This document shows, piece by piece, positions 1-41,855 of a DNA stretch of 41,855 bases. This DNA comes from Streptomyces sparsogenes. GTDB taxonomy: Bacteria; Actinomycetota; Actinomycetes; Streptomycetales; Streptomycetaceae. The first letter of the stretch is position 1, and each line of letters begins with the position of its first letter. The stretch covers positions 1-41,855 of the forward strand of contig NZ_MAXF01000036.1 in the NCBI RefSeq assembly GCF_001704635.1, given 5' to 3'. A program made the translations under genes and the position numbers. Below the pieces are notes generated by a model, which was not told the DNA's origin, did not search any database, and saw only the letters and a program-made list of their open reading frames with translations.

Positions 1-539
1 AGGGCGCCCCAAGACGGGCCCTAGCAGCGGGCCCAAGCGGCCGGGGGCCTGGGCAGGAGGGGACGAGCGGCCGGCTCGGGCAGCGGGGGCGAGCGGCCGC
101 ACGTCGGGCAGGCCACCGCCGGGCATGGCCCCGCGCCCGGCGGCCCCGCACCCGGCGGCCCAGCACCCGGCGGCCCCATGCCGGGCATGGCCCCGTGCCG
201 GGCGGCCGCGCGCCACGCGGCCCCGCGCCCAGTGCGGCCGCACGCCCGGCGCGCTGCCGCGCGCGGGAAGGGCGCACGGTAGGGCGCAACGCGGCGCGTG
301 GCGACGGCGCGCGCACCGGTCGATGCGGCGCGTGCGCCCGGATTCGCGCCCGGCCGCCGTATCGTGCCGGAGCGCGACCCCACCGGTCCCGCGTCCGGTC
401 CCCGCCCACTCCCGCATTGAAGGCCGAGTCTCTACCCTCGGTGACAGCCACCCCATCCGTCGAATCACCAGTACAGCCACCGATTCGGGCCGAGTCGCTT
501 CCCGGTCCCCCACCTGTTTCCAGCCGGAAGGCGCACGCC
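1..539. other. Gene-free GC-rich leader region
   Basis: No convincing gene is visible in this stretch. It is extremely GC-rich and low in complexity. It holds GGGCCC at 16-21 and again at 29-34 (a weak hairpin), two copies of GAGCGGCCG near 65 and 91, and the 15-bp tandem repeat listed separately. Both strands have open frames here, but their translations are Arg/Pro/Ala-rich or Gly/Pro-rich, as expected from composition alone. The last 100 bases, before the nicotinamidase start, are less biased and may hold its promoter, although I could not pick convincing -35/-10 boxes. Confidence 0.5.
133..177. repeat. Three tandem copies of a 15-bp GC-rich unit
   Basis: The unit is GCACCCGGCGGCCCC. Copies lie at 133-147 (one change), 148-162 (one change) and 163-177 (exact), followed by decayed copies up to about 209. 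On the minus strand it would read as Gly-Ala-Gly-Pro-Pro repeats if translated. There are no spacers, so it is not a CRISPR. It may be a slippage-generated repeat or part of a low-complexity protein end. Confidence 0.7.
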
Positions 540-1124
540 ATGCACCGGGCACTGATCGTCGTCGACGTCCAGAACGACTTCTGCGAGGGCGGCAGCCTCG
601 CGGTCGCGGGCGGCGCGGATGTCGCCGCCGCCATCACCGACCTCATCGGGGAGGCGACCCCGGGTTACCGCCATGTCGTCGCCACCCGTGATCACCACAT
701 CGACCCGGGGGACCACTTCTCGGACCACCCCGACTACGAACGCACCTGGCCGCCGCACTGCGTCGCGGGCACCGAGGGCAGCGGCTTCCACCCGAACTTC
801 GCGCCCGCCGTCGCCTCCGGAGCGATCGACGCGGTCTTCGACAAGGGCGCGTACGCGGCGGCGTACAGCGGCTTCGAGGGGGCCGACGAGAACGGCATGC
901 CGCTCGCGCGCTGGCTGCGGGAGCGCGGGGTGACCGAGGTGGACGTGGTGGGTATCGCGACCGACCACTGCGTGCGGGCCACGGCCCTGGACGCGCGCCG
1001 CGAGGGGTTCGCGACGCACGTCCTGCTCGATCTGACCGCCGGGGTCGCCGAGACCACCACGGAGCGGGCCCTGGAGGAGCTGCGCGCGGCGGGCGTGGAG
1101 CTGTCGGGCAAGCCGGTGGTCTGA
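540..1124 (+). CDS. pncA: Nicotinamidase (isochorismatase-fold amidohydrolase)
   Basis: The 194-residue protein matches the cysteine-hydrolase family that converts nicotinamide to nicotinate and ammonia in NAD salvage, in the cytoplasm. The catalytic triad is visible: Asp9 in VVDVQNDF, Lys102 in FDKGAYAAAYSGF and Cys144 in GIATDHCVRATALDA. Metal ligands are probably supplied by the HHIDPGDHF segment after TRD. Length is normal for bacterial PncA. I chose the ATG at 540 because the homologous N-terminus starts there and a GGAAGG purine run lies about 10 bases upstream; the frame stays open further upstream, but that part is low complexity. It faces the next gene convergently, and the 63-bp palindrome after it could end transcription. 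Confidence in the family is high; the exact substrate is inferred from motifs. Confidence 0.92.
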   Translation: MHRALIVVDVQNDFCEGGSLAVAGGADVAAAITDLIGEATPGYRHVVATRDHHIDPGDHFSDHPDYERTWPPHCVAGTEGSGFHPNFAPAVASGAIDAVFDKGAYAAAYSGFEGADENGMPLARWLRERGVTEVDVVGIATDHCVRATALDARREGFATHVLLDLTAGVAETTTERALEELRAAGVELSGKPVV

Positions 1125-1143
1125 GGGCCGCTCGTTTCGCTCG

Positions 1144-1206
1144 TTTGTGGTGAGTATGGGACAGCGCCGTGACATCGGCGTGTCGCTGTCCCATACTCAC
1201 CACAAA
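1144..1206. repeat. Perfect long palindrome, copy 1 of a dispersed element
   Basis: Two 23-base arms, 1144-1166 and 1184-1206, are perfect reverse complements and flank a 17-base loop. The left arm begins TTTGTGGTGAG and ends TATGGGACAGCG. Inside the loop, CCG/CGG (1167-1169 and 1176-1178) could extend the stem. It lies 20 bases after the nicotinamidase stop, between two convergent genes, so it could act as a two-way terminator. A 30-base match to one orientation of this element occurs at 41821-41850, so the sequence itself is conserved and not only the fold. Confidence 0.9.
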
Positions 1207-1221
1207 TCGGCCGGCCCGGGC

Positions 1222-1533
1222 CTACGCCGTCGCGGGCGGCCGCAGCAGGGCCGCGATGGGGTGCCACAGCTCCCCCACCCCGTAGGGCGCCGTGCGCCAC
1301 ACCAGCCCGTCCGGGTGGTGCAGCACCGCCGTCACCTCGTCCGGGGTCGGCGGCGCGCTGTTCCCCCGCAGGTAGACCGCCCGCAGTCCGAGGTTGCGCA
1401 GCCTGGTCAGGGCGCGCTGGCGGTTCACGGCGTGCACCAGCACCCGTACGCCGCCCTCGCCGAGCGGTCGCGGCAGGGTCAGTGCCACGACCACGCTGCC
1501 GCCCGGCAGCTTGGTGAATCCTCCATCGGCCAT
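1222..1533 (-). CDS. Hypothetical protein, 103 residues
   Basis: I do not recognise the family. The product is a small soluble protein without signal peptide or membrane segment. It has a hydrophobic beta-rich start (GGSVVVALTLPRP), a basic middle (VNRQRALTRLRNLGLRAVYLRG) and a C-terminus with two Trp residues (GLVWRTAPYGVGELWHPI). Codon use is typical of the window, with G/C in nearly every third position, which supports real coding. The ATG at 1533 is preceded by GGGGGA about 11 bases upstream. A perfect TTGACA (minus strand, 1560-1565) lies just upstream, but I see no matching -10. It is convergent with nicotinamidase and lies downstream of the protease, separated from it by a hairpin. Confidence 0.65.
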   Translation of the reverse strand: MADGGFTKLPGGSVVVALTLPRPLGEGGVRVLVHAVNRQRALTRLRNLGLRAVYLRGNSAPPTPDEVTAVLHHPDGLVWRTAPYGVGELWHPIAALLRPPATA

Positions 1534-1597
1534 GGGTCCATGTCCCCCGTGAGACGTCGTGTCAACAAGAAAGGTCGTAGGGGCATCTAAACGCGAA

Positions 1598-1627
1598 CGG
1601 CCGCCGCCCGCTAGAGGGCGACGGCCG
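1598..1627 (-). terminator. Hairpin terminator candidate after the M6 protease
   Basis: Arms CGGCCGCCGCCC (1598-1609) and GGGCGACGGCCG (1616-1627) pair over 12 bp with one mismatch around a six-base loop, GCTAGA. It lies 40 bases past the protease stop on the minus strand and before the 103-residue gene. There is no long T tract, as is usual for GC-rich actinobacterial terminators. Confidence 0.65.
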
Positions 1628-1666
1628 CTACCGCTGTGACCTGCGACGATGGCAGATCCGTCGATC

Positions 1667-4060
1667 TTAGGAGGCGGACCGGGAGACCTGCACGGTCATC
1701 GTGGAGGTGCCCGGGAACTCCTTCAGGATGGAGATCCGGGTGTTGGTGTCAGCAACCCGCACCCCACCCGTCGGGTTGGATTCGTACCAGTACGTACCCT
1801 TGTGATCGTCGAAGACCGGCGTGCCCCGCTTCGCCGGGACCTTCGCGGCCACACCGTTCTTGTGGAGCGTGAAGCCGTCCGTCGGGTACCAGCTGAAGGG
1901 CGAGTCGTAGGTCTGGACGCGGTTGCGCATCAGCGTGCCGTCGGCCCAGGTGTGCGGGGTGGCGTGCGCGTCGACGGGCAGGATCTGGCCGTAGCCGGGG
2001 TGCTCGCCGACGTTGTTGTCCGGCTGCGAGGTGTCCCACAGCCAGATCAGCAGGCCGTTCTGGTACGGGAAGTGCTCGACCCAGTCGGGCCGGCTGCCCA
2101 GCCAGCCGAAGTTGTACGGGCCGGTCTTGAGGGTCTTGTCGTAGGACACGTACTGGCGGTTCTCGGCGATGTAGTACTGCGGGTAGTCCTTGCTGAAGGA
2201 CGCCCCGATGCGCGAGAAGCCGGCCGTGGTCCAGCCGTTGTCGTCGCCCTCGGCGCCGTCGGTCAGCACCGGCGCGCCGTCCGCCGTGAGGGTGATCGCG
2301 TCGGCCGCGAAGCCCCTCCCGGCGACGCCGCCGTCCGTCTGGTAGCGGAAGCGGAGCTGGATCTTCTTGCCCGCGTAGGCGTCGAGCGGGAAGGACAGCT
2401 TCTTGTACGCGCCCGAGGCCCCGGTCAGCGCGGGCTTGTCGGCGGCGTCGCGCGGAATGGCCTTGCCGTCCGCCGTGCCGTCCACCGGCGTCCAGTTGGC
2501 GCCGCCGTCCGTGGACACCTCGGTGTAGAGGTAGTCGTAGTTCTCCTCGATGTCCCACCAGCCCTTGAGGTCCAGGCTCGCCTTGGACTTGCCGGTGAGG
2601 TCCACGGACCGGGTCAGGGTGTTCTTGAGGTCGTCGCCCATGCCGCTCCACCACTGCTTGGAGCCCTCGGCGGGCGTGACGACCTCGGTGGTCACGGCCT
2701 TGTCGGGCAGCTGGACCACCAGCGCCTGCGGGTTCTTGGTGTTGTACTCGGCCGGCCCGAGGGTGTACCGGGACCTGGTGCCGGCCTTCGCCGTGTCGTA
2801 GTCCAGCCAGCCGAGCTGCAGCTTGTCCCAGGCGCTCATGTCGCCCGGCAGGTCGCCGATGGCGTCCTCGCCGGTGCCCAGCCAGGAGCCGGCGGACATC
2901 AGCGACCAGAAAGCGACCGCCGACTCGCCCTTGCCGGTGGTGTCGTACTCGTCCGGCAGGCCCAGGTCATGGCCGTACTCATGGGCGAAGACGCCGAGTC
3001 CGCCGTTCTCCGGCTGCATGGTGTAGTCGCCGACCCAGATGCCGGTGTCGCCGATCTGCGCGCCGCCGGCCTTGTTCCCGGCCGGGCCGGTCTGCCCCGC
3101 GTTCGTACCGTACGCGTACCAGCGGTGGGCCCAGATCGCGTCCGTGCCCTGGGTGCCGCCGCCCGCCGACTCGTCCTCGCCGGCGTGGACGATCTGGAAG
3201 TGGTCGATGTAGCCGTCGGGCTCGTTGAAGTTGCCGTCGCCGTCGAAGTCGTAGCGGTCCCACTGGTCGTACTTCGCCAGGTCCGCCTTGATGTCGGCGT
3301 CGCTGCGGCCGGCCGCCTTCTGGTCCTTGGCCCACTGGTTCACGCCGTCGCGGATCAGGTCCCAGGCGTTGGCGCAGTTGGTGTCGCCGCAGTAGTTGGA
3401 GCCGTAACGGGCCTCGTTCCAGTCGACTTTGACCCAGTCGGAGACCTCGCCGTCCACCGAGTAGCGGCCCGAGGACTGCTTCTCGTAGTACTTCTTCAGC
3501 GACTCCTTCCCCTTTTCGGCGGAGAAGTAGAGGTCCTGGAAGTGCTGCCGGTTGTAGTCCTTCTGCCAGGCGGTGCTGTTGTCGTCGGCCCGGTCCGGCT
3601 GGGGGATGGTGTTGTGCGCCGGGCCCGGCTGGCCGCCGTACTTCTTGACCGGCGGCTTCGGGCCGTCCGGGCCGTCCGGGTCGTACATGGTGGTGTCATC
3701 CACCTTGTCGCCGAACTCGACCAGGATCGTGAAGATCTTGTCGGTCTTCTCCCGGGCCAGCTCGACGTACTTGTCCTTGCCGAGCTTCACCACCCGCGAC
3801 GCGCCGCGCCGTTCGGCCTTCGCGTCGCCGGATATGACCTGGCGCAGCGCCTCCTCGCGCTGAGCCTCCTGCTGCTTGCTGTAGGGCCCGGCCAGGTCGT
3901 GCTCGACATCGGTCTTCGCGGGCGCCGGGTCGCGGCGTTCGACACGCGTAGACGAACCCTCGTCCGCCTGGGCCGCACTCGTCGAGAGCGCCGCCGCGCC
4001 GAGCGCGGCGACCACGGTGGCGATGGCGGCCGCTCTGGCGGCCCTCCGTTGACTGTTCAC
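1667..4060 (-). CDS. Secreted M6 metalloprotease (immune inhibitor A type)
   Basis: This 797-residue exported zinc endopeptidase has a basic N-terminus (NSQRRAARAA), a hydrophobic core and a likely AQA signal cleavage near residue 33. A propeptide-like charged region follows, then the catalytic domain with HEYGHDLGLPDEYD; the HExxH spans residues 360-364 with Glu361 as catalytic base. A Cys pair (NYCGDTNC) precedes it. The C-terminal part (GWWDIEENYDYLYTEVSTDG, then GRGFAADAITL) resembles the beta-sandwich domains of InhA proteins. I start it at GTG 4060, which has GGAGAA just upstream; ATG 4099 in the same frame would add 13 residues before the signal peptide. Known relatives degrade extracellular proteins; a nutritional or developmental role here is inference. 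A hairpin follows the stop. Confidence 0.93.
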   Translation of the reverse strand: MNSQRRAARAAAIATVVAALGAAALSTSAAQADEGSSTRVERRDPAPAKTDVEHDLAGPYSKQQEAQREEALRQVISGDAKAERRGASRVVKLGKDKYVELAREKTDKIFTILVEFGDKVDDTTMYDPDGPDGPKPPVKKYGGQPGPAHNTIPQPDRADDNSTAWQKDYNRQHFQDLYFSAEKGKESLKKYYEKQSSGRYSVDGEVSDWVKVDWNEARYGSNYCGDTNCANAWDLIRDGVNQWAKDQKAAGRSDADIKADLAKYDQWDRYDFDGDGNFNEPDGYIDHFQIVHAGEDESAGGGTQGTDAIWAHRWYAYGTNAGQTGPAGNKAGGAQIGDTGIWVGDYTMQPENGGLGVFAHEYGHDLGLPDEYDTTGKGESAVAFWSLMSAGSWLGTGEDAIGDLPGDMSAWDKLQLGWLDYDTAKAGTRSRYTLGPAEYNTKNPQALVVQLPDKAVTTEVVTPAEGSKQWWSGMGDDLKNTLTRSVDLTGKSKASLDLKGWWDIEENYDYLYTEVSTDGGANWTPVDGTADGKAIPRDAADKPALTGASGAYKKLSFPLDAYAGKKIQLRFRYQTDGGVAGRGFAADAITLTADGAPVLTDGAEGDDNGWTTAGFSRIGASFSKDYPQYYIAENRQYVSYDKTLKTGPYNFGWLGSRPDWVEHFPYQNGLLIWLWDTSQPDNNVGEHPGYGQILPVDAHATPHTWADGTLMRNRVQTYDSPFSWYPTDGFTLHKNGVAAKVPAKRGTPVFDDHKGTYWYESNPTGGVRVADTNTRISILKEFPGTSTMTVQVSRSAS

Positions 4061-4391
4061 TCTTCTCCAGTCCTCCCCAGTGACACCAGTGCGGGACATT
4101 TGACCGGAGAGGCAGGAGAAAAGACAGCCCTTGACTTGGACAGAGGGGACAAGTAGGTTTCCGGGCCCACCTCTACCGGATACCGGACGCCAACGGGCCC
4201 GCCGATCTCACCAGTTGGAATCGAGCACGGCTGTGTGCGCCCCTGCGCCCCCCGTGCAACGGCGCCGTGGGTCAGGTCACGCTTACTCGCGTTTCCCCTC
4301 GGGCATTCAGCACCGTAGAGTCATTTTGCCGGTGCACATCCGTGCGACTCCTGCCCCCCGCATAGTCGATGTCTCGAGGACGGATCCCGCC
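4061..4391. other. Divergent intergenic region, protease and small membrane protein
   Basis: About 330 bases without a gene, carrying the upstream regions of two divergent genes. It is visibly richer in A/T than its surroundings near 4100-4160 and 4290-4330. It contains a perfect 10-bp palindrome ACGGCGCCGT at 4259-4268 and a GCACGG/CCGTGC inverted pair just before it. TAGAGT at 4316-4321 could be a -10 box for the plus-strand gene, but its -35 match is poor. I see no convincing promoter for the protease. Confidence 0.5.
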
Positions 4392-4679
4392 ATGCCGCGC
4401 CCGACTCCTGCTCAGTTCGCCTACGGTTCGGCCACCGTCGTCTTGTCGACCTTCGCCATGCTGCTGCTGTCCCAGACGCGCGCGGGCCTCGGGGTCGCAG
4501 TGATCGCCGTGGCGGGGCTGGTGCTCGGACTCCTCGTCGCCGTCACGGTCCCCATGCCCGGCACCCCCCGCGCCGACCGGGCGACGGCGGCCCGTACGAA
4601 CCGCGCGTCCCGGACCCCCGCACACGCACATGCCGAGCCGCTGGAGCCGCGGGTCAGCGAGCACTCGCTGCGCGGCTGA
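4392..4679 (+). CDS. Small two-helix membrane protein, 95 residues
   Basis: I do not recognise a named family. The product has two hydrophobic segments, roughly residues 9-27 (FAYGSATVVLSTFAMLLLSQ) and 31-52 (LGVAVIAVAGLVLGLLVAV), joined by a short TRAG turn. A polar Arg/Ala/Pro tail of about 40 residues follows and should be cytoplasmic if both ends are inside. ATG 4392 is chosen because GAGGA lies 12 bases upstream and the first helix follows directly; the frame is open further upstream, but that part is not protein-like. It is convergent with the first RDD gene, with only about 20 bases between the stops. Confidence 0.65.
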   Translation: MPRPTPAQFAYGSATVVLSTFAMLLLSQTRAGLGVAVIAVAGLVLGLLVAVTVPMPGTPRADRATAARTNRASRTPAHAHAEPLEPRVSEHSLRG

Positions 4680-4698
4680 GGTCTCGGTCCTCGTCCGG

Positions 4699-5199
4699 CT
4701 AGGCCGCCACCACGACGGTCTTGGCCACCTTGTCGTGCAGGCACTGGCGCAGCGGCTGGTCCCAGGTGCACCACAGGACGTTGACCAGCCAGAACACGGT
4801 GCCCACCACCAGCGGGACCAGCATCCCCGGCAGCACGTACACCACGGCCCGCACCCAGCCCTGACCGTGCGGCACATCTCCGTCCGACAGCATCGCCACC
4901 CGGATGCGCAGCGCCTTCTTGCCGAGCGTCTGGCCGCTGCGGGCCAGCATCACGCCCTCGTAGACGAAGTAGACCGCCATGGTGATCACCAGGGCGAGGA
5001 TCACCTTGGCCACGTCCTGTTCGCCCGGGTGGTCATAGGCGTAGGCGAGCGCGCCGGTCGCGGTGAGCGCCACGGTCCAGATGACGCCGAGGATCAGGGT
5101 GTCGACCAGCCGGGCGGCGAAGCGCTGACCGGGGGTCGCGGGGGGCGGCATTCCTTCGGGGCGGGTGTCGTGCTGGTACGAGAGCTGGTCGGGGGTCAT
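4699..5199 (-). CDS. RDD family membrane protein (1 of 3)
   Basis: A 166-residue integral membrane protein of the RDD family, named for conserved Arg and Asp residues; the molecular function of most members is unknown. The Arg-Leu-Val-Asp of the first helix (RFAARLVDTLILGVIW) is present, as is the family segment GQTLGKKALRIRV between helices 2 and 3 and the C-terminal NVLWCTWDQPLRQCLHDK. About four membrane segments are predicted by eye. ATG 5199 is chosen because everything upstream in frame is low-complexity Pro/Arg; the ribosome site is weak. It is last of three same-strand RDD genes and shares the C-terminal signature with the other two, which suggests gene duplication. Confidence 0.85.
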   Translation of the reverse strand: MTPDQLSYQHDTRPEGMPPPATPGQRFAARLVDTLILGVIWTVALTATGALAYAYDHPGEQDVAKVILALVITMAVYFVYEGVMLARSGQTLGKKALRIRVAMLSDGDVPHGQGWVRAVVYVLPGMLVPLVVGTVFWLVNVLWCTWDQPLRQCLHDKVAKTVVVAA

Positions 5200-5229
5200 G
5201 CCCCGATTACACCAGCAGGCGGTGGACGG

Positions 5230-5299
5230 CGGACAGCGCGGGGGCGGTGGGGCGGGCGGGCGGGCGGTCGGTCGGGCGGGCGGTGGGCCGGGCGGCGGA
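5230..5299 (+). other. G-run array between RDD genes (quadruplex-prone)
   Basis: The plus strand carries many closely spaced GGG runs (GGGGG, GGGG, then repeated GGGC units) from about 5239 to 5293, directly upstream of the first RDD gene and downstream of the second. The G-rich strand is the template for these minus-strand genes, so their RNA would be C-rich here. The pattern meets the usual four-run G-quadruplex rule. Confidence 0.6.
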
Positions 5300-5971
5300 T
5301 CAGGACGGGACGGAGACCACGACCGTCTTGGCGACCTTGTCGTGCAGGCACTGGTGGAACGGCCGGTCCCAGGTGCACCACAACACATTGACCAGCCAGA
5401 AGATGAAGCCGCAGCACGGCACGATCTCCGGCAGGGCGTAGGTGCCGGCGCGCAGCCAGCCCGGCTGGCCGGCCGGGATCTCCCCGTTCTCCAGCATGGC
5501 GACGCGGATCCGCATGACCTTCTTGCCCACCGTCTGGCCGTACTTGGTCAGCATCAGCCCCTCGTAGACGAAGTACACCAGGGCGTAGACGATCGTCATG
5601 GCGGTCGCCTCGTTGTTGTTGTTCACCGGGTCGTAGTCCCCCACGAGCACCGCCATCACCAGGCCCACCGGGATGCCGATGATCAGCGCGTCGACGATCC
5701 GGGCGACGAGGCGGCGGCCGCGGTTCGCGAGCGGGGGCATGCCCGCGAGCGGGTCGGCCGCCCCGTGCTCGCCGCCGTATGTGCCGCCGTAGGGCGAGCC
5801 GTACGAGGGCGGCGGCTGCCGCCCGGCGAACCGGTCGCCCTCCGGCTGCTCGGGCCGCGGCTCCTCCGGCCGGGGCTCCTCCGGCCGGGGTTCCCCGGGG
5901 CGGGGCTCGCCGTCCCGGGGCTCGTGGGGCCGGGGATCATCGGGCCCCGGCGTCGGCTGGTCGGTGCTCAT
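5300..5971 (-). CDS. RDD family membrane protein with charged Pro/Glu tail (2 of 3)
   Basis: The 223-residue protein has a cytoplasm-like N-terminal region of about 80 residues followed by the RDD membrane domain. The N-terminus contains imperfect five-residue repeats of the type E-P-R-P-(G/E) (residues about 18-42) and a Tyr/Gly patch (YGSPYGGTYGGEHG). The membrane part has RLVARIVDALIIG, GQTVGKKVMRIRV and the signature NVLWCTWDRPFHQCLHDK, almost identical to the neighbouring RDD proteins. NNNNE lies in a predicted loop. The ATG at 5971 gives a natural MSTDQPTPGPDD start. The repeats may bind partners or simply be a flexible linker; that is inference. It lies between the other two RDD genes in the same direction. 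Confidence 0.88.
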   Translation of the reverse strand: MSTDQPTPGPDDPRPHEPRDGEPRPGEPRPEEPRPEEPRPEQPEGDRFAGRQPPPSYGSPYGGTYGGEHGAADPLAGMPPLANRGRRLVARIVDALIIGIPVGLVMAVLVGDYDPVNNNNEATAMTIVYALVYFVYEGLMLTKYGQTVGKKVMRIRVAMLENGEIPAGQPGWLRAGTYALPEIVPCCGFIFWLVNVLWCTWDRPFHQCLHDKVAKTVVVSVPS

Positions 5972-6100
5972 GGCCCGAGTCGACCCCGGAGCCGGGGCAG
6001 CCGCATCCGGCGCGCTCCGTTCGGGCGACCGGGATGCACCGTACGTGTCAGCGCCCCGTACGGTGCCCGCGACCCGGCGGGCCGGGCCCGGCCCGGCCCC

Positions 6101-7981
6101 TCAGCCGCGACCCGCCACGAAGGTACGCGCCGCCTTGTCGTGCCAGCACTGCCGCCACGGGCGGTCGAACAGGCACCACAGCACATTGAGGACGCCGACC
6201 GCCAGCAGCCCGAGCACCCCGTACACCAGCCAGCGGCGCAGCGCGGCGCCGAACGAGGGGGTGTCGTGCTCCTCGATGTCCAGGACCCGCAGCCCGCACA
6301 GCTTCTTGCCCAGCGTGCCGCCCCACTTGGCGGTCGGCAGCGCCTCGTAGATCACGCCGACGAGGAGCAGCAGGCCGAGCACCGCGCCGAGGTAGGCGCC
6401 CGTGGTGCCGTCGAGCCAGTAGACGGTGACGGTCTCGCCGGTGAGCTTGGCGCGCTCCACCTTCTCGTCGAAGTGGTCGCTCGCCTTGGTCCACAGCGGG
6501 TACGCCGCCGCGCCGACGACGCCGAGGAGCACGGCGGAGTCGATGAGCCGGGCCAGGAGGCGCCGGCCGAGGGCGGCCGGCCGGCCTTGGGTCTGGGCGG
6601 CCCGCAGGAACGGGTTGTCGACGGGGGGCTTCCACGGGATGACGCCTTCCGGCGGGCCGCCGGGGGCGGCGCCGGGTGCCGGGGTCGTGCCGGGCGCACC
6701 GGGCCCGGGCTGCTGGGCGAGCTGCCGCACCTGCTGCTGCCAGCCGGGCTGCGGCTGTTGCTGCTGGGGCTGCTGGGGTTGTGGCTGTTGCTGGGGTTGT
6801 TGCTGCTGGGGCTGCGGGTGCGGCTGTTGTGGTGGCAGGGGCTGCTGCTGGGGCCGGGCTCCGGGCGCACCGCCCTGCGCGGGGACGCCGCCGGGGGGCG
6901 CGGCGGGGCCGCCGGCCGGCCCGCCCTGCGGGGGAGGGCCACCGGGAAGCAGGACGCCGCCCTGCGGGGGCAGCCCACCCGCGCCCTGCGCGGGAGCGGC
7001 CCCGCCGGGCCGGCCGGGAGCCGCCGCGCCGCCGCCCTGCTTGGCCGCGCCGCGCCCGAGGGCCCGGATCGTCAGCGTGCCGTCGTCGCGGGTGGGTGCG
7101 CCGCCGCTCGGCGCGCCCGCCGCGGGACCCGCCGCCTGGCCGCCGCCCGCCCCGGGGGCGGCCCGGCCGGGCCGGACCGCGCGGATGGAGATCGTGCCGT
7201 CGCCGCCGGTCGTACGCCCGCCGCCGGGCGCGGCCGCACCGCCGCCCGCGCCGGGGGCCGGCTGCCCCGAGGGCAGTTCGGCGGCGCGCCGCGCGGGCGG
7301 CAGCGCCTGGGCGGACGCGGGCGCGTCGGCGCCGACGGGGCCGCCGGAGCCGGGGCCGGTCACGGCCTGGCGCGGATCGGGCACCCCCGGCCCGGCGGGT
7401 CCGCCGGAAGCGGGGCCGCCGGCGCCCGCCGGGTCCGCGCCCCAGGAGACGCGACGGTCCTGGTCGCCGCCGAACCCGGACTGCCGGGACGCGTCGGCCT
7501 GCCAGGCCGAGGCGGGCTCCGGCCGGGAGCCGTGCAGCCGCTGCGGGTCGTTCCAGTCCATGGCGGCCGGGACCGCGCCGCCCGCCCCCGGGCTCGGGGC
7601 CGAGTTCGGGTTCGCGGCCGGCGGCACCGGCTCGGGCCCCCGCCCGCCCCGCGCGTCCCCCCGTACGTCCATCTCGCCGCGCGGCCGCAGCTCCGGCAGC
7701 GCCCGCCCGCCGTCCCCCTGCTCTCCGCTCCGCCCCGCGGCCGGGGGCTCCTCGTCCAGGAACATGGGACCGGTCTCGTCCGGCACCGGGGCCGTGACCT
7801 GAGTGTGGGTCACTCCGGGCGGCGGCGCGGGCATGGCCTCGCCGTCACTCGGCGCGGGCTGGCTGGTGCCGGGCACCCAGGCGGCGCCGTTCCAGTAACG
7901 GATGTAGCCAGGGATGGACGGATCAGGATAAAAGCCAGGAATGGAGCTGCCGTCCGCGGATCCTGAGGTAGGGGCGCTCAT
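6101..7981 (-). CDS. DUF2510-RDD membrane protein with Q/P-rich linker (3 of 3)
   Basis: A 626-residue three-part protein. Residues about 14-40 (GFYPDPSIPGYIRYWNGAAW) form a DUF2510-type motif common in actinobacterial membrane proteins. Residues about 45-470 are low complexity: Gly/Ala/Pro-rich, with a Gln/Pro block around residues 375-420 where glutamines alternate with prolines, plus two similar phrases (GTISIRAVRPGRAA and GTLTIRALGRGAA). The C-terminal 150 residues are the RDD domain (RLLARLIDSAVLLG, GGTLGKKLCGLRV, NVLWCLFDRPWRQCWHDK). ATG 7981 is preceded by GGAG. Length is far above the usual RDD size because of the linker. A TTGACA preceded by the palindrome GGTCT-ATC-AGACC (8103-8121) lies upstream, but without a good -10. 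Function unknown. Confidence 0.88.
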   Translation of the reverse strand: MSAPTSGSADGSSIPGFYPDPSIPGYIRYWNGAAWVPGTSQPAPSDGEAMPAPPPGVTHTQVTAPVPDETGPMFLDEEPPAAGRSGEQGDGGRALPELRPRGEMDVRGDARGGRGPEPVPPAANPNSAPSPGAGGAVPAAMDWNDPQRLHGSRPEPASAWQADASRQSGFGGDQDRRVSWGADPAGAGGPASGGPAGPGVPDPRQAVTGPGSGGPVGADAPASAQALPPARRAAELPSGQPAPGAGGGAAAPGGGRTTGGDGTISIRAVRPGRAAPGAGGGQAAGPAAGAPSGGAPTRDDGTLTIRALGRGAAKQGGGAAAPGRPGGAAPAQGAGGLPPQGGVLLPGGPPPQGGPAGGPAAPPGGVPAQGGAPGARPQQQPLPPQQPHPQPQQQQPQQQPQPQQPQQQQPQPGWQQQVRQLAQQPGPGAPGTTPAPGAAPGGPPEGVIPWKPPVDNPFLRAAQTQGRPAALGRRLLARLIDSAVLLGVVGAAAYPLWTKASDHFDEKVERAKLTGETVTVYWLDGTTGAYLGAVLGLLLLVGVIYEALPTAKWGGTLGKKLCGLRVLDIEEHDTPSFGAALRRWLVYGVLGLLAVGVLNVLWCLFDRPWRQCWHDKAARTFVAGRG

Positions 7982-8215
7982 GATCTCCGATGTCCCGTAT
8001 CTGCTCGGCCGTGCTGTGCTGCGCCGCGCCTGTGCGGTGCGTCGCGGTGGGGGGCGACAAGCAGTCTGCCGTACGAGGGCCGCAGTGCAACACGGAGCGC
8101 GCTGTCAAGGTCTATCAGACCGGCCCGCGGCCCGTACCCGCCCTCGGCACTCACCACTCTCCCGTGCGAGCGCGCCGCCGCCGTACGAGCGGATCCCCCG
8201 CGCCGTACGAGCGGG
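7982..8215. other. Intergenic region with GCCGTACGAG direct repeats
   Basis: It holds the likely promoter area of the third RDD gene and the 3' side of the deacetylase gene. GCCGTACGAGCGG occurs exactly at 8180-8192 and 8202-8214, with a weaker copy at 8161-8173 and a core copy at 8068-8077. The final copy ends one base before the stop codon (8216-8218) of the CE4 gene. I see no gene here. Confidence 0.5.
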
Positions 8216-9070
8216 TCACCGATACGCGTCGGTGGGCGGCGGGGTGATGGTGTGGGTGGTCAGCTGGGGGTCCTCGCCGGCGGCGTCGGCTATGTCCACG
8301 CAGCGGGCGAAGCGTGTGCCGCGGTCCCGCATGTGGGTGATCAGGGCCCTGAGCGCTTCGGCCCGGCCCGGGCGTCCGGTGAGGGAGGGGTGGAGGGTGA
8401 GCATGAACAGGGCCTGGTGGCGGGCGTGGGCGTCGGCTTCGTCGCGCCACATGGTCAGGACGGTGTGCGGTGCCTGGATGATCGAACCGACGTGGGGGTC
8501 GGGCAGGAACGCGTACTGCTCCCAGTCGTCGAGCGACCAGTGCGGGGGCAGCTCGAGGAACTGGCCGCGGGGGGTGGTGACGCGGTAGGGGCGGTCGTGG
8601 CCCATGAGCGAGGAGTCGTACAGGCCATGTTCCGCGACCAGTTCGCAGGTCGCCGCGTTGGCCTGCCAGTTCGCCGCCCGGTATCCGGCGATGGGGACCT
8701 TTTGCCGGGCGAAGACCTCCAGGGTCCGGGTGAAGTCCGCGCGCTGTTCGGCGTCGGTCATGTCGGTCGGCGAGCGGTGGGCGTAGGTGTGGTGGGCGAC
8801 TTCGTGGCCGTGTTCGAGGATGGTGGGGGCCAGTCGGGGGTGGTGTTCGGCGACCCAGCCGGGGATGAAGAACGTCGCGGACACCTCTTCCTCGCGCAGC
8901 AGCGCGAGCAGCCTCGGGACGCCGACGTCCAGACCGTACTGCTCGTGGGACATGGTGCTGGTGTGGGTGGCGTAGTGCCGGCCGCGGGCCAGGACGGGGG
9001 TGTGGGCGTCCACGTCGATGGTCAGGGCGGCGACGGTGCCGCCGCCGTGCCAGGCGGAGGTGGTGGGCAT
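8216..9070 (-). CDS. CE4-fold hydrolase, HpPgdA/PuuE-like
   Basis: A 284-residue cytosolic protein of the polysaccharide deacetylase superfamily, closest in pattern to the Helicobacter PgdA/PuuE branch rather than to exported chitin deacetylases: it lacks a signal peptide. Likely metal ligands are Asp21 (TIDVDAHTP) and His94/His98 (HHTYAH), with Asp19 as possible base. Branch-specific phrases are SATFFIPGWV, AGYRAANWQ, YDSSLMGHDRPY and LPPHWSLDDW. PuuE-type members open cyclic amides such as allantoin, and related enzymes hydrolyse cyclic imides; that role fits the permease and PucR neighbours, but the substrate is inferred. ATG 9070 has AAGGAG eight bases upstream; the longer frame is Arg/Pro noise. 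It is last in a four-gene minus-strand run. Confidence 0.85.
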   Translation of the reverse strand: MPTTSAWHGGGTVAALTIDVDAHTPVLARGRHYATHTSTMSHEQYGLDVGVPRLLALLREEEVSATFFIPGWVAEHHPRLAPTILEHGHEVAHHTYAHRSPTDMTDAEQRADFTRTLEVFARQKVPIAGYRAANWQANAATCELVAEHGLYDSSLMGHDRPYRVTTPRGQFLELPPHWSLDDWEQYAFLPDPHVGSIIQAPHTVLTMWRDEADAHARHQALFMLTLHPSLTGRPGRAEALRALITHMRDRGTRFARCVDIADAAGEDPQLTTHTITPPPTDAYR

Positions 9071-9150
9071 GGGCTGGGCTCCTTGCGGGCGGAGCCGCCC
9101 TGCGCGGTGGCGGGGGGCCGGCGCGCAGGGCGGGGCGGTGCTGGGTGGGG

Positions 9151-10275
9151 TCAGGGCCGGGGGGCGGGCTGCCGCTGCTGCCAGGCGGCGACGTTGGCGA
9201 GGGTGACGGTCGGGTCGAGCATGGCCGGGTCGAAGGGGTGGATGGGCCGGCCCTCGGCCAGTCTGCGAGGGTAGTCGGGGTTGGCGAGCGCGGCGCGGCC
9301 GAGGGAGAGCACGTCGGCGTGGCCGTCGTCGAGGACATGGGCGGCCAGGCCCGGGTCCGCCAGGCCGCCGTTGGCGATGACGGGCAGGCCGGTGACGCGG
9401 CGGGCCAGGGCAGTGAGGGTTTCGCCGGTTTCCAGGGTGGAGCCCTGCGCCCAGCCCGCGCCTTCGCCCGCGAGGTGGATGTAGGTGGCGCCGGCGTCGG
9501 CGACCGCGGTGAAGACGGTGACGGCGTCGGGGGCGCCGGCCCACCGGTGGTGGTGGTCGTTGACCTTGCCTTCGGACAGGCGTACGCCGACCCAGAACGC
9601 GGGGTCGTCGTTCTCCTTGCGGATCTCGCGGATGATCCGGGCGGTCAGCCGGATCCGGTTGGCGGTGGTGCCGCCATAGTCGTCGGTGCGGGTGTTGGTG
9701 TAGTCGGTGAGGAACTGGTCGAGGAGGTAGCCGTTGGCGGCGTGGACCTCGACGCCGGTGAATCCCGCGCGGCGGGCGCGGCCCGCGGCCGCGACGAAGC
9801 CTTCCACGACGGTGTCGATGTCGTCGCCGGTCATGGCGTGCGGCACCGGCCAGGGCCCCGAGCCGCCGTAGGCGGGCATCATCCGTCCTCGTGGCCGGAC
9901 GGCCGAGGGGCCGGCGGTGCGCGCGCTGTACGGGTTGCCCTGGGAGAGGGCCCCGGCGTGCATGAGCTGCATCACGGGGTGGGCGCCGGCGTCGCGCACG
10001 GCGTGGGCGATGGACTGCCAGGCGTTCTCGTGGGCGGGGGTGATGACGCCGGGCTGGTCGAGGTAGCCCTGGCTGTAGTGCGGGTCGGTGTAGACGCCTT
10101 CGGTGATGACCAGTCCGAAGCCGCCGCGGGCGTAGGCGGCGTAGTAGTCGGCCATGTCGGGGGTGGGGGTGCCGTCCCCGGAAGCGGATATGCGCGTCAT
10201 GGGCGCGACGGCGAGACGGTTGGGCAGGGTGGCGTCGGCCAGGCGGACCGGTTGCAGGGCCGGGTGGTCGCTCAT
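9151..10275 (-). CDS. Old Yellow Enzyme-type flavin oxidoreductase
   Basis: This 374-residue FMN enzyme has a TIM-barrel fold and reduces activated double bonds or oxidises amines and heterocycles using NAD(P)H. It begins with the typical LPNRLAVAPMTRISA, has the substrate-site region QLMHAGALS and the family hallmark HAANGYLLDQFL followed by NTRTDDYGG. FMN phosphate is probably held by IANGGL and SLGRAALANPD near the C-terminus. Length and order match single-domain OYE proteins; the C-terminal 4Fe-4S half of trimethylamine dehydrogenase types is absent. ATG 10275 has GGAG seven bases upstream. It lies 80 bases from the CE4 gene and 51 from the DUF1989 gene, all in one direction, so a redox step in the same pathway is plausible. 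Confidence 0.9.
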   Translation of the reverse strand: MSDHPALQPVRLADATLPNRLAVAPMTRISASGDGTPTPDMADYYAAYARGGFGLVITEGVYTDPHYSQGYLDQPGVITPAHENAWQSIAHAVRDAGAHPVMQLMHAGALSQGNPYSARTAGPSAVRPRGRMMPAYGGSGPWPVPHAMTGDDIDTVVEGFVAAAGRARRAGFTGVEVHAANGYLLDQFLTDYTNTRTDDYGGTTANRIRLTARIIREIRKENDDPAFWVGVRLSEGKVNDHHHRWAGAPDAVTVFTAVADAGATYIHLAGEGAGWAQGSTLETGETLTALARRVTGLPVIANGGLADPGLAAHVLDDGHADVLSLGRAALANPDYPRRLAEGRPIHPFDPAMLDPTVTLANVAAWQQRQPAPRP

Positions 10276-10326
10276 GCGGGAACTCCGTTTGGTACTGGGG
10301 TGGTTCGGTGATGTCGGGAGGTGGCG

Positions 10327-10947
10327 TCAGGCGCCGGCGGGGCCGTCGGAGAAGACGGTGACCGACAGGGGGGTGGGGTCCCCGTCGTTGACCACCGGTG
10401 CGAGGTCCTGCGGGCAGGCGGAGAGCACGGCCAGGCAGTCGACGACGGCGGTGAAGGTGATGGAATCCCCCGGCCTGGTGGACGCGGGGCGCCGGACCAG
10501 TTGGTCCGCGTCCACCCGGACGTCCATGAAGACGTTGACGGGTTGGGGGATGCTGTCGGTGTGGATCCCGTGGGCGGCCAGCGCGTCGACGAGGTTCTGC
10601 GCGCAGGAGGCGTGCCGGGGCACCCCCAGCGCCCGGTAGCGTTCCGCGTCGCAGGCGGCGATGAGCATGTCGTGCCGGCCCGGCGAGGTGTCCTCGGCGA
10701 GGGTCAGGACGGGACGGCGCAGATTGGTGACGAACTGCTGGCCGACGGCGGGGAAGAGGCGGGAGGTCGCGGCCCGGGTGTGGGAGGCGCTCAGGTACTC
10801 GCCGGGGTCGTCGGTGCGGTAGACGAACAGGTCTCCGACCTGCCCGCCTTCCTGGTCGGTGATCCGCAGGTGCTGGCCGGCGGCGAGGGGGAACGCCTTC
10901 ACGCCGCGCGCCGGAACGGTCACGGCGCTGGTGGTGGTGGCTGTCAT
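10327..10947 (-). CDS. DUF1989 protein (urea carboxylase-associated family)
   Basis: A 206-residue protein of the family first noted beside urea carboxylase; paired members of this family are now known as carboxyguanidine deiminase subunits. Family landmarks are visible: GDLFVYR (residues 39-44), SASHTR (His56), GRHDMLIAACDAERY (His92, Cys99) and HASCAQNLVDAL (Cys115, Asn118). Only one copy is present and there is no carboxylase or allophanate hydrolase in the window, so the usual guanidine pathway is not encoded here. A C-N bond hydrolysis or deimination step in a different nitrogen pathway is the reasonable inference. ATG 10947 starts MTATTTSA; a 14-bp perfect palindrome lies 70 bases upstream. 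Confidence 0.82.
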   Translation of the reverse strand: MTATTTSAVTVPARGVKAFPLAAGQHLRITDQEGGQVGDLFVYRTDDPGEYLSASHTRAATSRLFPAVGQQFVTNLRRPVLTLAEDTSPGRHDMLIAACDAERYRALGVPRHASCAQNLVDALAAHGIHTDSIPQPVNVFMDVRVDADQLVRRPASTRPGDSITFTAVVDCLAVLSACPQDLAPVVNDGDPTPLSVTVFSDGPAGA

Positions 10948-11016
10948 ATCGGGTACTCCATCAGGCGGTCCCGGCCGCCATCCAGGGAAGAACGACCACA
11001 GTTCCGGGGCAGTCGA

Positions 11017-11030
11017 TGTGTGATCACACA
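11017..11030. promoter_or_regulatory. 14-bp perfect palindrome over the permease stop codon
   Basis: TGTGTGATCACACA is self-complementary. It includes the stop codon of the NCS1 permease (11024-11026) and lies 70-83 bases upstream of the DUF1989 start. The position suits an operator for an internal promoter of the downstream three genes; the cognate regulator is not known. Confidence 0.45.
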
Positions 11031-12466
11031 CCAGTGGGGACTTCCGGTGCGGCCGGTGTGCCGCCGCTGCGGGCCTTGCGGCGCTCCTGGCGCGCCAGGA
11101 GGTAGTGCAGACCGCCGGCGACCAGCCCGCCGGACAGCCAGGAGAAGTCGGTGTCGCCCAGCGCACGCGCCAGGGGGCCCTGCATGGCGGGGACCAGTCC
11201 GTACTGCCAGCACCAGCCCGCCACGATGCCCGCACCCAGCGCGGCCAGTGCCCGCGGGCGCCACGCCGGCCCGTCCTGCGCGTACAGGGACGCCACATCC
11301 ACCCGGCCGCGGCGCAGGACGTAGTACTCCACGAGCATGACGCCGGCCCATGGGCTGATCCACACCAGGATGGACGCCATCCAGTGGTCGAACGACTCCG
11401 CGAAACTGGGGGACCGCATGAAGAGCAGCAGCGCGCCGGTGGCCACGGCCCCGGCCAGCAGCGTCACCTTCCAGCGCGCCACCCGCACCCCGACCGTCAG
11501 CGCCGCCAGGGAGCAGGAGTAGAGGTTCAGGATGTTGGTGGCGACGGGGCCGTGCATGATCAGGAGCAGCACCGGCAGGGCCATGGTGCCGAACGAGGCG
11601 ATCACCAGTTGGGACGGGTCGCCGCCCTTGCCCGCGCCGGCCAGGCAGGCACCCAGCGCCGCCAGCCAGACGGTGGGCACGTACATGCCCAGTGCGGTGG
11701 CCCAGAACACCCGCCGGGCCGGCACCTGCGGAGCGACGAACCGCGAGTAGTCGGCCGAGTAGGGCACCCAGCTCACGCCCCAGCCCACGCCGATCGCGGT
11801 CAGCAGTTGGGTGATCGCGGTGAACTTCTCCCGGCCCCCTTCGGCGGTGCCACCGCTCCAGCGCAGGTCCACCTGCGTCAGCGACAGCACCGTCATCACG
11901 GCCATCACCAGCACGGTGGCGGGCACGGTGTACTTCTCGAAGGAGCGGATGGCGTAGAAGCCGACGACGGCCAGCCCCAGTTGCAGGGCCATGACCACCG
12001 CGGCCACCAGGTACTTGAGCCCGGCACCGCCGTGGATGCCCAGTTCGCCGAGCATGGCGACGGCAAGGTCCAGGATGACCCAGGTGTTGACCCCCACCCA
12101 GCCCATCGTCAACACCCCTTGGATCACCCCGGGGATGATCGCGCCACGCTGCCCGAACGCGGCCCGGCCCAGCACCATCTGGTTCACGCCGGTGCGGTGC
12201 CCCATGAGGTTGAACGCTCCGAACACCGCGCACCCGATCGCGTTTCCGGCGGCGATGACCACCAGCGTTTCCCACAGGCTCAGTCCCAGCGTGATCCCCA
12301 GCGCGCCCAGGACCCAGTTGATCGGCGCCACGTTGGCGCCCACCCAGATCCACCACTGGTCCATGGCCGAGGAGTCCCGGCCGTGCTCGGGTACGGGCTC
12401 CACCCCGTGCACATCGAAACTCGGCGGTTCCACGGCTGTGGGGTGCGAGGGGCTTGGTGGCGTCAT
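11024..12466 (-). CDS. NCS1 family permease for a nucleobase-like substrate
   Basis: A 480-residue secondary transporter of the nucleobase:cation symporter-1 family, with about twelve hydrophobic segments after a polar N-terminus. The family start is clear: WWIWVGANVAPINWVLGALG followed by a long first helix pair, NLMGHRTGVNQMVLGRAAFG in place of the usual conserved loop, and SWVPYSADYSRFV in the middle. Known members carry cytosine, uracil, hydantoin, allantoin, thiamine or purines with a cation. ATG 12466 has GGAGG five bases upstream, a strong site that rules out the in-frame start 14 codons earlier. It is first gene of the minus-strand run and divergent from PucR, 119 bases apart, so it probably imports the compound used by the next three enzymes. 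Confidence 0.9.
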   Translation of the reverse strand: MTPPSPSHPTAVEPPSFDVHGVEPVPEHGRDSSAMDQWWIWVGANVAPINWVLGALGITLGLSLWETLVVIAAGNAIGCAVFGAFNLMGHRTGVNQMVLGRAAFGQRGAIIPGVIQGVLTMGWVGVNTWVILDLAVAMLGELGIHGGAGLKYLVAAVVMALQLGLAVVGFYAIRSFEKYTVPATVLVMAVMTVLSLTQVDLRWSGGTAEGGREKFTAITQLLTAIGVGWGVSWVPYSADYSRFVAPQVPARRVFWATALGMYVPTVWLAALGACLAGAGKGGDPSQLVIASFGTMALPVLLLIMHGPVATNILNLYSCSLAALTVGVRVARWKVTLLAGAVATGALLLFMRSPSFAESFDHWMASILVWISPWAGVMLVEYYVLRRGRVDVASLYAQDGPAWRPRALAALGAGIVAGWCWQYGLVPAMQGPLARALGDTDFSWLSGGLVAGGLHYLLARQERRKARSGGTPAAPEVPTGV

Positions 12467-12570
12467 GGCGACCTCCGGGGCTTGGCTCAGGAATGTGGCC
12501 AGGCCCACGTCATCACCGGACGGGGCGCTACCCCTAGTGGTCGGATTACTCCTTCTTGGCCGTGAGAAGT

Positions 12571-12585
12571 GGTGGAATATCCACC
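12571..12585 (+). promoter_or_regulatory. Small hairpin covering the PucR ribosome site
   Basis: GGTGG-AATAT-CCACC is a perfect five-base-pair stem that ends on the base before the GTG start codon. GGTGGA is also the only Shine-Dalgarno-like run, so folding would hide it. The stem is short, so this is only suggestive. Confidence 0.35.
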
Positions 12586-14148
12586 GTGCTCACCATCAGT
12601 GCCCTCGTCGCCCTCCCCCATCTCGGGCTCTCCGTCATCGTCCCCGGCCCGCCCGGCGCGCTCGACGCCGAGATCGCCTGGCTTCACAACACCGAACTGC
12701 CCGACCCCTCCGGCTACATCGGCCGCACCGAGCTGGTCCTGACCAACGGGCTGTGGCTGTCCTCGACCCCGGCCGGCGAGTTCGTCGCCCACTGCCGTGC
12801 CGCCGGCGCCGCCGGCATCGTCTTCGGCCTGCGCGACGCCACCCCCGCCACCCCGGCCGGCCTCGTCGAGGCATGCCGCACCGCCGGTCTCCCCCTCCTC
12901 CAGTTGCCGACCAAGGTGCCGTTCACCGCCGTCACCCAGGCCGCCGCCGATGTCCACGCCACCGAGAAACAGACCCCTCTGGCCGCCTCGCTGCGCCGGG
13001 GCACCGCCTTCACCAACGCCATCTCCGCCGGCGCGGGAGCCGACGGCGTCCTGGGCGTCCTGCGCCGGGAACACAACCTGCCCCTGGCCGTGGTCGACCG
13101 CACCGGCGCCGTCCTCGCCCACAGCGGGGGCGCCGCGCTGAGCGCCGAGGACGCGCACACCGCCGCCGTCTCCCTCGCCCGCACCCCGCCGCCCCTGGAA
13201 CTCGCCCTCACCGAGGACACCACCGCGACGCTCCTGCCCGTCGGCACCACGGGCCGCCCCGACGCCGCCCTGCTGTGCCTGCGCGCCGCCGCCGACCTCA
13301 CCGAGGCCCAGCAGCAGGCCCTGGGGCAGGCGGCCCACTACCTCGCCCTGGAAATCGCCCGCCGCCAGGCCATCCGGGCCGGCGAGGAGCGCTTCGCCGG
13401 CGAACTGATCGACATGATCGTCTCCGGGGTCGGATCAGTCGGCGACATCGCCCGCCGCCTGGGGGCGTTCGGGGTCGACCCCGACCAGCCCCTCGCCACC
13501 CTGGCCTTCGCCACCCGCGGCGACACCCCCATGAGCGACCTCGCCGCCGCGATCCGCACCGCGCTCACCGACCGCGGCATTCCCGCCATGGTGGCCACCG
13601 GCCACGCCGATGTCGTCGCGGTATGCGCCTGGCGCCGGCCCGGCACCGACCTGACGGACTGGTGCCGCCGTCTCGCCGAACACCTCGCCGAACACCTCCC
13701 GGACCACCGCACCGTCATCGGCATCGGCAGCCCCGTCACCGGCGCCACCCACCTGCGCACCGCCCTGCTGGAAGCCCGCCGCGCCGGCTCCGTCCTCGCC
13801 CAGACCAGCCGCCATCTCACCGTCGCCCGCCTGACCGACCTCCCCACCTACCACACCCTCCTCAGCCGGGCCGATCCCCAGCTGCTGCACCAGCTCACCA
13901 CCGCCATCCTCGGCCCACTCCGCGACTACGACGCCGCACACGACGGCCGGCTCGAAGCTACCCTGCGCAGCTTCCTGGACCACCAGGCCAGCCCCACGGC
14001 CACCGCCCAGGCCATGCACCTGCACGTCAATTCCCTCTACAAGCGCCTCACCCGCATCAGCGCCCTGACCGGCCGCGACACCACCACACTCACCGGGCGC
14101 CTCGACCTCCTCCTCGCCCTCGAAGCGGACGCCCTCACCAGCCCCTGA
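12586..14148 (+). CDS. PucR family transcriptional regulator
   Basis: A 520-residue regulator with the three PucR parts: N-terminal purine-catabolism domain (residues 1-125, starting LTISALVALPHLGLSVIVPG), a central GGDEF-like region (about 265-390, including FAGELIDMIVSG and GIGSPVTG), and a C-terminal helix-turn-helix (about 460-515: LEATLRSFLDHQ, AQAMHLHVNSLYKRLTRI). PucR proteins govern purine, ureide and other nitrogen compound pathways and sense pathway compounds. It is divergent from the NCS1 permease and very probably controls that run. I prefer GTG 12586 because the conserved domain begins at once; TTG 12556 and GTG 12562 in frame would add up to ten residues. Confidence 0.9.
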   Translation: MLTISALVALPHLGLSVIVPGPPGALDAEIAWLHNTELPDPSGYIGRTELVLTNGLWLSSTPAGEFVAHCRAAGAAGIVFGLRDATPATPAGLVEACRTAGLPLLQLPTKVPFTAVTQAAADVHATEKQTPLAASLRRGTAFTNAISAGAGADGVLGVLRREHNLPLAVVDRTGAVLAHSGGAALSAEDAHTAAVSLARTPPPLELALTEDTTATLLPVGTTGRPDAALLCLRAAADLTEAQQQALGQAAHYLALEIARRQAIRAGEERFAGELIDMIVSGVGSVGDIARRLGAFGVDPDQPLATLAFATRGDTPMSDLAAAIRTALTDRGIPAMVATGHADVVAVCAWRRPGTDLTDWCRRLAEHLAEHLPDHRTVIGIGSPVTGATHLRTALLEARRAGSVLAQTSRHLTVARLTDLPTYHTLLSRADPQLLHQLTTAILGPLRDYDAAHDGRLEATLRSFLDHQASPTATAQAMHLHVNSLYKRLTRISALTGRDTTTLTGRLDLLLALEADALTSP

Positions 14149-14229
14149 CGCCACGGTCGCGCACCGCGCCCGGCCGGGCCCCCGGGCCGTCAGCCTCTCC
14201 TTGATCGGCCTCCCTGGGTCGGCTTCTCC

Positions 14230-14246
14230 TAGGTCCAGCAGACCTA
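14230..14246. promoter_or_regulatory. Inverted repeat upstream of the XRE regulator
   Basis: TAGGTC-CAGCA-GACCTA has perfect six-base arms and lies 45 bases upstream of the regulator start. The symmetry suits a dimeric helix-turn-helix protein, so autoregulation is possible. No clear -35/-10 pair was found around it. Confidence 0.4.
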
Positions 14247-14291
14247 CGCTGAGGCCGCCGCGAGCCTTTTCGGCCACGAATACTGGAAGCC

Positions 14292-15233
14292 ATGGACCGC
14301 AACACCGAGCTCAGCGAGTTCCTGCGGACCCGCAGGGCCCGGCTGCGCCCCGAGGACGCGGGTGTGCAGGCGACCAGCCCCGGCCCCCGGCGAGTGCCGG
14401 GGCTGCGCCGGGAGGAGCTGGCGCACCTGGCCGGGGTGAGCACGGACTACTACACCCGGCTGGAACAGGGCCGTCACCTCAATGTCTCGGAGGCGGTGCT
14501 CGACGCGGTCGCCCGGGCCCTGCGCCTGAACGACACCGAGCGCGCGTACCTCTTCGAGCTGGCCAAGCCCCGGCCCCGCCGCGCGCTGCGCCGCCGGCCG
14601 CTCCGCCCCCAGCGGGTGCGGCCCGGTGTGCACCGCATGCTCCAGATGCTGGAGGGGGTCTCGCCCGCCTTCGTGCTCGGGCGCGGCGGCGATGTGCTGG
14701 CCGCCAACCGGCTGGCCCGCGCGCTGATCACCGACTTCGACGCGCTGCCGTACCGCGAGCGGAACATGAACCGCTTCATGTTCCTCGACCCGGCGGCCCG
14801 CGAGCTCTACGGCGAGTGGGACACCTACGCGGCGGAGATGGTGGCCTCCCTCCGGCTCCAGGCGGGCCGGCACGCCGACGACCCGGGCATCACCGAGCTG
14901 GTCGGCGAGCTGACGATCAAGAGCCCGGAGTTCCGTACGTGGTGGGCCGACCACAACGTGCGGGAGAGGTCGCACGGCGTGAAGATCTACCGCCACCCGG
15001 TGGTCGGGGAGATGACGCTGTCCTACGAGACCGTGACCTTCCCCGGCGATGACGACCAGTCGATGTGCGTGTACACGGTCGAGCCCGGATCGCCCTCGGA
15101 GGCGGCTCTGCAACTGCTCGCCAACTGGACCGCGGCCCCGCCCGACCGTCCCTCCTCCCCCTCTGCCCCCTTTTCCTCCCCCCCTTCCCCTTCCCCTTCC
15201 ACGTCCCGACACCCTCTTCAGGGAGATCACTGA
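14292..15233 (+). CDS. XRE family regulator with MmyB-like ligand domain
   Basis: This 313-residue protein starts with a helix-turn-helix (residues about 38-62: [20 protein letters not shown]), preceded by the typical [19 protein letters not shown]. The MmyB-type sensor domain follows ([20 protein letters not shown], then [20 protein letters not shown], and [20 protein letters not shown]). Such regulators usually control a neighbouring dehydrogenase gene. The last 26 residues are Ser/Pro-rich and come from a homopyrimidine tract rather than a recognised domain; family members normally end near LLANW. The stop lies one base before the start of the alcohol dehydrogenase, so the two genes are probably co-transcribed. 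ATG 14292 has GGAAG very close upstream. Confidence 0.88.
15149..15200 (+). repeat. Homopyrimidine tract, one purine in 52 bases
   Basis: From 15149 to 15200 the plus strand is all C or T except one G at 15165, and 15166-15200 is uninterrupted. It includes three CCCCTT units. It encodes the Ser/Pro tail of the XRE regulator just before the dehydrogenase start. Such tracts can form triplex DNA or slip during replication. Confidence 0.85.
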
Positions 15234-15234
15234 C

Positions 15235-16284
15235 ATGACCACCAGCGTCACCGCCTACGCCGCGCCCGCCCCCAAGGCCCCGCTGGAGCGCACCACCATC
15301 GAGCGCCGCGCCGTCGGGGAGCACGACATCCTGATAGAGATCGCCTACGCGGGCATCTGCCACTCCGACATCCACCAGGCCCGCGAGGAGTGGGGCACCG
15401 CCCAGTTCCCGATGGTGCCCGGCCATGAGATCGCGGGCATCGTCACCGAGGTCGGCCCGGGCGTCACCAAGTACGCCGTGGGCGACCGGGTCGGGGTCGG
15501 CTGCTTCGTCGACTCCTGCCGCGAGTGCGAGAACTGCCTGGCGGGCGAGGAGCAGTACTGCCTCAAGGGCGAGGTGGCGACGTACAACGGCAAGCAGTAC
15601 GACGGCGAGCCCACGTACGGCGGCTACAGCACCCACATCGTCGTCGACGAGAACTACGCGCTGCGCATCCCCGACGGCCTCTCGCTCGACGTCGCCGCCC
15701 CGCTGCTGTGCGCGGGCATCACCCTCTACTCCCCCCTGGCCCACTGGAACGCCGGCCCCGGCAAGAAGGTCGCCATCGTGGGCCTCGGCGGCCTCGGCCA
15801 CATGGGCGTGAAGATCGCCCACGCCATGGGCGCGGAGGTCACCGTCCTCAGCCAGTCGCTCCGCAAGAAGGACGACGGCCTGCGGCTGGGCGCCGACCAC
15901 TTCCACGCGACCAGCGACGAGTCCACCTTCACGGAGCTGGCCGGGTCCTTCGACCTCATCGTCAACACGGTCTCGGCGAACATCCCCCTGGACTCGTATC
16001 TCTCGCTGCTGAAGCGGGACGGCACGATGGTGCACGTGGGCGGTCCGGAGTTCCCCAGCTCCTTCCACCAGTTCTCGCTGATCATGGGCCGTAAGTCGAT
16101 GGCGGGCTCGAAGATCGGCGGAATCCGGCAGACCCAGGAGATGCTGGACTTCTGTGCGGCGCACGGCTTCGGCGCGGAGATCGAGGTGATCACGGCTGAC
16201 CAGATCAACGAGGCTTACGACCGGGTCGTGAGCAGCGATGTGCGGTACCGGTTTGTGATCGACATCGCGTCCCTGAAGAGCTAG
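15235..16284 (+). CDS. Zinc-dependent NAD(P) alcohol dehydrogenase (CAD type)
   Basis: The 349-residue enzyme belongs to the medium-chain dehydrogenases, cinnamyl-alcohol subgroup, and interconverts alcohols and aldehydes. Catalytic zinc ligands Cys42 (GICHSDIHQ) and His64-Glu65 (GHEIAG) are present, as is the structural zinc set Cys95, Cys98, Cys101 and Cys109 ([16 protein letters not shown]). The Rossmann loop is [13 protein letters not shown]; the following TVLSQS, without an acidic residue at the strand end, favours NADP over NAD. ATG 15235 has AGGGAG nine bases upstream and lies one base after the XRE stop. The XRE protein probably regulates it in response to an aldehyde or alcohol, which is inference. 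Confidence 0.93.
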
Positions 16285-16294
16285 GGCCGTCGCT

Positions 16295-16384
16295 CGACTT
16301 AAGTCGCAGGGACGCAGACCATCGGCTGACGACAGGGCGAGCCGTCGTTCCCGAGACTGGTGAGGGGTCGCAGACAGCGACCCC
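16295..16384. promoter_or_regulatory. Cluster of three palindromes before the Tat barrel gene
   Basis: Three symmetric elements lie in 90 bases: CGACTTAAGTCG (16295-16306, perfect); ACGAC and GTCGT arms about nine bases apart near 16330-16348; and GGGGTCGC-AGACA-GCGACCCC (16364-16384, perfect eight-base arms). The last could be a hairpin in the 5' leader or an operator, 19 bases before the GTG start. The first could mark the end of the dehydrogenase transcript. Confidence 0.5.
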
Positions 16385-16403
16385 GGACACCAGGGGGACG
16401 ACA

Positions 16404-17648
16404 GTGACGACAGCGCGGAGCAAGCGGAGCCAGGGGATCAGCCGAGGGCGTTTTCTGGCGGGCGCGGGGGCCGTGGGGGCCGCGGCGGCCTCGGGAGCGC
16501 TGCTGACACCGGGCGGCCGGGCGGAGGCAGCGGACCGGCCCGGCCGGCCTGACCAGCCCAACCGGCCTGATCGGTCCGCTCGGTCTGATCGGCCCGGTCT
16601 GACGTACCGGGGGGTGTCGTACGAGGTCATCGACGGCGAGACGCCGGCGACGAGCTGGAGCATGGCTCGGATGCGCGGGGACATCCGAGCCATCCAGCAG
16701 GATCTGCACGCCGGCTCGGTCTCGGTCTTCGGCACGGGCGTCGAGCGGCTCGCGGCCACCGCCTCGGAGGCGGCGGAGCGCGGGCTGCACATCTGGCTCC
16801 AGCCGCGCCTGGCCGATGTGCCCCACCGGGACATCCTGGATCACCTGGCCGAGACCGGCCGGCACGCCGAGCGCCTGCGGCGCCAGGGCGCCCGGGTCCT
16901 TCTCAGCGTGGGCGCGGAGTTCGTGCTGTTCGTCCCGGGCATCGTGCCGGGGGACAACGCTCTGGAGCGCGTCCAGAACATGCTCAGCGGAAACTTCGAC
17001 CCCGAGAAGATGGTGCGCCGGCTGCGCGAGTTCACCGCCCGGGCAGCGAAGGTCGGCAGGTCCGTCTTCAAGGGGCGGATGACGTATGGCGCCGCGCAGG
17101 ACGAAGAGGTCGACTGGGACCTGTTCGACCTGGTCAGCGTCAATTACTACGCGTACTTCCCGCGCAAAGCCGACTACGTCCGCGAGCTCACCCCGTTCCT
17201 GCGCTGGGGCAAGCCCGTCGTCATCTCCGAGTTCGGCTGCTGCACCTTCAAGGGCGCCCCCGAGCAGGGCGGCATGGGGTGGAGCGTGGTGGACTACGAC
17301 AAGGAGCCGCCGGAGATCATTGGCGACCTGGTCCGCAGCGAGCGGACCCAGGCGGCCTATCTGACCGATCTGCTCGACGTCTTCGAGTCGATGAGCCTGT
17401 ACGCGGCGCTGGTGTACCAGTTCGTCACCCCCGACGCCCCGCACCGGGCCGACCCCCGCTACGACCTCGACCTGGCGAGCTACGGCCTGGTCAAGCCCCT
17501 CTGGAAGACGTTCGAGGACCCGACCCCCGACTGGCACTGGGAGCCGAAGGAGGCCTTCCACGCCCTGGCCGGGCACTACGCCCGAGCGGGGTCGCCCCGG
17601 CTCAGCCCGCGGAGTGCGTCAGAAGCGTCCGTACCCCACCGCCCGTGA
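16404..17648 (+). CDS. Tat-exported TIM-barrel-like protein
   Basis: The 414-residue product begins with a twin-arginine-like signal (SRGRFLAGAGAVGAAAASG; a Lys-Arg and an Arg-Gly-Arg precede the hydrophobic core) and likely cleavage after AEA. A linker of Arg-Pro-Asp units follows (residues about 46-66). The mature domain resembles glycoside hydrolase barrels: YRGVSYEVIDGE, LHIWLQPRL, VLLSVGAEFVLFVPG, VSVNYYAYFPRK and VVISEFGCCTF, where the Glu residues of GAEF and SEFG would sit at strands 4 and 7. Streptomyces relatives are often labelled abortive phage infection proteins; nothing here supports that. GTG 16404 has GGGGGA seven bases upstream. Its 3' end overlaps the convergent SseB-like gene by 47 bases. 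Confidence 0.75.
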   Translation: MTTARSKRSQGISRGRFLAGAGAVGAAAASGALLTPGGRAEAADRPGRPDQPNRPDRSARSDRPGLTYRGVSYEVIDGETPATSWSMARMRGDIRAIQQDLHAGSVSVFGTGVERLAATASEAAERGLHIWLQPRLADVPHRDILDHLAETGRHAERLRRQGARVLLSVGAEFVLFVPGIVPGDNALERVQNMLSGNFDPEKMVRRLREFTARAAKVGRSVFKGRMTYGAAQDEEVDWDLFDLVSVNYYAYFPRKADYVRELTPFLRWGKPVVISEFGCCTFKGAPEQGGMGWSVVDYDKEPPEIIGDLVRSERTQAAYLTDLLDVFESMSLYAALVYQFVTPDAPHRADPRYDLDLASYGLVKPLWKTFEDPTPDWHWEPKEAFHALAGHYARAGSPRLSPRSASEASVPHRP

Positions 17649-18000
17649 GCGTCACCGCCTCCGGCGCGCCCGCGTCGATGGCCAGGGACAGCTCATCGGA
17701 GGGCCAGCCCTCGGCGAGGGCGCCCAGCGGGACCCGGTGGTAGCGGTGGATCTGCGGCAGGGCCTGGTGCATACGGTCCGGGGTGGTGAAGACGGGCACC
17801 AGCTGGGCGCCGTCCTCCTGCTCGAAGACGGGGAGGGTCACGGCTTGGGGATCCGTGTCCTCCGTCGCTTCCGGCGCGGGAAGCAGCACCTCGCTGTTGG
17901 CGAGGGTGTCCAGCGCCGAGGCGTCCGCGCGGGCGGCGGCGAGCTCGCCGAGGGCGTGCTGGGTGGCGGAGACGGTGTTGTCGTCGGGGAGGTCAGTCAT
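17602..18000 (-). CDS. SseB N-terminal-domain protein
   Basis: This 132-residue cytoplasmic acidic protein carries the SseB N-terminal type domain: an Ala-rich helical start (ATQHALGELAAARADASALD), LANSEVLLPAPEA, then the VTLPVFEQEDGAQLVPVFTT strand pair, GALAEGWPSDELSLAIDAGAP and the C-terminal VTLTGGGVRTLL. The name comes from enhanced serine sensitivity in enterobacteria; the actinobacterial role is unknown. ATG 18000 follows GGACGGAATC, and the longer in-frame start has no protein-like sequence. It is convergent with the Tat barrel gene and shares 47 bases of 3' sequence with it. It lies 142 bases past the epoxide hydrolase stop, on the same strand. Confidence 0.8.
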   Translation of the reverse strand: MTDLPDDNTVSATQHALGELAAARADASALDTLANSEVLLPAPEATEDTDPQAVTLPVFEQEDGAQLVPVFTTPDRMHQALPQIHRYHRVPLGALAEGWPSDELSLAIDAGAPEAVTLTGGGVRTLLTHSAG

Positions 18001-18142
18001 GATTCCGTCCAGCGATCGGTTGGGTATGTGGGCTGGCATATGGCCGAGGGCCGAAGCCGTAAAGCCGGTCGAGTACCCGACCGCATGCCGTTGACACACC
18101 CCGCCGGCCCGCGACCCCCGCCCGGCCCCGAAAACGTGCTCG

Positions 18143-19321
18143 TCAGGCCAGGTCGCGGAAGAAGGCGCGGATGTCCGTCACCAGCAGCTCCGGCTGCTCC
18201 ATGGCCGCGAAGTGCCCGCCCCGGTCGTGCTCCGTCCACCGCACGATGTTGTTGGTCCGCTCCGCGATGTGCCGCAGGGGGATGAAGTTGTCCCGGGGGA
18301 AGTCGGCGAAGGCCGTCGGCACGGTGGACGGCTCGGGGCCCGTGGCGGGGGCGTGGGCCCGTTCGTAGTAGATGCGGCCGGAGGAACCGGCGGTGCCGGT
18401 GAGCCAGTAGAGCATGACGTTGGTGAGGAGCTGGTCGCGGTCCACGGCGTCCTCGGGGCGGTCGCGGGAGTCGGTCCACTCCTTGAATTTCTCGGCGATC
18501 CAGGCGAGCTGGCCGACGGGTGAGTCGGTGAGCGCGTAGGCCAGGGTCTGGGGGCGGGTGGTCTGGATGTCGGCGTAGCCCTGGCGGTCGCGGAGCCATT
18601 CCCGGTGCCGCTCCCAGGAGGCGAGGGTGCGGTCGCGTTCGGCCGGGGTCAGGGTGGCCAGGTGGGCGGGGTCGGGCTCCTCGGCGGCCTGCGCGCCGGG
18701 GATCAGGTTGAGGTGGACGCCGATGAGCCGGTCGGGGTGGAGGCGGCCGAGCTCCCGGGAGATCGCGGCGCCCCAGTCGCCGCCCTGCGCCCCGTAGCGC
18801 TGGTAGCCGAGGCGCTCCATCAGCTCGGCGAACGCGGCGGCGACCCGGTGGTACTCCCAGCCGGTCTCCCGCGTCGGTCCGGAGAGAGTGAACCCCGGGA
18901 TGCTCGGCAGGACGAGGTGGAACGCCTGGGAGGGGTCGCCGCCGTGGGCTCGTGGGTCGGTGAGGGGGCCGGCGACCTGGGTGAATTCCACGATGGAGCC
19001 CGGCCAGCCATGCGTCATGATCAGCGGGGTGGCGTCGGGTTCGGGGGAGCGGATGTGGGCGAAGTGGATGTTCGCCCCGTCGATCGTGGTGGTGAACTGC
19101 GGCCACTCGTTCAGCCGCGCTTCGGCGGCGCGCCAGTCGTAGGTGTGGCGCCAGTACCGCACCAGCTCCCGCAGATAGTCGCGTGGGACGCCGTACGACC
19201 AGCCCACCCCGGGCAGTTCATCGGGCCATCGCGTGCGATCCAGCCGGGCGTGGAGATCGTCCAGCTCGGCTTCGGGGATGTCGAGGCGGAAGGGGCGAAT
19301 GGTCTCGGCCAGGTCGGTCAT
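18143..19321 (-). CDS. Epoxide hydrolase (alpha/beta hydrolase with EHN domain)
   Basis: A 392-residue microsomal-type epoxide hydrolase. The N-terminal EHN domain spans about residues 6-110 (IRPFRLDIPEAELDDLHARL, GWSYGVPRDYLRELVRYW). The oxyanion motif HGWPGS is at 104-109, the Asp nucleophile is Asp182 in GGDWGAAIS, a ring-opening Tyr is likely in RIYYERA and the catalytic His is His370 in GGHFAAME. It would convert an epoxide to a diol in the cytoplasm. No signal peptide is present. Length and motif spacing are normal for the family. It is divergent from the RHS toxin locus; the 200 bases between them include the AT-richer stretch TTTATACAG. Physiological substrate unknown. Confidence 0.93.
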   Translation of the reverse strand: MTDLAETIRPFRLDIPEAELDDLHARLDRTRWPDELPGVGWSYGVPRDYLRELVRYWRHTYDWRAAEARLNEWPQFTTTIDGANIHFAHIRSPEPDATPLIMTHGWPGSIVEFTQVAGPLTDPRAHGGDPSQAFHLVLPSIPGFTLSGPTRETGWEYHRVAAAFAELMERLGYQRYGAQGGDWGAAISRELGRLHPDRLIGVHLNLIPGAQAAEEPDPAHLATLTPAERDRTLASWERHREWLRDRQGYADIQTTRPQTLAYALTDSPVGQLAWIAEKFKEWTDSRDRPEDAVDRDQLLTNVMLYWLTGTAGSSGRIYYERAHAPATGPEPSTVPTAFADFPRDNFIPLRHIAERTNNIVRWTEHDRGGHFAAMEQPELLVTDIRAFFRDLA

Positions 19322-19459
19322 ACCGCCGCATGCTAGGTTCGCCGACTTTATACAGCGAGCAAAATACGGCCGCCGACTCGCCCGGCTGTGGCAGTGACCT
19401 CGTCTTATGTGAATACTTTCGCCCAGTACCAGAGGCTTGGCGAAGAGGGCGGGGGCGTC

Positions 19460-19522
19460 ATGGCGTTGCGGGGGCAGATGGCCGGATGGTGGCGTACACC
19501 GCCCTTCGGAGTGACCCTCTGA
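19460..19522 (+). CDS. Putative 20-residue leader ORF coupled to the RHS gene
   Basis: ATG 19460 opens a 20-codon frame, MALRGQMAGWWRTPPFGVTL, whose stop TGA (19520-19522) shares one base with the RHS start ATG (19522) as TGATG. A GGGGG run lies five bases before the leader start. Such an arrangement would let ribosomes finishing the leader restart on the long toxin gene. The ORF is short, so chance is possible; it also has two Trp codons in a row. Confidence 0.3.
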   Translation: MALRGQMAGWWRTPPFGVTL

Positions 19523-22500
19523 TGGGGTGGGATCTGACGCCCGACTGGCTCGACGACGCGGTCGAGTCGGGCACGGAGGCCGTCGGGGACGGTGTCGAGT
19601 GGCTGGGGAACAAGACCGCGGAGGGCCTGGACAAGGTCGGCTGGGAGAGCGGGGCCGACTGGGTCCGCGACAAGTCCCGCTCCGCGGCCAACGCCCTGGG
19701 CGCCGACGTGGCCGAGATGCGGCTGGACGAGACCGAGGACTCGAGGAAACTGGTCTTCGGCAGCGCGGGCAAGCTGCGGTCCACGGCCACCCACCTGCGC
19801 GACTTCCAGAAGGCGTTCGACCAGGTCGGCAAGGGGCTGAAGGGACTGGACGCCTCCCATCTGAAGGGTCAGAGCGCGGACACCTTCCGCGAGAAGGTGT
19901 CCGTCGAACCGCAGAAGTGGTTCAAGGCGGCCGACGCCTGCGAGAAGGCCGCGGCGGCCCTGGAGGGCTTCGCCGGCACCGTGGAGTGGGCACAGGGCCA
20001 GGCGGCAGAGGCCGTCGAGGCGTACAAGGCGGCGAAGAAAGCGTCGGAGGAGGCGCGGTCCGCGCACAACGCGAAGGTGGAGGCATACAACACGGCGGCC
20101 GACACCTACAACGCCGCCGTCAAGGACGGCAAGGACCCGGGGCCCGAGCCGAAGAAGCCGGGGGCCTTCCACGACCCGGGCCCGGCGAAGGCCAAGGCCG
20201 CGCAGGAGATCCTGGACGAGGCGCGGCGGCAGCGGAACAAGGCGGAGGAGACGGCGCGCAGGGCGGTGGAGCAGGCGCGGGACGCGGCCCCGCCCAAGCC
20301 CTCCTACAGCGAGCAGGTCAAGGACGGGCTGGACGGCCTGTCACTGGATCTGGACCACTTCGCCGGCGGGGTGGTCAAGGGGACGGCTGGGCTGGTCAAC
20401 TTCGCGCGTCAGCTCAACCCCCTGGACCCGTACAACCTGACCCATCCAGCCGAGTATGTGACGAATCTGAACAGTACGGCGGCGGGTCTGGTCACGCTGG
20501 CCAACGACCCGATGGGCGCGGGCAAGAACATGCTCGACGCCTTCGCCAAGGACCCCGGCGAGGGGCTGGGCCGACTGGTGCCCGAACTGATCGGCACCAA
20601 GGGACTCGGCGTGGCCCGGGAGGGCCTGACGGCCGCCTCGTACGCCCGGCGCGGGACGGAGGCCGCGCGGGCGACCCGGGCCGGAGAGGACGCGGCGCGG
20701 GCGGCGCTGCGCAAGGAGGGGCGGCACCCGTTCGCGCGGGAGGACGCCCGGAAGACCTGCAAGGGCACCGATCCGGTGGATCTGGCGACGGGCAAGATGT
20801 TCCTGCCGCAGACGGACGTGGCCCTGCCCGGTGATCTGCCGCTGGTGTTCCGCCGCCGGGTGGAGTCCGGCTATACGGCAGGGGGCTGGTTCGGCCCGTC
20901 GTGGTCGAGCACGGCCGACCAGCGGCTGGAGATCGACGCCGAGGGCGTGGTGTTCATCAGCGAGGACGGGCTGCTGCTGCCCTATCCGCACCCGGCCCCC
21001 GGCCTGCCCACCCTCCCCGAAGCGGGCCCCAGGTGGCCGCTGGAACGGGACCCCGACGGCGACTACACCCTCACCGACCCCGCCACCGGACACACCCGCC
21101 ACTTCACCGGACCACGGGGCGGAGGCGACGGGGTCGCGCGGCCGGCGCGGATATCCGACCGCTCGGGCCACGTCATCGCCTTCGAGTACGACGCCGACGG
21201 AGCGCCCGCCGCCCTCGTCCACTCCGGCGGCTACCACCTGAAGCTGACCACCCAGGACGACCGGATTACCGCCCTGCACCTGGCCGGCGGCGCGCCCGAC
21301 GGCTCCGACCAGGAGATCGTCCGCTACGGCTACACCGACGGCAACCTCACCGAGGTCGTCAACTCCTCCGGTCTGCCGCTGCGGTTCGAGTACGACGACG
21401 AGCGCCGGGTCATCTCCTGGACCGACACCAACCAGCGCCGCTACGACTACGTCTACGACAACCGCGACCGCTGCATCGCCGAGGGCGGCGAGGCGGGCCA
21501 CGTCTCGGTGCGGCTGGACTACGACCGCGTCGACCAGGCCACCGGCCACCGGATCACGACCGTCACCACCCCCGACGGCCACACCACGCGCTACCTGGTC
21601 AACGGCCTCTGCCAGGTCGTCGCCGAGACCGACCCGCTGGGCCACACCACCCGTACCGCCTACGACCGCCACCACCGGCCGCTGACCCGCACCGATGCCC
21701 TCGGCCACACCACCACCCACACCTACGACGAGGCCGGGCGCCTCGTCGCCGTCACCCGCCCGGACGGCCGCCGGGCCACCGCCACGTACGACGCGTTCGG
21801 CCTGCCCCTCACCCTGACCGGCGCGGACGGCGCCACCTGGCGGCAGACCTACGACGAGGCGGGCCGCCGCACCGCCCTGACCGACCCGGCGGGTCACACC
21901 ACCCACTACACCTATGACGCCCGGGGCCACCTGGCCGCCGTCACCGACGCGCTGGGCGCCACCACCCATGTGCGCTGTGACGCGGCGGGCCTGCCCGTCG
22001 AGATCACCGACCCGCTGGGCGCCACCACCCGCTACGAGCGCGACGCGTTCGGCCGCCCCGTCGCCCTCACCGATCCGCTCGGCCGCACCACCCGGCTGGA
22101 GTGGACGGTCGAGGGCAAGCTCGCCACCCGTACCCACCCGGACGGCAGCCGGGAGTCGTGGACGTACGACGGCGAGGGCAACTGCACCAGCCACACCGAC
22201 CCGGGCGGCGCCACCACCCGTTGCGAGTACACCCACTTCGACCTGCCGGTGGCCCGCACGGGCCCGGACGGGGTGCGCTACGAGTTCAGCCACGACAGCG
22301 CGCTGCGGCTGACCCAGGTCACCAACCCGCAGGGGCTGACCTGGTCCTATGAATACGATCCGGCGGGCCGCCTGGTGGCCGAGACCGACTTCGACGGCCG
22401 CACCCACACGTACGCCCACGACGCGGCCGGATGGCTCACCGCCCGCACCAACCCGCTCGGCCAGACGATCCACTACGAGCGCGACGCGCTGGGCCGCACG

Positions 22501-24273
22501 GTCCGCAAGACCGCCGACGGCCGGACCACCACCTTCACCTACGACCCCGCCGGACACCTGGCCACCGCCACCGGACCCGACGTCGAGGTGGCCTACCACC
22601 GCGACCGCATGGGCCGCGTCAAGTCCGAAGTGGTGGGCGACCGGGTCCTCACCCACGCGTACGACGCGCTGGGCCGCCGGGTGCGCCGCACCACCCCCAC
22701 GGGCGCCACCACCACCTACGCCTACGACCCGGCGGGCAACCGCACCACCCTCACCGCCTCCGGCCACACCCTCGCCTTCGACCACGACGCCACAGGCCGC
22801 GAAACCACCCGCCACATCGACGACACCCTCACCCTCGCCACCGCCTGGGACCCCCTCGGCCGGCTCACCGCCCAGACCCTCACCGGCCACACCCTCACCG
22901 GCCAGGCGGCCGCCGCCCCCCTCCACCACCGCACGTACACCTACCGTCCCGACGGCCACCTCACCGGCATCGACGACCACCACACCGGCCCCCGGACCTT
23001 CACCCTCGACACGGCGGGCCGCGTCACCACCGTCCGCGCCGAGGGCTGGACCGAGACCTACGCCTACGACGAGGCCGGCAACCAGACCCACGCCACCTGG
23101 CCCGAGCCCCACCCCGGCACCGACACCGACGCCCACGCCGACGCCGATGCCGACGCCTCGGGAGACCGTGCGTACACCGGCACCCGCATCACCCGCGCCG
23201 GGCGCGTCCGCTACGAGCACGACGGCGCGGGCCGGCTCACCCTCCGTCAGAAGACCCGCCTCTCCCGCAAGCCCGACACCTGGCGCTACACCTGGGACGC
23301 CGAGGACCGCCTCACCGCCGTCACCACCCCCGACGGCACGGTGTGGCGCTACCTGTACGACCCCCTCGGCCGCCGCACCGCCAAACAACGCCTCGCCGAC
23401 GACGGCGAAACGGTCGTCGAGCAGACCGACTTCACCTGGGACGGGCCCACCCTCGTCGAGCAGACCACCACCACACCCGGCCTCCCCCACCCCACCACCC
23501 TGACCTGGGACCACCAGGGCCGCCACCCCGTGGCCCAGACCGAGCGCACCACCGACACCGCCACCCAGCGCGAGATCGACCAGCGCTTCTTCGCCATCGT
23601 CACCGACCTCATCGGCACCCCCACCCATCTCGTCGACGAGACCGGCGACATCGCGTGGAAGGCCCGCACCGCCCTGTGGGGCACCACCACCTGGGCCGCC
23701 GACAGCACCACGTACACGCCGCTCCGCTTCCCCGGCCAGTACGACGACCCGGAAACCGGCCTCCACTACAACCACCACCGCTACTACGACCCCGAAACCG
23801 CCCGCTACCTCACCCCCGACCCCCTGGGCCTGGCCCCCGCCCCCAACCCCGCCACCTACGTCCACAACCCCCACACCTGGGCGGACCCGTTGGGCCTGGG
23901 CCCGTACCCCGGCGGCGAAACCCGTTCCGGGGTCGGGAAGTTCCTCGGCAAGCTCTTCACCCGCCAGCCCTCTGCCGAGGAATTGTCCGACGCGGCCATC
24001 AGGGCCAAGCGGGTGCCCATGAGACTGGAGGACCTGCAAGACGTCGTTCTGCACGATCGCACCGAGCCGGAGAAGTTGGCGGCCATGCGCGGAATGGATG
24101 ACGAACGCCTCCTGGAGTCGATCAACAACCCGGACGAGCTGGGCGGCAGCATCGTCATGGGCAACGGAGAGCTGGTCAATGGGAACCACCGCATCGGCGA
24201 GGCCCTGGATCGCATGCACGACCCGTACTCTCCAGGAATCACCCCCGACACAGAGGTTTGGGTTGTCCCATGA
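19522..24273 (+). CDS. RHS polymorphic toxin with ParB-like C-terminal domain
   Basis: A 1583-residue modular toxin. Residues 1-200 resemble the WXG100/T7SS-signal N-terminus of actinobacterial RHS proteins (LDDAVESGTEAVGDGVEWLG, then long Ala/Lys/Glu helices to about 270), suggesting type VII export. A DUF6531-like segment starts at Cys413 (CKGTDPVDLATGKMF). More than fifteen YD-type repeats follow, of the YDEAGRLVAVTRPDG form, ending in the RHS core RYYDPETARYLTPDPLGL. A second DPLGL near residue 1455 marks the junction; the last ~125 residues are the toxin, with LEDLQDVVLHDR and GELVNGNHRIGEALDR (Asn1553-Arg1557), resembling ParB/sulfiredoxin-fold nucleases. ATG 19522 is favoured by GGAG ten bases upstream; ATG 19486 is possible. 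The end overlaps the next gene (ATGA). Confidence 0.9.
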   Translation: MGWDLTPDWLDDAVESGTEAVGDGVEWLGNKTAEGLDKVGWESGADWVRDKSRSAANALGADVAEMRLDETEDSRKLVFGSAGKLRSTATHLRDFQKAFDQVGKGLKGLDASHLKGQSADTFREKVSVEPQKWFKAADACEKAAAALEGFAGTVEWAQGQAAEAVEAYKAAKKASEEARSAHNAKVEAYNTAADTYNAAVKDGKDPGPEPKKPGAFHDPGPAKAKAAQEILDEARRQRNKAEETARRAVEQARDAAPPKPSYSEQVKDGLDGLSLDLDHFAGGVVKGTAGLVNFARQLNPLDPYNLTHPAEYVTNLNSTAAGLVTLANDPMGAGKNMLDAFAKDPGEGLGRLVPELIGTKGLGVAREGLTAASYARRGTEAARATRAGEDAARAALRKEGRHPFAREDARKTCKGTDPVDLATGKMFLPQTDVALPGDLPLVFRRRVESGYTAGGWFGPSWSSTADQRLEIDAEGVVFISEDGLLLPYPHPAPGLPTLPEAGPRWPLERDPDGDYTLTDPATGHTRHFTGPRGGGDGVARPARISDRSGHVIAFEYDADGAPAALVHSGGYHLKLTTQDDRITALHLAGGAPDGSDQEIVRYGYTDGNLTEVVNSSGLPLRFEYDDERRVISWTDTNQRRYDYVYDNRDRCIAEGGEAGHVSVRLDYDRVDQATGHRITTVTTPDGHTTRYLVNGLCQVVAETDPLGHTTRTAYDRHHRPLTRTDALGHTTTHTYDEAGRLVAVTRPDGRRATATYDAFGLPLTLTGADGATWRQTYDEAGRRTALTDPAGHTTHYTYDARGHLAAVTDALGATTHVRCDAAGLPVEITDPLGATTRYERDAFGRPVALTDPLGRTTRLEWTVEGKLATRTHPDGSRESWTYDGEGNCTSHTDPGGATTRCEYTHFDLPVARTGPDGVRYEFSHDSALRLTQVTNPQGLTWSYEYDPAGRLVAETDFDGRTHTYAHDAAGWLTARTNPLGQTIHYERDALGRTVRKTADGRTTTFTYDPAGHLATATGPDVEVAYHRDRMGRVKSEVVGDRVLTHAYDALGRRVRRTTPTGATTTYAYDPAGNRTTLTASGHTLAFDHDATGRETTRHIDDTLTLATAWDPLGRLTAQTLTGHTLTGQAAAAPLHHRTYTYRPDGHLTGIDDHHTGPRTFTLDTAGRVTTVRAEGWTETYAYDEAGNQTHATWPEPHPGTDTDAHADADADASGDRAYTGTRITRAGRVRYEHDGAGRLTLRQKTRLSRKPDTWRYTWDAEDRLTAVTTPDGTVWRYLYDPLGRRTAKQRLADDGETVVEQTDFTWDGPTLVEQTTTTPGLPHPTTLTWDHQGRHPVAQTERTTDTATQREIDQRFFAIVTDLIGTPTHLVDETGDIAWKARTALWGTTTWAADSTTYTPLRFPGQYDDPETGLHYNHHRYYDPETARYLTPDPLGLAPAPNPATYVHNPHTWADPLGLGPYPGGETRSGVGKFLGKLFTRQPSAEELSDAAIRAKRVPMRLEDLQDVVLHDRTEPEKLAAMRGMDDERLLESINNPDELGGSIVMGNGELVNGNHRIGEALDRMHDPYSPGITPDTEVWVVP

Positions 24274-24686
24274 GGAACTGGCTGAGGAGATCCAGCCGAG
24301 TCCAGTCGTATTTCGGCTGGCCCGTCCCCGCCGCCGTCAGGATGGCGTCGCGTTCCCGGATGCGGGAGCTGGTGGAGACGGCGCGGACGAGCGGCTTCAG
24401 CAGGAAGGGTGTCGGCCTCGACCTGGAAGCCGGGGAAACCTTTGTGGTGGTCCCGTATCTGCCGGAGCTCACACCCGTCAAGAGCTGGATCTGCCTCATC
24501 GCGGCCTTTCCTCACGCCATGGACTTGCCGGTCGGAGAGAGGCCGCGATGCGACTTCGCCAGGCTCGACATCGCTGAAGCGGACTTCAACTCACTGTCTC
24601 CGGCCAAGGCGAAGGTCAGAGATCAGCTCCTGCACTGGCTGGCGTGGGAGGCGCACCAGGGCCACAGAAACCGCGACAAGAAGTGA
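24270..24686 (+). CDS. Putative immunity protein for the RHS toxin
   Basis: The 138-residue protein is unrecognised by family. Its ATG overlaps the RHS stop as ATGA, so the two are translated together, the usual order of toxin and immunity genes. It is soluble and basic at the start (MRNWLRRSSRVQSYFGW), has a central beta-like part (GVGLDLEAGETFVVVPYLPE and SWICLIAAFPHAM), and ends in a helical, Lys/Arg-rich tail. Third-position GC looks lower than in the flanking genes, as in the last part of the toxin, which fits exchange of toxin-immunity cassettes. Its stop abuts the stop of the convergent oxidase gene within TGATCA (24684-24689). The role is inferred from position only. Confidence 0.7.
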   Translation: MRNWLRRSSRVQSYFGWPVPAAVRMASRSRMRELVETARTSGFSRKGVGLDLEAGETFVVVPYLPELTPVKSWICLIAAFPHAMDLPVGERPRCDFARLDIAEADFNSLSPAKAKVRDQLLHWLAWEAHQGHRNRDKK

Positions 24687-26057
24687 TCACGCGAAGAGCT
24701 TGCCCGGGTTCAGCAGGCCCAGCGGGTCGAAGACCTGCTTGATGCCCCGCTGCATCTCCACGCCCACCGGGCCGAGTTCCCGGGCCAGCCATTCGCGCTT
24801 GAGGACCCCCACCCCGTGCTCCCCCGTGATCGTGCCGCCCAGTTCGAGGCCAAGCGCCATGATCTCGTCGAAGGACTCCCGCGCGCGCCGTGACTCGTCC
24901 GGGTCCGAGGCGTCGAAGCAGACGGTGGGGTGGGTGTTGCCGTCGCCGGCGTGGGCGACGACGCCGATGGTCAGGCCGTACTTCTCGGCGATCGCGGCGG
25001 TCCCGTCGATCATCGCGGCGAGCCGTGAGCGCGGGACGCAGACGTCGTCGATCATCGTGACGCCCTTGACCGCCTCCAGGGCCGGGAGGGTCAGCCGGCG
25101 GGCCTGGAGCAGCAGATCGGACTCGGCGGCGTCCTCGGCCGGGACGACCTCGGTGGCTCCGGCGGCGGTGCACAGCTCGCCGACGGCGGCGAGGTCGGCT
25201 GCCGGGTCGGGGGTGTCGAAGGCGGCCAGGAGGAGGGCTTCGGTGGTGTCCGGGAGGCCCATGTTGGCCAGGGCGTTGACCGCGTGGACGCTGGTGCGGT
25301 CCATGAGTTCGAGCAGCGAGGGGGTGTGTCCGCGCTCCATGATCTGGCAGATGGCGTCGCTGGCGGTCGCCGTGGAGGGGAACTCGGCGGCGAGGACGAG
25401 CTGCTCGGGCGGGGCGGGCTTGAGGGCGAGCACGGCGCGGACGACGATGCCGAGGCTGCCCTCGGAGCCGACGAACAGCCGGGTCAGGTCGTAGCCGGCG
25501 ACGCCCTTGGCGGTGCGGCGGCCGGTCTTCAGCAGGCGGCCGTCGGCGAGGACGACGTCCAGGCCCAGCACGTATTCGGCGGTGACGCCGTACTTCACGC
25601 AGCACAGGCCGCCGGAGGCGGTGCCGATGTTGCCACCGATGGTGCACTGCTCCCAACTGGAGGGGTCCGGCGGGTAGTACAGGCCGCGCTCCATGACGGC
25701 GCGCGACAGGACGGCGTTGACCACGCCCGGCTCCACGACCGCGATCCGGTCCACCGGGTTGATCTCCAGGATCCGGTCCATCTTCACGAGGGAGAGGACG
25801 ATGCAGCCGTCGGACGCGTTGGCGGCCCCTGACAGGCCCGTACGAGCGCCCTGCGGCACGACCGGGACGCGCAGGCGGGTCGCGGTGCGCATCACGTGCT
25901 GCACCTGCTCGACGCTGCGCGGGAGGACGACGACGGCCGGGGTGCCCGCCTCGCAGAAGCTCGCCATGTCGTTGGCGTACGAGCCCATGACGTCGGGGTC
26001 GGTCACGACGGCCTCGGAGGGGAGGCCCTCCCGCAGCGTTTCGATCAGGTCAGCCAT
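24687..26057 (-). CDS. FAD-linked oxidase, GlcD/D-lactate dehydrogenase type
   Basis: The 456-residue flavoenzyme has an N-terminal PCMH-type FAD-binding domain (VVVLPRSVEQVQHVMRTA, PVVPQGARTGLSGAA, VEPGVVNAVLS, YPPDPSSWEQCTIGGNIGT, LFVGSEGSLGIV) and a C-terminal oxidase domain with the metal-site phrases AHAGDGNTHP and TGEHGVGVLKR. Such enzymes oxidise D-2-hydroxy acids such as glycolate, D-lactate or 2-hydroxyglutarate. Partner subunits GlcE/GlcF are not adjacent, which favours a single-subunit enzyme. The protein ends normally at LLNPGKLF. ATG 26057 has GGAG two bases upstream, rather close. It lies downstream of hppD on the same strand, with a doubtful small ORF between; substrate uncertain. 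Confidence 0.92.
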   Translation of the reverse strand: MADLIETLREGLPSEAVVTDPDVMGSYANDMASFCEAGTPAVVVLPRSVEQVQHVMRTATRLRVPVVPQGARTGLSGAANASDGCIVLSLVKMDRILEINPVDRIAVVEPGVVNAVLSRAVMERGLYYPPDPSSWEQCTIGGNIGTASGGLCCVKYGVTAEYVLGLDVVLADGRLLKTGRRTAKGVAGYDLTRLFVGSEGSLGIVVRAVLALKPAPPEQLVLAAEFPSTATASDAICQIMERGHTPSLLELMDRTSVHAVNALANMGLPDTTEALLLAAFDTPDPAADLAAVGELCTAAGATEVVPAEDAAESDLLLQARRLTLPALEAVKGVTMIDDVCVPRSRLAAMIDGTAAIAEKYGLTIGVVAHAGDGNTHPTVCFDASDPDESRRARESFDEIMALGLELGGTITGEHGVGVLKREWLARELGPVGVEMQRGIKQVFDPLGLLNPGKLFA

Positions 26058-26169
26058 GGCTCCAGATTCGCACCCGGCGGTCCGGGAGGGAAGATCGGCG
26101 TGGCCGGGCGACCCACCGGGCGACCTGCCGTGGACCTGCCCGGCGAAGCCCGGGGGCGGGTGTGCCGGG

Positions 26170-26370
26170 CTACGGCTGTTCCTGAGGCGTCAGGGCGGGC
26201 AGCTCCCGGGGGTCGCCCTCGATGGGGGGTGTCTCGCCCCCGGCCGCGTCGGGCGCGGGGACGGCGAGCACTCCCAACGCCCCCGACGCGGCCGCCTTTC
26301 CTCCTGCCAGGGCGAACCTATTTCTGGTCAGCCGCCCCTTCGCATAGATGCCTTGCACGTCTTGCGCCAT
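26170..26370 (-). CDS. Doubtful small protein, 66 residues
   Basis: An open frame from ATG 26370 would encode a 66-residue protein with a basic start (MAQDVQGIYAKGRLTRNRFA), a Gly/Ala-rich middle that could be a weak hydrophobic segment (GGKAAASGALGVLAV) and an acidic Pro-rich end. I do not recognise it. In favour: the region upstream is AT-richer than average, as if it held a promoter, and the frame lies between two same-strand genes. Against: no clear ribosome site (only GGGG close by) and modest codon bias. An upstream in-frame start at 26421 would add 17 residues. Confidence 0.35.
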   Translation of the reverse strand: MAQDVQGIYAKGRLTRNRFALAGGKAAASGALGVLAVPAPDAAGGETPPIEGDPRELPALTPQEQP

Positions 26371-26444
26371 TCGAACCCCAACAACTCCCCATACACCACA
26401 TGGCGTTGTAACGGATAGCAACGCGCCGAGTGTAGACGGTCCGA

Positions 26445-26468
26445 AGTTCGTAACAGCTTTAGTTCGTA
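26445..26468. promoter_or_regulatory. Direct repeat AGTTCGTA, 16-bp spacing
   Basis: AGTTCGTA occurs at 26445-26452 and 26461-26468, in the AT-richer gap after hppD. Nearby, CGTTG and CAACG (about 26404-26423) form a small inverted pair. These could be operator half-sites for the small ORF or the oxidase gene. Confidence 0.3.
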
Positions 26469-26515
26469 CTTTCTCGCAAGGGGCACGCGAGGGGCTGGGG
26501 GGGGTGGGGCGGCGG

Positions 26516-27691
<1,176 letters not shown>

Positions 27692-27785
27692 TCACTCAGG
27701 ATGCGCAATAGTTCGCTGATTTGCTGGGCAACCTGCCTAGCCATTCCGGCATTCCGTCGAGCATTCTGTACACAGTGACCACCCT

Positions 27786-27818
27786 CACAGCACTCGCACA
27801 GCACTCGGACAGCACTCG
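27786..27818 (+). repeat. Three tandem 11-bp repeats upstream of the Lrp gene
   Basis: CACAGCACTCG repeats at 27786-27796 and 27797-27807, and GACAGCACTCG at 27808-27818. The 11-bp period places each copy on the same face of the helix, and the array ends just before the GGAGG ribosome site of the Lrp regulator. It is well placed for autoregulation or for control of the divergent hppD promoter. Confidence 0.75.
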
Positions 27819-27832
27819 CACCGGAGGCCGCC

Positions 27833-28300
27833 TTGGGGATCGACCGACTCGACGCCCGACTGATCGAACTGCTCGCCGAGGAGCCCCGGATCGGCGTGCT
27901 GGAGGCATCGCGCCGGCTCGGCGTCGCGCGCGGCACGGCGCAGGCGCGGCTGGACCGGCTGCTGGCCCAGGGGGTGATCCGGGGGTTCGGACCCGAGGTG
28001 GACCCGGCGGCGATCGGCTATCCGGTCACCGCGTTCGCGACCCTGGAGATCAAGCAGGGCCAGGGGCCGGACGTCCGCAGCCATCTGGCCGGCGTCCCCG
28101 AGGTGCTGGAGCTGCACACCACCACCGGCCACGGCGACATGCTCTGCCGCCTGGTCGCCCGCTCCAACGCCGATCTCCAGCGGGTGATCGACCGGGTGGT
28201 GGGCTTCGAGGGCATCGTGCGGGCCTCGACGACGATCGTGATGGAAAACCCGGTGCCGCTGCGGATGATTCCGCTGGTCAAGCAGGCGGCGGAGGACTGA
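27833..28300 (+). CDS. Lrp/AsnC family regulator next to hppD
   Basis: The 155-residue protein has an N-terminal winged helix-turn-helix (LDARLIELLAEEPRIGVLEA, SRRLGVARGTAQARLDRLLA) and a C-terminal RAM ligand domain (ATLEIKQGQGPDVRSHLAGV, EVLELHTTTGHGDMLCRLVA, GIVRASTTIVMENPVPLRMI). Family members form octamers that bind several half-sites and sense amino acids or related acids. I start it at TTG 27833 because GGAGG lies six bases upstream and the domain starts directly; no in-frame ATG or GTG precedes it usefully. Divergence from hppD suggests control of tyrosine catabolism by tyrosine, phenylalanine or hydroxyphenylpyruvate, which is inference. The 11-bp repeats upstream are candidate sites. 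Confidence 0.92.
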   Translation: MGIDRLDARLIELLAEEPRIGVLEASRRLGVARGTAQARLDRLLAQGVIRGFGPEVDPAAIGYPVTAFATLEIKQGQGPDVRSHLAGVPEVLELHTTTGHGDMLCRLVARSNADLQRVIDRVVGFEGIVRASTTIVMENPVPLRMIPLVKQAAED

Positions 28301-28322
28301 TCTCGCGACGCAAAGGCTCGGC

Positions 28323-28364
28323 TGCAAAGACTCCCTTGCAACGGAGTCTTTGCAAGATTAGGCT
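28323..28364 (+). promoter_or_regulatory. Operator-promoter of the winged-helix regulator
   Basis: TGCAAAGACTCC (28323-28334) and GGAGTCTTTGCA (28343-28354) are perfect 12-base inverted arms around an eight-base centre. The centre holds TTGCAA (28336-28341), which fits a -35 box; 17 bases later TAGGCT (28359-28364) fits a -10 box. The ATG at 28372 lies seven bases beyond, with no ribosome site, so the transcript is probably leaderless and the regulator probably represses itself. Confidence 0.7.
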
Positions 28365-28371
28365 GCTACCC

Positions 28372-28968
28372 ATGGCCGAGAACGAGAAGCCGCTGCCCGA
28401 CGACGTGCGGGTGCTCGACCCCCGCTCCCTACGCGGACTCGCGCACCCGCTACGGATACGCCTGCTCGGCGCGCTGCGCGAATACGGCCCGGCCACCGCC
28501 TCCCAACTCGCCGACCGGCTCGGCGAGTCCAGCGGCGCCACCAGCTACCACCTGCGACAACTGGCCACGCACGGCTTCGTCGTCGACGACCCGGAGCGCG
28601 GCAAGGGCCGTGAGCGGTGGTGGAAGGCGGCGCAGCGCGCCACGCACGTGGGCGCCGAGGAGATGCTGCACGGCGCGGACCCGTCCCTGCGGGGCGCGAT
28701 GAGCACGCTGCTGCACGAGTGGGCCACCATCCACAGCCAGGAGCTGTCCACCTGGCTCGGCACCTGGCAGGAGTGGCCCGAGGAGTGGCGCCGCGCCTGG
28801 GACATCAGCGACTGGTCCATGCGTCTCACCCCTGAACTCGCCGCCGAGTTGCGCGACAAGGTGCAGAAGCTGATCGAGAGCTACCGCGAGAAGGAAGTCG
28901 ACAAGAGCACCGAGCGCTCGGCCCCCTTCCGTATCCATCTGCACGGTTTCCCGCGCAACAAGGACTGA
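28372..28968 (+). CDS. ArsR-like winged-helix transcriptional regulator
   Basis: A 198-residue regulator with a DNA-binding domain at about residues 12-75 (DPRSLRGLAHPLRIRLLGAL, TASQLADRLGESSGATSYHL, RQLATHGFVVDDPERGKGRE) and a helical C-terminal half rich in Trp (LSTWLGTWQEWPEEWRRAWD), probably for dimerisation or ligand binding. No Cys metal site is seen, so it is not a classical metal sensor. The N-terminus MAENEKPLPDDVRVLDP is typical of Streptomyces members. These regulators often sit beside MFS exporters; here the nearest exporter is 4.6 kb away. The start lies immediately after the promoter and operator described at 28323-28364. The next small gene follows 22 bases after the stop. Confidence 0.92.
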   Translation: MAENEKPLPDDVRVLDPRSLRGLAHPLRIRLLGALREYGPATASQLADRLGESSGATSYHLRQLATHGFVVDDPERGKGRERWWKAAQRATHVGAEEMLHGADPSLRGAMSTLLHEWATIHSQELSTWLGTWQEWPEEWRRAWDISDWSMRLTPELAAELRDKVQKLIESYREKEVDKSTERSAPFRIHLHGFPRNKD

Positions 28969-28990
28969 CCGACCCCTGGGGGAACACACC

Positions 28991-29218
28991 ATGTACGGCG
29001 ACGACATCCATCTGCGGCTGCACCGCATCCGGGCCGAGCGGCTGCGCCACGAGGCCCCGCGCGCCCGCCCGGCCCGCCCGGCCAGCTCACCTCACGCGGC
29101 CCGCCGCGCCCGCCGGCTGCGCAGCCGTCTCGGCTGGACGCTGGTCGAGGTGGGCCTGCGCCTCGCGACCCCCCGCCCCCGGCCGGCGCCACGGCCGGGC
29201 CTCGCGGCCCGGCTGTGA
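28991..29218 (+). CDS. Small Arg-rich protein, 75 residues
   Basis: I do not recognise a domain. The product is strongly basic: a helical start (MYGDDIHLRLHRIRAERLRH) followed by Arg/Pro/Ala stretches (RRARRLRSRLGW) and the end RLATPRPRPAPRPGLAARL. ATG 28991 is preceded by GGGGGAA nine bases upstream, a reasonable ribosome site, and it follows the winged-helix regulator by 22 bases, so both are likely on one transcript. The first 20 residues look like a real conserved helix; the rest could be compositional. It may be a nucleic-acid-binding or membrane-surface peptide; no function can be assigned. Confidence 0.6.
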   Translation: MYGDDIHLRLHRIRAERLRHEAPRARPARPASSPHAARRARRLRSRLGWTLVEVGLRLATPRPRPAPRPGLAARL

Positions 29219-29276
29219 CCGAGGGACCAAGTGACCGAGGGGCCGAGGACAGCCATTCAGCCGGGGGAAAACCCGC

Positions 29277-30065
29277 TCAGCAGTGCGGCACCGTGCCGCC
29301 CGACTTCAGTGCCACCAGCGCTTTCACCGCGCCCTTGAGCGTGGTGACGGGGATCAGCCGGAGCCCCTTGGGGAGTTCGGCCTTGGCGTCCGAGCACTCC
29401 TCCTTGGGGACCAGGAAGACCGTCGCGCCGTCCCGCCTGGCGGCCTGGGTCTTGAGCGGGACCCCGCCCACCGCGCCCACCTTGCCGTCCGCCGTGATCG
29501 TGCCGGTGCCCGCGATGGTGCGGCCGCCGGTGAGGTCGCCGCCACGGCCGTCGCCGTCGAGCTTGTCGACGATGCCCAGGGAGAAGAGCAGCCCGGCGCT
29601 CGGGCCGCCCACGTCCGCGAGGCTCAGCTTGACCCCGACCTCGCGGGGGGAGCGGTGGAGATAGCCAAGCGCGGCGCTGGTGGCGCTGTTCTGGGACTCC
29701 CGCATCTCCTTGACGTTGTGCGCCTCGATCTCCTTGGTCGTATTGCCGACGGGGTAGACGGAGTCGCGCGGCATCACGGCGCGGTCGGTGTCGAACCAGC
29801 CGCCGATGACGTCCTTCAGCCGGACCGTGGCGTCCGGCCCGGTCGCCACGATCGTCGTCATCCTCAGCTGCCCGGTGGTCTTGCGGGGCTTCGCCTTGGA
29901 GATGCTGATCACCGGCCCGCCCTGGTGGGAGCCGAGGACGTTCACGGTCGAGCCCGGCTCGGCCACCGAGAAGGGCAGCGGGGCGAAGACGGCGACCGCG
30001 AGAAGGGCGAGGACGGGCGCGGAGCAGATCGCGAGGATCCGGGCGCGCGGGGAGACGGCAGGCAT
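29277..30065 (-). CDS. Membrane-anchored S16 (Lon-type) serine protease, YlbL-like
   Basis: The 262-residue protein has one N-terminal membrane segment (ILAICSAPVLALLAVAVFAP) that ends in the family phrase PLPFSVAEPGSTVNVLG. The extracytoplasmic part carries a Lon protease domain with the Ser-Lys dyad: Ser156 in GGPSAGLLFSLG and Lys205 in GAVGGVPLKTQAA. The segment TGGRTIAGTGTITADGKVG is typical of the family. A PDZ domain between the anchor and the protease is either strongly reduced or missing; the protein is shorter than Bacillus YlbL. ATG 30065 places Arg residues just before the helix; ATG 30107 would add 14 residues. It probably acts in envelope protein quality control. It lies 55 bases past the IclR stop on the same strand. 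Confidence 0.88.
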   Translation of the reverse strand: MPAVSPRARILAICSAPVLALLAVAVFAPLPFSVAEPGSTVNVLGSHQGGPVISISKAKPRKTTGQLRMTTIVATGPDATVRLKDVIGGWFDTDRAVMPRDSVYPVGNTTKEIEAHNVKEMRESQNSATSAALGYLHRSPREVGVKLSLADVGGPSAGLLFSLGIVDKLDGDGRGGDLTGGRTIAGTGTITADGKVGAVGGVPLKTQAARRDGATVFLVPKEECSDAKAELPKGLRLIPVTTLKGAVKALVALKSGGTVPHC

Positions 30066-30120
30066 GGATGTGAATCTAGTTGACCGCCGGGGCCCGAGGC
30101 GCGCCACCCCGCGCCGGGTC

Positions 30121-30762
30121 TCAGCGCAGGGCGTCCGCGACCTCGCGGGCCGCGTCCATCACACGCGGGCCCACCCGCTCAGGCACCGCGTCGCAGAGCA
30201 TCACCACGCCCACGCTGCCCTCGATCCCGGTGACCCCGGTCAGCGGCGCGGCGGCGCCGCTCGCGCCCGCTTCCAGCTCACCGTGGGTGAGGACGTAGCC
30301 GGGGTCGTTGGCGTGGCCCGAGCGGGCGGCCAGGATCGCCCGGCCCGCGGCGCCGCGGTCCAGCGGGTGGCGGAAGCCGGCCCGGTAGGCGACGTGGTAG
30401 TCGGTCCAGGTCGGTTCGACGACCGCGACCGCGAGCGCCTCCGTGCCGTCGACCAGGGTGAGGTGCGCGGTGGCGCCGAGGTCGTCGGCGAGGGCGCGCA
30501 GCGCGGGCAGGGCCGCCTCCCGCAGCAGCGGGTGCACCTGGCGGCCGAGTTGCAGCACGCCGAGCCCGACCCGTGCGCGGCCGCCGATGTCACGGCGTAC
30601 GAGGGAGTGCTGCTCGAGCGTGGCCAGCAGGCGGTAGACCACCGTGCGGTTGACGCCGAGCTTGTTGGACAGCTCGGTCACGGTCAGCCCGTGGTCGGTG
30701 TCGGCCAGCAGTTTGAGGACGCGCAGTCCCCGGTCGAGCGTCTGGGAGGTCTCCGCGGTCAC
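30121..30762 (-). CDS. IclR family transcriptional regulator
   Basis: The 213-residue regulator has an N-terminal winged helix-turn-helix (TLDRGLRVLKLLADTDHGLT, VTELSNKLGVNRTVVYRLLA, TLEQHSLVRRD) and an IclR effector domain (EAALPALRALADDLGATAHL, AYRAGFRHPLDRGAAGRAIL, PLTGVTGIEGSVGVVM). GTG 30762 is chosen because GGAGGAGG lies just upstream; the longer frame is Arg-rich noise. The effector domain is shorter than average for IclR proteins. A 7-codon ORF (ATG 30782) containing the ribosome site ends in a TGA overlapping the start codon as GTGA. It may control the S16 protease downstream or an unlinked pathway. A 13-bp palindrome, TCCGCT-C-AGCGGA, lies at 30925-30937. Confidence 0.9.
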   Translation of the reverse strand: MTAETSQTLDRGLRVLKLLADTDHGLTVTELSNKLGVNRTVVYRLLATLEQHSLVRRDIGGRARVGLGVLQLGRQVHPLLREAALPALRALADDLGATAHLTLVDGTEALAVAVVEPTWTDYHVAYRAGFRHPLDRGAAGRAILAARSGHANDPGYVLTHGELEAGASGAAAPLTGVTGIEGSVGVVMLCDAVPERVGPRVMDAAREVADALR

Positions 30763-30924
30763 GACGCCCCCTCCTCCGTCATGAGTGGCGGCTCTTCGAG
30801 GAGGGCGCCGCCGGTCCCGACGGCGGCGCGCCAGAGGCCGCCGGTCGTGGTCGCACGCACCGGCCGCGCTCCGCGGCGGCGCTGCCACGGGGCGTGTGCG
30901 TTGGCCGGAACGGTAGCGAGCCGG

Positions 30925-30937
30925 TCCGCTCAGCGGA
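30925..30937. promoter_or_regulatory. 13-bp palindrome upstream of the IclR gene
   Basis: TCCGCT-C-AGCGGA is perfectly symmetric about one base; a further half-site, AGCGGAA, lies at 30957-30963. Size and symmetry suit IclR dimers, but the distance of about 165 bases to the start codon is long. No clear -10 was found. Confidence 0.35.
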
Positions 30938-30965
30938 AGAGTTTGTCCATAATCCGAGCGGAACT

Positions 30966-31086
30966 TCCTGGTCGCCTCCTCGGCGCGGCCACCTCATCGC
31001 CCGGTCACCCCCTCCGCACGGCCGCCCCATGGCCTGGTCACCTCGCGGTACCCCACCCGCGCGGCCACCCATGGCCTGGTCACCTC
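30966..31086. repeat. Degenerate direct repeats at the 3' end of the helicase gene
   Basis: On the minus strand, GAGGTGACCAGGCCATGGG occurs exactly twice (31068-31086 and 31026-31044, period 42 bases), followed by two decayed copies at a period near 33 bases (about 30966-31010), each with a GCGGCC-rich second half. The first copy contains the helicase stop codon, so the array looks like repeated duplication of the gene's last bases into the untranslated region. Confidence 0.7.
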
Positions 31087-32879
31087 ATCCGCGTGGCCCA
31101 CTCCCGGACCTTCTTGATCCGCTCCCGGATCTGCCCGGCCGTCGCCTCCGCGCTCGGCGGCCCGCCGCACACCCGGCGCAGCTCGGTGTGGATCACCCCG
31201 TGGGGCTTGCCGCTCTGGTGGACGTACGCCCCCACCAGGGAGTTGAGCTCCTTGCGCAGCTCGAGCAGCTCCTTGTGGGTGACCACCGGCCGCCGCTCCG
31301 CTGGGAGTTCCAGCAGGTCGGCCTCCGTGTCCGGCTTCTTGCGGCTGTGCGCGATCTGCCGCGCCTGCCGCCGCTGGAGCAGCAGTTGCACCTGGTCGGG
31401 CTCCAGCAGCCCGGGGATGCCGAGGTAGTCCTGCTCCTCCTCGCTGCCCGGGTGGGCCTGCATGCCGAACTCGGCACCGTCGTAGAGCACCCGGTCGAAG
31501 ACCGCGTCCGACTCCAGTGCCTCGAAGGGCAGCGTGTCCTGCTCGCCGGTGTCCTCGTCCTGCTGCTTCTCGGCCTCCTGGAGGAGCTTCTCCTCCTCGG
31601 CGTACGGGTTCTCCTCCTCGCCCTCCTTCTTGGGCTTGTCGAGGACGTGGTCGCGCTCGACCTCCATCTCGTTCGCGAAGCCGAGCAGCATGGGGATGGT
31701 GGGCAGGAAGACGGAGGCCGTCTCGCCGCGCCGCCGGGACCGTACGAAACGGCCGACGGCCTGCGCGAAGAACAGCGGGGTGGAGATGGTGGTCGCGTAG
31801 ACGCCGACGGCCAGGCGCGGCACGTCCACGCCCTCCGACACCATCCGCACCGCGACCATCCAGCGGTCGTCGGAGTGGCTGAAGTCCTCGATGCGCTGGG
31901 AGGCCCCCGAGTCGTCGGACAGCACGACGGTGGCCTTGGTGCCGGTGATCTCGCGGATGAGCTTGGCGTACGCGCGCGCCGAGTCCTGGTCGGTCGCGAT
32001 GACGAGCGCGCCCGCGTCCGGGATGGACTTGCGGACCTCGGTGAGCCGCTGGTCGGCGGCGCGCAGCACATTGGGCATCCAGTCGCCGCGCGGGTCGAGC
32101 GCGGTGCGCCAGGCCTGCGAGACGGCGTCCTTGGTCATCGGCTCGCCCAGCCGGGCCTCGAGCTCGTCGCCCGCCTTGGTCCGCCAGCGCATGTTGCCGC
32201 TGTAGGAGAGGAAGATCACCGGCCGGACGACACCGTCGTTCAGCGCGCTGCCGTAGCCGTACGTGTAGTCGGCGGCCGACCGCCGGATGCCGTCGTTCCC
32301 CTCCTCGTAGGCGACGAAGGGGATCGGGTTGGTGTCGGACCGGAAGGGGGTGCCGGTCAGCGCCAGCCGCCGGGTCGCCGGCTCGAACGCCTCCAGGCAG
32401 GCCTCGCCCCACGACTTGGAGTCGCCGGCGTGGTGGATCTCGTCCAGGATGACCAGCGTCTTGCGCTGCTCACAGCGGTTGCGGTGCAGCATCGGCCGCA
32501 CGCCGACGCCCGCGTAGGTGACGGCGACGCCGTGGTACTCCCGCCCGAGGGGCCCGGCGCTGTACTCCGGGTCCAGCTTGATCCCTATCCGGGCCGCGGC
32601 CTCCGCCCACTGCTTCTTCAGGTGCTCGGTCGGCGCCACGACCGTCACCTGCTGCACGACGTGGTGGTGCAGCAGCCAGGAGGCGAGCGTCAGCGCGAAG
32701 GTGGTCTTGCCGGCGCCGGGCGTGGCGACCGCGAGGAAGTCGCGGGGCTGCTCCTGGATGTACTTCTCCATCGCGCCCTGCTGCCAGGCGCGCAGCTTGC
32801 TCGCGGTGCCCCAGGGGGCGCGGCCGGGGAAGGCGGGCGAGAGGTGATGGCTGGTGGTGGAGGAGGCGGTAGTAGTCAC
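31080..32879 (-). CDS. DEAD/DEAH box superfamily 2 helicase
   Basis: A 599-residue ATP-dependent nucleic acid motor. Motif I is ATPGAGKTT (Lys58), motif Ia VVAPTEHLKKQW, motif II DEIHH (about 146-150), motif III ALTGTPFRSD, and the C-terminal RecA-like domain has GALVIATDQDSARAYAKLI, VRMVSEGVDVPRLAVGVY and motif VI QAVGRFVRSRRRG. After it comes a long acidic insertion (GEEENPYAEEEKLLQEAEKQ) and a helical tail. The pattern resembles the restriction-type or XPB-like helicases that many Streptomyces carry alone; no methylase or nuclease partner is adjacent. GTG 32879 follows GGAG; ATG 32945 in frame would add 22 residues. The role, probably in DNA repair or RNA metabolism, is unresolved. Confidence 0.9.
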   Translation of the reverse strand: MTTTASSTTSHHLSPAFPGRAPWGTASKLRAWQQGAMEKYIQEQPRDFLAVATPGAGKTTFALTLASWLLHHHVVQQVTVVAPTEHLKKQWAEAAARIGIKLDPEYSAGPLGREYHGVAVTYAGVGVRPMLHRNRCEQRKTLVILDEIHHAGDSKSWGEACLEAFEPATRRLALTGTPFRSDTNPIPFVAYEEGNDGIRRSAADYTYGYGSALNDGVVRPVIFLSYSGNMRWRTKAGDELEARLGEPMTKDAVSQAWRTALDPRGDWMPNVLRAADQRLTEVRKSIPDAGALVIATDQDSARAYAKLIREITGTKATVVLSDDSGASQRIEDFSHSDDRWMVAVRMVSEGVDVPRLAVGVYATTISTPLFFAQAVGRFVRSRRRGETASVFLPTIPMLLGFANEMEVERDHVLDKPKKEGEEENPYAEEEKLLQEAEKQQDEDTGEQDTLPFEALESDAVFDRVLYDGAEFGMQAHPGSEEEQDYLGIPGLLEPDQVQLLLQRRQARQIAHSRKKPDTEADLLELPAERRPVVTHKELLELRKELNSLVGAYVHQSGKPHGVIHTELRRVCGGPPSAEATAGQIRERIKKVREWATRMR

Positions 32880-32984
32880 GGTCTCCGTCGGGCTGGATCG
32901 GCGGGGGTTGGAGGACCGCGTCAGCCTACCGGTGCCGTCCTTCACGCTTGGGGGCTACGCCCCCGGACCACCCGGAGGTGGGAT

Positions 32985-33365
32985 TCAGCTCACACCGGGC
33001 GCCGTGAACCGGGCCAGCCCCTCCGCGATCTTCGGTACGTCCAGTTCACCCTGGCAGACGGACAGGACGAATCTCTCCGCCTCGTCGACATCGAAGTCCG
33101 CGCTGAGCGGATGACCGTTGATGTGGAGGAAGACCCAGGTGGCGTACCAGGAGAGGCGCTTGTTGCCGTCCACGAGGGCGTGGTTGCGGGCCAGCGACTC
33201 CATGAGCGCCGCGGCCTTCTGCCAGACGTCCGGGTAGGCGTCTTGCCCGAAGACGCTCGCCTGAGGCCGGGCCAGGGCCGACTCCAGCAGGCCGTAGTCG
33301 CGCACTTCGCTCTCCCCGAGCCGCTCGGCGAGGTTCAGCAGCTCGGGAAGCGTGAGGTAGTGCAT
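32985..33365 (-). CDS. Doc-type toxin (Fic fold kinase/AMPylase)
   Basis: The 126-residue protein is a death-on-curing type toxin. The active loop is HALVDGNKR (residues 62-70), where the Lys-Arg end fits Doc, which phosphorylates EF-Tu, rather than the Gly-Arg of AMPylating Fic proteins. The start MHYLTLPELLNLAERLGE and the helix after the loop (LSWYATWVFLHINGHPLSAD) match the family, and the length is typical. Its ATG shares one base with the stop of the antitoxin gene (TGATG), so the two are coupled. Activity on EF-Tu is inferred from the motif. No ribosome site of its own is needed. Confidence 0.92.
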   Translation of the reverse strand: MHYLTLPELLNLAERLGESEVRDYGLLESALARPQASVFGQDAYPDVWQKAAALMESLARNHALVDGNKRLSWYATWVFLHINGHPLSADFDVDEAERFVLSVCQGELDVPKIAEGLARFTAPGVS

Positions 33366-33562
33366 CAGGCGAGCCTCCGGTTCAGCTCTTCGCTCACCTT
33401 GAGCACATGGGCCGCGGCCTCGTTGAACAGGCGGGAGTGCTCGTTGATCGCCGCGATGACGGCGTCGTGGGCGAAGGACTGCATGCTGCGGCCCTCCTGC
33501 TCGGCGCGGCGCCGCAGCGCGTCCAGCTCTTCATCGGTGAATCTCACATTCAAGGCACCCAT
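33365..33562 (-). CDS. Ribbon-helix-helix antitoxin partner of Doc
   Basis: A 65-residue protein with an N-terminal ribbon-helix-helix DNA-binding fold (LNVRFTDEELDALRRRAEQE, then GRSMQSFAHDAVIAAI) and a C-terminal helix (NEAAAHVLKVSEELNRRLA) that should wrap the toxin. ATG 33562 is chosen because MGALNVRF gives the natural beta-strand start; GTG 33589 would add nine residues but lies in the operator. TACCAT (33570-33575, minus strand) lies seven bases before the ATG and could be the -10 of a leaderless promoter. The gene precedes the toxin, as is normal for type II systems, and lies 34 bases past the MFS stop. Confidence 0.88.
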   Translation of the reverse strand: MGALNVRFTDEELDALRRRAEQEGRSMQSFAHDAVIAAINEHSRLFNEAAAHVLKVSEELNRRLA

Positions 33563-33571
33563 GAAGGCGAT

Positions 33572-33597
33572 GGTACCGCGTGGTACCACACGGTACT
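33572..33597 (-). promoter_or_regulatory. 10-bp phased GGTAC operator of the toxin-antitoxin pair
   Basis: GGTACC (33572-33577), GGTACC (33582-33587) and GGTACT (33592-33597) recur exactly every 10 bases. The middle copy sits in the palindrome GTGGTACCAC. The first overlaps the likely -10 box, and the last overlaps the MFS stop codon. Ribbon-helix-helix dimers commonly bind such one-turn arrays cooperatively, so this is the probable autoregulatory site. Confidence 0.7.
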
Positions 33598-35164
33598 AAG
33601 GCTTTTCCGTGACGGGCCGCAGCCGCGCCGTCACCGCCGCCCCCACCAGCGCCACCGCCGCCATCGCCACGTACACCGCCGCGAACGCCCCCGCGTGCCC
33701 CGTCCCCGCCGAGGCGGACCCCGCGGCCTCCGCCCCCGCGTGGCCCGCCGCGACCGAGCCGCCGCCGAAGGCGACGAACAGGACCCCGCTCAGCCCCACC
33801 AGCGTGATGTTGCCGAGCGCGTCGGAGACCTGGAGGGAGGCGGAGTTGCTGCCCGCCTCGTCCGGGCCGGAGAGCTTGAGCAGCAGCACGCTGCCGCTGG
33901 AGATCACCAGCCCCATCCCGTAGCCGCCGATCACCCACGCCACGGCGACCACCCACGCCGGGACGGAGTCGAGGAGGGCGAGCGGCACCAGGGCGATGGC
34001 CGTCGCCATCAGCACCATGCCCGCCGACATCAGCCGCTCGCGGTAGGGCTCCAGGCGCGGCCGGCTCTGGGTGTACGAACCGAGCGCCCAGGTCAGCCCG
34101 CCGCCGGTGAGCGAGAGCCCGGCCGCGGTCGCGGACAGGCCGCGCTCGGTGACCAGCATCAGCGGTACGAAGCTCTCGGCGCCCAGGAAGGAGCCCGCCG
34201 CGATGCCGCGCAGCAGCACCACGGACGGCAGCCCGCGGGCGGCCCGGAAGGTGCCACGCGGTAGCAGCCGCAGGACGCACGGGACGAGCAGCGCGAGCCC
34301 GGCCGCGGCTGGGACCAGGGAGATCCAGGCCAGGTCCTGGCCCGCGTACTGCAGCAGCCCGGCGCCGGACGCGACCGCCAGCGCGAGGAGGATGCGGCGG
34401 CGGTTCATGGCCGGGGAGGTCCGGCCCCGCTCGACCTTGCGCAGGGCGGGGAGCATCACCGCGAGCGGCAGCAGGATCAGCACCGGGATGGACAGGAAGA
34501 CCCAGCGCCACCCGGCCTGCTCGGTGACCGTCCCGGCGACCAGCGGGCCGACGATCACCGGCAGCACCCAGGCGGCGGAGAAGGACGCCAGCACGGCGGG
34601 CTGCAACCGCTGCGGATAGGCGCGGCCGACCAGCACGTACAGCGAGACGACCACCAGCCCGCCGCCGATCCCCTGCACCGCGCGACCGCCCACGAACGTC
34701 CACATGTTCTGCGCCGAACCGGAGACCACCAGGCCCGCCCCGAACGCCGCGATCCCGGTGAACAGCGGCACGAGCGGCCCCCGGCGGTCGCACCACTCGC
34801 CCGACAGCGCCATCGCGAACAGGCTGGCGGTGAAGTACGCGGAGAACGCGTAGGCGTACAGCTCGACCCCGTCGAGGGCGCGGGCCGCGACCGGCATGGC
34901 CGTGTTGACCGCGCTCGCCTCGAACGCGATGAGGGAGACGACGGACACGATGCCGAGGGTGAGGGCGCGGTAGCGCCGGCCGAGCACGGAGCCGCCGTCG
35001 TCGCCGCCTTCGCCGCCGTCAAGATCACCGGAGAGGCCGCCGTCGAGATCACCGGCGGGGCCGCCGTCGAGGTCGGCAGCCGGCGGGGTGACGGGGGCGG
35101 GGGGCGCGAGGGGTGCGAGGGGACTGTCCGCGACGTCGGTGTCGCGCGGGTCGAGAGCGGTCAT
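33596..35164 (-). CDS. MFS transporter, DHA2-like drug exporter
   Basis: A 522-residue proton-driven exporter with about fourteen membrane segments. Motif A is a variant, GEWCDRRGPLVPLF; other family features are FEASAVNTAMPVAARAL in helix 1, GRAVQGIGGGLVVVSLYVLVG in helix 4 and PVIVGPLVAGTVTEQAGWRW in helix 5. The N-terminal tail of about 60 residues has three Asp-Leu-Asp-Gly-Gly units (residues about 30-50) encoded by near-repeats. The last loop is Gly/Ala-rich (GGGSVAAGHAGAEAAGSASA). ATG 35164 is supported by a leaderless-type promoter with a palindrome right before it; the longer frame is not protein-like. No regulator is adjacent on the upstream side. Substrate unknown. Confidence 0.92.
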   Translation of the reverse strand: MTALDPRDTDVADSPLAPLAPPAPVTPPAADLDGGPAGDLDGGLSGDLDGGEGGDDGGSVLGRRYRALTLGIVSVVSLIAFEASAVNTAMPVAARALDGVELYAYAFSAYFTASLFAMALSGEWCDRRGPLVPLFTGIAAFGAGLVVSGSAQNMWTFVGGRAVQGIGGGLVVVSLYVLVGRAYPQRLQPAVLASFSAAWVLPVIVGPLVAGTVTEQAGWRWVFLSIPVLILLPLAVMLPALRKVERGRTSPAMNRRRILLALAVASGAGLLQYAGQDLAWISLVPAAAGLALLVPCVLRLLPRGTFRAARGLPSVVLLRGIAAGSFLGAESFVPLMLVTERGLSATAAGLSLTGGGLTWALGSYTQSRPRLEPYRERLMSAGMVLMATAIALVPLALLDSVPAWVVAVAWVIGGYGMGLVISSGSVLLLKLSGPDEAGSNSASLQVSDALGNITLVGLSGVLFVAFGGGSVAAGHAGAEAAGSASAGTGHAGAFAAVYVAMAAVALVGAAVTARLRPVTEKP

Positions 35165-35199
35165 TACGCCAGCGTAAGAGGCGTTTCGTGGAGTGACAC
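35164..35199 (-). promoter_or_regulatory. Leaderless-type promoter with palindrome for the MFS gene
   Basis: Reading the minus strand: GTGTCA (35194-35199), 17 bases, TACGCT (35171-35176), six bases, ATG (35164). TTACGC and GCGTAA (35164-35169 and 35172-35177) form a palindrome that covers the -10 box and reaches the start codon. A repressor bound there would block transcription; its identity is not evident. Confidence 0.55.
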
Positions 35200-35433
35200 C
35201 TGGCGGGGGACGGAGATCCCTTCCGCCCTCTGCCCTAGGACCGACACGCCGCGCGCGGTCATCGTCACAGGTTGGAAACCGCTCTCTCAGTATTCGGTAA
35301 GCAACGAGCAAATCGTCATGCTCACGCCCCTAAGCTTTCGGCCAGGCCGGCATACCGCACGACGAGCGACGTACGGCCTCACTCTTGCTACCCAGCCTGG
35401 TCACCGACGTCCAGGCCCGCACCATCGGGGGAA

Positions 35434-36027
35434 ATGTTGTCCTTCAACCGTTCGTTTTTCGCCACCGCCGTGCTCGTCTCCGCGGCCCTCACCCTCACCG
35501 CCTGCGGTCCCAAGGACACCGGCTCCACCGGCTCCAAGCGCGGATCCAGCGCCTCGGCCGGCCACTCCACGAAGAAGGTCGGCAAGGAGAACAGCAAGAA
35601 GGCCAAGAAGGCGAAGAAGACCACCGGCGACTGTCCCACGATCGGCACGGGGCACAAGATCATCTGGGTCAACAACGTCGAGGGCGCGATGAACAACATC
35701 ATCGCCAAGGACGCCAGGATGCACTGCGACCCGAAGTCGCGGGCGGGGGCGTCCTACCAGCCCATCGGGCAGCCGAACACCTACTCCGTCGCCTCGGGCG
35801 CCACCAAGGTGACGATCATCAGCAAGAAGGACTCCCGGCAGAAGGCCCTCACCGCCCAGAGCGGCGGCATCGCCCACGTCAAGACGTGCGCCGACCCGGA
35901 CGGCAAGAGCTACGACGGCGGCCAGACGAAGGCGGACACCAGCGACTGCTGGGGGCAGAACTTCTACGACGTCGCGGTCGACAAGAACAACAAGATCACG
36001 CAGATGACGGAGATCTACGGATCGTGA
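35434..36027 (+). CDS. Secreted lipoprotein of unknown function
   Basis: The 197-residue product has a short lipoprotein signal (FNRSFFATAVLVSAALTLTAC) with the lipobox Leu-Thr-Ala-Cys, then a Ser/Gly/Lys linker with a strongly basic run (SKKAKKAKKTTGDC). The mature part has CPTIGTGHKIIWVNNVEGAM, NNIIAKDARMHCD, VTIISKKDS, HVKTCADPDG and SDCWGQNFYDVAVD; its five Cys residues suggest disulfides in the extracytoplasmic domain. I do not recognise the family. ATG 35434 follows GGGGGAA at once; upstream is a 260-base gap with AT-richer sequence that must carry its promoter. A hairpin lies six bases past the stop. It is convergent with the YeiH gene. Confidence 0.8.
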   Translation: MLSFNRSFFATAVLVSAALTLTACGPKDTGSTGSKRGSSASAGHSTKKVGKENSKKAKKAKKTTGDCPTIGTGHKIIWVNNVEGAMNNIIAKDARMHCDPKSRAGASYQPIGQPNTYSVASGATKVTIISKKDSRQKALTAQSGGIAHVKTCADPDGKSYDGGQTKADTSDCWGQNFYDVAVDKNNKITQMTEIYGS

Positions 36028-36032
36028 CGGCG

Positions 36033-36062
36033 GTGGGGCCCGGCTGCCACGCCAGGCCCCAC
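36033..36062. terminator. Hairpin between convergent lipoprotein and YeiH genes
   Basis: GTGGGGCC (36033-36040) and GGCCCCAC (36055-36062) are perfect arms around a 14-base loop. The element lies six bases after the lipoprotein stop and 24 bases before the YeiH stop on the other strand, so it could end both transcripts. Confidence 0.6.
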
Positions 36063-36085
36063 TCGGCCGTCACCGCACCGACCCG

Positions 36086-37336
36086 CTACGTCGTGAGCAA
36101 CACCCCGCCGTAGCCGACGCCCGCCACCACCACCCACGCGCACAGCCCGAGCGCCGCCACCCGCCCGCCGGTCCGGGCCAGCGAGGGCAGGTGCACCGCG
36201 CTGCCGAGGCCAAAGAGGGCGGCGGCGAGGAGCAGCTCCTGGGCGGTCGCGGCGGTCTCCAGCGCCGCGGAGGGCAGCCGGTCCGTACTGCGCAGGGCGA
36301 CCATGGCCAGGAAGCCGAGGACGAACAGCGGTACGAGGGGCGGCCGCCGCGCGCCCGCGCCGGTCTCGCCGCCGCCGGCCGCGCTGCCCGCCCGCGACGC
36401 CCGCCGCGCCCGTACGGACACGGCCACCGCCGCGACCAGCGGCGCCAGCAGCGCCACCCGCATCAGCTTCACCAGCACCGCCTCGCCGAGCGCGGACGGC
36501 CCGGCCGTCTGCGCGGCCGCCACCACCTGCCCCACGTCGTGCACGCTCGCCCCGACCCACCGGCCGAACCGCGGGTCGTCGAGGCCGAGCGGGTGCTGGA
36601 GCAGCGGCAGTACGGCGATGGCGAGCGTGCCGCAGAGCGTGACCAGCGCGACGGACGTCGCCACGTCGCGCTCGTCGCTGTCCGACACCTCGCTGACGGC
36701 GCCGATCGCGGACGCGCCGCAGATCGCGTAGCCGGTGGCGATCAGGAGGGGCTGGTCGCCGCGCAGGCCCATGCGGCGGCCCAGCCACCAGGTGCCGAAG
36801 AAGGTGGCCGCGACCACGCCGCACACCATCGCCACGCTCGCCCAGCCGAGCCCCAGTACGTCGTCCAGGCTGAGCTTGAGCCCGAGCAGCACCACGCCGA
36901 GCCGCATCAGCCGCTTCCCGGCGAACGACAGCCCGGCCCGCCCGGACCCCCGTACGAGCCCGCGCGTGCCCGGCAGGTGCGCGGCGACGACGCCGAGCAC
37001 GACGGCGACGGTCAGCATCGGCACCCCGCCCACCAGGAGGTGCACGCCCCACGCGACCCCGACCCCCAGCACCCCGAGCGCCAGCCCGGGCACAAGCGCG
37101 CCGACCCGCGCCCAGCGGCCGGGCGCCGGGCGCGCGGACGCGGGGGGCGCGGAGGGCGCGGGAGGCGCGGACGCGGCGGGCGCGGAGGGCGCGGGCGTCC
37201 CGGCCGTGCGTGTCGGGCCGGGCGTCCCGGACGCGGCGGCCGGGCCGGGCGGCCCGGACGCACGTGCCGGGCCGGGGGTGCCGTCGGGGGCGTTGCGGCC
37301 GCCGCGCGCGTCCGTCAGCGCCATGGGGCGGCCCAT
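36086..37336 (-). CDS. YeiH family transporter (putative sulfate/sulfite exporter)
   Basis: A 416-residue membrane protein of the YeiH family (UPF0324), with about ten helices. Landmarks are GVHLLVGGVPMLTVAVVLGV, LKLSLDDVLGLGW, LIATGYAICGASAIGAVS and the loop GRWVGASVHDVGQVVAAAQ with its typical HDVGQV. The N-terminal 75 residues are an unusual Ala/Pro/Gly-rich extension with repeated APSAP-like phrases. Either ATG 37336 or ATG 37324 may be the start; neither has a strong ribosome site. The gene follows the cysteine dioxygenase by 34 bases on the same strand and is probably co-transcribed. Sulfite or sulfate export is inferred from family naming and from the neighbour that oxidises cysteine sulfur. 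Confidence 0.88.
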   Translation of the reverse strand: MGRPMALTDARGGRNAPDGTPGPARASGPPGPAAASGTPGPTRTAGTPAPSAPAASAPPAPSAPPASARPAPGRWARVGALVPGLALGVLGVGVAWGVHLLVGGVPMLTVAVVLGVVAAHLPGTRGLVRGSGRAGLSFAGKRLMRLGVVLLGLKLSLDDVLGLGWASVAMVCGVVAATFFGTWWLGRRMGLRGDQPLLIATGYAICGASAIGAVSEVSDSDERDVATSVALVTLCGTLAIAVLPLLQHPLGLDDPRFGRWVGASVHDVGQVVAAAQTAGPSALGEAVLVKLMRVALLAPLVAAVAVSVRARRASRAGSAAGGGETGAGARRPPLVPLFVLGFLAMVALRSTDRLPSAALETAATAQELLLAAALFGLGSAVHLPSLARTGGRVAALGLCAWVVVAGVGYGGVLLTT

Positions 37337-37370
37337 CCGCGAGAGGCCGGGCCGGCGGCCGGCTCCGGGG

Positions 37371-37943
37371 TCACAGCTCCTCGCCCTTCGGGGACTCGTA
37401 CACGCGCCGGACGCTGCTGCCCAGGCGGCTGACGTCCGCGCCGTAGACGTGGATGGAGATCGCCCTGTCCGCGCCCGCGTTCCACACCCTGTGGATATCG
37501 CCGGGCGGCGCGAAGCCGGCGGCCGAGCCGCGTGGGTTGGTCACCTCCGCCACCGCGACCAGGCGGGAGGTGGTGCCGTCGGGGACGAGGTGGTAGCGGC
37601 GCTCGCGCTCCTGGCCCTCGTGGACGCCGGCCACGCACCACGAGACGTGGTCGTGGATGGCGGTGCGCTGGCCAGGCAGCCAGACGAGGGCGACGACGGA
37701 GAAGCTGCCGTCGGGTTCGGCGTGCAGGAGGTGCTGGCGGTAGGTCTCGGGGTCGCCCTGCCGCTGGTCCGGCGTGAGCAGGTCGGGCGCGCCCAGGTGG
37801 GGGGCGAGGCGCTCGGCCACCAGATGGGCGGTGAGGTCCGGCGCCAGGCCACGCCGGACGGCCTCGCGTACCTCGTCGACGAACGCGCTGACGCGCGGAG
37901 TGGCGTACAGGATGGGCGGCGCGGAGGCGGTCGGAGTGGTCAT
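37371..37943 (-). CDS. Cysteine dioxygenase family protein
   Basis: The 190-residue cupin belongs to the thiol dioxygenases that convert cysteine to cysteine sulfinate with Fe(II) and oxygen. The three-His metal site is visible: His-Asp-His in AIHDHVSWCVAG and the later His in PPGDIHRVWNAG. Glu in GVHEGQE follows the first motif, and the C-terminal SIHVYGAD is also typical. The length is usual for the bacterial enzymes. ATG 37943 is accepted although its ribosome site is poor. It lies between the LysR regulator (94 bases upstream) and the YeiH exporter. Related enzymes act on mercaptopropionate or other thiols, so cysteine is likely but not certain. Confidence 0.9.
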   Translation of the reverse strand: MTTPTASAPPILYATPRVSAFVDEVREAVRRGLAPDLTAHLVAERLAPHLGAPDLLTPDQRQGDPETYRQHLLHAEPDGSFSVVALVWLPGQRTAIHDHVSWCVAGVHEGQERERRYHLVPDGTTSRLVAVAEVTNPRGSAAGFAPPGDIHRVWNAGADRAISIHVYGADVSRLGSSVRRVYESPKGEEL

Positions 37944-38037
37944 GGACGCAGCGTCCTGCCGCCCCTTCCACCGCGTCCAACGACGGTTTCTTCGCGGACC
38001 TCAAGAGGTGCTTATGGGTCTCGCCTCCGGCGATCGC

Positions 38038-38943
38038 TCAGCACCCGACCCGGTTCGCCGCCACCGCCTTCAGCTCCTCCAGCACCACCTCCGTCGCCGG
38101 CACCCGCAGATGCTCCCGCAGCACGTACGCCGAGACGTGACGGCGGGAGGCGGGCTCCAGGGCGCGGCCGGTGACCTTCCGGTGGCAGAGGAAGGAGAGT
38201 ACGAGCCCGGGCATCATCGCGACGCCGAGCCCCGCCGCGACCATGCTCTGGACGACGAGGTTGTCGTCGCTGGTGAAGGCGATGTCGGGGGCGAAGCCCT
38301 GCTCCGCGCACTCGTGCAGGAAGTTGGCGCGGCAGCGCAGGCAGCCCGCGATCCAGCGCTCCCCGCTCAGCTCGGCGAGCTTGACGGCCCGCCGCCGGGC
38401 CAGCGGGTGGCCGGTGGGCAGCAGCACCGTCAGCTGGTCTTCGAGGAGGGGGATCTCGACCAGTTCGGCGGGGGCCTCCTCGCGCAGGCCGGGGTAGGTG
38501 AAGGCGAGCGTGATGTCGCACTCGCCGCGCGCCACCCGTGCCAGGGACTCCGGGGGCTCGCCTTCGAGCAGCTCCACGCGCACGCCGGGGTGGGCGGCGG
38601 CGAGGCGGGCCATCGCCTCGGGGATGAGGGTGGCATTGGCACTGGGGAAGCCGCAGAGGCGCACCCGGCCGGAGCGCAGCCGGGTGATGGCGTTCAGCTG
38701 CTGCCGGGCGGAGGAGATCGAGTCGAGGATGATGTCGGCGTGGCGAGCCAGGGTCTCCCCGGCCTCGGTAAGCCGCATGCCGCGGCCGACGCGGACGAAG
38801 AGGGGGCTGCCGACCTCCCGCTCGAGCGCCCTCATCTGCTGGGTGATCGCCGGTTGCGTATAGCCGAGGGCACGGGCGGCCGCGGAGTAGGAACCGGCGC
38901 GGATCACCTCGCGGAACGTCTTGATGTGCCGGGAATCGAACAC
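38038..38943 (-). CDS. LysR family regulator of the sulfur module
   Basis: The 301-residue regulator has the LysR winged helix (residues 1-60: IKTFREVIRAGSYSAAARAL, GYTQPAITQQMRALEREVGS) and a periplasmic-binding-protein-like effector domain (GRVRLCGFPSANATLIPEAM, LLPTGHPLARRR, SDDNLVVQSMVAAGLGVAMM). A Cys-x-x-Cys (GCLRCRANF) in the effector domain could sense sulfur or redox state, which is speculation. I start it at GTG 38943: TATGAT (38950-38955, minus strand) lies six bases upstream, so the message is probably leaderless; GGAG directly abuts the codon, too close to act as a ribosome site. It precedes the dioxygenase and exporter on the same strand, recalling the enterobacterial yeiE-yeiH pairing. 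Confidence 0.9.
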   Translation of the reverse strand: MFDSRHIKTFREVIRAGSYSAAARALGYTQPAITQQMRALEREVGSPLFVRVGRGMRLTEAGETLARHADIILDSISSARQQLNAITRLRSGRVRLCGFPSANATLIPEAMARLAAAHPGVRVELLEGEPPESLARVARGECDITLAFTYPGLREEAPAELVEIPLLEDQLTVLLPTGHPLARRRAVKLAELSGERWIAGCLRCRANFLHECAEQGFAPDIAFTSDDNLVVQSMVAAGLGVAMMPGLVLSFLCHRKVTGRALEPASRRHVSAYVLREHLRVPATEVVLEELKAVAANRVGC

Positions 38944-38949
38944 CTCCGA

Positions 38950-38955
38950 ATCATA
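38950..38955 (-). promoter_or_regulatory. TATGAT -10 box six bases before the LysR start
   Basis: TATGAT on the minus strand matches the consensus in five of six positions and leaves six bases to GTG 38943, the spacing expected for a leaderless transcript. The -35 region (GTGCCT at 17 bases) is a weak match. Confidence 0.5.
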
Positions 38956-39184
38956 AGCGGAACTTGGAGTCCAGGCACATCTCCCCTCCACCGCTTTTGG
39001 ATCTCCCCCATCTCCCTCACCGGCACCCACGAGTCAGTACGCCTTGACACTGCGACCCGCACTCCACCTCACCCCAGCTCCATCCGCTCGATCCGCTCGT
39101 TGTGGGTATCCGGGTCCCCAGGAGGGACCCGGGCCTCGGCGCGGGACACGGAAGCCGGACCGAGAGAACAGGCAAGCTGGACCA

Positions 39185-40057
39185 ATGCCCCATTACGCCT
39201 CGTACGACGCCGCCGAACTCGCCTACCGCGTCCTCGGGCCCCGCACCGGCGAGGGAGCCGCCCGGCCGCCGCTCCTGTGCCTGGCCGGCGGGCCGGGGCG
39301 GGACGCCGCGTACCTGGGCGACCTGGGCGGGCTCGACACCCACCGCACCCTGGTCCTCCCCGACAGCCGCGGCACCGGCGACTCCCCGCCCGCCGCCGAC
39401 CCGATCGGCTACGCCTTCCCCCGCCTGGCCGAGGACGTCGAGGCGCTCCGCCGCCACCTCGGTCTCGAGCGGTTCGCGCTCCTCGCCCACGACGCGGCCG
39501 CCGCGACGGCCCAGGCGTACGCCGCCGCCCACCCCGAGCGGCTGACGCACCTGATCCTGGTCTGCCCCGGCGCCCGGATGCAGGGCGAACTCCCCCAGGA
39601 CGCCCGCGAGATCTTCGAGTCCCGGGCCGACGAGCCGTGGTGGCCCGACGCCTACGACGCGGTCCAGACGCTGCCCGACACCACCGACCTGGGCGAGGTG
39701 CGCAGGCTCCTGCTGCGGGCCGCCCCCATGGCGTACGGGCGCTGGGAGGAGCCCCAGCGGGCCCACGCGGCGAGCGAGGGCGAGCAGTTGGGGCCGGTGC
39801 CCCGCGCGGGCTTCTGGCAGGGCGTGGACGAGGCGGCACGGCGGGCGGTCCTGGCCCGGCTGCGGGAGGTGCCGTGCCCGGTCCTCGTGGTGACCGGCAA
39901 CCGCGACGCGGTGACCGGCATGCGCGCCGGCGAGCTGGTCGCGGAGTCCTTCCCGAACGGCCGGGTACGGCCGCTGCCCGGCGTGGGCCACTACCCGTGG
40001 GTCGACGAGCCGGACCTCTTCCGGTCGGTGGTCGAGGAGTTCCTCACCGGCGCCTGA
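39185..40057 (+). CDS. Alpha/beta hydrolase with Asp in the nucleophile position
   Basis: The 290-residue protein has the proline-iminopeptidase-like start (LLCLAGGPGRDAAYLGDL, LVLPDSRGTGDSPP) but its nucleophile elbow reads LLAHDAAAATA, placing Asp103 where Ser is usual. The acid residue is probably Asp in TGNRDAVTG and the His lies in GVGHYPWVDEP. An Asp nucleophile is normal in epoxide hydrolases and haloalkane dehalogenases, yet the rest resembles peptidase-type members, so either the chemistry has changed or the enzyme is inactive. ATG 39185 lacks a clear ribosome site; the longer frame is not protein-like. It is divergent from LysR, with 241 bases between; control by LysR is possible. 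Confidence 0.82.
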   Translation: MPHYASYDAAELAYRVLGPRTGEGAARPPLLCLAGGPGRDAAYLGDLGGLDTHRTLVLPDSRGTGDSPPAADPIGYAFPRLAEDVEALRRHLGLERFALLAHDAAAATAQAYAAAHPERLTHLILVCPGARMQGELPQDAREIFESRADEPWWPDAYDAVQTLPDTTDLGEVRRLLLRAAPMAYGRWEEPQRAHAASEGEQLGPVPRAGFWQGVDEAARRAVLARLREVPCPVLVVTGNRDAVTGMRAGELVAESFPNGRVRPLPGVGHYPWVDEPDLFRSVVEEFLTGA

Positions 40058-40136
40058 GACTCCTGACACTCCTGAGGGCCGCCCCGGCCCATCATGAACG
40101 CCGTATGTCAGTCACGTGGCGGCCCCCGCCGCACCA

Positions 40137-40165
40137 TTGTGGGCCCCGACCCCCGCCCCTAATCT
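40137..40165 (+). promoter_or_regulatory. Promoter candidate for tRNA-Cys
   Basis: TTGTGG (40137-40142), 17 bases, TAATCT (40160-40165). Transcription would start near 40172, leaving about 15 bases of leader before the tRNA 5' end, a normal value. Confidence 0.5.
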
Positions 40166-40186
40166 CAAGGGCACGAGCACGACCTT

Positions 40187-40258
40187 GGCCGTGTGCCCGA
40201 GTGGTTCAGGGACTCGCCTGCAAAGCGAGTTACGCGGGTTCGATTCCCGCCACGGCCT
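40187..40258 (+). tRNA. tRNA-Cys (anticodon GCA)
   Basis: The 72-base cloverleaf is complete: acceptor GGCCGTG pairing with CACGGCC, D stem CCC/GGG, anticodon stem CTCGC/GCGAG with loop CTGCAAA (anticodon GCA), a four-base variable loop, T stem GCGGG/CCCGC with loop TTCGATT, and discriminator T, as expected for cysteine. CCA is encoded at 40259-40261. The final A of the CCA is also the first base of the ATG of the following protein gene. Confidence 0.97.
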
Positions 40259-40260
40259 CC

Positions 40261-40959
40261 ATGAACATCGAGAACATGGTCCAGATCCCCGCCGGGGAGA
40301 TCGTCCTGCGGGACGAGGGCACGCGGACGGACTGGCGGGTCGAGGTCGCGGCCTTCCGGCTGGCGCCGCACCCGGTGACCCACGAGCTGTACCGCTCCGT
40401 ACGAGGCGAGGCCCCGGCGAGCCCGGCGGGACCTGGTTCTGCCGAGGGGTCCGCCGACGGATCGCGGACGCCGGTGACCGAGGTGTCCTGGCGGGACGCG
40501 GTCCGGTTCTGCAATCTGCTCTCCGAGGCAAGCGGCCTCACGCCCTGCTACGAGCTGGGCGAGGGCGGCCCCGACGCGCAGGACGTGCGCTGCGACTGGG
40601 CGGCCGACGGCTATCGCCTGCCCTCCGAGGCGGAGTGGGAGTACGCCTGCCGGGCCGGGACCTCCGGTGTGCGCTACGGCGAGCTGGACGAGATCGCCTG
40701 GTATCGCGGGAATTCCGGCGAGCGAGTGCGCGAGGTCGCGGGCAAGGCGCCGAACGCGTGGGGTCTCCACGACATGATCGGCAATGTGTGGGAGTGGTGC
40801 TGGGACCTGTACGACCCCGGCGTCTACGGCCCGTACCGGGTCTTCCGGGGCGGAGGGGCGTACGACCCCCCGCGCGGCTGCCGGGCGTCGTGCCGCCGCA
40901 AGAGCCACCCGACCCTGCGCATCGACGACCTCGGGTTCCGTCTCGCCCGGTCGGTGTGA
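40261..40959 (+). CDS. SUMF1/FGE-sulfatase domain protein
   Basis: The 232-residue protein has the SUMF1 fold used by formylglycine-generating enzymes and many ligand-binding or catalytic relatives: MVQIPAGEIVLRDEG, APHPVTHELYRSV, VTEVSWRDAVRFCNLLSEAS, YRLPSEAEWEYACRAGTSG, NAWGLHDMIGNVWEWCWDLY, RVFRGGGAYD and GFRLARSV. Cys residues near the end (GCRASCRR) are spaced Cys-x3-Cys, not the spacing of copper-binding FGE, so sulfatase activation is doubtful. The family start would fit ATG 40276 equally well; ATG 40261 overlaps the tRNA CCA. No ribosome site is visible before either, only a GAG run inside. It is a single-domain version, shorter than typical FGE. No sulfatase gene is in the window. 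Confidence 0.88.
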   Translation: MNIENMVQIPAGEIVLRDEGTRTDWRVEVAAFRLAPHPVTHELYRSVRGEAPASPAGPGSAEGSADGSRTPVTEVSWRDAVRFCNLLSEASGLTPCYELGEGGPDAQDVRCDWAADGYRLPSEAEWEYACRAGTSGVRYGELDEIAWYRGNSGERVREVAGKAPNAWGLHDMIGNVWEWCWDLYDPGVYGPYRVFRGGGAYDPPRGCRASCRRKSHPTLRIDDLGFRLARSV

Positions 40960-41014
40960 CCGACTACATGGCCACAGCAGGCAACCTGAACCCCCGCTGA
41001 ACCATCTCCATCGT

Positions 41015-41812
41015 GTGTATAAACGTAAGAACATATCGACGGACCGGAGGCGCGGGGCAAAGCCGATAGCCGGGATCCTGGCGGCCGCCTCCCTCGCGCT
41101 CGCGCTCGCCGGCTGCGGCACCTCGTACGACACCACCGCGCCGAGCAGCGTCCGCGACCGAGCCCTGGCCGACGGCAAGGACGTCAAGGCCGGGTCCGTC
41201 GACTGCTCCAAGGCCAAGTGCGTCGCCCTCACCTTCGACGCCGGGCCCAGCGAGAACACCCCCCGCCTGCTGGACATCCTGAAGAAGGAAGACGCCCACG
41301 CGACCTTCTTCATGCTCGGCAAGAACCACGTCCTCAAATACCCCGACCTGGTGCGCCGCATCGCGGCCGAGGGCCATGAGCTGGCCAATCACACGTGGAC
41401 CCACAAGATCCTGACGAAGGCCGACGACGACGAGGTGCGCGACGAGATCACCCGCACCCAGGACGCCGTATCCAAGATCACCGGGTCGAAGAAGCCCCTC
41501 CTGATGCGCCCGCCGCAGGGCCGCACCGACGACCGGGTCACCAAGATCTGCCGCGAGCTGGGCATCGCCCAGGTGTTGTGGAGCGTCACCGCGAAGGACT
41601 ACCAGACGACAGACTCCGCGCTCATCACCAAGCGGGTGCTCGACCAGGTGGACCGCGACGGCATCATCCTGCTGCACGACATCTACAAGGGGACCGTGCC
41701 CGCCGTCCCGGGGATCCTCGAAGGACTCAAGAAGCGCGGCTACACGGTCGTCAGCGTCTCCGAGCTGATGGCCCCCGCGAAGCCCGAGGCCGGCACGATC
41801 TACAAGCCTTGA
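41015..41812 (+). CDS. CE4-type polysaccharide deacetylase lipoprotein, altered motifs
   Basis: A 265-residue lipoprotein with lipobox Leu-Ala-Gly-Cys (Cys34) after a basic start (VYKRKNISTDRRRGAKP). The CE4 domain has LTFDAGPSENT (Asp75 kept, second Asp replaced by Ala76), His126 and His130 in HTWTH, RPPQG instead of RPPYG, and LHD in ILLHDIYKG. The usual second Asp of TFDDGP binds the metal, so activity is uncertain; it may use only the His pair. Extracytoplasmic peptidoglycan or polysaccharide is the likely target. GTG 41015 is chosen as the only start ahead of the signal; no ribosome site is seen before it. It follows the SUMF1 gene by 55 bases and is followed by the second copy of the window's palindrome. 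Confidence 0.88.
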   Translation: MYKRKNISTDRRRGAKPIAGILAAASLALALAGCGTSYDTTAPSSVRDRALADGKDVKAGSVDCSKAKCVALTFDAGPSENTPRLLDILKKEDAHATFFMLGKNHVLKYPDLVRRIAAEGHELANHTWTHKILTKADDDEVRDEITRTQDAVSKITGSKKPLLMRPPQGRTDDRVTKICRELGIAQVLWSVTAKDYQTTDSALITKRVLDQVDRDGIILLHDIYKGTVPAVPGILEGLKKRGYTVVSVSELMAPAKPEAGTIYKP

Positions 41813-41820
41813 GCCCAGCT

Positions 41821-41855
41821 TTGTGGTGAGTATGGGACAGCGACACGCCACGCCG
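41821..41855. repeat. Second copy of the dispersed palindrome, cut by the window edge
   Basis: From 41821 the sequence matches the reverse complement of the 1144-1206 element for 30 bases (the full 23-base arm plus seven loop bases), then differs. The other arm would lie beyond the window. It lies eight bases after the stop of the lipoprotein gene, again directly 3' of a gene. Confidence 0.85.

Follow-up and report, generated by a model that had tools for sequence, protein, structure and literature searches.

The DNA analysed here, referred to as the window, is a stretch of 41,855 nt from Streptomyces sparsogenes that makes up the complete contig C206, one of 275 contigs in a Streptomyces genome of 8.9 Mb. 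Near its left end, a + strand gene encoding an isochorismatase domain (540..1124), annotated as a nicotinamidase at first pass, converges with a − strand gene without a Pfam match (1222..1533), and a palindrome lies between their stop codons, 19 bases after the former and 15 bases before the latter. The perfect inverted repeat with 23-base arms that the first-pass annotation had reported here is indeed found at 1144-1166 and 1184-1206. When copies were compared, this element resolved into a left arm 5 bases short of the complete 31-base arm (1144..1169), a six-base variable loop (1170..1175) and a right arm complete at 31 bases (1176..1206). The whole element (1144-1206) folds at -48.8 kcal/mol on the + strand and -48.5 kcal/mol on the − strand, and none of 200 shuffled sequences folded as well.

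At the right end, a + strand gene encoding a polysaccharide deacetylase domain (41015..41812) stops 7 bases before the arm of a second copy (41820..41855), which is incomplete because the contig ends at 41855 inside the element. The inverted match between the two copies, already seen at first pass across 40 kb, is perfect over 30 bases (1177-1206 against 41820-41849), one base away from the position 41821-41850 given at the time. The loops differ after the shared bases, as had been described, but in part because 5 left-arm bases are missing from the first copy. The final 6 bases of the second copy depart from the family sequence and may be a contig-end error. Searching the window with a 21-base arm at up to 3 mismatches gave 3 matches, compared with 0 in 100 shuffles. 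In an Rfam search of the window, a tRNA was the sole match. The window also contains a long gene (19522-24273) whose DNA carries 63-base spaced repeats and whose translation resembles an RHS/YD-repeat protein.

A multi-copy family of narrow range

The same 21-base arm search over the genome yielded 46 forward and 46 reverse matches, and 0 with the reversed control. We built a covariance model from an alignment of 24 copies, 20 from this genome and 4 from the relatives named below, and accepted matches with an E value of 0.01 or better. The model found 114 matches, which correspond to 57 places with both strands counted; the sequence-conserved palindrome is therefore a dispersed family, as proposed at first pass, and not merely the two copies of the window. 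As 150 of 13438 first-look candidates were scored with the model, a few weak copies could have been missed. The complete unit spans 68 bases, in which the 31-base arm TTTGYGGTGAGTATGGGACAGCGACACGCCG and its reverse complement enclose six variable bases. Arms are paired throughout the genome except at contig ends and where the partner has diverged, and a loss from the left arm like that of the window copy is seen in a few other copies. A solitary or tandem extra CACCACAAA, the outermost part of the arm, stands beside some copies (flanks of L061, L076 and L161, and the start of contig C207 at L066). In nine stretches (L077, L134, L136, L137, L142, L147, L151, L153 and L167), the palindrome lies between two small genes in a locus that recurs several times per genome; the translations alongside read as helix-turn-helix or DUF397-like genes in some of them.

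Contig ends cut 4 of 58 copies (in C29, at the window end of C206, in C207 and in C268), compared with about 0.25 expected for 550 ends, and the hairpin therefore probably breaks the assembly. Contig C207 starts inside a copy. A join between it and the right end of the window was unsupported: the genes at these two ends have orthologues that sit on separate contigs in Streptomyces sp. NBS 14/10 and S. milbemycinicus, and about 634 kb from each other within a single contig of another Streptomyces genome, G096.

The range of the family is narrow, being limited to a few Streptomyces genomes. A 25-base core at up to 3 mismatches was found in 3 of 392 genomes of the genus, which are the present genome, G096 with one palindrome and G289 with one weak single arm; the covariance model likewise located one place in G096. 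A further search of 61 relatives, 37 of them already within the earlier set, gave no additional carrier. An exact scan of GTDB genomes returned four stretches, from Streptomyces sp. NBS 14/10 and S. milbemycinicus NRRL 5739, in which the model made 65 and 74 matches, or about 33 and 37 places, respectively. The median identity of flanking sequences is 88.9% between the present genome and NBS 14/10, 88.0% between the present genome and S. milbemycinicus, and 94.6% between the two relatives. No copies were found among plasmid and phage records with one query or among viral contigs with an exact pattern. In a literature search with subscription literature mostly outside its scope, no title or abstract described the family and the arm sequence matched no paper.

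Copies lie behind genes

We examined the position of copies relative to genes called by a codon-usage script. The set comprised 58 places, that is, the 57 without the weakest (C29:20035) and with two contig-end fragments from a pattern search. Five lie at contig edges, and the remaining 53, with called genes on both sides, comprise 39 between convergent genes, 14 between tandem genes and none between divergent genes, so that the 3′ bias which the first-pass annotation wished to see checked is strong. A second detector placed 37 copies between convergent, 14 between tandem and 0 between divergent pairs (n = 51), compared with 30, 136 and 66 of the 232 other gene pairs at the same loci. The excess of convergent pairs (37/51 versus 30/232) has a P value of 6.5e-17 and the lack of divergent pairs (0/51 versus 66/232) a P value of 5e-7. 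In the two relatives, convergent, tandem, divergent and edge positions numbered 18, 9, 1 and 2 of 30 places and 12, 9, 3 and 2 of 26, counts that leave aside ten stretches in which a contig end cuts the place or divergence takes it outside the regular expression. Among the four copies in divergent pairs, at least that at L142 looks like a gene-calling error. The nearest facing stop codon lies at a median of 1 nt in NBS 14/10 (n = 29); the medians for the present genome and S. milbemycinicus are 11 nt (n = 52) and 10 nt (n = 22), respectively.

A strong stem just past the stop codon is what a terminator would offer, and the copy at L007 folds at -69 to -71 kcal/mol whichever side it is transcribed from. 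No U-tract follows the stem, which ends in CAAA with GTCACTGG on the tail side, and intrinsic termination is therefore uncertain. In Streptomyces clavuligerus, structured transcript ends lacking a U-tract outnumber the U-rich ones (353 versus 182), and 55 ends are bidirectional with XRE-DUF397 genes over-represented; the authors of that study liken the U-lacking ends to I-shaped terminators or Rho-dependent ends (PMC8269248). Given that precedent, we infer a two-way 3′-end hairpin that would act by pausing or as an exonuclease barrier. The family is thus plausibly a predicted two-way transcript-end hairpin behind genes.

The position of copies would suit a different role equally well. BIMEs have been proposed as protein-binding sites that handle supercoiling between convergent genes, and the palindrome could likewise be a DNA site bound by a protein, for instance gyrase or some other protein of the chromosome, through which such supercoiling is relieved or insulated, its RNA hairpin being incidental. 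The convergent bias and the conserved arm sequence fit a DNA site as well as they fit an RNA hairpin. However, copies in tandem pairs are mostly closer to the upstream stop codon than to the next start codon (12/14 in the present genome and 15/18 in the relatives), a placement needless for an insulator. Together with the arm variants described below, this leads us to regard a DNA site as unlikely.

To compare the palindrome with ordinary hairpins, control stretches were taken between strong known copies. Hairpins with arms of at least 18 bases occurred in 7 of 54 convergent pairs in 400 kb of G096 and 5 of 49 in 360 kb of NBS 14/10, compared with 2/204 and 1/167 tandem pairs and 0/55 and 0/45 divergent pairs, respectively. 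Among 84 control hairpins with arms of at least 12 bases, no family emerged and one similar pair was found, from a single G096 stretch. This bears out, for two related genomes, the earlier statement that plain terminators share shape and not sequence. In these genomes it is common for hairpins to occupy the same slot but unusual for them to have the same sequence.

Copies come and go at orthologous sites

Neither NBS 14/10 nor S. milbemycinicus has the first copy of the window at the orthologous junction. After the last gene of the window, neither relative leaves room for the element, because the next gene is convergent and the two overlap by 13 bases. In S. milbemycinicus, the junction orthologous to window positions 1125-1221 (L175 and L183) carries tandem 13-base repeats, CGCGCTACAAATC and variants, in place of the palindrome. 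Of 14 copies of the present genome judged likely to be unshared, 8 had their flanks close together in a relative, and the element was present in none of the 8. Among 17 copies of NBS 14/10 judged likely to be unshared with S. milbemycinicus, 13 were resolved, with 9 absent in at least one relative and 4 present in the S. sparsogenes genome.

Orthologous junctions without the element were thus collected at 17 sites, picked as likely to be unshared, and these junctions indicate that copies come and go. The arm occurred in 0 of 30 distinct junctions, as expected from the choice of sites, and 9 of the 30 fold better than their shuffles (z ≤ -2; 20 single-base shuffles each), so that a different hairpin sometimes occupies the same slot. 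Because the surrounding intergenic DNA also differs, the empty junctions do not give the exact insertion points. At least one copy (L057/L119) is common to the present genome and NBS 14/10 and its site is empty in S. milbemycinicus; some absences are therefore probably losses.

Losses also enter into a reading in which the copies are ancestral terminators, kept alike by gene conversion and thinned by scattered losses without any transposition-like spread. According to our reading of the locus comparison, about 14 of the 57 loci fetched from the present genome are matched in a relative by a copy at the orthologous place. The differences between such copies are almost as large as those between other copies (means of 7.3, 7.7 and 11.7 versus 9.0, 10.1 and 11.0, with a number of paralogous loci among the orthologous set), and similarity within a genome slightly exceeds that between genomes (difference of 0.45; 0/500 permutations). 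Against this reading, however, the two window sites and the 17 tested sites, the latter chosen as likely to be unshared, are empty in relatives, the core is missing from nearly all of the 392 genus genomes, and non-family hairpins in the same type of slot share no sequence. We therefore consider descent from ancestral terminators quite unlikely, and prefer a family that spread in a transposition-like manner.

No RAYT or convincing target duplication found

The first-pass annotation had suggested a REP/MITE-like family spread by copying and a search for a RAYT-type transposase. The dispersed family, the 3′ bias and the presence and absence at orthologous sites agree with the first suggestion, but membership in RAYT-type REPs or classical MITEs is unsupported, and the search for a RAYT returned only a Y1 transposase that scores as an IS200/IS605 TnpA. 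The single PF01797 match in the present genome reached 139 bits with the IS200/IS605 model and 34 bits with the RAYT model, and the Y1 proteins tested ranged over 116-146 and 21-34 bits, respectively, relative to a RAYT cut-off of 80 bits. The neighbourhood of the Y1 gene reads as including an adjoining TnpB-like gene. We rejected this IS200/IS605-type transposase as the spreader; its gene shares a contig with a copy at a distance of about 13 kb, has no arms alongside and has end hairpins that differ from the palindrome.

To look for target duplications, we tested 108 copies at six offsets for direct repeats 3, 4 or 6 bases long. None was convincing: the numbers were about those of mismatched pairs, with the exception of one 3-base test (9 versus 2.7), and none was longer than 4 bases. 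No arms far enough apart to suggest a parent element were seen in the 392 genus genomes at up to 3 mismatches, a search by which a diverged parent could be missed.

The edge profile of 216 ends reads TGRN before TTTG. REP hairpins have a GTRG-type tetranucleotide as their foot, and such a foot was not seen at the 216 ends. Of 109 copies, 39 have the tail CCAGTGAC, at up to 2 mismatches, at one end alone, and none has it at both; shuffled tail motifs gave a mean of 1.5 end matches and a maximum of 28. A one-sided tail is what a discrete unit would show, one whose left and right ends differ, even though the role presumed for it is symmetrical. Among copies in tandem pairs, the tail pointed with transcription and against it equally often (8 versus 8).

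Could the family nevertheless depend on a RAYT, or be a classical MITE, with the transposase encoded elsewhere in these genomes? The element is palindromic, multi-copy and extragenic, at 57 places 3′ of genes as in REPs, and short and non-coding with terminal inverted repeats as in MITEs; its two ends can be told apart, and a Y1 transposase is present in all three rich carriers and missing from the one-copy genome G096, a comparison of four genomes. The RAYT scores far below the cut-off, the lack of arms and the different end hairpins at the Y1 gene, and the absence of target duplications make this very unlikely.

Stop codons, paired arms and possible loop turning

Of 27 stop codons that lie 0-1 base from the palindrome, 26 are TGA, compared with 61 of 108 at 5-60 bases. 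In the alignments as we read them, the stop codon is conserved in relatives at L108 and L114, and the C-terminus differs at L117. The TGA at the edge may be a target or part of the unit.

The 3100 arm pairs of 100 full-length copies comprise 2879 matches and 221 mismatches. When right arms were dealt anew among copies, the mean was 397 mismatches and the minimum in 1000 trials was 358; this test takes copies as independent, with relatedness uncontrolled. Variants that change both arms together are thus common, which speaks against the DNA site considered above. The mismatched cells include 65 G-T and 82 A-C, roughly equal numbers that reveal no preference for RNA wobble on one strand, which counts in favour of a DNA site. 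The covariation of the arms could arise from selection on RNA alone.

We also compared orthologous copies oriented by their flanks. Of 28 pairs, 4 had no recognised copy, 3 were unequal in length and 21 were compared; the centre looked inverted in 8, unchanged in 10 and unclear in 3. By the same rule, non-orthologous pairs look inverted in 24.5% of cases, giving P = 0.12 for 8/21, an excess over chance that is not clear. Stricter rules, chosen afterwards, gave 7/21 seemingly inverted loops (P = 0.0016) and, for whole elements of NBS 14/10 versus S. milbemycinicus, 3/8 inverted (P = 3e-5), with some pairs being non-independent. Template-switch mutation in hairpins is a mechanism for loop turning that predicts both paired arm changes and turned loops (PMC8794818). 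The same study calls loop inversion with compensatory change extremely rare, whereas here 7-8 of 21 orthologous pairs look inverted (PMC8794818). Support for in-place loop turning by template switching is moderate.

Discussion

Our main reading, to which we give a probability of about 0.6, is that the palindromes of the window belong to a REP/MITE-like hairpin family of about 57 copies, which likely spread in a transposition-like manner and has a predicted bidirectional role at 3′ ends without a U-tract. A copy would arrive near a stop codon by a mechanism that leaves no target duplication. It would be kept there because RNA polymerase, from whichever side it transcribes the long stem, stops or pauses with no need of a U-tract; alternatively, the stem may block 3′-5′ exonucleases after Rho-dependent release. 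The symmetry of the arms would be maintained by template switching, in which one arm of the folded hairpin serves now and then as the template for renewing the other, and which could also turn the loop round. A more specific version is doubtful in our judgement: the hairpin would be a mobile full stop that moves to gene ends at TGA, bringing or adopting the TGA along with a two-way end, with self-mending arms and a turning loop.

The family resembles several known systems. Like REPs and BIMEs with their RAYTs, described as short multi-copy extragenic palindromes often found between convergent genes (PMC1525189), it may protect or shape RNA 3′ ends, as those elements are thought to do; unlike them, it has no RAYT that we found, and it is a near-perfect palindrome with the edge TGRN instead of a hairpin on a GTRG foot. 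With MITEs it shares the short non-coding dispersed unit with inverted ends, but the palindrome has no target duplication and no parent element was seen. The I-shaped or U-lacking ends of GC-rich bacteria have in common with it a strong stem at gene 3′ ends without a U-tract (PMC8269248); they are a shape class, whereas here one sequence stands at dozens of gene ends. A repeated sequence at gene ends is also found in Neisseria, where inverted pairs of DNA uptake sequences serve as terminators; the arms here, in contrast, are 31 bases long and suggest no uptake role.

The usual view is that each terminator arises on its own. In this family, a single sequence has seemingly been dealt to dozens of gene ends, recently enough for related species to differ in the genes that carry it. 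The gain of a 3′ end could thereby be studied as a natural before-and-after experiment, and the copies are a test bed for how long palindromes keep their symmetry in bacteria. For work on Streptomyces, hairpins of this kind may lie behind some contig breaks, and they could serve as compact 3′-end parts that act in both directions.
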